Source: an uncultured Acetatifactor sp.
GTDB taxonomy: Bacteria; Bacillota; Clostridia; Lachnospirales; Lachnospiraceae
Direction of reading: 5' to 3'
NCBI GenBank assembly: GCA_947589075.1
Contig: CANQBS010000022.1
Coordinates: forward strand, 1 to 34,669
DNA: 34,669 nucleotides
Shown: one piece after another, positions 1 through 34,669 of the stretch
How the letters are laid out: each line of letters begins with the position of its first letter
How positions within the stretch are numbered: the first letter of the stretch is position 1
Position numbers and translations under genes: made by a program
Notes under the pieces: generated by a model
Databases searched by the model: none
The model's input: the letters and a program-made list of their open reading frames with translations, nothing else
What the model was told of the DNA's origin: nothing

Positions 1-1599
1 TTGGTTCCCGGGGGCGCTATCAGCGGCGGCGCCTATAAGAACAGCAGCAATCTTCTGGGAAGGCGCAGGGAGATAGAAGAGCTGGAGCAGCATGTAAAGG
101 AGCTGCTTTCTGAGGTTGACCGGATCAACCAGGATATTACAGATACCAAAGCGGAAAGAAACCGGATGCGTATGGAATTGGAGACTGTCAAGGCTCAGAT
201 CCAGAAAAAATCCATCGAACAGAATACCGCCCGTCTGAATATCATCCAGGCGAGGGAACGGATGGAGGAGGCGGAAGAGGATTTCCGCAGCCTTGGGGCT
301 GAGCGGGAAGAATTGGAGAACCAGCTTGCACAGATCCGGACCGGCAGGGAAAATGTCCGTCAGGAACTGTCTGACAGTGAAGACGCAGAGAAGAATACGA
401 ATGAGCAGATCGCCGTTTTTCAAAAGGAACTGGAGGAAAAAAAGGAAGAAGAGCTTACCCTTTCAGCCCAGGTAAACGAATGGGAGCGCAAGGCCGAGAC
501 TGCGCGGCAGACGGCCCAGTTCCATCAGACGAATGTGGAGCGTATCCTTGGGGAACTGGCAAGGTCCGAAGAGGAATTGTCCGAGATCAGGACAGCCCTG
601 GAAGATAATGCCCTGCAGGCGGAGCAGAAGAAAAAGACGATCCATGAACTGGAAGAGTCGATCCAGGTTTCCGAAGGGGAGAAGGAGCAGGCCGAGATAA
701 AGCTGAAGGAAAATATTGCCCGGAAAGAGGAATTCTCGTCCAGGCAAAAGAGCTTTTTCCAGACCAGGGAGGAGCTGGCTGAGCGCAAATCCGTGCTGGA
801 TAAGGAGGTTTACCGGCTGAATGCCCAGAAGGAAAAGCTGGAGGAATCCATAGAAAGCCAGATCAATTACATGTGGGAGGAATATGAGATCACTCTCACG
901 GATGCTGTCAGCCTCCGCAGGGAGGACCTGTCCGATCTGGGATCAATGAAGAAGGAGATTTCTTCCCTGAAAGAGCAGATCAAAAAGCTGGGAAATGTGA
1001 ATGTCAACGCCATTGAGGACTATCGCAGCCTGATGGAGCGTTATACCTTTTTAAAGACCCAGCACGACGATCTGGTGGAAGCCCAGAAGACCCTGGAGGG
1101 GATCATTCAGGAGCTGGACAGCGCCATGCGGAAACAGTTCACGGAAAAATTCGCCAGCATCGGACGGGAATTTGATAAGGTATTTAAAGAGCTTTTCGGG
1201 GGCGGAAAGGGAACCCTGGAACTGATAGAGGACGAGGATATCCTGGAGGCAGGCATCCGCATTATCGCTCAGCCGCCGGGCAAGAAGCTCCAGAATATGA
1301 TGCAGCTTTCCGGAGGAGAGAAAGCCCTGACAGCCATCGCGCTGTTGTTTGCCATTCAGAATCTGAAGCCCTCCCCTTTCTGTCTTCTGGATGAGATCGA
1401 AGCGGCCCTGGATGAATCCAATGTGGGGAGATTTGCCAGATATCTGCACAAGCTCACGAAGAATACCCAGTTTATCGTGATCACCCACCGAAGGGGAACC
1501 ATGGAGCAGGTAGACAGATTATACGGCATCACCATGCAGGAAAAGGGCGTTTCCGCCCTGGTGAGCGTGAACCTCATCGATAAGGAACTGGATGATTAA
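1..1599 (+). CDS. smc: Chromosome partition protein SMC, C-terminal part (5' end outside window)
   Basis: SMC is the ATPase of the condensin-like SMC-ScpAB complex that compacts and segregates the chromosome. The open frame runs in from the window edge, so the TTG at position 1 is not a start. The first residues (PGGAISGGA) match the end of the SMC hinge region. A long coiled coil rich in Glu, Lys and Gln follows (about residues 20-340 of this fragment), then the C-terminal ATPase lobe. That lobe has the ABC signature LSGGEK at residues 436-441, Walker B CLLDEIEAALDE near 461-472 and a D-loop/His switch region (VITHRR). About 532 residues are present of a protein that is usually near 1,180. 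ftsY follows 66 bp downstream, the usual Firmicutes neighbour. Identification is secure. Confidence 0.97.
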   Translation: MVPGGAISGGAYKNSSNLLGRRREIEELEQHVKELLSEVDRINQDITDTKAERNRMRMELETVKAQIQKKSIEQNTARLNIIQARERMEEAEEDFRSLGAEREELENQLAQIRTGRENVRQELSDSEDAEKNTNEQIAVFQKELEEKKEEELTLSAQVNEWERKAETARQTAQFHQTNVERILGELARSEEELSEIRTALEDNALQAEQKKKTIHELEESIQVSEGEKEQAEIKLKENIARKEEFSSRQKSFFQTREELAERKSVLDKEVYRLNAQKEKLEESIESQINYMWEEYEITLTDAVSLRREDLSDLGSMKKEISSLKEQIKKLGNVNVNAIEDYRSLMERYTFLKTQHDDLVEAQKTLEGIIQELDSAMRKQFTEKFASIGREFDKVFKELFGGGKGTLELIEDEDILEAGIRIIAQPPGKKLQNMMQLSGGEKALTAIALLFAIQNLKPSPFCLLDEIEAALDESNVGRFARYLHKLTKNTQFIVITHRRGTMEQVDRLYGITMQEKGVSALVSVNLIDKELDD

Positions 1600-1665
1600 G
1601 ACTTTGACTGATCAACGGAGAATGAAATAGGACAGGAGCAATAGCCTGGAAGGGAGAAGCGGTGC

Positions 1666-2601
1666 ATGGGAGAGGATAAAAAGGGATTTTTTGCCAGACT
1701 GAAGGCCGGTCTGACGAAGACAAGAGAAAATATTGTCAGGGGGATCGACGCTGTTTTCAGCGGATTTTCAGCCATTGACGATGAATTTTATGAGGAACTG
1801 GAAGAAATCCTCATCCTGGGAGATATCGGCGTGAATGCCACCACTGCCATCATGGAACGCCTGAAAAAACAGGTCAGGGAGCTGCATCTGAAAGAGCCGT
1901 CTGAATGCAAACAGCTTCTGATCGACGGGATCAAGGAGCAGATGCATGTGGACGAAACCGCTTATGATTTTGAAAAGGAGCAGTCCGTCATCATGGTGAT
2001 CGGCGTAAACGGAGTGGGTAAGACCACTTCCGTTGGCAAGCTTGCGGGAAAGCTGAAAGAAAACGGGAGGAATGTGCTGATCGCTGCGGCGGATACCTTT
2101 CGGGCCGCGGCGGGAGATCAGCTGGCTGAATGGGCCAGGCGCGCGGACGTACCCATGATCGGAGGCGTTGAGGGGGCGGATCCGGCCAGCGTGGTCTATG
2201 ATGCGGTAAACGCCGCCAAGGCACGGCATGTGGATGTGCTGCTGGTGGATACTGCGGGAAGGCTTCACAATAAAAAGAATCTCATGGAAGAGCTGCGCAA
2301 GATGAACCGGATCATTGATAAAGAATATCCCAATGCCCACAGAGAGAACCTTATCGTTCTGGACGGGACCACCGGGCAGAACGCTCTGGTGCAGGCCAGG
2401 GAGTTCGGCCAGGTAGCGAAGCTGACCGGGATCATCCTGACTAAAATGGACGGTACGGCAAAAGGCGGCATTGCAGTTGCCATCCAGTCGGAACTGAAGG
2501 TTCCGGTGAAGTATATCGGCGTCGGAGAGACCATTGAGGATCTGCAGAAATTTAATTCGGATGATTTCGTCAATGCGTTGTTTGATATCAGGGAAGAATA
2601 A
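1666..2601 (+). CDS. ftsY: Signal recognition particle receptor FtsY
   Basis: FtsY is the SRP receptor GTPase. It docks Ffh-ribosome complexes at the membrane and delivers nascent membrane proteins to the translocon. The 311-residue protein has an N-terminal helical N domain (about 1-100) and an NG GTPase domain. The G1 P-loop GVNGVGKTT is at 113-121, DTAGR (G3) at 195-199 and TKMDG (G4) at 259-263. It lacks the long acidic A domain of E. coli FtsY, as is common in Gram-positive bacteria. A GGAAGGGAG Shine-Dalgarno site lies about 10 bases before the ATG. Ffh, its partner GTPase, is encoded at 22056-23420, about 19 kb away, although the two genes are often near neighbours in related genomes. 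Confidence 0.97.
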   Translation: MGEDKKGFFARLKAGLTKTRENIVRGIDAVFSGFSAIDDEFYEELEEILILGDIGVNATTAIMERLKKQVRELHLKEPSECKQLLIDGIKEQMHVDETAYDFEKEQSVIMVIGVNGVGKTTSVGKLAGKLKENGRNVLIAAADTFRAAAGDQLAEWARRADVPMIGGVEGADPASVVYDAVNAAKARHVDVLLVDTAGRLHNKKNLMEELRKMNRIIDKEYPNAHRENLIVLDGTTGQNALVQAREFGQVAKLTGIILTKMDGTAKGGIAVAIQSELKVPVKYIGVGETIEDLQKFNSDDFVNALFDIREE

Positions 2602-2621
2602 AGCAAAGAAATGAGGTTAAA

Positions 2622-3851
2622 ATGAAAATGGATGAACAGATGTTGACTTTGGAGAAATTCGAAGAGGCTTCTGAGGTGGTAAAAAAATGCACTTCGGAAA
2701 CAAAGCTGGTCTATAGCGACTATCTGAGCGCCAAGACAGGGAACAGAGTATATTTAAAGCCAGAAAACATGCAGTTTACCGGCGCTTATAAGGTTAGGGG
2801 AGCCTATTATAAGATGAGCACCCTTACTGACGAAGAACGCTCGAAGGGATTGATCACCGCTTCAGCCGGCAATCACGCCCAGGGCGTGGCATATGCCGCG
2901 AAATGCTACGGAGCCAAGGCTGTGATCGTGATGCCTACCACCACGCCTCTTATGAAGGTGAACCGCACCAAGAGCTATGGAGCGGAAGTGATCTTGTACG
3001 GAGATGTCTATGACGAGGCCTGCGCCAAGGCATACGAGCTGGCAGAGGAGCACGGATATACCTTTATTCATCCCTTTGATGATCTGACGGTAGCCACGGG
3101 ACAGGGAACCATCGCCATGGAGATTTTCAAGGAGCTTCCCCTGGTGGATTATATCCTGGTACCCATCGGCGGAGGCGGGCTGGCTACCGGAATCGCCGTG
3201 CTGGCAAAGCTTCTGAATCCCAAGATCAAGGTGGTGGGCGTAGAGCCTGCCGGGGCAAATTGTATGCAGGAATCCTTAAAGGCAGGGAAGGTTGTCACCC
3301 TCCCCAAGGTGAATACCATTGCGGACGGCACGGCAGTCAAGACCCCGGGTTCCCTTCTGTTCCCTTATCTGCAGGAGGATCTGGACGATATCATCACTGT
3401 GGAGGACGAAGAGCTGGTGGTGTCCTTCCTGGACATGGTGGAAAATCATAAGATGATCGTGGAAAATTCCGGCCTGCTGACGGTGGCCGCCCTGAGCCAT
3501 CTTCCCGTAAAGGACAAGAGGATCGTTTCCATTTTAAGCGGAGGCAATATGGATGTGATCACCATGTCCTCTGTGGTTCAGCAGGGACTGATCTTCCGCG
3601 ACAGGATCTTTACCATATCCGTGCTGCTTCCGGATAAGCCCGGCGAACTGCATAAGGTTTCCGGCATTATCGCGGCCGAAAACGGGAATGTGATCAAGCT
3701 GGAGCATAACCAGTTTATTTCCACCAACCGCAACGCGGCGGTGGAGCTGCGGATCACCTTGGAGGCCTTCGGAACAGAGCACAAGGCGCAGATCATGACG
3801 GCCCTGGAAAAAGGAGGATACAGACCCAAGCTGGTGAGAACGAATATCTGA
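2622..3851 (+). CDS. ilvA: Threonine ammonia-lyase (threonine dehydratase)
   Basis: This PLP enzyme deaminates L-threonine to 2-oxobutyrate and ammonia, the entry step to isoleucine synthesis or, in catabolic use, to propionate and butyrate derivatives. The PLP-binding Lys57 lies in TGAYKVRGA. SAGNHAQG binds substrate, and the glycine-rich PLP phosphate loop GGGGLATG is near residues 183-190. A single ACT-like regulatory domain (about 330-409) follows the catalytic core. The 409-residue, one-ACT layout is the short form found in many Firmicutes, not the two-ACT E. coli IlvA, so biosynthetic versus catabolic use cannot be settled from sequence. It starts 20 bp after ftsY behind a weak GAGG site. 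A second ATG in frame at 2628 is possible. Confidence 0.9.
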   Translation: MKMDEQMLTLEKFEEASEVVKKCTSETKLVYSDYLSAKTGNRVYLKPENMQFTGAYKVRGAYYKMSTLTDEERSKGLITASAGNHAQGVAYAAKCYGAKAVIVMPTTTPLMKVNRTKSYGAEVILYGDVYDEACAKAYELAEEHGYTFIHPFDDLTVATGQGTIAMEIFKELPLVDYILVPIGGGGLATGIAVLAKLLNPKIKVVGVEPAGANCMQESLKAGKVVTLPKVNTIADGTAVKTPGSLLFPYLQEDLDDIITVEDEELVVSFLDMVENHKMIVENSGLLTVAALSHLPVKDKRIVSILSGGNMDVITMSSVVQQGLIFRDRIFTISVLLPDKPGELHKVSGIIAAENGNVIKLEHNQFISTNRNAAVELRITLEAFGTEHKAQIMTALEKGGYRPKLVRTNI

Positions 3852-3940
3852 TCCGCCGATGAAATAGAGGGACAGACGGGAAGAGGGGTATATGATCAGG
3901 CAGGTAAAATAAACAGGATGGGAGCTGCAGGCATAAGGTT

Positions 3941-4843
3941 ATGGCAAAGAGTGAAAAAGAGCTGGAACTGGAAACCATTCATAAGAAGTCATGGAAACAG
4001 CAGGCAGTCGATTATTTTATCATAACGATCGCAAGCTTTCTTTATGCGGCCGCGGTAGCGCTCTTCCTGGATCCCAATTCACTCGCTCCAGGCGGAGTGA
4101 CAGGTATCTCCATTATATTGAACAGACTGACTTCCATTGAAACAGGTACCTGGATCATGATCGTGAATATTCCGATCCTTCTGTTGGGGATCTGGAAGTT
4201 CGGCATCCGCTTTATCATATCCACTCTGTACTGCACGGTGCTGATCTCTTTTTTTACCAACCTGCTGGCTCCCCTGGGAGCCGTAACCTCAGACCCTTTC
4301 CTGGCGTCCCTTGCGGGAAGCGCCCTGGCTGCGGTGGGGATGGGCTTCATCTTTAAAGCCGGCGCCACCTCCGGCGGGACAGATATCATCATTAAGGTGA
4401 TCCGGCTGAAAATTCCCTATTTAAGGACGGGAATGATCTTCCTGATCACGGATGCGATGATCGTAACGGCATCCGCTTTCGTGCTGAAAGATGTGGAAAA
4501 GGCGATTTATGCCGGATTTACCGTGTTCCTCATCTCCAGGATCCTGGATCTGGTTCTTTACGGACAGGACGAAGCCAAACTGGTCTTTGTCATCAGCGAC
4601 CGGGCTCAATCTATCAACAAAAGACTGTTGGAAGACCTGGACGTTGGGGTTACTTTTATCAAGGGAAGGGGCGGCTACAGCAGGGAGGAAAAGGACGTGA
4701 TCCTCTGCGCCTTCAAAAAACATCTGGCTCCCAAGGTGGAGGCCATTGTCCGGGAGCAGGATCCGGCAGCCTTCATGATCATCTCCAGCGCCACGGAGAT
4801 TTACGGAGAAGGCTACAAAAGCTATTTTGGGGAAAAACTTTAA
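3941..4843 (+). CDS. YitT-family membrane protein (DUF161/DUF2179)
   Basis: This 300-residue integral membrane protein has about five to six hydrophobic segments in residues 25-205 (for example around FIITIASFLYAAAVALFL and the GAVTS to GMGFIFKAGATSGGTDI stretch), followed by a soluble C-terminal domain of about 90 residues. The PGGVTGIS and GATSGGTDII motifs are typical of the YitT/YpjC family, whose C-terminal half is DUF2179. Members are common in multiple copies in Firmicutes and their molecular function is not well established; a transport role has been suggested. The Shine-Dalgarno site before this ATG is weak (AAGG, very close). The gene is followed by a strong terminator, so it closes the smc-ftsY-ilvA group. 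Confidence 0.85.
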   Translation: MAKSEKELELETIHKKSWKQQAVDYFIITIASFLYAAAVALFLDPNSLAPGGVTGISIILNRLTSIETGTWIMIVNIPILLLGIWKFGIRFIISTLYCTVLISFFTNLLAPLGAVTSDPFLASLAGSALAAVGMGFIFKAGATSGGTDIIIKVIRLKIPYLRTGMIFLITDAMIVTASAFVLKDVEKAIYAGFTVFLISRILDLVLYGQDEAKLVFVISDRAQSINKRLLEDLDVGVTFIKGRGGYSREEKDVILCAFKKHLAPKVEAIVREQDPAAFMIISSATEIYGEGYKSYFGEKL

Positions 4844-4878
4844 AAAGACGAGAAGAACTTCGAAAAGAACTTTATTTA

Positions 4879-4908
4879 CCGGAAACCGAAAGGGTTTCCG
4901 GTTTTTTT
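4879..4908 (+). terminator. Rho-independent terminator after the YitT gene
   Basis: A perfect 9-bp stem (CCGGAAACC at 4879-4887, GGTTTCCGG at 4893-4901) encloses a 5-base GAAAG loop and is followed by seven T residues (4902-4908). It separates the ftsY-ilvA-yitT group from the kinase cassette, so the cassette needs its own promoter. Confidence 0.93.
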
Positions 4909-4980
4909 ATGGAAAAGGGACATAAAACGCGAAATACGTCAATTTCAATGCAATAAGCCCATGATTCGACTGGAAACGAC

Positions 4981-5010
4981 TTGGACGAAAGCCGGATCGG
5001 ATATGGTAAT
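4981..5010 (+). promoter_or_regulatory. Possible promoter of the kinase/FHA operon
   Basis: TTGGAC (4981-4986) could serve as a -35 element, with GGTAAT (5005-5010) as a weak -10 at 18-bp spacing; a TATGGT alternative lies at 5002-5007. The -10 match is poor. The location fits: it lies between the terminator at 4879-4908 and the first kinase gene at 5101. The rest of the 257-bp gap shows no ORF or obvious RNA element. The real promoter may differ. Confidence 0.3.
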
Positions 5011-5100
5011 CTTTAAGAAAATAACCGACAGGCAGAAAAAAACGACAAGAGGCTTTCTCTTACAGCCAAGGCGGCGGATGACATAAAAGGAAGAACGGCA

Positions 5101-6357
5101 ATGGATATTGACTCCTTATGTATGAGGTGTATGAAAGGTACAGTAAAAGCCGGGACATGCCAGGTGTGCGGCGCCCGGTTCCCGGAGCCCAGGGCCGCCC
5201 ATGCGCTTCCTCTGAAAACAATACTTCATGGACGATATTTGGTGGGCTCCATATTGGGAGCCGGAGGTTTTGGAATTACTTATGCGGCATATGATATCCT
5301 TGGCCAAAGCCGGGCAGCCATCAAGGAATATATGCCGCTAAGTCTGGCATCCAGGCAGGCTGACGGGCTTTCCTTAAAATCAGAGAGTGATTCCCGTTGG
5401 TATGAGTGGGGAATGGAACGGTTTGAGCAGGAAGCGCGAATCATCTATCGATATCGCGGGAATCCCAATATCGTGCAGGTGAGCCAGATCTTTCGGGAGA
5501 ATCATACTTCCTATTATGTGATGGAGTACCTGCAGGGTGAAGATCTGCATCATTATGTGCTTGCCAGGGGAGGAAAGGTTTCCTGGGAAAACCTGGAATG
5601 CTTCGTGGTACCGATCCTGGATATTTTGGAAAAGGTTCACAAGGACGGGATCATCCACCGGGATATCAGTCCGGAAAACATATATATCACCGGCAGGGAT
5701 ACGGCAAAGCTCATTGATTTCGGGGCGGCAAAGGGATATTTATCCCATGCCAGCAAATCCATTATTTTAAAAATGGGCTATACGCCCCCGGAACAATATT
5801 TATATCATGGAAACCAGGGACCCTGGAGCGATATTTATGCTCTGTCCGCTACCATTTACAATTGTCTGACGGGGGTGTGTCCCCCGGACGCGTCGGAAAG
5901 AGTGGTGGACGATAAACTCGTTCCTTTGGGTGAATTTCCGATCCAGCTTCCTTCCAATGTGGAAAAAGCCCTGATGAAAAGTCTAAAGCTGCAGACAGAC
6001 CAGCGATATCAGGATGTCGCTTCCTTTCGCGGAGATCTTTTGGGAATGGGAAAGAGGACAGGTCCCCGGTTAAAAGGGATTTCGGGGAGATATCAGGGAA
6101 AAGAATTTTTCCTGGAAGAGAAAACGGTGGTTGGCAGGGATGCAGAATGTCAGATCGCCTTTCCCCAGGAGGAAGCGGGGGTCAGCAGGCTCCATTGTCA
6201 GTTTATCTTAGAGGGAGACAGCGTTTTTGTTATGGATCTGAATTCTACCTACGGAACTTCTGTAAACGGGTCAAGGATCATGCCGGGATACTGGTATCCC
6301 ATAAAAAACGGGGACCTGATCCTGGTAGGACGCAATCAATTGTGTCTGGTTGTTTAA
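5101..6357 (+). CDS. Soluble Ser/Thr protein kinase with N-terminal zinc ribbon and C-terminal FHA domain
   Basis: A 418-residue protein predicted to phosphorylate Ser/Thr residues in the cytoplasm; no membrane segment is seen. Four cysteines (C7, C10, C20, C23) form a CxxC-x9-CxxC zinc-ribbon-like head. The kinase domain (about 46-310) has the glycine loop GAGGFG, Lys75 in AAIKEY, the catalytic loop HRDISPEN at 186-193 and DFG at 206-208; a PPEQY replaces the usual APE. The lysine normally in HRDLKPEN is serine. The C-terminal FHA domain (about 322-418) has GR at 345-346, SRLH and NSTYGT, all expected for phospho-threonine binding. A well-spaced AAAGGAAG site precedes the ATG. It is the first gene of the block, and the only one of the four kinases with its own FHA reader. 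Confidence 0.92.
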   Translation: MDIDSLCMRCMKGTVKAGTCQVCGARFPEPRAAHALPLKTILHGRYLVGSILGAGGFGITYAAYDILGQSRAAIKEYMPLSLASRQADGLSLKSESDSRWYEWGMERFEQEARIIYRYRGNPNIVQVSQIFRENHTSYYVMEYLQGEDLHHYVLARGGKVSWENLECFVVPILDILEKVHKDGIIHRDISPENIYITGRDTAKLIDFGAAKGYLSHASKSIILKMGYTPPEQYLYHGNQGPWSDIYALSATIYNCLTGVCPPDASERVVDDKLVPLGEFPIQLPSNVEKALMKSLKLQTDQRYQDVASFRGDLLGMGKRTGPRLKGISGRYQGKEFFLEEKTVVGRDAECQIAFPQEEAGVSRLHCQFILEGDSVFVMDLNSTYGTSVNGSRIMPGYWYPIKNGDLILVGRNQLCLVV

Positions 6358-6435
6358 ATGACAGGAAGCTTAAATGCCGGGAGGCGGACACGGACAGAGA
6401 TGATAAATTGTTTTAGGAAAGGAAAAGGGCGGAAT

Positions 6436-8067
6436 ATGGGGAAAAGGTTTGGAATAGCAGCTGCGGCCGGTATGCTGATCAGTATCCTGTGCTGCAGGAA
6501 TGTATGGGCGGCCGATATCTATGAAATAGAGGCAGAGCGTTATCAGGCACAGGAAGGGCTCCTGACTCTTTATGTGGGGCAGAGCGGAGGCATGGATCAG
6601 GAACTGCCGGAACAGGTCAGGGTCACTGCCGGCGGGATCCCGTTGTCGGTGAAGAGTGTGGAACGGCTGGGCGAAACGGGGCGCGGAATAAATTATCTCT
6701 GTCTGGTGGATGTATCCGGAACCATTAAGGATGCGGGCCTGGAAGAGATAAAACAGGTGCTGCTGGGACTGTCGGACAGGCTTAAGGAGCAGGATCAGAT
6801 CTGCATCGCCACAGTATCGGATGCGGTAAGTTTCAGTGGGTGGCTTCGGGCGGAAGATCTGCCGGAGGCGGCAGGAAAGCTGGAACGGACCAGGAAGGAT
6901 ACCAATCTATATGCCGGGATCGTGGATTCCATCAAATATCTGCAGGAACAGGATGACGGAAGCGTTCAGAGTTGTCTTGTGGTATTCTCGGATGGAGAGG
7001 ATGATTTTCGCACCGGCATTACCAGGGAGGAAGCGCTCAAAGCTGTGGAGGAAGCCAACATTCCAACCTTTACGGTTTCAATTCTGCAGTCGAAACCCCG
7101 GAAAGGGGAGGACGAGATATCCAAGCAGTTCGGCAGTTTTGCCAGAATGAATCCGGAAGGCGTGGCCATGGTCCCGATCCTGGAGGAACTGTCGGGGGAG
7201 GATATGGCGGATATCATTGTAAATGCTGTGGATTCCATCCTGGTTATTCAGGCAGACCTGAGCGGATACCAAGGGAGCGGCCAGATCTGGCTGGAGGTGG
7301 AAACCGTTCTGGCCGGAGGCAGCAGGGGTGTTTCGGGTCTTTATCTGCCGGGAAGCAAGCTGGAAGAAGGCATGCTGCCAGAACAGAAGGAGCCGTCGGA
7401 GGAACAGACGGAGGAACAGACGGAGGAAACAGCCTCCTCTGAGACGGAACCGGAGGAAGGATTACAGGATCAGGAAGGAACAGAAGACCAGGAAACGGTA
7501 CCCTTTGATCTGATGAAGATAGCGGCTTTGGCAGGCGCTGCAGCCGTGGCATTGATCCTGATTTTGATCCTGGTCCTGTGGAATAGGAAGAAGAAAGCGA
7601 AATCGCCCGGCAGCGCCGATCCCCTGGAAACCCAGCCTGTTCCGGAAACGACATCCGACCAGGCCGTTACGGAGGCACAGCCGCAGCAGGAACCGGTACA
7701 GGAACAGGCACAGGAATCAGCACAGAAACTGCAGCCTGTCAGACCGGCGGAAGCCGTGATCGTCCTGAAAATGATCGAGATGGGACGTCAGGGTACGGTG
7801 AACAGGAGAACCCCTTATCAGATTACAGTGGGAAAAGAATTCCGCATCGGCAGGGAGGCGACCAAGTCAGATCTGGCGATCAGCGACGATCCGACCCTGT
7901 CGGCCTGTCATTGTATCCTCTCCTACAGTAATGGGAGGCTGACGATCAGAGACAATCATTCTGTCAATGGAACCTATTTGAATGGGATCAGGATCAACAG
8001 GACAGAGATGGTGAATCTGGGTGACAGGATTTTGATCGGGAACAGGGAGTACCGGATTTATCAATAA
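6436..8067 (+). CDS. Membrane protein with extracellular VWA domain and cytoplasmic FHA domain
   Basis: The start is placed at the ATG at 6436 because it opens a clear signal peptide (MGKRFGIAAAAGMLIS..., possible cleavage after NVWA). The frame stays open back to 6358, directly after the kinase stop. The 543-residue protein then has a von Willebrand A domain (about 60-270) with MIDAS-like residues D92-V-S94-G-T96, T156 and D186. An acidic Glu/Gln/Thr linker (about 315-358), a membrane helix (362-382) followed by NRKKK, a Gln/Glu/Pro-rich linker and a C-terminal FHA domain (about 440-543; GR at 472-473, SACH at 489-492, NHSVNGT) complete it. The topology is VWA outside, FHA inside. VWA domains usually bind protein ligands through a metal, so the protein may couple a surface interaction to phospho-signalling. 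The ligand is unknown. Confidence 0.85.
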   Translation: MGKRFGIAAAAGMLISILCCRNVWAADIYEIEAERYQAQEGLLTLYVGQSGGMDQELPEQVRVTAGGIPLSVKSVERLGETGRGINYLCLVDVSGTIKDAGLEEIKQVLLGLSDRLKEQDQICIATVSDAVSFSGWLRAEDLPEAAGKLERTRKDTNLYAGIVDSIKYLQEQDDGSVQSCLVVFSDGEDDFRTGITREEALKAVEEANIPTFTVSILQSKPRKGEDEISKQFGSFARMNPEGVAMVPILEELSGEDMADIIVNAVDSILVIQADLSGYQGSGQIWLEVETVLAGGSRGVSGLYLPGSKLEEGMLPEQKEPSEEQTEEQTEETASSETEPEEGLQDQEGTEDQETVPFDLMKIAALAGAAAVALILILILVLWNRKKKAKSPGSADPLETQPVPETTSDQAVTEAQPQQEPVQEQAQESAQKLQPVRPAEAVIVLKMIEMGRQGTVNRRTPYQITVGKEFRIGREATKSDLAISDDPTLSACHCILSYSNGRLTIRDNHSVNGTYLNGIRINRTEMVNLGDRILIGNREYRIYQ

Positions 8068-8098
8068 GAAACCGAAAAAGGAATGGGAGGATCGTGTA

Positions 8099-9214
8099 AT
8101 GAAAGAAAAAGGAAAGAGATGCCTTACAGCAGTTTTGTGCTGTGTTCTGATCCTGCTGCTGTGGATGGGAAACGGGAGGACAGCGGATGCTTCTGAAGGG
8201 ACGGACACAATCTATGCGGTGCGTCTTTGTCTGTATGATGCGGATGGGGTGATGGTTGGGACAACTTCCGCTTTCGCACTGAAAGATCCGGATACGGGAG
8301 ATATATTCCTTTGCAGCTGGCTGAATCCTTTTAAGGAAAGCGATTATAGAGATATTGTTGTTTGTTATGGGACGGATATATTGACATACGCTTCCCTTTA
8401 TTATGCAGGCAAATATGCCGTTTTATTGCAAATGGAGCAGATACCGGACAATCTGATGATCTTCCCCGTAAAATCTCTTGAAGGCGTGGAAAAAGGCGCC
8501 GAGATTGTTGTTATCGGGACTGCGGCCAGTGAAGATCAGGAGGAAGGGTATGTATTTTATAGTTTAGCGAGTGAAATAAACACGTTTTATCAGGAGGAAC
8601 AAGATTCGGCCGCCATCGGAGGAGAACTGACAAAGGAACAGCCGTCGGCGTTGTACGGCGGGGTTGTAGTAGAAAACGGCACCAGTTATGCCATTGGCGT
8701 TCTGATCAACGAAAATCAGTTCTATTCGCCGTCCCTCCTTCTGGAGGAAACCCGGGATTCCAATCCCCAGCCTTTTCAGTTCGAACTTCAAAAGGACTAT
8801 TGGATGATCCTGGTGGGGATCGGGGGGCTGGGAGGGCTCTATTATCTGTATAAAAATAAAAAGGGCTATGTGAAGAAGGGAAGCGGAACACAGGGCGCGG
8901 CAGTTTATGTATTGAAGGGAAGGGGCGGACATTTTCAGGGCATGAGTCTTCCTTTTAAGGGGGAACTTACCATCGGGAGAGATTCCCGGGTATGTAACCT
9001 GGTATTCCCGGAAAACACTTCCGGTATCAGCAGGAAGCATTGTTTAATCAGTGCGGAAGAGGAGAAAGTTACCTTATGTGATCTGAATTCCAGCTACGGA
9101 ACCTATCTGGAGAATGGGGAACGGCTGGAACCGGGCAGGAGCTATTCGCTTCAGGCGGGAGATCGTTTTTATCTTGCCGGAGCTGAAAATATGTTTAGCA
9201 TAGAAAAAAAATAA
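8099..9214 (+). CDS. Membrane protein with degenerate trypsin-fold-like ectodomain and cytoplasmic FHA domain
   Basis: The 371-residue protein starts with a signal peptide (basic residues, then AVLCCVLILLLW), behind GGGAGG at 8-base spacing. Residues about 35-225 are predicted outside. The pattern (GTTSAFAL near the start, AGKYAVLLQ, then VEKGAEIVVIG, ending in GGVVVENGTSYAIGVL) resembles the strand order of HtrA/trypsin-like domains. No His-Asp-Ser triad or GNSGGP motif is visible, so it would be a pseudo-peptidase; this fold assignment is inference. One membrane helix (about 235-251) is followed by KNKKGYVKKG and an FHA domain (about 271-371) with TIGRD, SRKH and NSSYGT. The layout parallels the VWA-TM-FHA protein encoded just upstream. 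Confidence 0.75.
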   Translation: MKEKGKRCLTAVLCCVLILLLWMGNGRTADASEGTDTIYAVRLCLYDADGVMVGTTSAFALKDPDTGDIFLCSWLNPFKESDYRDIVVCYGTDILTYASLYYAGKYAVLLQMEQIPDNLMIFPVKSLEGVEKGAEIVVIGTAASEDQEEGYVFYSLASEINTFYQEEQDSAAIGGELTKEQPSALYGGVVVENGTSYAIGVLINENQFYSPSLLLEETRDSNPQPFQFELQKDYWMILVGIGGLGGLYYLYKNKKGYVKKGSGTQGAAVYVLKGRGGHFQGMSLPFKGELTIGRDSRVCNLVFPENTSGISRKHCLISAEEEKVTLCDLNSSYGTYLENGERLEPGRSYSLQAGDRFYLAGAENMFSIEKK

Positions 9215-9229
9215 TGGAGGAAATGAATC

Positions 9230-9907
9230 ATGGAAATGAAGCAATGCAGCAGCGGAAGGCACTATTATGATGCCTCAATTTATTCGGAGTGTCCTTATTG
9301 CAAGGCGGATGCCAGCGGGATGTCGGAGAACTTTACCAGGCCCCTGTTTGATGGAAATGGAGACGGAGCCGCCATGGCTATGAACAACGGAGATTCCTTT
9401 GCAGGAGGGGCGGGAGGATTTCAGAACGCCAACAGGACTGTGCCCCTGGTAGGCGATGCGTTTCCTCAGTTTGAGGAAATGCAGGAAAATTCAAGCCAGA
9501 TGGGTCAGGGCAGCAGGACCGTGGCCGTGATCAAGGAAGAGTTGGGAATGGATCCAGTGGTGGGCTGGCTGGTGTGCCGTAAAGGACCGGATAAGGGGAA
9601 AGATTTTCGCCTTCATTCCGATTATAACTATATTGGCCGCAGTGAAAGAATGGATGTCTGCGTACATGACGATACGATATCCAAGGAGAACCATGCCGTG
9701 GTAGGCTTTGATACCAGGGACGAGGTATTTTATTTTGGTCCTGCAGGCGGCCGTGGAATCGTCAGGGTAAATGGAAAGGCATTGTTGAATACTGTGGAGA
9801 TCAAGATTTATGACAGGCTGGAAATCGGACGATCTGAATTTATTTTTGTTCCTCTTTGCGGGGAAAAGTTTTCTTGGAAGGATGAAGAAAAGGGTGAAGA
9901 CAAATAA
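9230..9907 (+). CDS. Soluble FHA-domain protein with N-terminal zinc-finger-like motif
   Basis: A 225-residue protein with no signal or membrane segment. The head carries C6, H11, C21-P-Y-C24, a likely zinc site. A flexible Gly/Asn/Met-rich region (about 30-105) contains two similar short motifs, NRTVPLV and SRTVAVI. The C-terminal FHA-like domain (about 112-215) has IGRS, but where typical FHA domains read S-x-x-H this one reads SKENH. The usual N-x-x-G-T turn is replaced by GGRGIVRVNG. Phospho-threonine binding may therefore be altered or lost. Short Thr-containing segments ahead of an FHA domain are phosphorylated in mycobacterial GarA; whether this applies here is speculation. GGAGG lies 9 bases before the ATG. 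Confidence 0.82.
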   Translation: MEMKQCSSGRHYYDASIYSECPYCKADASGMSENFTRPLFDGNGDGAAMAMNNGDSFAGGAGGFQNANRTVPLVGDAFPQFEEMQENSSQMGQGSRTVAVIKEELGMDPVVGWLVCRKGPDKGKDFRLHSDYNYIGRSERMDVCVHDDTISKENHAVVGFDTRDEVFYFGPAGGRGIVRVNGKALLNTVEIKIYDRLEIGRSEFIFVPLCGEKFSWKDEEKGEDK

Positions 9908-11216
9908 ATCGAAAAGAGGCAGATTGTTTTGTTTCCTGTTGTGCTGTCTGCTGCTTGGAGGAACGGCGGGGAGCGGAGCAATGATCCGGGTATCCGCCGC
10001 CGGAACGGAACCGGGTGTTTCAGCGGAAGAAACGGTAAGGGAGGATCTGACCGGGGAAACAACGGAAGAGGCCGAAGAGGAACGGGGAACGGTGGAAACG
10101 ACGGCAGAGGCCGACGAGGAACAGGGAACAGTGGAAACGACGGCAGAAGCCGACGAGGAACAGGGAACCGAAGGGACGGACGAGACGAAAGAGACGGAGG
10201 AGACCCAGGAACCCCAGACAGATCTCCCGAGTATTTTGCCGTCAGAGGAGCAGCAGGGGGAAACCCTGAGGATGGTTCTCCAGGTTTCCCCCTGGATCCT
10301 GGCAGGTATCGTCTGTGTATTGGCCGCCGGAATCCTGCTCTGGTATATTCTGCGGCATTCAAAGGCGGGAAAAGAGGAAATAAAGGTGAAAACGGAAGCG
10401 CAGACAAAGCAGACAGGACAGGAATCCGGGGAAGACGAACCGCAGACGGCGAAAGAATCGCCAGTACGCATTGCCAGCGTCCATAACGTCGGAAATCGGG
10501 AAAGCCAGCAGGATTCCTTCGGAGTTTCTGAGTGGAAGAATCCAAAGCTTTTCCGGGAAAAAGGAATCCTGGCGGTAGTGGCGGATGGAATGGGCGGTCT
10601 GGAGGACGGGGCGGAGATCAGTTCCAGGGCCGTAGTGGCTATGATGCAGTATTTTCACGCGAAACCTGTAACAGGTACCATGTCCCAATTTTTGCTTTAT
10701 ATGCTGCAGGCCGCGGTTGAACAGGTGAACCGTTATCTGGGATCGGCCGGGATCGGCCGGGGCGGCACCACTCTTGTGGCGGTGGTGGTGAGGGATAGAT
10801 ACTTTGACTGGATTTCAGTGGGAGACAGCCGTATCTATTTATACCGTAATGAAACCCTGATGCAGGTCAACAGCGAGCATGTCTATGCCGTAGAACTGGA
10901 TGAAAAGGCGGCGAGAGGGGAGATTTCCCTGCAGCAGGCAATGTCTGATCCCCAGAGGGAGGCTCTCACCAGTTATGTTGGAATGGGCGATTTAAAACAG
11001 ATCAGCCGGAATATCCGTTCCATGCGCCTGCAAAAAGGAGACCGTATCCTTTTGATGTCGGACGGCATATATAAGACTTTATCGGATCAGGAGATCTCAG
11101 ATGCCATGAAGAAGCCGCTTCAGGAAAGTGCTGCGGACTTAAACCAGGGGATCTGTCAGTACCGGAAATCGCACCAGGATAATTATACCGCAGTCATTCT
11201 GGAGTATTTGGGATAA
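9882..11216 (+). CDS. Membrane-anchored PP2C-family protein phosphatase
   Basis: Predicted metal-dependent Ser/Thr phosphatase that would reverse the neighbouring kinases. The start is uncertain. ATG 9882 (used here, 444 residues) overlaps the previous gene by 26 bp and touches GGAAGG. GTG 9894 sits about 11 bases after that site and may be better placed. Both give a basic N-terminus and a hydrophobic signal/anchor (LFCFLLCCLLLGG). An acidic segment with a 13-residue repeat (DNA 10071-10169) is predicted outside. A membrane helix (about 138-160) then leads to a cytoplasmic PP2C domain (about 195-444). Metal-ligand motifs are D211 in QQDSFG, ADGMGG with D235, SDGIY with D394 and QDNYTAV with D433. 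Confidence 0.9.
   Translation: MKKRVKTNKSKRGRLFCFLLCCLLLGGTAGSGAMIRVSAAGTEPGVSAEETVREDLTGETTEEAEEERGTVETTAEADEEQGTVETTAEADEEQGTEGTDETKETEETQEPQTDLPSILPSEEQQGETLRMVLQVSPWILAGIVCVLAAGILLWYILRHSKAGKEEIKVKTEAQTKQTGQESGEDEPQTAKESPVRIASVHNVGNRESQQDSFGVSEWKNPKLFREKGILAVVADGMGGLEDGAEISSRAVVAMMQYFHAKPVTGTMSQFLLYMLQAAVEQVNRYLGSAGIGRGGTTLVAVVVRDRYFDWISVGDSRIYLYRNETLMQVNSEHVYAVELDEKAARGEISLQQAMSDPQREALTSYVGMGDLKQISRNIRSMRLQKGDRILLMSDGIYKTLSDQEISDAMKKPLQESAADLNQGICQYRKSHQDNYTAVILEYLG
10071..10169 (+). repeat. In-frame 39-bp tandem repeat in the PP2C ectodomain
   Basis: Two near-identical 39-bp units (10071-10109 and 10110-10148) and a partial third (10149-10169) encode a 13-residue acidic unit of the form ADEEQGTVETTAE. 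The repeats lie in the predicted extracellular linker before the membrane helix. Confidence 0.85.
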
Positions 11217-11229
11217 CAGGAGAATCACT

Positions 11230-11952
11230 ATGATGGAATATGGGCAGCTTACCGGAATTGGCGGAAGAAAGGTAAATGAAGATTTTACGGAGGCAAAAAC
11301 CTTCCCCGGAGGAATCTGTGTCGCCCTGGCCGACGGACTGGGGAGCTATGGAGGCGGTGAAATCGCCTCCCGGCTGGCGGTGCAGCACTTTCTCCAGGTC
11401 TATAAACCCGGAATGTTGTATGGGGATGGGGTCGGTGAAATATGTCAGGATATTCACAGGCAGATCTGTCAGCAGCAAACGTTGTCCTGTGAAATGAAAT
11501 CCACGCTGGTGGTGCTGATGGCAGAAGGAGAGCATGTGCGGTGGATGCACATCGGGGACAGCAGGCTCTATCATTTTACGGAAGAAGGGCTGGCTGAACG
11601 GACTCTGGACCACAGCGTTCCTCAGATGGCGGTGGCGATGGGGGAGATCACAGAAAAAGAAATCCGCTGTCATGTTGACCGCAATAAGGTACTGAGAGCC
11701 TTGGGAAGCCGGGACGGCGCACGTCCCGAGCTTTCATCGATAAAGACCCTGGGGAAAGGATTCCATGCCTTCCTGCTCTGTACGGACGGTTTTTGGGAGT
11801 ATGTCCTGGAGGAGGAAATGGAACTGGATCTGTGCCGTTCCCAATCTCCCGTACAGTGGTTAAAATTTATGGAGGAACGGCTGAAAAAGAAAGTCATAGG
11901 TGAAAATGACAACTATACCGCAGCGGCAGTCTTCCTGGAGCTGCCGGAATGA
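11230..11952 (+). CDS. Soluble PP2C-family protein phosphatase
   Basis: A 240-residue cytoplasmic phosphatase consisting only of the PP2C domain. Metal-binding residues are present: D18 in NEDF, D35 in ALADGLGSYGGG, D186 in CTDGFWEYV and D227 in NDNYTAA. Two central motifs differ from the membrane phosphatase just upstream: ADGLGS replaces ADGMGG, and the protein is shorter. It starts 13 bp after that gene behind AGGAGA; ATG 11233 is an equal alternative. Adjacent, non-identical phosphatases, one membrane-bound and one soluble, suggest different substrates or compartments for the same kinase set. Activity is inferred from conserved aspartates only. Confidence 0.9.
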   Translation: MMEYGQLTGIGGRKVNEDFTEAKTFPGGICVALADGLGSYGGGEIASRLAVQHFLQVYKPGMLYGDGVGEICQDIHRQICQQQTLSCEMKSTLVVLMAEGEHVRWMHIGDSRLYHFTEEGLAERTLDHSVPQMAVAMGEITEKEIRCHVDRNKVLRALGSRDGARPELSSIKTLGKGFHAFLLCTDGFWEYVLEEEMELDLCRSQSPVQWLKFMEERLKKKVIGENDNYTAAAVFLELPE

Positions 11953-12015
11953 CGGACGGCCGGGGAACGAAAGGAACAGGACTGGATGTTACGAAGGAAG
12001 GGGCAGTGAAAAAGG

Positions 12016-14307
12016 ATGAGATTTAACCGTTGCTACGGATGTATGAGCGAACAAAAGAACGAGGGACCCTGCCCGGTCTGTGGTTATCAATTATCCACGG
12101 CGGATGTCAGGCCTTATCAGCTTCATCCGGGAACGATTCTGCGGGGCGCATATGTTGTGGGGAAGGCGTTGGGGCAGGGGGGATTTGGGATTACCTATCT
12201 GGGCTGGGACATCAATCTGGAAACCAGGGTTGCCATCAAGGAATATTTCCCTTCCGGAGTGGTTTCCCGCAGCACAGCCAATTCCCCGGTTGTGGTGGGA
12301 ATCAGCGAGAATCGGGATGCTGTTTTCCAGAAAGGAAGGGAAAAATTCGTAAAGGAGGCCAGGATACTGGCAAAGCTGTCCTCCGATCCCAGGATTGTCC
12401 AGGTAAAGGATTTTTTTCAGGAAAACAATACGGCTTATTTTGTGATGGAATATCTGGAAGGGGTTAATCTGGAGGAATATGTGAGACAGAAGGGCGGCAG
12501 GCTTTCTGTAGAGGAAACCTTCCAGCTGATAGAACCCATGTTCGGCGTCTTGGGAGGGGTTCATGAGGAGGGGCTGGTGCATAGAGATGTCAGTCCGGAC
12601 AATATCATGCTCACAGCCGGCAGGGAACTGAAGCTGTTGGATTTCGGCGCTGCAGATGAGGGCGGCGGGGGATCCAAGACTGTATTGCTGAAATATGGTT
12701 ATACTCCCAGCGAACAGTATTCCCGCCATGGGAATCTGGGTCCCTGGACGGATATTTACGCTCTTTGCGCTACGATTTATTTTTGCCTGACGGGAGAACC
12801 TCCTCAGGATGCGCTGGAACGGCGGAAAAATGACAGACTGCAGGAGAAGCTGGAGGGTGTGGAAGGGCTGTCTGCAAAACGGTGTCAGGCACTGGTGAAG
12901 GGGATGTCTGTCCGTTACGAAGACCGTTATCAGACCATGGAGGAACTCAGGATGGCGCTGCAGCCGTCGGATGGGGTGCATCAGGAAAAGAAAGAGAAGA
13001 AGAAAGAGGAAAAGGAGGAGCGGAAAGGGGTTCCTTTGAAATGGATCCTGACTGTGGCCGGCGCCTTTCTGATTCTATTGCTTGGCATGAAAGCCTGTTC
13101 TGCCGACGGCTCAGAAGAAGTGCCGGAAAGTACGGGTTCGGATTCTTTCTCTGTGCCAGAAGAAACAGGAACTGCCGGTATGGATTCTTTCCCCGTGTCA
13201 GAAGGAACAGAGACTGCCGGTACGGATACCTTCCCAGTGTCGGAAGGAACAGAGACTGTCGGTACGGATACCTTCCCAGTGTCGGAAGGAACAGAGACTG
13301 TCGGTACGGGCACGCTTCCTGCTCAGGTGCCGGAAGAATCCCCATTTGAGTTGAACCCTCTCGAGGTAAATTTTTACGGCAATGCCCAGGCCAATATGAA
13401 CCAGTTCTACGATGGAAGGCTGGCGAAAATGAATGGGGATGAAGGGATTTACTTTTTCGCTGACTATAATGGGGCGCTGAATAAAATTGTCATAGGGAAT
13501 AATTCCCGGGAGAAGATTTACCAGGGTACGTATAACGGTCGCACAAACTCGATCAAGGATATCAATGTGGATCAGATCGGCAAGGAATTCTTATATTTCG
13601 ATAATGGGGTCGGGGAGATTGAACGGCTGAATCTGAATACCCTGGAAGTCCAGGAAATCGCCGTTGGAGAAGATCCCAGACTGATAGGAAACAGACTTTA
13701 TTATCATCGTCCCAACAAAACAAGCTGGGATGTTGACATCTATTACCTGGATACCGATACTCTTGAGGAGGTTTTGCTTTACAGTACAAATTTTGACTTT
13801 ATCTATGATTTCAGCGTGTCGGCGGAATACGTATTCTTTACGATGGTCGGGTCTGTTTACCGGCTCTCTCCGGATGGTTCCCTGACAGTCCTGTATGGGG
13901 GCAGGGAAAGCCGTATCAATAATATGATGCTGACAGCTGGCAGACTTTACCTCGGGACTTCCGGAGAGATCATTTCCATTGATTATGAAGGAAATGAGCT
14001 CGCACGCCTGCAGGTGGATCAGAATTTCAATCTGCTCTTTGCGGAGGATGACTGCCTGTATCTGGAAGAGATGGTGGATTATGGCATTTCCCAGATCGTG
14101 AGGTACCGCATGGATTCCGGTGAAGAACCAGAGACGATCATCCTGCCTACGAAGTCAGAAGGATTTTCTTATTTGAATAAGGTGGACGACATTATCCTGA
14201 TTGAAATCGAGGACATCGGCATGACATCGTTGTATTATATTTCAGCCGACGATCGTGAAATGGAACTGTCGGATGCCGCGTTAATAAATATTTGGGGAGG
14301 TTTATAA
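12016..14307 (+). CDS. Transmembrane Ser/Thr kinase with repeat linker and beta-propeller-like extracellular sensor
   Basis: A 763-residue receptor-like kinase. A zinc-ribbon-like head (C6, C9, C19, C22) precedes the kinase domain (about 46-320): loop GQGGFG, Lys75, HRDVSPDN at 189-196, DFG at 209-211, YTPSEQY. A Lys/Glu-rich stretch leads to one membrane helix (about 343-358). Outside lies a linker of four 14-residue repeats (residues 374-429), then about 330 residues of short repeating strands (motifs such as DGRLAKMNGDEGIYFFADYNG and NRLYYHRP). These resemble DUF5050/PQQ-propeller-like sensor domains. It probably senses an external or envelope signal and phosphorylates inside. The ATG is preceded by GAAGGAAGGGG at 12 bases and AAAGG adjacent. 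Confidence 0.9.
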   Translation: MRFNRCYGCMSEQKNEGPCPVCGYQLSTADVRPYQLHPGTILRGAYVVGKALGQGGFGITYLGWDINLETRVAIKEYFPSGVVSRSTANSPVVVGISENRDAVFQKGREKFVKEARILAKLSSDPRIVQVKDFFQENNTAYFVMEYLEGVNLEEYVRQKGGRLSVEETFQLIEPMFGVLGGVHEEGLVHRDVSPDNIMLTAGRELKLLDFGAADEGGGGSKTVLLKYGYTPSEQYSRHGNLGPWTDIYALCATIYFCLTGEPPQDALERRKNDRLQEKLEGVEGLSAKRCQALVKGMSVRYEDRYQTMEELRMALQPSDGVHQEKKEKKKEEKEERKGVPLKWILTVAGAFLILLLGMKACSADGSEEVPESTGSDSFSVPEETGTAGMDSFPVSEGTETAGTDTFPVSEGTETVGTDTFPVSEGTETVGTGTLPAQVPEESPFELNPLEVNFYGNAQANMNQFYDGRLAKMNGDEGIYFFADYNGALNKIVIGNNSREKIYQGTYNGRTNSIKDINVDQIGKEFLYFDNGVGEIERLNLNTLEVQEIAVGEDPRLIGNRLYYHRPNKTSWDVDIYYLDTDTLEEVLLYSTNFDFIYDFSVSAEYVFFTMVGSVYRLSPDGSLTVLYGGRESRINNMMLTAGRLYLGTSGEIISIDYEGNELARLQVDQNFNLLFAEDDCLYLEEMVDYGISQIVRYRMDSGEEPETIILPTKSEGFSYLNKVDDIILIEIEDIGMTSLYYISADDREMELSDAALINIWGGL
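13135..13302 (+). repeat. Four 42-bp in-frame tandem repeats in the kinase ectodomain linker
   Basis: Units lie at 13135-13176, 13177-13218, 13219-13260 and 13261-13302. The last two are identical base for base; the first two are diverged. Each encodes 14 residues of the form GTDTFPVSEGTETV, rich in Thr, Ser and Glu. The identical pair indicates recent duplication, so copy number may vary between strains. Confidence 0.95.
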
Positions 14308-14309
14308 GG

Positions 14310-15827
14310 ATGGAAAATAAAACTTTTTTTCGAAAGGCCCAGACAGGTGATCTTCATTTTAAAGACATTTTTTCGGATGTAAACAAGAAACATACTTCCA
14401 AGGATACAGCGCAGATGTTCATTGCCGGCACGCCGATGACGACTCCGGATGAAAGGGATATGCTGGTCAGCTGGAACAAGCCCTTTGTGTTTGCACGTTT
14501 CTTTTTGTGGGGAGCGGCAGCGCTGGCAATTTTATATTTCCTTTATCGGTGTTTTAAAAGTGCTTATTCCTTATATGCGCTGCTCAGCCTCATGCCGTGC
14601 CTGGTGCCCATCGCATGTCTGCTCTTGGTATGGGAACTGCATATTCCGCGGAATATTTCTCTTTATGAAGTGCTGCAGATGGTCATTGTGGGCGGAGCAT
14701 TATCCCTGCTGTTTACTTTTATTTTCGGTGTGTTTCGTCAATCCCTGCTGGGAATAAGCGGCGCTATCTGGGCCGGTCTGACGGAAGAACCGGCGAAGCT
14801 GCTGGCGGTTTGCATTTTCCTGAGGAAGAAGGATCGAAAGTACCTTTTAAATGGGCTGTTGATCGGTTTTGCGGTGGGGGTTGGTTTTGATTTTATGGAA
14901 AGCATTGGTTATACCTTTGAAGCCCTGGTAAATGGTATTGTGAAGGTTATTTTTGACGGAGATAATTTTAAAATCTTTGTTAATAGTATAGCCAATGGGG
15001 ACATTGACTACTTAAACAAAATTATTGGAGAAGTCATTGAGATAGGTCAGGAGCGTGCGTTGAGAGAAGCTCTTCTCAGGAGTTTGAACGCTTTTGCCGG
15101 TCACGGGTTATATGCTTCTTTATACGGAGGAGCGTTGGCTCTGGCAAAAGGAAAAGAGTCCCTGGAGGCACGGCACTTTACTAATCCAACATTCTTGACA
15201 TGCTTCGCTATCAGCATCGGGATCCATACTTTGAATAACAGCGGCATCAGCCTGGGTCTGCCTCCTCTTTTCGGACTTCTTCGTGTGGAATATGTGATCA
15301 TCCAGGCGATCGCAATCGCCATCTGGTTCCTGGTTTTAAAGCGGGGAGTCAACCAGGTGGTACAGATCGCGCTGGCGCATAACAAGGAACGCCTCACCAT
15401 GGCCGTGCGGGGATCCGGAGACAGTATGCCGGTAAATCCGGGACAGGCAGCCAATTTGGGAAATAACGTTCCTTTGGCGGCTCAGCCCAGACAAGATGGG
15501 AACGGCCAGGCGTCCGGCGCCTGTTGTCTGCAGGGCGTGGCCGGGGAATATTCCGGCAGGAAGATCCCTCTGAAACCGGGAATGGCGCTGCGGATCGGTC
15601 GGGATCCTCAAAGAGCCTCGCTTTCCCTGCCGGGTTCTGTCAGAGTCAGCGGCCTGCACTGCGAGGTGCTCTTCGACGGACGGGATGTGCTGATCCGGGA
15701 TCTGGGATCCACCAACGGGACCTACATAGACGGGAAACGGATTCCGCCCCAGCAGGGCGTGAAGGTGCCCCAGGGCAGTAAAATCTATCTGGGGGATGGA
15801 AATTGTTGTTTTGTTATAGTAAAATAA
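14310..15827 (+). CDS. PrsW-family intramembrane protease fused to an FHA domain
   Basis: The start at 14310 is fixed by GGGGAGG nine bases upstream; it lies 2 bp after the kinase stop. The 505-residue protein has a soluble head (about 1-55), then a multi-pass membrane region (about 58-355). That region holds the motifs of PrsW (M82) glutamic intramembrane proteases: E159-E160 in AGLTEEPAKL, E197 in GFDFMESIGY, H265 in AGHGLYA and H306-x-x-N309 in GIHTLNN. A linker leads to a canonical FHA domain (about 405-505) with RIGRD, SGLH and STNGTYIDG. PrsW in Bacillus subtilis cleaves the anti-sigma factor RsiW. Here the FHA suggests that cleavage or substrate choice depends on a phospho-threonine partner. 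No anti-sigma factor gene is seen nearby, so the substrate is unknown. Confidence 0.88.
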   Translation: MENKTFFRKAQTGDLHFKDIFSDVNKKHTSKDTAQMFIAGTPMTTPDERDMLVSWNKPFVFARFFLWGAAALAILYFLYRCFKSAYSLYALLSLMPCLVPIACLLLVWELHIPRNISLYEVLQMVIVGGALSLLFTFIFGVFRQSLLGISGAIWAGLTEEPAKLLAVCIFLRKKDRKYLLNGLLIGFAVGVGFDFMESIGYTFEALVNGIVKVIFDGDNFKIFVNSIANGDIDYLNKIIGEVIEIGQERALREALLRSLNAFAGHGLYASLYGGALALAKGKESLEARHFTNPTFLTCFAISIGIHTLNNSGISLGLPPLFGLLRVEYVIIQAIAIAIWFLVLKRGVNQVVQIALAHNKERLTMAVRGSGDSMPVNPGQAANLGNNVPLAAQPRQDGNGQASGACCLQGVAGEYSGRKIPLKPGMALRIGRDPQRASLSLPGSVRVSGLHCEVLFDGRDVLIRDLGSTNGTYIDGKRIPPQQGVKVPQGSKIYLGDGNCCFVIVK

Positions 15828-15920
15828 ATGGCGGGCGCCTGCGTGAAATCCTTTTGGAAAGAATCGTGCCTTTGCTTTGAGCTGACGCAGGAAACGGCAT
15901 TTGGAGGAGGAAGTCATCAA

Positions 15921-18900
15921 GTGGATATCAATTTTTGTCCTTATTGCATGAATCCGCTGAAAGAAGGGGAGGCTTGTACAGTATGCGGGCTGAAGGAAGG
16001 AGCCTATACGCCCAAAGGCCATCACCTGCCCCTGGGAACGGTTTTACAGGACCGCTATCTGATCGGGCGGGTTCTGGGCGAAGGGGGATTCGGCATCACT
16101 TATATTGGGCGGGATCTGAGACTGGACATGAAGGTGGCTGTCAAGGAATATTATCCTACGGATAAGGGATATCGGTATTCCCAGGCATCCCTGCGGATAT
16201 CTCCCTATGCCCATGCGCAGAAGAGCTTTCAGACCGGCAGGGAAAGGTTCCTTAAGGAAGCCCAGACCATGGCTCTTCTGGAAAAACAGCCAAACATTGT
16301 GAGCGCCCGGGATTTTTTTGAGGAAAATGATACCGCTTATATCGTTATGGAATATGTTGAGGGAACGACGCTGAAGGAACTGGTCAGCCAGAGGGGAGGA
16401 AGGATTCCTGAGGAGGAATTGTTTGATCTGCTGAAGCCCCTGTTCCCTGCTCTGGAATCCGTCCATGAACTGGGACTGATCCATCGGGATATCAGCCCGG
16501 ATAACCTGATGCTGGAAAAAGGAAGGATCAGACTTTTGGATTTCGGATGCGCCAGGGATACTAACGTTGAAGCTCAGACCCTTACCGTTGCCCTTAAGCA
16601 GGGGTATGCTCCCGTTGAGCAATATCAGCAGAAGGGACAGGGAACCTGGACAGATGTATATGCTTTATCCGCCACGATTTATTATTGCCTGACCGGGAAG
16701 ACACTGCAGTCGGCGGTTGACCGGCTGGATGAGGATGAAATCGTGCTTCCCAGACAGCTGGGGGTGAAGCTTTCGCCGGAGAGGGAAGAGGCACTGATGA
16801 AGGGCCTGGAGATCAACTACCACAAGAGATATCAGACGGTGAAGGAACTGTATAAAGGTCTGTACCAGGAAAAACATCCTGCGGCGGGAAAGAAGCGTAT
16901 GGCGGTGATACTGGCGGCAGTTGGTGCGGCGTTTTTTCTGGCGGCGACGGCGGGAATAATTTATTTGGTCTTCTGCTGGCAGGAAAACTCCGCGAAGGGA
17001 TCATCCGGAGAAATCGCTGCGGGAAACAGCAGCCTGGAGGACTTATTTGCGGATGCCGCTGTCCTGGAAAGCTTTTCCCGGGAGAAGCTCCAGGACATGC
17101 TGGCAGATGATTCCATAAAGGCCGTCAGGATCGCGGAGGGAAATTATTTCAGCAATCAGGAAACGGCGGGACAGATCACTGTCACCAAGCCGCTGTTGAT
17201 CGAAAGCGGAGTCCGGCTCTCTTTATTTGACATGCTGACGATCCGGGGAGAAGACGCCTGTGTCTGGGTCCGGGGTTGTTTGAGCGGGACATACGATATC
17301 CGTACCATGGAAGGGGGAAGGATCATCGTAGATGAGGGTGCCGAACTGTACGGCAATTTTATCTGGCTGGAAGATGTTCGGGATCTGGAAACCTGGAATG
17401 AGGATGCGATTCAATTCAATAAACAGATTCTTGGAAGTATGGAGAGCCGTTTTCAGGGTGCAGCAAAGGTGAAGGATGAGCAAGAGCTGCGCAGGGCAGC
17501 GGAGGACGGCGGAGATATCGTTGTCGCCGGAAAGATCGTCCTGCAGGATTCTCTGGATGTGCATTTCTCTATTCTGGTGAAGGAGGGAGCATCTTTGTCC
17601 GCGGAAGGGGAAATCGCGCTGAATCTGAAGGATGGAGAACTTTGGAATCAGGGGGAAATCAGCCTCCGGGTGAACATGCAGGAAGGACGTGGCCTTATCA
17701 ATGAAGGAAAGATTCAATCGGATCTCAGCATACGGGACAGTGAACTGCTGTTGAATTTGGGAGAAATTACCCTAAAAGGGGACAGCAGCATGGAGGGCTG
17801 GCTCTTTATCTATAATATGGGAGAACTGACCTTTGTCAGTGTAGGAGGAGATCAACGCTTCAACCTGGATAATTTCGGATCCCTTGTATTTCGGGAAAAT
17901 CAGAAATTGTACCTGACGGGCGGCACTTGGATCAGAAACTTCGGAAATTTGGTGTTGGAGGACGGTGTCCGTCTTGTGAACAGGAATTATTTATGCAATG
18001 ACGATGACGGCCGGATCTTTCTGCAAAGCGGCGCTGTCTGGGATAATCAGGGTATCATTCGAGTGAATGCCGGAGAGATCCAGGTGGAGGAAGGCGCGGA
18101 ATTCCAAAACGAAAACGGAGCAGTCATCTATCTATATCCGGAAGAAAACATCCCTGTGAAAAATGGGGTCTTGACAGTCCTCCACAAAGGGGATGCCTTT
18201 GAGCTGGATATCAGCACCATGGATGTGGACAATGTACAGGACCTGAAGGAAATGCTGGCCAGTCCTTACGTGAAGAGGATCCGTATCTCCGGATCCATTC
18301 AGTGGCCGGAGGAGATCCTTACCATTGATAAGGAAGTGGAGGTCTGCACTGACAGCATCCTGACTCTGGAGAAAGGAGCGGAGCTTGTGGTGGACGGCGG
18401 CATCCTGCTCAATAACAGCTACCTGCAGACGGATCGGATGACCATATGCCGGGGAGGATCCTTTGTCAATAACGGGGAATTTGATATGGTGGATGCCGAC
18501 AGCCTCTTAAGGCTTGACGGCGGGCAGGAGGAATCTTCGGATGGGACGGTCAGCTTTGAAAACGATGGAACCTGCGATCTGAAAGGCGGTTTGCTGGAGA
18601 TTTTCGGCAAGGCAGCGGGCTGTAACTTCAATATAATGAAGGGCGCAAGCTTCCAGATCGGTCAGTCTGGATGCTTCATACAGTTGGGTCAGATGATGGA
18701 GTGGACGGCGGGAGGAACTATGAGGCTGTCCGGCGGCGGAGAATTCCGCGATTTGGTGTATGAGAACTGCGATGAAGGTTATTCCTTTGATGTGCAGGAA
18801 GGCGGACGTCTTTTCTTTTCTGCCGGGGCGCAGATATCCGGCGGGAGTCTCCTGCTGGCTCCAGGCGCATTTGTGAAAATCAGCGGCGGATATTACGATT

Positions 18901-19178
18901 TCTGTGAAGGGATGTCGTTTATAAATGAAGGACGGACAGTGCTGGAAAACTGTACGATCAATTTGCAGAACGGCTGTACGAACCGGGGGAGCATGGAAAT
19001 CTCCGGATCATGTGAAATCCATCTGAGCGGGAAGACGCATTCTTCCATCCTGGACAATCAGGGGGAGATCCGTGTTTTGCCGCAGGAGGATATATCGGAT
19101 CCTTTGGCATTATACATGGAATATGGGGAACTTACGGGAAACGACATTGTTTATGAATCAGATGCGGGTGTCCATTAA
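15921..19178 (+). CDS. Transmembrane Ser/Thr kinase with very large repetitive ectodomain
   Basis: The start is GTG 15921, supported by AGGAGG ten bases upstream and because it places the catalytic lysine at residue 75 as in the other three kinases. The frame is open back to 15828. The 1,085-residue protein has a CPYC...CTVC zinc-ribbon-like head, a kinase domain (about 46-310) with GEGGFG, HRDISPDN at 188-195, DFG at 207-209 and YAPVEQY, then a membrane helix (about 327-350). The remaining 730 residues are predicted outside and consist of short strands with recurring Gly/Asn turns (such as GGRIIVDEGAELYGN, FVNNGEFDMVD, LWNQGEISLR). This suggests a right-handed beta-helix or adhesin-like solenoid. 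The ligand is unknown. Confidence 0.9.
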   Translation: MDINFCPYCMNPLKEGEACTVCGLKEGAYTPKGHHLPLGTVLQDRYLIGRVLGEGGFGITYIGRDLRLDMKVAVKEYYPTDKGYRYSQASLRISPYAHAQKSFQTGRERFLKEAQTMALLEKQPNIVSARDFFEENDTAYIVMEYVEGTTLKELVSQRGGRIPEEELFDLLKPLFPALESVHELGLIHRDISPDNLMLEKGRIRLLDFGCARDTNVEAQTLTVALKQGYAPVEQYQQKGQGTWTDVYALSATIYYCLTGKTLQSAVDRLDEDEIVLPRQLGVKLSPEREEALMKGLEINYHKRYQTVKELYKGLYQEKHPAAGKKRMAVILAAVGAAFFLAATAGIIYLVFCWQENSAKGSSGEIAAGNSSLEDLFADAAVLESFSREKLQDMLADDSIKAVRIAEGNYFSNQETAGQITVTKPLLIESGVRLSLFDMLTIRGEDACVWVRGCLSGTYDIRTMEGGRIIVDEGAELYGNFIWLEDVRDLETWNEDAIQFNKQILGSMESRFQGAAKVKDEQELRRAAEDGGDIVVAGKIVLQDSLDVHFSILVKEGASLSAEGEIALNLKDGELWNQGEISLRVNMQEGRGLINEGKIQSDLSIRDSELLLNLGEITLKGDSSMEGWLFIYNMGELTFVSVGGDQRFNLDNFGSLVFRENQKLYLTGGTWIRNFGNLVLEDGVRLVNRNYLCNDDDGRIFLQSGAVWDNQGIIRVNAGEIQVEEGAEFQNENGAVIYLYPEENIPVKNGVLTVLHKGDAFELDISTMDVDNVQDLKEMLASPYVKRIRISGSIQWPEEILTIDKEVEVCTDSILTLEKGAELVVDGGILLNNSYLQTDRMTICRGGSFVNNGEFDMVDADSLLRLDGGQEESSDGTVSFENDGTCDLKGGLLEIFGKAAGCNFNIMKGASFQIGQSGCFIQLGQMMEWTAGGTMRLSGGGEFRDLVYENCDEGYSFDVQEGGRLFFSAGAQISGGSLLLAPGAFVKISGGYYDFCEGMSFINEGRTVLENCTINLQNGCTNRGSMEISGSCEIHLSGKTHSSILDNQGEIRVLPQEDISDPLALYMEYGELTGNDIVYESDAGVH

Positions 19179-19210
19179 GGATGCCGTTATGGAGAAAGGA
19201 GTCTGCGAAG

Positions 19211-20278
19211 ATGAGCAGAGAGTATTGTATCTATTGCATGAATCCTGTGGAGGAAGGGACGAGCTGTCCGGTATGCGGGCTGAAAAAAGGGGTCTATGTA
19301 GGCGACCCTCATCAGTTGCCGCCGGGCACCGTTCTGGCGGATCGATATCTGATTGGACGTGTGCTGGGCGGAGGCGGATTTGGCATCACTTATCTGGGGT
19401 ATGATACCAGGCTGGAGCTGAAGGTGGCGGTCAAGGAATATTTTCCTACGGACAGCGCTTACCGGATCGCGTCAGAGTCTCTAAAGGTATCCAGCTATGC
19501 GGGGAACGCATCCGACCGCTATGAGGAAGGCAAGCTGAAATTTATCAGGGAAGCTCATGCCATGGCCCGCATGGAAAAGCAGCATGCCATCGTTACCGTG
19601 AGGGATTATTTTGAGGAAAACAATACGATTTATATTGTCATGGAATATGTGGAGGGGGTCACTCTGCGGGATCTGGCGGCCCAAATGGGAGGAAAAATAG
19701 CCGTGACAGAGCTTTTGGATATTCTGGAGCCCTTATTTGGGGAACTGGGGATCATGCATGAACAAAAGCTGATTCACCGGGATATCAGTCCGGATAACCT
19801 GATGCTGGAAAAGGGAAAAATACGCCTTATCGATTTCGGCTGCGCGCGGGAAGCCGCTACAGGAACGGAAACCCTGACTATTTCCTTAAAAAATGGATTC
19901 GCTCCCATCGAGCAATATCAGCACAAAGGACAGGGTCCCTGGACAGATGTATATGCCCTGTCCGCAACCATTTATTTCTGTCTTACGGGAGTGGTCCCGC
20001 CTCAGTCCATTGACCGCCTTTACCGGGATGAACTGATCCCGCCCAGGGAACTTAAGGTGAAACTGAGCGCCGGGCAGGAGAGAGCGCTTTTATATGGTAT
20101 GGGGATCCGGCCAAGGAGACGCTTTCAGTCCATGCAGGAACTGCATGCCGCATTGTACGAAGGTTTTTTTGAGGAACCGAAACCGGAGCTGTCAGACGGC
20201 GGATCAAAAGGTCTGGAAAAAATACCTAAGTATCTGCAAAGACTCGGGAAATCACATTCTCAATCCTTTCGCTCATAG
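19211..20278 (+). CDS. Soluble zinc-ribbon Ser/Thr protein kinase
   Basis: The start at 19211 follows AAGGAG at nine bases and again places the catalytic lysine at residue 75; the frame is open to 19181. The 355-residue protein has a CIYC...CPVC head and a kinase domain (about 46-310) with GGGGFG, HRDISPDN at 189-196, DFG at 208-210 and FAPIEQY. It closely resembles the preceding kinase (shared runs such as RYLIGRVLG and GFGITY), so the two are probably a tandem duplication. Unlike that paralogue it stops soon after the kinase domain with no membrane helix. Its last 17 codons lie over the 3' end of the convergent gene, so the tail may have arisen by loss of an ectodomain. Confidence 0.9.
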   Translation: MSREYCIYCMNPVEEGTSCPVCGLKKGVYVGDPHQLPPGTVLADRYLIGRVLGGGGFGITYLGYDTRLELKVAVKEYFPTDSAYRIASESLKVSSYAGNASDRYEEGKLKFIREAHAMARMEKQHAIVTVRDYFEENNTIYIVMEYVEGVTLRDLAAQMGGKIAVTELLDILEPLFGELGIMHEQKLIHRDISPDNLMLEKGKIRLIDFGCAREAATGTETLTISLKNGFAPIEQYQHKGQGPWTDVYALSATIYFCLTGVVPPQSIDRLYRDELIPPRELKVKLSAGQERALLYGMGIRPRRRFQSMQELHAALYEGFFEEPKPELSDGGSKGLEKIPKYLQRLGKSHSQSFRS

Positions 20279-21329
20279 GTTCATCGGAAGCGGCGATGGC
20301 GTAGAGCACCAGCCAGTCCATGGCGTCGCGGGGATCTAAGAGGGGCATACCGCAATCGGTCAGGATCGCGTTCAGCGTCCACCAGTGATCATCCACCCGT
20401 TCTTCCAGGGAAATAAAGTCCTCGTCCATTTCATGATATTCGTCATCCAGGATGTTTTCCGTGACCACATAGAGCAGAAGCAGCAGCTTCCGGGGGACGT
20501 CTTCCCTGTGGCTGCGGATATTCTTAAGGGATGTTGTATTTGGCCAGTTCTGTTTGAGCAGCTTCTGCGTTACGTTATATCCGGACCGGTTTTTCCCGGA
20601 AGGCATTTTCAGGGACAGATAAAGATCCATGATCGCTTCCAGGGAATAATCCGGTTCATTTTCATCCTCTAGCAGGGAAGAAGTAGGGTGGATCAGCTGA
20701 TCCAGGTATTTTTCAAAATAGGAGTAAGCTCTCATATGGAGCCGACCGAAATTTTCCAGGTTCTCCAGGTAACAGTCCCGTAATTCCTCCAGAGTCTGGA
20801 TATGTGAAAAGGCGTTCTGCACCTGCCTTGTGATATGGGAAACCGGGGCAGGGGAAATCTGGTCGAACCGGGGAGCGGGCGGAAGAGTCTGGAAAAAATC
20901 CCTGGCCTCCCTGTAGCTGCGGTTTGTTCGCAGGAACCAGGAATAGACTACATCCCGCCCTTCGCGGTAATGGATTCCGTAATCAGTACAGATTCCAAGA
21001 AGATAGCTGGTCTGCTGCTCTGTCAGGTCGAGAGTAAAGGCAATGCGGAAGATATCTTCCCTGTTCGTGGGCTGGTTGCTGCCGGAGAGCCAGTTGCGGA
21101 TACGGCGTTGTACAGATTCCGGGCTCGCCTTGGTTTCTTCTGTCAGGAAGGCAGAAACGAGTTTTGAGAACAGGTCGGGTTCAGGATAAATCTCCCTAAG
21201 GGTTTCACCGAAACTGCGCAGGGAAATGCGTTCCCCTTTCAGATATTCTGCAGCCATGGCCGGCGTAAATTTCCCGGAAAGGATGCGCTTGTATTCTTCT
21301 TCTGATGTATGGGTCAGTTCGATATTCAT
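20226..21329 (-). CDS. Conserved-looking protein with possible N-terminal helix-turn-helix-like region; function unknown
   Basis: The 367-residue start at 21329 is supported by AAGGAG six bases upstream. I do not recognise a named family with certainty. Residues about 60-130 (RRIRNWLSGSNQP, REDIFRIAFTLDLTEQQTSYLLG) have the spacing of an XRE-like helical domain, which suggests DNA binding or a Cro/CI-like fold. The rest is helical and acidic, with no membrane segment. The gene faces the kinase operon, overlaps its last gene by 53 bp, and has its own promoter. It could regulate or accompany the cassette, but this is inferred from position only. Confidence 0.6.
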   Translation of the reverse strand: MNIELTHTSEEEYKRILSGKFTPAMAAEYLKGERISLRSFGETLREIYPEPDLFSKLVSAFLTEETKASPESVQRRIRNWLSGSNQPTNREDIFRIAFTLDLTEQQTSYLLGICTDYGIHYREGRDVVYSWFLRTNRSYREARDFFQTLPPAPRFDQISPAPVSHITRQVQNAFSHIQTLEELRDCYLENLENFGRLHMRAYSYFEKYLDQLIHPTSSLLEDENEPDYSLEAIMDLYLSLKMPSGKNRSGYNVTQKLLKQNWPNTTSLKNIRSHREDVPRKLLLLLYVVTENILDDEYHEMDEDFISLEERVDDHWWTLNAILTDCGMPLLDPRDAMDWLVLYAIAASDEPMSERIENVISRVFADT

Positions 21330-21378
21330 GCCAGTCTCCTTACAGCTTTCCTCAGTCTGTAAAATCCACATCATTTTT

Positions 21379-21407
21379 ATTTTAATGTATTGGGACACAA
21401 ATTGCAA
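21379..21407 (-). promoter_or_regulatory. Promoter of the minus-strand gene at 20226-21329
   Basis: Reading the minus strand, TTGCAA (21402-21407) and TAAAAT (21379-21384) are separated by exactly 17 bp. The 4/6 and 5/6 matches fit a vegetative sigma promoter. The predicted start near 21372 gives a leader of about 40 bases before the AAGGAG and ATG at 21329. It is divergent from the ylxM promoter, about 45 bp away. Confidence 0.6.
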
Positions 21408-21452
21408 GGGTCAAAGGGAAATATGACTGCCAGAACTGTCAAGAAAAAATAC

Positions 21453-21481
21453 TTGACACCCGTTCTTTTTTATAGTATGAT
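21453..21481 (+). promoter_or_regulatory. Strong vegetative promoter of the ylxM-ffh operon
   Basis: A consensus TTGACA (21453-21458) is followed after exactly 17 bp by TATGAT (21476-21481). Transcription would start near 21488, giving a leader of roughly 110 bases before ylxM. No terminator or known riboswitch is apparent in that leader. Confidence 0.85.
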
Positions 21482-21599
21482 GGGCAAGGTGCAGAGCTTA
21501 AGACAAGGAAGGATGATGGATTCCGATGAGTGGACGCTCCGGAGAGCCGGAGGACGGTGCCCTCATTCCTGTGTCCTGCCCCGGGATTTGGGTGACAGC

Positions 21600-21962
21600 A
21601 TGGAAAAGATTTACGAGCAGACGCTTTTGTATGATTTTTATGGTGAGATGCTGACGGAGCATCAGAAACAGATTTATGAAGATGTGGTCTATAACGATAT
21701 GTCCTTAAGTGAGATCGCGGAAGAATGCGGCATCAGCAGGCAGGGGGTCCATGATCTGATCAGACGGTGCGACAGGATCCTGCAGGAATATGAAGAGAAG
21801 CTCCACCTGGTGAAGAAGTTCATGGAGGCCAAGAGGAAACTGAATGAACTGGAGGCCCTTACCGGAGAAAATGTGGAGAGCCGTGAAGGGCAGGAACTTT
21901 CCCTGGAAGAACGTATGGGACGTATTCGGCAGATCGCCCGGGAACTGTTGAAGGAATGGTAA
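21600..21962 (+). CDS. ylxM: YlxM/p13 family HTH protein, SRP-associated
   Basis: A 120-residue protein that begins [18 protein letters not shown], the usual YlxM N-terminus, and carries a sigma-70 region 4-like helix-turn-helix ([21 protein letters not shown]). YlxM is co-transcribed with ffh in Firmicutes and binds the SRP GTPase system in streptococci; its role is modest and not fully clear. GGTGA, complementary to the 3' end of 16S rRNA, lies four bases before the ATG. In-frame ATGs at 21513 and 21516 behind AAGGAAGG would add about 28 residues but do not look like the family. First gene after the strong promoter; ffh follows 93 bp on. Confidence 0.9.
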
Positions 21963-22055
21963 GCGAAAGCCGGAATCTGGCGGCGTTTGTACAGTAGCTG
22001 CCGGCGCCTGCAGGGATCGGAGCAGACAGGAAGGATATGAAGCGAGGAGCGGCAG

Positions 22056-23420
22056 ATGGCGTTTGAAAGTTTAACTGAGAAACTGCAGAATGTTTTCAAA
22101 AATTTAAGAGGCAAAGGCCGCCTGACCGAAGAAGATGTAAAGGCTGCCCTGAAAGAGGTGCGCATGGCTCTTTTAGAGGCGGATGTAAACTTTAAGGTGG
22201 TAAAACAGTTCGTAAAGACTGTAGAAGAGCGGGCGATCGGGCAAGATGTGATGAATGGCTTAAATCCCGGTCAGATGGTCATTAAGATCGTAAATGAAGA
22301 AATGATCGCGCTGATGGGAAGCGAGACCACTGAGATTGCCATGCAGCCCGGCAAAGCCGTTACCGTTATCATGATGGCAGGTCTCCAGGGCGCTGGTAAG
22401 ACCACTGCGTCAGCCAAGCTTGCAGGGGTTTTGAAGCGCAAGGGCAGGAAGTCCCTCCTGGCTGCCTGCGATATCTATCGGCCTGCCGCCATTGAACAGC
22501 TTCAGATCAACGGGAAAAAACAGGAAGTGGACGTGTTTTCCCTGGGAACGGATGTGAAGCCGTCCCAGATCGCCAGTGAAGCCGTAGCCTATGCGGAAAA
22601 GAATGGGCATAACGTTGTGATCCTGGATACCGCAGGCCGTCTTCATGTGGATGAAGACATGATGGCGGAACTTCAGGAGATAAAGGAAAAGGTATCCGTT
22701 CATCAGACCCTTCTGGTGGTGGACGCCATGACCGGTCAGGATGCGGTCAATGTGGCGAAGCAGTTCGACGAGAGCGTAGGGATCGACGGCGTTATCCTGA
22801 CAAAGCTGGACGGCGATACCAGAGGCGGCGCGGCCCTTTCCATCAGGGCGGTGACAGGCAGACCCATCCTTTATGTGGGAATGGGTGAAAAGCTTTCCGA
22901 TATGGAGCAGTTTTATCCCGATCGTATGGCGGGCAGGATCCTGGGCATGGGAGATGTGCTTTCCCTCATTGACAAGGCTCAGCAGAATATCGACCTGGAT
23001 GAAGAAAAAGGCCGGGATATGGCAAACCGCATGAAGAAGGGCAAGTTCGATTTCGAGGATTACCTGGAGAGCATGAAGCAGATGCGCAATATGGGCGGGC
23101 TTGCCGGCATTTTAAGCATGCTTCCCGGAATGGGGCTGAAATCAGGGGATCTGGAGTCCATGATCGATGAGAAGCAGCTGGCGCACATGGAGGCAATCGT
23201 TTTATCCATGACACCTCAGGAAAGAAGGGATCCGAAACTCTTAAATCCCAGAAGAAAGCACCGGATCGCAAAAGGCGCCGGTGTGGATATCAGCGTGGTG
23301 AACCGTTTTATCAAGCAGTTTGAGCAAAGCCAGAAGATGATGAAGCAGCTCGGTGGCGGAAAAAGGAGAGGCATGTTTGGCGGAATGCCCGGCATGGGAA
23401 GGGGCAAGTTTCCCTTTTAA
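22056..23420 (+). CDS. ffh: Signal recognition particle protein Ffh (SRP54)
   Basis: Ffh is the SRP GTPase. It binds signal sequences of nascent chains through its M domain and the FtsY receptor through its NG domain. The 454-residue protein has the N domain (1-95), G1 GLQGAGKTT at 109-117, DTAGR, TKLDGDTRGG and a methionine-rich M domain (about 300-454, including LPGMGLKSGD and RRKHRIAKGAG) that binds SRP RNA. The tail is the usual Gly/Met-rich sequence. No small SRP RNA gene was found in this window. Length and motifs are standard. Confidence 0.98.
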   Translation: MAFESLTEKLQNVFKNLRGKGRLTEEDVKAALKEVRMALLEADVNFKVVKQFVKTVEERAIGQDVMNGLNPGQMVIKIVNEEMIALMGSETTEIAMQPGKAVTVIMMAGLQGAGKTTASAKLAGVLKRKGRKSLLAACDIYRPAAIEQLQINGKKQEVDVFSLGTDVKPSQIASEAVAYAEKNGHNVVILDTAGRLHVDEDMMAELQEIKEKVSVHQTLLVVDAMTGQDAVNVAKQFDESVGIDGVILTKLDGDTRGGAALSIRAVTGRPILYVGMGEKLSDMEQFYPDRMAGRILGMGDVLSLIDKAQQNIDLDEEKGRDMANRMKKGKFDFEDYLESMKQMRNMGGLAGILSMLPGMGLKSGDLESMIDEKQLAHMEAIVLSMTPQERRDPKLLNPRRKHRIAKGAGVDISVVNRFIKQFEQSQKMMKQLGGGKRRGMFGGMPGMGRGKFPF

Positions 23421-23426
23421 AAATAT

Positions 23427-23510
23427 TTCCCGGCGGGAGATCTCAAACTGAAAATGCTTCCCGGCGGAGATCCCAAACTGAAATGACTTCGGAGGGGAAT
23501 TCCGAATTGG
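23427..23510 (+). repeat. Short imperfect tandem repeats between ffh and rpsP
   Basis: Two units of about 30 bp (23427-23457 and 23458-23487) share TTCCCGGCGG, GAGAT, CAAACTGAAA and AATG. A third diverged copy begins at 23488 (TTCGGAGGGGAATTCCGAATTGG). They are non-coding and lie in the 193-bp gap before rpsP. No clear terminator or promoter is seen with them. Confidence 0.6.
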
Positions 23511-23613
23511 AAGAAAGCAGAAAGATACGGGCAGAAAGCCCTTATCCCATATACGTCTTTTGACGAGACAAAATACAAACCAAATGAAACACAAACAAGC
23601 GGAGGTAAAAGAA

Positions 23614-23859
23614 ATGGCAGTTAAAATCAGGTTAAGAAGAATGGGACAGAAGAAGAATCCTTTTTATAGAGTGATCGTAGCGGATTCCCGTTCTCCCAGA
23701 GACGGCAGATTTATTGAGGAAATTGGTACCTATGATCCCAGCACGGATCCCAGCACTGTTAAGATCAATGAGGAGCTGGCTAAGAAGTGGCTTGCCAATG
23801 GCGCCCAGCCTACCGAAATCGTAAGCAAGCTTTTTAAAATCGCAGGGATTGAAAAATAA
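23614..23859 (+). CDS. rpsP: 30S ribosomal protein S16
   Basis: An 81-residue ribosomal protein with the standard S16 opening [26 protein letters not shown] and the motif [19 protein letters not shown] lies 7 bases before the ATG. It sits in the usual ffh-rpsP-khpA-rimM-trmD-rplS order. Nothing unusual. Confidence 0.98.
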
Positions 23860-23919
23860 GACCCTTTGAAGAAGGAAGGGTTGACTTTAATTCGCCGTTA
23901 AGAAAGGTGTTATTGACTG

Positions 23920-24147
23920 ATGAAAGAATTAGTTGAGGTAATTGCGAAAGCGCTTGTCGATCATCCGGAAGAGGTCATGGTAACGGAAAAGGCCGAAGGT
24001 AAGAACCTGATCCTGGAGCTTCATGTAGCGCCGTCCGATATGGGAAAGGTCATTGGCAAGCAGGGAAGGATCGCAAAGGCGATCCGTTCCGTAGTGAAGG
24101 CGGCATCATCCAAGGACAACAGAAAGGTCGATGTGGAAATCGTCTAA
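23920..24147 (+). CDS. khpA: KH-domain RNA-binding protein KhpA
   Basis: A 75-residue protein with a single KH domain; the RNA-binding GxxG loop is GKQG in VIGKQGRIAKAIR. KhpA (YlqC) forms a complex with KhpB/EloR in Firmicutes and affects cell elongation and division. It follows rpsP as expected. GAAAGGTG precedes the ATG with about 11 bases of spacing. Confidence 0.94.
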   Translation: MKELVEVIAKALVDHPEEVMVTEKAEGKNLILELHVAPSDMGKVIGKQGRIAKAIRSVVKAASSKDNRKVDVEIV

Positions 24148-24150
24148 TAC

Positions 24151-24186
24151 AAAAGGGGCTGTCGTATCTGCGGCAGCTTCTTTTAT
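24151..24186 (+). terminator. Terminator-like hairpin between khpA and rimM
   Basis: AAAAGGGGCTGTCG and CGGCAGCTTCTTTT can pair (GCTGTCG with CGGCAGC, one G-T pair, extended by AAAAG/CTTTT) around a short TATCTG loop, followed by a T-rich run. It lies just after the khpA stop inside a continuous operon. Partial termination or attenuation is possible; readthrough must occur for rimM unless an internal promoter exists. Confidence 0.5.
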
Positions 24187-24313
24187 AAAATGCCGGGCGC
24201 AGACCTCGCAGCGTCTAAACTGGGAAATGCTGGAACGGGCGCAGGCCTCTCGGCGCGCCGGTTTGAGTTTTGGCGTGTTTCCGGCGCAGTTTGCCCGCGG
24301 CATGGAGGAAAAA

Positions 24314-24826
24314 ATGGAAGAAAGATTTCAGGTAGGGATCATAACCTCCACCCATGGATTGAAGGGAGAGGTAAAAGTTTATCCCACGACGGATGAACCG
24401 GCAAGATTCAGGAGACTGAAGGAAGTGATCCTGGATACCGGAAGGGAAGATCTGGTTTTCGAAATAGAACATGTGAAGTTCTTCAAGCAGTACGTGATCT
24501 TGAAATTCAAGGGCCTGGATTCCATAGAAGACGTGGAAAAATACAGGCAGAAAAGCTTATATGTGACCCGTCAGAATGCGGTGAGGCTAAAACGTGATGA
24601 ATATTTCGTGGCGGACCTGATCGGCCTTCGCGTCATGGATGAGGATGGAAAGCCCGTAGGCGTTCTTAAAGATGTGCTGAGCACAGGAGCCAATGATGTT
24701 TATGTCATTGAAAGGGAGCAGGGAAAGGAATTGCTGCTTCCGGCCATTAAACAATGTGTTCTGGATGTCGATGTGGAGGCAGGCTGTATGAAGATCCATA
24801 TCCTGGATGGTCTGCTGGACTTATAA
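24314..24826 (+). CDS. rimM: 16S rRNA processing/ribosome maturation factor RimM
   Basis: RimM helps assemble the 30S head domain together with S19. The 170-residue protein has the N-terminal motif GIITSTHGLKGEVKVYP and a C-terminal PRC-like barrel with EYFVADLIGLRV and LLLPAIKQCV. The start at 24314 is chosen because GGAGG sits five bases upstream; ATG 24302 is also in frame. It is preceded by about 130 bases of high-GC spacer without a recognisable gene. Its stop lies 28 bp before trmD. Confidence 0.95.
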   Translation: MEERFQVGIITSTHGLKGEVKVYPTTDEPARFRRLKEVILDTGREDLVFEIEHVKFFKQYVILKFKGLDSIEDVEKYRQKSLYVTRQNAVRLKRDEYFVADLIGLRVMDEDGKPVGVLKDVLSTGANDVYVIEREQGKELLLPAIKQCVLDVDVEAGCMKIHILDGLLDL

Positions 24827-24854
24827 ACATAGGGTACAGGGGAACAAAGCTGTG

Positions 24855-26291
24855 ATGAGATTTCATGTTTTGACTCTTTTCCCGGAAATGGTATTACAGG
24901 GATTAAATACCAGTATTCTCGGGCGCGCGCAGGAAAAGGGCCTGATCGGGCTTCATGCGGTGGATATCCGGGATTATACGTTGGACAGACATGGAAAAGT
25001 GGATGATTACCCATACGGAGGCGGCGCAGGGATGCTGATCCAGGCACAGCCTGTTTATGATGCGTTTCAGTCGGTAGCAGCCGGCAGAAGGCTCAGAACA
25101 GTCTATGTCACGCCCCAGGGAAAGCCTTTTACGCAGAAAATGGCTGAGGAATTTGCTTTGGAGGAGGAACTCGTCCTTCTCTGCGGTCATTATGAAGGAA
25201 TTGACGAAAGGGTGCTGGAAGAAATCGTCACCGATTATGTTTCCATCGGCGACTATGTCCTGACCGGCGGAGAATTGCCGGCCATGGTGATGATCGATGC
25301 GATCTCCCGGCTTGTTCCCGGCGTCCTGAACAATGAAACCTCCGCCCAGACAGAAAGCTTTTCCAATCATTTGCTGGAATATCCCCAGTATTCCAGACCG
25401 GTGTCCTGGCATGGAAAGGAAGTTCCCGAGATCCTCTTGTCCGGCGACCACAGGAAGATCAGTCGATGGCGTCTGGAGCGTTCCGTAGAACGCACGGCGG
25501 CGGTCCGGCCGGATCTGTATGCCGGGTATCAGGCCAGACAGGAAGCAATCCTGAGTTTATCCCGGCATAAGCGGGAGCATATCCATATGATGGAGATGTT
25601 AGCCCGGGGAAGGGGAGAACTGCTTTACCATAAGGGCGGGGATGTAATGCTTTATGATCGGAGGAGCGGAACCTGCCTTATCACAGCCGAAACAGAACAG
25701 GGTGGAAGAAGCATGATAAAGATGCTTGCTGACCCCTCGGCTTCCGATCTTAAGAACCTGCAGTGGTTTGTCGTCTGTCAGGAATTTCTGGTGCTGGTCC
25801 TTAAAGAGGCCTTTGATCTCCATACTTCCTATCAGTGCTGCCAGGCCTGTTATACCAGAAAGGAGCCTCTTGCAGTCCGGCATAAGGACATCAGGAATCT
25901 GGATGAAAGCGGAAAGGCTTTTTTCCTGGAGCATTATCCTTATGGAGATGAGAGCTATTTTAAGGACAGAATGGCTTCCGGTTTCCTGTATGGGGCTTAT
26001 GTGGAAGGAAAGCTTACAGGTTTTATCGGGCTTCATGATGACGGAAGCATGGGAATGCTTTATGTGGATGAGGCCTGTCGCGGCAGAGGGATCGGTTCTT
26101 CCCTGGAGGCTTATCTGATCAATCGCTTAAGGGAACTGGACTGGACGCCGTACTGCCACATTTTTTCTGATAACAGGGAATCCAGGCTTCTTCAGGAGAA
26201 GCTGGGTCTGTATCTGTCCAAAGATACCATATGGTGGCTTGGCAGGGAAGCTGGAATGGAAAGCGGGCTGTCCCTCAGCCGCCAGACATGA
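24855..26291 (+). CDS. trmD: tRNA (guanine37-N1)-methyltransferase TrmD fused to a GNAT acetyltransferase domain
   Basis: The N-terminal 240 residues are a complete TrmD (start MRFHVLTLFPEM), which methylates G37 of tRNAs using SAM. Its trefoil-knot motifs are GHYEGIDERV near 111-120 and IGDYVLTGGELPA at 131-142. TrmD is normally about 240-250 residues; here the frame continues for 478. A linker and helical segment (about 255-350) are followed by a GNAT-type acetyltransferase domain: GAYVEGKLTGFIGLHDDG, the acetyl-CoA loop CRGRGIGSS near 408-416 and DNRESRLLQEKLG. No stop or frameshift separates the parts, so the protein is a two-domain fusion. The acetyl acceptor is unknown; tRNA, a ribosomal protein or an unrelated small molecule are possible. 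Confidence 0.9.
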   Translation: MRFHVLTLFPEMVLQGLNTSILGRAQEKGLIGLHAVDIRDYTLDRHGKVDDYPYGGGAGMLIQAQPVYDAFQSVAAGRRLRTVYVTPQGKPFTQKMAEEFALEEELVLLCGHYEGIDERVLEEIVTDYVSIGDYVLTGGELPAMVMIDAISRLVPGVLNNETSAQTESFSNHLLEYPQYSRPVSWHGKEVPEILLSGDHRKISRWRLERSVERTAAVRPDLYAGYQARQEAILSLSRHKREHIHMMEMLARGRGELLYHKGGDVMLYDRRSGTCLITAETEQGGRSMIKMLADPSASDLKNLQWFVVCQEFLVLVLKEAFDLHTSYQCCQACYTRKEPLAVRHKDIRNLDESGKAFFLEHYPYGDESYFKDRMASGFLYGAYVEGKLTGFIGLHDDGSMGMLYVDEACRGRGIGSSLEAYLINRLRELDWTPYCHIFSDNRESRLLQEKLGLYLSKDTIWWLGREAGMESGLSLSRQT

Positions 26292-26336
26292 TGGAAAATT
26301 CGTGCAAGCACGATTTTCCATCAAATCAGGCGGCTG
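26276..26336 (+). repeat. Long nested inverted repeat at the trmD 3' end
   Basis: Outer arms CAGCCGCC (26276-26283) and GGCGGCTG (26329-26336) are perfectly complementary. Inside them, GATGGAAAAT plus CGTGC (26290-26305, one bulged T) pairs with GCACG plus ATTTTCCATC (26308-26322). The structure overlaps the last trmD codons and is not followed by a T tract, so it is not a classic terminator. Confidence 0.75.
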
Positions 26337-26379
26337 GCTGAACTGTTACCAAGTTCGTGAAAAAGTTATGAATTACTAC

Positions 26380-26408
26380 TTGTCAAACGGCTGCGGATAT
26401 GGTAAAAT
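26380..26408 (+). promoter_or_regulatory. Promoter of rplS
   Basis: TTGTCA (26380-26385), exactly 17 bp, then TAAAAT (26403-26408) with a TG at the extended -10 position. This would give rplS its own transcript with a leader of about 80 bases. Confidence 0.75.
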
Positions 26409-26414
26409 CTTAAC

Positions 26415-26494
26415 GTTGTGAAAACGAGATGGTCCTCTGTTACAAAGCGAAGCGCGGTATTAAGAACATCCATTTTATGAAGGAGGCTTATAAG
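26415..26494 (+). promoter_or_regulatory. rplS 5' leader, possibly the ribosomal protein L19 autoregulatory leader
   Basis: Firmicutes often have an L19 leader RNA upstream of rplS. The 80 bases here contain self-complementary pieces (CGTT/AACG near the start, GATGG with CCATT spanning a loop rich in GCGAAGCGC). I cannot confirm the consensus by eye; position is the main evidence. Confidence 0.35.
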
Positions 26495-26842
26495 ATGAGC
26501 GACATTATCAGAGAAATTGAGGCTGAACAGCTGAAAGAAAAGGTAGACGATTTTGAAGTGGGCGACACCGTCAGAGTCTACGGTAAGATCAAGGAAGGAA
26601 ACCGGGAGAGGATCCAGGTATTTGAAGGAGTTGTGCTGAAGCGGCAGGGCGGAAGCAGCAGAGAGACCTTCACTGTGAGAAAGACCTCCAACGGCGTGGG
26701 AGTTGAGAAGACCTGGCCGGTTCACACTCCTAACATTGAGAAGATCGAAGTGGTGAGAAGAGGTAAGGTAAGACGTGCAAAGCTGAACTACTTAAGAGAT
26801 CGCGTAGGTAAGAAGGCTAAGGTAAAAGAGCTGGTTCAATAA
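26495..26842 (+). CDS. rplS: 50S ribosomal protein L19
   Basis: A 115-residue ribosomal protein with standard L19 motifs ([61 protein letters not shown]). AAGGAGG lies 8 bases before the ATG. It has its own promoter and is closed by a strong terminator, so it ends the SRP/ribosome operon. Confidence 0.98.
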
Positions 26843-26850
26843 GTGCGCTG

Positions 26851-26888
26851 AAAGGACAATTACTTGAGTAGTTGTCCTTTTCTTATTC
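26851..26888 (+). terminator. Rho-independent terminator after rplS
   Basis: AAAGGACAA (26851-26859) pairs with TTGTCCTTT (26872-26880); the inner TACT and AGTA extend the stem. A TTTTCTTATT tail follows. Confidence 0.92.
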
Positions 26889-26901
26889 AAAAAAATATGA
26901 T
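26872..26901 (+). promoter_or_regulatory. Possible promoter of the lepB-rbgA-lepB-rnhB group
   Basis: TTGTCC (26872-26877) with TATGAT at 26896-26901 (18-bp spacing); further TATGAT and TATAAG hexamers overlap at 26901-26910. The -35 lies inside the rplS terminator arm. Position right after the terminator and before lepB makes a promoter here likely, but the exact elements are uncertain. Confidence 0.45.
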
Positions 26902-26977
26902 ATGATATAAGAGAAAATGCAGGGTTCCCAAAAAAGGGAAACAGATATCCTGTTGAAAGAAAAACAGGGGAAGAAGA

Positions 26978-27559
26978 ATGGCAAGGAATAAGGGTTTAAG
27001 CTTTTACAACAGGAGAAGAAAAAAGATCGATCCGGCGCTATTCCGTGAAATACTCAGCTGGGTTTTTGGAATTGTCACTGCAGTTTTTATCGCAGCGGTG
27101 CTGAATTATTTTCTTGGAATGTCAACCAATGTGGTTGGGGCATCCATGGAGCCTGTTCTGTATAATGGACAGCAGATCCTGATCAATCGTTTTCTGTATC
27201 TGATGACTTCTCCCAGGGAGGGGGATGTTGTGGTCTTCCTTCCGAATGGGAATCGAAATTCCCATTATTATGTGAAGCGGGTGGTGGCAGGACCGGGAGA
27301 CAGTGTGTTGATTCAGGACGGCGTTTTGTATGTGAACGGAGAAAAGAGCCGATGGAACGATGCTCTGATACTGGACGGGGGCATCGCTGCCAATGAATTG
27401 ACATTAGGAAACAGCGAATATTTTTGTCTGGGAGATAATCCGGGCAGCAGCGAAGACAGCCGTTCAGCTAATATCGGTCCGGTGAATAAGGAGGATATCA
27501 TCGGGAAAGCCTGGTTTGCCCTTCCGGGAGGGGAAGGAAAGCTCGGTCTGATTTCCTGA
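26978..27559 (+). CDS. lepB: Type I signal peptidase (first copy)
   Basis: A 193-residue membrane-bound serine protease that removes signal peptides from exported proteins. It has one N-terminal membrane helix (about 28-47), the nucleophile Ser56 in GASMEP and the general-base Lys100 in YVKRVVAGPGD; LGDNPGSSEDSR is the box E motif. The length fits Gram-positive SipS-like enzymes. ACAGGGG precedes the ATG. A second, different signal peptidase is encoded at 28541-29086, with rbgA between them. Confidence 0.94.
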   Translation: MARNKGLSFYNRRRKKIDPALFREILSWVFGIVTAVFIAAVLNYFLGMSTNVVGASMEPVLYNGQQILINRFLYLMTSPREGDVVVFLPNGNRNSHYYVKRVVAGPGDSVLIQDGVLYVNGEKSRWNDALILDGGIAANELTLGNSEYFCLGDNPGSSEDSRSANIGPVNKEDIIGKAWFALPGGEGKLGLIS

Positions 27560-27592
27560 CGGTTTTCAAATGGCTTACAGTTTGGAGGTAAA

Positions 27593-28444
27593 ATGGAATA
27601 TCAATGGTATCCCGGCCATATGACAAAGGCCAGGCGCATGATGGAAGAAAATATCAAGCTGATCGATCTGATGATAGAGCTGGCAGACGCCAGAATCCCG
27701 GTAAGCAGCCTGAATCCTGATATCGAGGAGCTGGCAAAGGGGAAATCCAGGATCGTTTTGCTGAATAAAGCGGATCTTGCGGATCCGGAATATAACAAAC
27801 AATGGATCCGGTATTTTCAGGAAAAGGGGATCTATGTCCTGGAGATGAACTCCAGGACAGGCGCCGGCATCAGGTCCATTCACGGTCTGGTGCAGGAGGC
27901 CTGCAGGGAGAAGATTGAGCGGAACAGGAAAAGAGGCATTGTAAATCGGCCTGTGAGAGCCATGGTGGCGGGAATCCCTAACGTGGGGAAATCCACTTTT
28001 ATCAATTCCTTTGCGGGAAAAGCATGTACGAAAACGGGAAATAAACCCGGAGTCACCCGAGGAAAACAATGGATACGCCTGAACAAGGATCTGGAGCTTC
28101 TGGATACTCCCGGTATTTTATGGCCCAAATTTGATGATCGGCAGACAGGGCGCAATCTTGCGCTGATCGGTTCCATGAATGACGAGGTGATCGTTCTGGA
28201 GGAACTGGCCTGTGAACTTATGGATGTGACAGCGGGGCGTTATCCCAAGGCGTTTGAGGATCGGTATGGAATAGAGATAACGGAAGAAGAATGGGGAAAG
28301 CCTCCGGTGCTTTTGGAAAAAGTAGCTAAAAGCCGGGGCTGTTATAAAAAAGGTGAAGTCCTGGATCTGGAGCGGGCAGCTTCCATTTTGCTGGAGGATT
28401 TCAGGAGCGGAAGGCTGGGACGGATGACCCTGGAGATCCCGTGA
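27593..28444 (+). CDS. rbgA: Ribosome biogenesis GTPase RbgA (YlqF)
   Basis: RbgA is a circularly permuted GTPase needed for late 50S subunit assembly. The G motifs occur in permuted order: NKAD (G4) near residues 60-63, then G1 GIPNVGKST at 127-135, then DTPG (G3) at 171-174. The opening YQWYPGHMTKARR is diagnostic for the family. GGAGGTAAA precedes the ATG closely. It lies between two signal peptidase genes and upstream of rnhB, a common Firmicutes order. Length (283) is normal. Confidence 0.96.
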   Translation: MEYQWYPGHMTKARRMMEENIKLIDLMIELADARIPVSSLNPDIEELAKGKSRIVLLNKADLADPEYNKQWIRYFQEKGIYVLEMNSRTGAGIRSIHGLVQEACREKIERNRKRGIVNRPVRAMVAGIPNVGKSTFINSFAGKACTKTGNKPGVTRGKQWIRLNKDLELLDTPGILWPKFDDRQTGRNLALIGSMNDEVIVLEELACELMDVTAGRYPKAFEDRYGIEITEEEWGKPPVLLEKVAKSRGCYKKGEVLDLERAASILLEDFRSGRLGRMTLEIP

Positions 28445-28495
28445 GAGGGAGAAAGTGCGGTTTATCAGCAAGGATTAATATATGGAAAGGATATG

Positions 28496-28520
28496 CCTGG
28501 CATGCTATGGGCATGCCAGG
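28496..28520 (+). repeat. Perfect 10-bp inverted repeat upstream of the second lepB
   Basis: CCTGGCATGC (28496-28505) and GCATGCCAGG (28511-28520) flank a 5-base loop. No T tract follows. It ends 8 bases before the Shine-Dalgarno site of lepB, so it could be an RNA hairpin affecting translation or mRNA stability, or an operator. Confidence 0.7.
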
Positions 28521-28540
28521 GACATAGAAGGAATGAAGAG

Positions 28541-29086
28541 ATGAATCAGGTGATCAAAGAGATATTGAGTACCGTTTTATATCTGTTAGGGGTGGTCTGT
28601 GTTGTTTACCTTTTGATCACCTTTGTGGGACAGAGAACAGAAGTGAGCGGGGAATCCATGGAGAACACACTGGCGGACGGAGATAATCTCATTGTGGATA
28701 AGATCACATACCGTTTCCGGGATCCCCAGAGGTTTGATATTATTGTTTTCCCATTTCAGTACCGTGAGCACACCTTTTATATCAAGCGGATCATCGGCCT
28801 GCCGGGAGAAACCGTTCAGATCGGGGAAGACGGGACCATTTACATCAACGGGGAGGTGCTGCAGGAATCCTATGGGAAAGAAGTGATCAGGCCGGAATAT
28901 ATCGGGATCGCAAAGGATCCCATTCAGCTGGGGGAAGATGAATATTTCGTCCTGGGGGACAACCGCAACAACAGTTCGGACAGCCGGACGGAGGCGGTGG
29001 GAAATATTCATCGGAAAGATATTGTGGGGAGGGCGTGGCTCAGGTTCTGGCCTTTCAGTAAATTCGGCGTTCTGAAGCATCAGTGA
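28541..29086 (+). CDS. lepB: Type I signal peptidase (second copy)
   Basis: A 181-residue signal peptidase. The start at 28541 follows AAGGA at about 8 bases and opens directly into the membrane helix (ILSTVLYLLGVVCVVYLLITFVG). Ser39 in SGESMENT is the nucleophile and Lys82 in YIKRIIGLPGE the general base; LGDNRNNSSDSR is box E. It differs clearly from the first copy (SMEN versus SMEP), so it is not a recent duplicate. Multiple signal peptidases are common in Firmicutes. Confidence 0.94.
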   Translation: MNQVIKEILSTVLYLLGVVCVVYLLITFVGQRTEVSGESMENTLADGDNLIVDKITYRFRDPQRFDIIVFPFQYREHTFYIKRIIGLPGETVQIGEDGTIYINGEVLQESYGKEVIRPEYIGIAKDPIQLGEDEYFVLGDNRNNSSDSRTEAVGNIHRKDIVGRAWLRFWPFSKFGVLKHQ

Positions 29087-29100
29087 AAAGGATAAAGACT

Positions 29101-29877
29101 ATGGAAAGCATTCAGGAAATCCGGAGTCTGTTTTTGGAAACACAGACAGAATCTCTGCCGGAATTGATAGAAAAGTATGGTTGTGACACCAGAAGCGGGG
29201 TCAGAAGTCTTGTGGCCGCTGCCGTGAAGAAGCTTGATGCTCTTGAGAAGGAAAAGAAACGGATTTATGATCTGAAAAAATACGAGAGACAGTACGCCGC
29301 CTATTCCTGTATCTGCGGGATCGATGAAGTGGGAAGGGGTCCCCTGGCCGGACCCGTGGTGGCAGGCGCGGTGATCCTTCCGGCGGACTGTGAGATCTTA
29401 TATATCAATGATTCCAAGAAGCTTTCCGCAAAGATGCGGGAGGAACTGTTCGATGTGATCCGCCGTGAAGCCGTGGCCTGCGCGGTGGGTTATGCCTCAC
29501 CGGAAAGAATTGATGAGATCAATATTTTACAGGCGACTTATGAAGCCATGCGTCAGGCCATCAGCGGTTTACAGGTGTCTCCGGATCTGCTGCTCAACGA
29601 TGCGGTGACGATCCCGGGAGTGTCCATTCCCCAGGTGCCCATTATCAAGGGGGATGCGAAGAGTATTTCCATCGGCGCCGCCAGCATCTATGCCAAGGTG
29701 ACGAGAGATCGTCTGATGACGGAATATGATAAGCTGTATCCCCAATATGGCTTTGCCGCCAATAAAGGGTATGGGAGTGCGGAGCATATCGCGGCGCTGA
29801 AGAAATACGGGCCGTCCCCGATCCATCGTAAAAGCTTTATCGGGAATTTTATTCAGGAGGATCCGTTTGGAGAATAA
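29101..29877 (+). CDS. rnhB: Ribonuclease HII
   Basis: RNase HII cuts RNA in RNA-DNA hybrids and removes misincorporated ribonucleotides. The 258-residue protein has an N-terminal extension of about 65 residues, as in Bacillus RnhB, then GIDEVGRGPLAGPVV with active-site D75 and E76. The NDSKKLS and KGDAKSISIGAASIYAKVTRD motifs follow. ATG 29101 is chosen because AAAGG lies eight bases upstream; a GTG at 29083 overlapping the lepB stop is less likely. Confidence 0.95.
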   Translation: MESIQEIRSLFLETQTESLPELIEKYGCDTRSGVRSLVAAAVKKLDALEKEKKRIYDLKKYERQYAAYSCICGIDEVGRGPLAGPVVAGAVILPADCEILYINDSKKLSAKMREELFDVIRREAVACAVGYASPERIDEINILQATYEAMRQAISGLQVSPDLLLNDAVTIPGVSIPQVPIIKGDAKSISIGAASIYAKVTRDRLMTEYDKLYPQYGFAANKGYGSAEHIAALKKYGPSPIHRKSFIGNFIQEDPFGE

Positions 29878-30229
29878 AAGACAGAAAGGAACGGAAGCCG
29901 AGAGGCTTGCAGAGGAATATCTTACGGCTAATGGAATGCGGATCGCCGCAAGGAATTTCAGGAGCAGGCGGGGAGAAGTGGATCTCATCGGTTATCATGA
30001 GGGGTATCTGGTCTTTGTGGAAGTCAAATATCGTCACTGCAGCAGGACTGGGGAACCCCAGGAGGCAGTCGGTACGGCGAAACAGAAAAGGATCTGTTCT
30101 GCTGCCGATTATTACAGGTGTACTCATGGGATCATGCTTTCCGTTCCGGTACGCTATGATGTGGTTGCTGTTCTCGACAAAGAGATCAGGTGGTTCAGGA
30201 ATGCTTTTCCCCATTGGGAACGTTATTGA
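29867..30229 (+). CDS. yraN: YraN/UPF0102 family endonuclease-fold protein
   Basis: A 120-residue protein with the restriction-endonuclease-like core of UPF0102: GTEAERLAEEYL, RNFRSRRGEVDLIG and FVEVKYR supply the Glu, Asp, Glu and Lys pattern. The cellular role is not established; it usually neighbours rnhB. The start is TTG 29867, overlapping rnhB by 11 bp, supported by AGGAGG six bases upstream. Confidence 0.88.
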   Translation: MENKRQKGTEAERLAEEYLTANGMRIAARNFRSRRGEVDLIGYHEGYLVFVEVKYRHCSRTGEPQEAVGTAKQKRICSAADYYRCTHGIMLSVPVRYDVVAVLDKEIRWFRNAFPHWERY

Positions 30230-30266
30230 CCCTACTTTTTGACGGGGGATGCAGGGAGGAAAGAAA

Positions 30267-30959
30267 ATGGCAAATATACTGGTATGTGATGATGACAGGG
30301 AGATCGTGGATGCCATCGAGATTTATCTGAGCCAGGAAGGTTATCAGATCTATAAAGCATATGACGGGGAGCAGGCGATAGAGATCCTGAAAAAAGAGGA
30401 TATCCACCTCCTGATCATGGATATTATGATGCCGAGGCTGGACGGGATCCGGGCGACTCTGCAGATCCGCAAGAGCAGTGCGATCCCCATTATCATTCTT
30501 TCCGCAAAATCAGAGGATTCTGACAAGATCCTGGGACTGAATATCGGGGCGGATGATTATATCGCGAAGCCCTTTAATCCCCTGGAGCTGGTGGCACGGG
30601 TGAAGTCTAACCTGCGCCGTTATACTTCTCTCGGCAGCATGAATCCTGACAGTCGGCTGATCCACAGAGTCGGCGGACTTGTGATCAACGAGGAAAATAA
30701 AGAAGTAACGGTAGATGGGGAGCCGGTAAAAATGACTCCCATAGAATACAGCATACTGCTGCTTCTTATGAAGAATCAGGGAAAAGTTTTTTCCATCAAT
30801 GAGATCTATGAGAATATCTGGAACGAAGAAGCCATCGGGGCGGATAATACGGTAGCGGTACATATCCGTCATATCCGGGAGAAGATAGAGATCAATCCCA
30901 GAGAGCCAAGGTATCTGAAAGTCGTCTGGGGCGTTGGTTATAAGATCGATAAGCAGTAG
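30267..30959 (+). CDS. OmpR/PhoB-family response regulator
   Basis: A 230-residue transcription factor. The receiver domain (1-115) has acidic D8-D9-D10, phospho-acceptor D52 in LLIMDIMMPRLDG, and K101 in YIAKPFNP. The C-terminal winged helix (about 130-228) has MTPIEYSILLLLMKNQGKVFS and DNTVAVHIRHIREKIE. ATG 30267 follows GGGAGGA at six bases. The cognate histidine kinase starts 12 bp downstream. No separate promoter is obvious, so it may be read from yraN. The regulon is unknown. Confidence 0.94.
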   Translation: MANILVCDDDREIVDAIEIYLSQEGYQIYKAYDGEQAIEILKKEDIHLLIMDIMMPRLDGIRATLQIRKSSAIPIIILSAKSEDSDKILGLNIGADDYIAKPFNPLELVARVKSNLRRYTSLGSMNPDSRLIHRVGGLVINEENKEVTVDGEPVKMTPIEYSILLLLMKNQGKVFSINEIYENIWNEEAIGADNTVAVHIRHIREKIEINPREPRYLKVVWGVGYKIDKQ

Positions 30960-30971
30960 GGAGGCAGGCTA

Positions 30972-33764
30972 TTGGAAAAAAAACGTCGGAAAAAAGGGGC
31001 GAACCGGCTTACATTAGGCATCGTTCAGCATGTGTTCATGGCGCTTGCTGCGTTTATCGTCATTATAGTTTTTCGGGATTCCATTATCCGTGTGGATAAC
31101 TACCAGAATGACAGTTTTTATCGTGTGGATCTTTTTGATGATTCGCCGGCCTTTGAAGAAACAGAAGTTTACAATGAAATGTTTTACAATTCTGTCAGCG
31201 ATCTGGTCACTCTGGTGGTACTGAGGAATCAGTTTGAAACGGACGGCGTTTATGACGGAAATAAGCTGATCGACATTACGGCTTTTGTGAATCGGCGGGA
31301 ATATACAAGCAGTTGTCCCGTTACGGCTGTTTATTATCTGGACGACCTGGTAAAGTGGGGAAAGACCGATGCGGAAATGTTTCTGTACCGGATGAGCAAA
31401 AAGGATTTTGTCAATTATTTTAACGACAACCTTCTGGATATCGGTCATTTTTATCTGGATATTGACGGGAGCCTCCGATATTCCTGGGAGGAGATCGAGG
31501 ACCGCACCCAGATGGAACTGTCCAAGCTTCCGGAGGGAACGGATGCGAGCCAGTATGAGGAAGATTTTCTGGACACTTACCTGGAAGATCAGTTTAATCA
31601 GCTGCAGGAGGTATACGGCAATTATCAGCAGTATAACGAGGCTCAGCTGGTGAATCTTGCGTTCAGTTATATCGCCTCTCATATGGACAAGCCGATTTCC
31701 CTTGTGGATGTGGACGGAGAAGAGCGGGTAGAAGTACAGATGCTGCAGGAGAAATATATGACGGCGGATACAAAGCTTTCTCCCCGGGATATCGCCCATA
31801 ATTGGATCGAATATTGTCAGTTGGAAAACAACATCATCGAAGTGCTGGACAGCCTGAAGCAGAACTATGAAATATATGAGCAGAAGATCAGAACCTATTC
31901 CCCTCAGAACACGAATCTGCAATATATGTTCCGGCTCCAGGGGGAAAACGGCGAAGGCACGTCCTGTACCAATCTGAGCGAGACCTTCCTTGCCCTGGAA
32001 GAAAATGAGATAGATTATTATTTTCAAAATCTCGGGAAATATCTGATCTATTCTGTCAGGGATATCATTTGTGAGAGCAATGTCTGGATCCGGGATGAGG
32101 ACTTATATAATATGGTGGATACCTATTCTTATGCTTATCCTGATGATACCGTGATCTGGATCGGCGTCCCGGAAAGATACAGTATAGAAAACGATATTTT
32201 TGCCGCTGGAAAGCGGACCTTTGACCGGATCGTGCTCCATATCAGGGATTACACGATGGCTGTGATATGCTGTTTCACTGTCTGGCTTGCGATCGGGATC
32301 TATCTGACCTTTTCAATCGGCCGTTATGACGTAAGAAGCGGGAAATACAGAATACATCTGAACTGGTTTGACAGGATTTATTTTGAATTCCTTCTCCTCC
32401 TGATCGCCGGGCTTTTTCTGATCGGACGCATCGGACTGCAGATATTATTGACTGCCGTTGCCAACGGAAACTATCAGGGGAACAACTGGCTGATCCGCTT
32501 TTTCTCTCAGTTTGAATGGTCCCTGGGGGTGACAGGATTCCTCTATGGATTTCTTGTCAGCTTATCTTTCTGTACTGTCTGGTACAGCCTGGTCAGGCGT
32601 ATCAGGTGTTGGAATATCTGGAGGGACAGCCTGCTGCACAGGTTATATGTTAAGATATACAGGGGCGCTTCCATGGTTTTATATCATAAAAGTGCGGCTG
32701 TCCGCACTCTGATACCCTACAATTGTTTTCTGCTGGTCAATCTGCTGTCCATAGCAGCCGCTTATCTCGTAAGGAGGAACCCGGTTCAGCTTGCGTGCGT
32801 TATCATAGGGATCATTATATTGGATGCCGTTATGGGAGTCTATCTGTTCCGCAATAATGTGGAATTTGTGGAGATCGTAGAGGCGATTAAAAAGATCCGG
32901 CTGGGAGAAGTCTCCTATCAGCTTGAACCCGAGAAGCTGCATGGGGAAAACCAGGAGATCGCGGAGGACCTGAATCATATCGGGGAAGGCATCCGCAACG
33001 CCGTCGCCACCAGCGTAAAGGATGAACGGCTGAAATCGGATCTGATCACGAATGTATCCCATGATATCAAAACGCCTCTGACCTCCATCATTAATTATGT
33101 GGATCTTTTGAAACGGGAAAATATACAGCAGGAGCCGGTTAAAACCTATATAGAGATCCTGGATTCAAAGACCCAGCGCTTAAAACAGCTGACAGACGAC
33201 CTGGTGGAGGCCTCTAAGATCTCATCCGGAAATATCGTTTTGGAAAAAGAGAGACTGAACCTGACTGAACTGTTGAATCAGTCCATCGGAGAATTCTCCG
33301 AGAAATTTGAAGAACTGCATCTGCAGATCGTATTCGAGCAAAACAGCAGGGAAGCCTTTATTTATGCGGACAGCCGCAGAATGTGGCGAGTGGTGGAGAA
33401 TCTGTTTAACAATGTATGCAAATATACGATGCCGGACACGAGGGTATATATTGAACTGCAGAAGGAGAACCACATGGTGGAGGTGACCATCAAAAACATT
33501 TCAAAGCAGCAGCTCAATATCAAGGTGGACGATCTGACGGAGCGATTTATCCGCGGCGACGAATCCAGGACAACGGAGGGCAGCGGACTGGGACTTTCCA
33601 TTGCAAAAAGTCTGATGGAAGCACAGGGAGGGAGCTTCAGGATCGATCTGGACGGAGATCTCTTTAAGGTGACGCTGCAGTTCCCGGAAATGGAAGACGA
33701 CGGGGAAGGCAGCAGGGAAGATATGAAGGGGAAGAAGGCGCCTGAAAGCGAAAGAAAAAGCTGA
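30972..33764 (+). CDS. Large sensor histidine kinase
   Basis: A 930-residue two-component sensor, partner of the response regulator encoded just upstream. The start is TTG 30972, supported by GGGAGG seven bases before it. A first membrane helix (about 18-36) is followed by an external region of almost 400 residues. A set of about five helices lies between residues 428 and 632, then a linker resembling HAMP. The HisKA domain has phospho-acceptor H697 in VSHDIKTPLTS; the ATPase has FNNVCKYT (N box) and EGSGLGLSIAKS at 869-880. The ectodomain is not a family I recognise. Envelope stress or antibiotic sensing would fit, but that is inference. Confidence 0.9.
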   Translation: MEKKRRKKGANRLTLGIVQHVFMALAAFIVIIVFRDSIIRVDNYQNDSFYRVDLFDDSPAFEETEVYNEMFYNSVSDLVTLVVLRNQFETDGVYDGNKLIDITAFVNRREYTSSCPVTAVYYLDDLVKWGKTDAEMFLYRMSKKDFVNYFNDNLLDIGHFYLDIDGSLRYSWEEIEDRTQMELSKLPEGTDASQYEEDFLDTYLEDQFNQLQEVYGNYQQYNEAQLVNLAFSYIASHMDKPISLVDVDGEERVEVQMLQEKYMTADTKLSPRDIAHNWIEYCQLENNIIEVLDSLKQNYEIYEQKIRTYSPQNTNLQYMFRLQGENGEGTSCTNLSETFLALEENEIDYYFQNLGKYLIYSVRDIICESNVWIRDEDLYNMVDTYSYAYPDDTVIWIGVPERYSIENDIFAAGKRTFDRIVLHIRDYTMAVICCFTVWLAIGIYLTFSIGRYDVRSGKYRIHLNWFDRIYFEFLLLLIAGLFLIGRIGLQILLTAVANGNYQGNNWLIRFFSQFEWSLGVTGFLYGFLVSLSFCTVWYSLVRRIRCWNIWRDSLLHRLYVKIYRGASMVLYHKSAAVRTLIPYNCFLLVNLLSIAAAYLVRRNPVQLACVIIGIIILDAVMGVYLFRNNVEFVEIVEAIKKIRLGEVSYQLEPEKLHGENQEIAEDLNHIGEGIRNAVATSVKDERLKSDLITNVSHDIKTPLTSIINYVDLLKRENIQQEPVKTYIEILDSKTQRLKQLTDDLVEASKISSGNIVLEKERLNLTELLNQSIGEFSEKFEELHLQIVFEQNSREAFIYADSRRMWRVVENLFNNVCKYTMPDTRVYIELQKENHMVEVTIKNISKQQLNIKVDDLTERFIRGDESRTTEGSGLGLSIAKSLMEAQGGSFRIDLDGDLFKVTLQFPEMEDDGEGSREDMKGKKAPESERKS

Positions 33765-33792
33765 AACCGCCCTTTGGCTACTGACCCGCCAA

Positions 33793-33838
33793 AAGAAGAA
33801 GGGAACATGCCAGTCTGGCTGGACAGGTTCCCTTCTTT
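33793..33838. terminator. Bidirectional terminator between histidine kinase and prs
   Basis: AAGAAGGGAAC (33796-33806) pairs with GTTCCCTTCTT (33827-33837) around a loop with its own CCAG/CTGG pairing. The plus strand has a loose T-rich tail; the minus strand has TTCTTCTTTT directly after the stem, so it also ends the convergent prs transcript. Confidence 0.8.
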
Positions 33839-33886
33839 CAGCGGTCTTTGCTTTTTAGATGTTTGAATGAGTTTTGTCGTCCTGTA

Positions 33887-34669
33887 TCATTGTTCCATAA
33901 ATAAGGTTCTGTTATTGTAAGCCTCCAGGATATTGTGAATCTTGTCTGTCGTCGCCATGACATTGGAGAGGGACAGGTCGTGGTTCATAAAGTCGATGAT
34001 GGAAGCCACAAATTTGCTCATATCCGTTTCGATGAAGTAGGGTCTGCTGTACAGTTCAGGCGGAAGATAGGTGAGATCCGTCACCACGACCTTATCGAAA
34101 TACCCCTGCTCATAAGCCCGGTCAAAGGCCTCCAGCCCGTCTGTGAACAGGCCGAAAGTACAGCAGATATATACGCGGCGGGCGTTCATCTTTTTTAACT
34201 GCATGGAGGTGTCCAGCATGCTGCCGCCGGAGGAGATCATATCATCAATGATGATCACGTCTTTGCCATCGATATTGTCTCCCAAAAATTCATGGGCAAC
34301 AATAGGGTTCTTCCCGTTTACGATGGTGGAGTAATCCCGCCTTTTATAGAACATGCCCGTATCGACGCCAAGAACACTGGCAAAATAAATTGCGCGGTCT
34401 AAGGCCCCCTCATCCGGGCTGATGATGATCAAATGTTCCTTGTCCACCAAAAGGTCTGTTTCAGAATGCAGAAGCGCCTTGGTAAACTGGTAGGGCGTGG
34501 TAAAATTATCAAAGCCGTTAAGGGGAGTGGCGTTCTGAACCCTGGGATCGTGGGCGTCGAAGGTTACAAAATTGGAAACTCCCATATCCCGCAGCTCAGT
34601 CAGAGCATAGGCGCAGTCCAGGGATTCTCTGCCGCTGCGCTTGTGCTGCCTGCCCTCGTAAAGGAAGGG
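33887..34669 (-). CDS. prs: Ribose-phosphate pyrophosphokinase, C-terminal part (5' end outside window)
   Basis: PRPP synthetase makes 5-phosphoribosyl diphosphate from ribose 5-phosphate and ATP for nucleotide, His and Trp synthesis. The frame is open to the window edge: the first residues encoded are PFLYEGRQHKR followed by SGRESLDCAY, so the gene continues beyond 34669. The PRPP loop DDMISSGGSMLD is present. SPDEGALDRAIYFA corresponds to the family's conserved DxG segment. About 260 residues are visible. Details differ from short class I enzymes such as Bacillus Prs, and it may be the longer clostridial form. Confidence 0.93.
   Translation of the reverse strand, partial: PFLYEGRQHKRSGRESLDCAYALTELRDMGVSNFVTFDAHDPRVQNATPLNGFDNFTTPYQFTKALLHSETDLLVDKEHLIIISPDEGALDRAIYFASVLGVDTGMFYKRRDYSTIVNGKNPIVAHEFLGDNIDGKDVIIIDDMISSGGSMLDTSMQLKKMNARRVYICCTFGLFTDGLEAFDRAYEQGYFDKVVVTDLTYLPPELYSRPYFIETDMSKFVASIIDFMNHDLSLSNVMATTDKIHNILEAYNNRTLFMEQ

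What the first reader, a model, noticed from the sequence alone, without database searches (positions are those of the whole stretch)
5101..20278. Ten-gene kinase/PP2C/FHA cassette with its own intramembrane protease: a candidate undescribed signalling system
Seen: ten plus-strand genes with gaps of 2-93 bp and one overlap encode four Ser/Thr kinases, two PP2C phosphatases and five FHA domains. The FHA domains are on a kinase, VWA membrane protein, trypsin-like membrane protein, soluble zinc-finger protein and PrsW protease. Known: FHA domains bind phospho-threonine; PP2C removes phosphate. Inference: a closed write-read-erase circuit across the membrane, with intramembrane proteolysis as a possible output. 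I know of no named system with this gene set. Secretion genes (EssC, WXG100, T6SS parts) that sometimes accompany FHA clusters are absent here.
Basis: partly seen in the sequence, partly recalled or inferred. Interest (0 to 1): 0.85.

Follow-up and report, generated by a model that had tools for sequence, protein, structure and literature searches.

The report
Phospho-threonine signalling cassette with tethered protease
A relative of gut Clostridia carries an inserted set of about eleven genes that look able to write, read and erase phosphate tags on a scaffold protein and to hang a membrane-cutting protease on that tag; the set recurs in many Clostridia, and I found no description of it as a system.

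Summary
Ten plus-strand genes (5101-20278) encode four zinc-ribbon kinases, two PP2C phosphatases and five FHA domains, one on a PrsW intramembrane protease. One label fails: the "trypsin-like" protein has no Pfam trypsin match and lacks the catalytic motifs.

Of 47 PrsW-FHA loci, 44 have a kinase, 43 a PP2C and 39 a g4-type protein nearby; of 32 PrsW loci with no FHA found, one, one and none (mostly other phyla). In 14 same-genus genomes with both flanks found, the site is empty in 7 and holds a PrsW-less version in one.

New here: (1) g4's family carries 0-8 linker copies of T-x-P-[V/L/I/M] (235 against 7.8 expected in 110 further homologues; Ser far weaker), as expected of a phosphothreonine scaffold read by FHA domains, though several same-genus g4 proteins lack it. 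(2) A missed minus-strand gene (20229-21329) has relatives beside kinases in 10 of 10 further loci, nine without the cassette; probably a regulator.

Best explanation: kinases phosphorylate g4, which gathers FHA proteins including PrsW; proteolysis and the regulator are outputs. No biochemistry was tested; PrsW's substrate is unknown.

The parts
5101..6357 (+). g1: zinc ribbon - Ser/Thr kinase - FHA (FHA 6124-6330)
   Evidence: Pfam; motifs
6436..8067 (+). g2: signal-peptide-like start (by eye) - VWA - TM - FHA (ORF opens at 6358; likely start 6436; FHA 7843-8040)
   Evidence: Pfam; start choice and TQPV in the linker; TM by hydropathy
8099..9214 (+). g3: signal peptide - beta-rich ectodomain (possible trypsin-like pseudoprotease) - TM - FHA (8969-9175)
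   Evidence: Pfam (FHA only); no His/Ser motif; hhalign; AlphaFold model, mean pLDDT 72.7
9230..9907 (+). g4: zinc-ribbon-like start (CxxG..YD..CPYC) - linker - FHA (9632-9829); candidate phosphothreonine scaffold
   Evidence: alignment A6; motif tests
9335..9346 (+). g4 motif TRPL (T36)
9437..9448 (+). g4 motif TVPL (T70, nearly invariant column)
9518..9529 (+). g4 motif TVAV (T97)
9882..11216 (+). g5: TM-anchored PP2C phosphatase (ORF opens at 9810; likely start 9882)
   Evidence: Pfam; TM by hydropathy
11230..11952 (+). g6: soluble PP2C phosphatase
   Evidence: Pfam
12016..14307 (+). g7: zinc ribbon - kinase - TM - repeat-rich ectodomain
   Evidence: Pfam
14310..15827 (+). g8: N-terminal segment - PrsW intramembrane protease - FHA (15591-15794) (ORF opens at 14292)
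   Evidence: Pfam; invariant E165 E166 K169 E203 H271 H312 N316 in 33 rows; model pLDDT 89.5
15921..19178 (+). g9: zinc ribbon - kinase - TM - long repetitive ectodomain (ORF opens at 15828; likely GTG start 15921)
   Evidence: Pfam; a kinase with related ectodomain in the PrsW-less cassette of G005
19181..20278 (+). g10: zinc ribbon - kinase, no TM found
   Evidence: Pfam
20229..21329 (-). REG: uncharacterised protein, probable regulator (HTH-like segment by eye only), convergent with the cassette
   Evidence: homologues beside some cassettes; 77% identical to the one in G005; beside kinases elsewhere; no match over a cut-off
4878..4902 (+). terminator-like hairpin after yitT, ahead of the cassette
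   Evidence: 10 pairs then T run
21453..21481 (+). promoter-like site (TTGACA-17-TATGAT) before ylxM-ffh, after the cassette
   Evidence: 11 of 12 matches

Best explanation
This is an accessory signalling cassette. Membrane-spanning zinc-ribbon kinases (g7, g9) and cytosolic ones (g1, g10) sense a cue and phosphorylate threonines in T-x-[P/A]-[V/L] motifs of the soluble scaffold g4. FHA domains on the kinase g1, the membrane proteins g2 and g3 and the protease PrsW-FHA (g8) then bind the scaffold, so that phosphorylation gathers or positions a membrane complex; the PP2C enzymes g5 and g6 undo it. Placing PrsW beside a single-pass membrane partner (one of g2, g3, g5, g7, g9, or a protein encoded elsewhere) lets it cut that partner, giving an irreversible output. 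REG, of a family found beside kinases elsewhere, is a likely gene-expression output. Shown: gene content, conserved catalytic residues, recurrence as a unit, motif enrichment, insertion at a site empty in relatives, REG-kinase adjacency. Inferred: phosphorylation of the motifs, FHA binding to them, recruitment, cleavage, DNA binding by REG.
For: Domains and active sites. Co-occurrence: of 47 PrsW-FHA loci, 44 with kinase, 43 with PP2C, 39 with g4 family, 38 with another TM-FHA protein, 24 with kinase-FHA, 18 with VWA-TM-FHA; of 32 PrsW loci with no FHA found, 1, 1 and 0 with kinase, PP2C and g4 (the PP2C case, L075, is a contig cut inside prsW that holds an FHA fragment). Distances of PrsW-FHA and four partners correlate, r 0.66-0.85, 0 of 2000 permutations as high. 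All 9 of 397 genomes of the window's taxonomic family with full-length PrsW-FHA are among the 57 with g4; p about 1e-8. Scaffold: T.P[VLIM] 71 observed against 2.4 in 34 linkers and 235 against 7.8 in 110 further linkers; S.P[VLIM] 0 against 2.2, and 15 against 8.2; 405 neighbouring ORFs show no excess (64 against 57.2). FHA domains accept pThr rather than pSer and read the +3 residue (established knowledge). REG: a kinase is adjacent in 9 and one gene away in 1 of 10 further loci.
Against: No phosphorylation, binding or cleavage data exist. Of six g4 proteins in five same-genus PrsW-less genomes, four lack T.P[VLIM]; those of G005 (same site) and G019 lack T.[PA][VLIM] too. 4 of 40 g4 proteins in the mapped loci lack T.P[VLIM]. 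In 58 kinase activation loops that fit my pattern, the residue matching the motif is more often Ser (S..[VLIM] 27, T..[VLIM] 10; 13 hold T.[PA][VLIM]), so a kinase preference for the motif is not supported. Motif number against number of FHA partners is weak (rho 0.44, p 0.004, n 40, not corrected for kinship; with T.[PA][VLIM] rho 0.27, p 0.10). g4's own FHA lacks the usual asparagine. L072, with long flanks, has PrsW-FHA without kinase or PP2C. REG lies within reach of only 9 of the 47 PrsW-FHA loci, and no HTH model supports it (best: GgpR repressor, 15.6 bits against a cut-off of 40). Correlated distances would also arise from plain vertical descent.
Confidence: 0.5

Rival explanations
1. 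The cassette is a regulatory module for a secretion machine (type VII or a relative), like the kinase/phosphatase/FHA parts of T7SSc-T7SSj, and acts by assembling an apparatus encoded elsewhere.
For: T7SSc-j loci often carry kinases, PPM phosphatases and FHA proteins and, in T7SSc, a vWA protein (PMC11217815, passages). One relative (L074) has PrsW-FHA, PP2C and kinase beside a 1494-aa FHA-TM-TM protein of EssC-like build, with WXG100 genes on the same contig. Several WXG100 regions of cassette-bearing genomes hold their own kinase or PP2C genes (for example L171, L172, L174, L176, L184), and L179 holds kinase, PP2C and a g4-family gene beside WXG100-like ORFs.
Against: FtsK/EssC was not searched genome-wide.
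Confidence: 0.15
2. PrsW-FHA is the main actor: a phospho-gated site-1 protease for an anti-sigma factor or similar, as in B. subtilis PrsW-RsiW, and the rest tunes its activity.
For: Catalytic residues invariant in 33 rows; it is the only PF13367 match in the assembly; the 2012 authors proposed signalling peptidases for such fusions.
Against: PrsW is dispensable in the wider family: PrsW-less cassettes in the same genus and the same genome, g4 in 57 but full-length PrsW-FHA in 9 of 397 genomes. Pfam shows no anti-sigma factor in the cassette.
Confidence: 0.15
3. The cassette is an anti-phage defence or conflict system placed at an insertion hot spot.
For: Patchy distribution, insertion between housekeeping genes at a site whose content varies between species, an AbiEi-type gene at that site in one species, and kinases that match PADLOC kinase models such as PD-T4-6 and mad6.
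Against: The four kinases each match 34-35 PADLOC models, so these look like general kinase matches; the phosphatases match only PDC-M21C models and the four other genes none. Pfam shows no nuclease or toxin among the ten proteins. Other genes at the site are mixed: transporter, PPK2, transposase, radical SAM.
Confidence: 0.12
4. The T-x-P-V/L repeats bind something other than FHA domains, or are a kinase docking site, and g4 is simply a zinc-ribbon FHA adaptor. (Not exclusive of the other readings.)
For: Motif absent in some g4 proteins; activation loops do not favour it; no binding data.
Against: Thr rather than Ser, a hydrophobic +3 residue and variable copy number fit FHA reading better than kinase docking.
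Confidence: 0.2

Closest known systems
T6SS PpkA-PppA-Fha threonine phosphorylation pathway (PMC12607579, abstract and passages; PMC3953482, listing with start of abstract)
   Same: Inner-membrane Thr kinase, phosphatase and FHA scaffold; phosphorylated Fha promotes assembly of a membrane complex, in one case with condensates
   Different: No T6SS part found here; several FHA readers, some of them proteases in the wider family; separate g4 scaffold; Clostridia
T7SSc-T7SSj kinase/PPM/FHA/vWA components (PMC11217815, passages)
   Same: Kinase, PPM phosphatase, FHA protein and (T7SSc) vWA protein at loci mostly in Bacillota
   Different: Those loci contain the TsxC ATPase and WXG100 TsxA; neither was found here, and this one has PrsW-FHA, VWA-TM-FHA and g4
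M. tuberculosis Rv1747 (review PMC9312465, passages)
   Same: FHA domains and a disordered linker; phosphorylation promotes clustering, PstP reverses it
   Different: One ABC transporter, not a multi-gene cassette; linker repeats of the T-x-P-V/L kind are not described in the passages read
OdhI/GarA FHA phosphoswitch proteins (recalled; NCBIfam model NF041660)
   Same: Small soluble FHA protein with phosphorylatable N-terminal part (recalled)
   Different: g4 scores 20.7 bits against a cut-off of 200; it has a zinc-ribbon-like start and several Thr motifs
B. subtilis PrsW and PrsW-FHA fusions (PMC3482391, passages)
   Same: PrsW domain with conserved motifs; FHA fusion noted in one sentence in 2012
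   Different: Gene context and partners of the FHA fusions are not described in the passages read
Kinase-PP2C-vWA triads of GAP1-N2 systems (PMC7159879, passages); TerY-P triads (recalled)
   Same: Kinase (often with zinc ribbon), PP2C and vWA encoded together
   Different: Standalone vWA there; here vWA is a predicted extracellular domain tethered to an intracellular FHA

Membership tests
PrsW family (M82) | Pfam PF13367 above cut-off with conserved Glu-Glu, Glu and His motifs | tested here: met
   63.2 bits against 23.5; invariant residues in 33 rows
PrsW family (M82) | cleaves an anti-sigma factor (RsiW-like) | not tested
   no anti-sigma factor seen in the cassette by Pfam; substrates not searched
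FHA phosphothreonine readers (g2, g8) | GR, S, H and N residues of the pThr site | tested here: met
   g2 by pattern; g8 by alignment (my pattern missed it)
FHA phosphothreonine readers (g1, g3, g4) | GR, S, H and N residues of the pThr site | tested here: inconclusive
   GR, S and H present; g1 and g3 have YG in place of NG; g4 lacks the N
Type VII secretion system (any subtype) | WXG100 protein | tested here: not met
   0 in the assembly; absent in 27 of 41 genomes searched
Type VII secretion system (any subtype) | EssC/TsxC FtsK-type ATPase at the locus | tested here: not met
   none among the 28 window proteins scanned; not searched genome-wide
Type VI secretion Fha/PpkA/PppA | T6SS structural genes at the locus | tested here: not met
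   none among the 28 window proteins scanned; TagH model 30.5 bits at best against 120.25
Stk1/PknB PASTA kinases | NCBIfam NF033483 cut-off, PASTA domains | tested here: not met
   134-156 bits against 450, match in the kinase region; no PASTA by Pfam
OdhI/GarA | NCBIfam NF041660 cut-off | tested here: not met
   g4 20.7 bits against 200
Trypsin-like (S1) protease, for g3 | Pfam match and catalytic His/Ser | tested here: inconclusive
   no Pfam match; catalytic motifs not seen; hhalign probability 66.7%; fold search rows covered the FHA part only
HTH transcription factors, for REG | match to an HTH family | tested here: inconclusive
   no match over a cut-off in Pfam or NCBIfam and no PDB sequence better than E 0.29; HTH-like segment judged by eye
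Known anti-phage defence systems | complete PADLOC gene set | tested here: inconclusive
   only kinase models and PDC-M21C phosphatase models match; no system rule was applied

The most novel reading that the evidence does not exclude
A bacterial phosphothreonine code on a repeat-bearing scaffold (g4) controls proteolysis: kinases write T-x-P-V/L marks, and FHA-tethered proteases (PrsW within the membrane, HtrA-like trypsins outside it in related cassettes) are recruited by reading them. That would be phospho-gated intramembrane proteolysis, in a modular cassette that swaps readers between species.
Probability: 0.35. Interest if true: 0.88.

Novelty: new variant of a known kind. Interest (0 to 1): 0.72.

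Why it matters
Bacterial Ser/Thr kinases are often known without their readers. Here kinases, erasers, several readers and a candidate multi-site substrate sit in one run of genes, with a substrate motif precise enough to test with peptides. If the FHA on PrsW reads that motif, it gives a direct phosphorylation switch for an intramembrane protease. The g4 family is common (57 of 397 genomes of the window's taxonomic family; 4927 protein clusters over the threshold), so a function found here would help to annotate thousands of proteins.

Tried and rejected
Active trypsin-like protease for g3: rejected (motifs absent), though 18 of the 42 TM-FHA proteins aligned keep both motifs. Foldseek and VIA-align on the g3 model and VIA-align on the g8 model listed FHA-fold matches almost only; their other domains were barely tested. 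Kinase activation loops as a source of the T-x-P-V rule: not supported. Plasmid or phage carriage: 15 plasmid and 5 phage records match, none covering 80% of PrsW-FHA; the rows listed (5 and 5) match the PrsW part only. A first single-sequence scan of genome contigs found no relatives; the alignment scan found 79 loci. A single-sequence search of 61 genomes matched the PrsW part in the window's own genome only. In one search I scanned the wrong ORFs of L012 and missed its second cassette; corrected. Chance clustering: rejected.

Limits and rows dropped. 24 of the 32 control loci come from other phyla, archaea or an unnamed bacterium and one is cut (L075); the 7 uncut Bacillota ones (L077, L078, L080, L089, L091, L094, L099) have no kinase or PP2C. 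6 of 40 g4 linkers, the window's among them, did not fit my linker pattern (all 40 are used); 10 of 120 homologues whose linkers were in earlier loci were dropped, and those 120 are the best of 4927; L079 was left out. One TM-FHA row with four motifs (L052:1727-2362) looks like a piece of a g4 gene. Gene maps come from my own ORF picking and HMMs built from the window's proteins, not from curated annotation. Shuffles keep composition only, and homologous linkers are not independent.
Full report
WHERE IT IS. The window is one contig (C22) of a 3.15-Mb, 163-contig assembly. It lies in the housekeeping run smc-ftsY-ilvA-yitT / ylxM-ffh...rimM-trmD-rplS. Between yitT and ylxM lie 16,546 bp holding ten plus-strand genes and one convergent minus-strand gene. 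A strong terminator-like hairpin follows yitT (4878-4902) and a strong promoter-like site precedes ylxM (21453-21481), so the cassette is probably transcribed on its own; this is inference from consensus scans.

WHAT IT ENCODES. Pfam confirms four kinases, two PP2C enzymes, five FHA domains, one VWA and one PrsW. The catalytic motifs of kinases and phosphatases are present. In an alignment of 33 PrsW-FHA proteins the residues E165, E166, K169, E203, H271, H312 and N316, and the FHA residues G436, R437 and H456, are invariant, with S453 nearly so. [quoted passage not shown] The protein g3 was called trypsin-like; Pfam gives FHA and a related T3SS model only, and the His and Ser motifs are not there. 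Among 42 such TM-FHA proteins (g3 and 41 from other genomes) 20 match Trypsin_2, and 18 keep both TNxH and G[NT]SGGP. So g3 may be a degenerate relative used as a sensor (inference; profile match 66.7%).

IS IT A UNIT? A search with the PrsW-FHA alignment gave 79 loci in named records. In 47 the PrsW carries FHA. Of these 44 have a kinase, 43 a PP2C (36 at least two), 39 a g4-family protein, 38 another TM-FHA protein, 24 a kinase-FHA and 18 a VWA-TM-FHA in the stretch held, up to 10 kb each side. The other 32 loci, with no FHA found, serve as a control: one has a kinase (L097), one a PP2C (L075), none g4. L075 is a 3.2-kb contig that ends inside prsW and holds an FHA fragment, so it is probably a cut cassette. 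The control is imperfect, as 24 of the 32 come from other phyla, archaea or an unnamed bacterium; the 7 uncut Bacillota ones have neither kinase nor PP2C. The four PrsW-FHA loci without kinase or without PP2C are two contigs under 7 kb (L046, L088), one whose contig ends 2.3 kb after the match (L079) and one real exception (L072). Pairwise distances of PrsW-FHA and its partners correlate (r 0.66, 0.74, 0.77, 0.85 with g4, TM-PP2C, kinase-FHA, VWA-FHA; 0 of 2000 permutations as high), which fits travel together or plain descent. Members come from records named Lachnospiraceae, Oscillospiraceae, Christensenella and other Clostridia.

HOW COMMON. Full-length PrsW-FHA is in 9 of 397 genomes drawn from the window's taxonomic family. 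The g4 family is in 57 of the 397, including all 9 (hypergeometric p about 1e-8). 4927 protein clusters match the g4 profile at E 1e-10 or better among 7998 candidates scored. So PrsW is an add-on to a commoner phospho-signalling cassette. The window's own assembly holds a second, PrsW-less cassette on contig C41: two TM kinases, g4 homologue, PP2C, TM-FHA, PP2C. Five same-genus genomes (G005, G015, G019, G026, G035) have PrsW-less sets.

THE SITE. I looked upstream of ffh in 18 same-genus genomes (17, plus G005). In 14 both yitT and ylxM were found; in 4 yitT was not found in the stretch. In 7 of the 14 they are 58-150 bp apart (empty site). In G005 the gap is 11,755 bp and holds a PrsW-less cassette with a kinase of related ectodomain and the same convergent gene. 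In 6 the gap is 1.1-10.4 kb of other genes, among them transporter, PPK2, transposase and AbiEi genes in one species. The cassette is thus an accessory insertion at a variable site, with parts that differ between species.

THE SCAFFOLD. The g4 family starts with a C-x2-G...H-x-Y...C-P-x-C segment, then a linker often rich in Gly, Ser and Pro, then an FHA domain introduced by PVVGWLV. In 34 parsed linkers there are 71 copies of T-x-P-[VLIM] against 2.4 (sd 1.6) in composition-preserving shuffles; S-x-P-[VLIM] 0 against 2.2; T-x-P followed by polar or small residues 8 against 11.0. Over all 40 proteins, 36 have it (81 against 4.1), with T-x-A-[VLIM] 31 against 4.0. The strong excess is confined to g4: 405 neighbouring ORFs have 64 against 57.2; kinases, PP2C, kinase-FHA and VWA-FHA proteins show no clear excess; TM-FHA (29 against 14.0) and PrsW-FHA (6 against 1.2) show small ones. 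In 110 further linkers not contained in those loci: 235 against 7.8, in 108 of 110 proteins, one to eight copies in those that have it, with Ser 15 against 8.2. Threonine with a hydrophobic +3 residue is what FHA domains read (established knowledge). The number of motifs rises with the number of FHA partners (rho 0.44, p 0.004, n 40), but weakly, without correction for kinship, and not significantly when T-x-A is included (rho 0.27, p 0.10). Against: of six g4 proteins in the five same-genus PrsW-less genomes, four lack T-x-P-[VLIM] (G005, G019, two of G026), and those of G005 and G019 lack the T-x-A form too. The window's g4 has TRPL, TVPL and TVAV.

THE MISSED GENE. The minus-strand ORF 20229-21329 (REG) is real: 77% identical to the one beside the G005 cassette and 59% to that of L052. 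Homologues lie beside cassettes in L044, L045, L047, L048, L049, L052, L062, L063 and L064 (9 of the 47 PrsW-FHA loci, so it is not universal within the stretches held), and in L153 and L161; L163 repeats L062. It is found in 16 of 397 genomes, 9 of them with g4 (p about 7e-5). I fetched ten of the 16 (three were already seen, and the three weakest, G171, G252 and G433, were not fetched): a kinase lies next to REG in nine and one gene away in one (L228), and only one of the ten loci (L227) has the FHA cassette. These kinases match my kinase HMM; nine of the ten showed no N-terminal zinc ribbon by my pattern. REG has no match over a cut-off in Pfam or NCBIfam and none of note in PDB; an HTH-like segment is my reading by eye. 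I propose that it is a kinase-controlled regulator.

SECRETION. WXG100 is absent from this assembly and from 27 of 41 genomes searched (own and 40 of the 47 PrsW-FHA loci). Where present it is on the cassette's contig in two cases only, one about 20 kb off (L055) and one near an EssC-like protein (L074). The module therefore does not need T7SS. It has evident kinship with T7SS-linked kinase/PPM/FHA sets: several WXG100 regions in these genomes hold their own kinase or PP2C genes, one with a g4-family gene (L179), and T7SSc-j loci are described with such parts (PMC11217815, passages).

HOW IT MAY WORK. Sensor kinases phosphorylate g4; g4 with several pThr marks gathers FHA proteins at the membrane; PP2C enzymes reverse it; PrsW, brought beside a single-pass partner, cuts it; REG changes expression. 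Models for the gathering step are T6SS Fha-PpkA condensates (PMC12607579, abstract and passages) and Rv1747 (PMC9312465, passages). PrsW-FHA as a signalling peptidase was suggested in one sentence in 2012 (PMC3482391, passages).

LITERATURE. In the library of 5.39 million open papers, none holds 'FHA domain', PrsW, 'protein kinase' and phosphatase together; two hold PrsW and FHA as whole words, of which I read passages of the first; other searches listed related systems but no description of this gene set in the listings and passages I saw. Most subscription journals and bioRxiv are not covered.

VERDICT. The system is an undescribed variant, as far as these searches reach, of bacterial kinase/PP2C/FHA modules, with two testable points: the T-x-P-V/L scaffold and FHA-tethered proteolysis.

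Noticed in passing
window 20229-21329 (-); L221-L226, L229, L230: REG family lies beside a Ser/Thr kinase gene even in genomes without the FHA cassette at that locus: a possible two-gene kinase-regulator module.
   Followed up: partly
L012:3730-12348 (own assembly, contig C41): A second, PrsW-less cassette in the same genome: two TM kinases, g4 homologue with TVPV and TVAV, PP2C, TM-FHA, PP2C; a 555-aa protein with sigma-70-like domains lies about 5 kb downstream (17405-19072).
   Followed up: partly
L013 (own assembly, contig C25): FHA protein, PP2C and three TM kinases (854, 674 and 740 aa, the last reaching the edge of the locus): another kinase/PP2C/FHA locus.
   Followed up: no
L011:12093-13325 (own assembly, contig C43): DUF6382-FHA protein at the end of a contig beside Tad pilus genes (TadZ-like, T2SSE, T2SSF), the domain build reported for TsxJ in T7SSe/f, but no WXG100 in the assembly.
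   Followed up: no
L074 (Clostridia RGIG3744): PrsW-FHA, PP2C and kinase next to a 1494-aa FHA-TM-TM protein, EssC-like by build only, with WXG100 genes on the contig: a link between this cassette type and T7SS.
   Followed up: partly
L100 ([Clostridium] asparagiforme): PP2C, standalone VWA, kinase, PP2C and PrsW-FHA within about 10 kb: a TerY-P-like triad (name recalled) near a second PrsW-FHA in one genome.
   Followed up: no
window about 13150-13350 (g7 stalk): Imperfect repeats around TDTFPVSEGTE just after the TM of kinase g7; they contain T-x-P-V on the predicted outer side.
   Followed up: no
L079, L082, L084, L087: Two tandem PrsW-FHA genes in one cassette.
   Followed up: no
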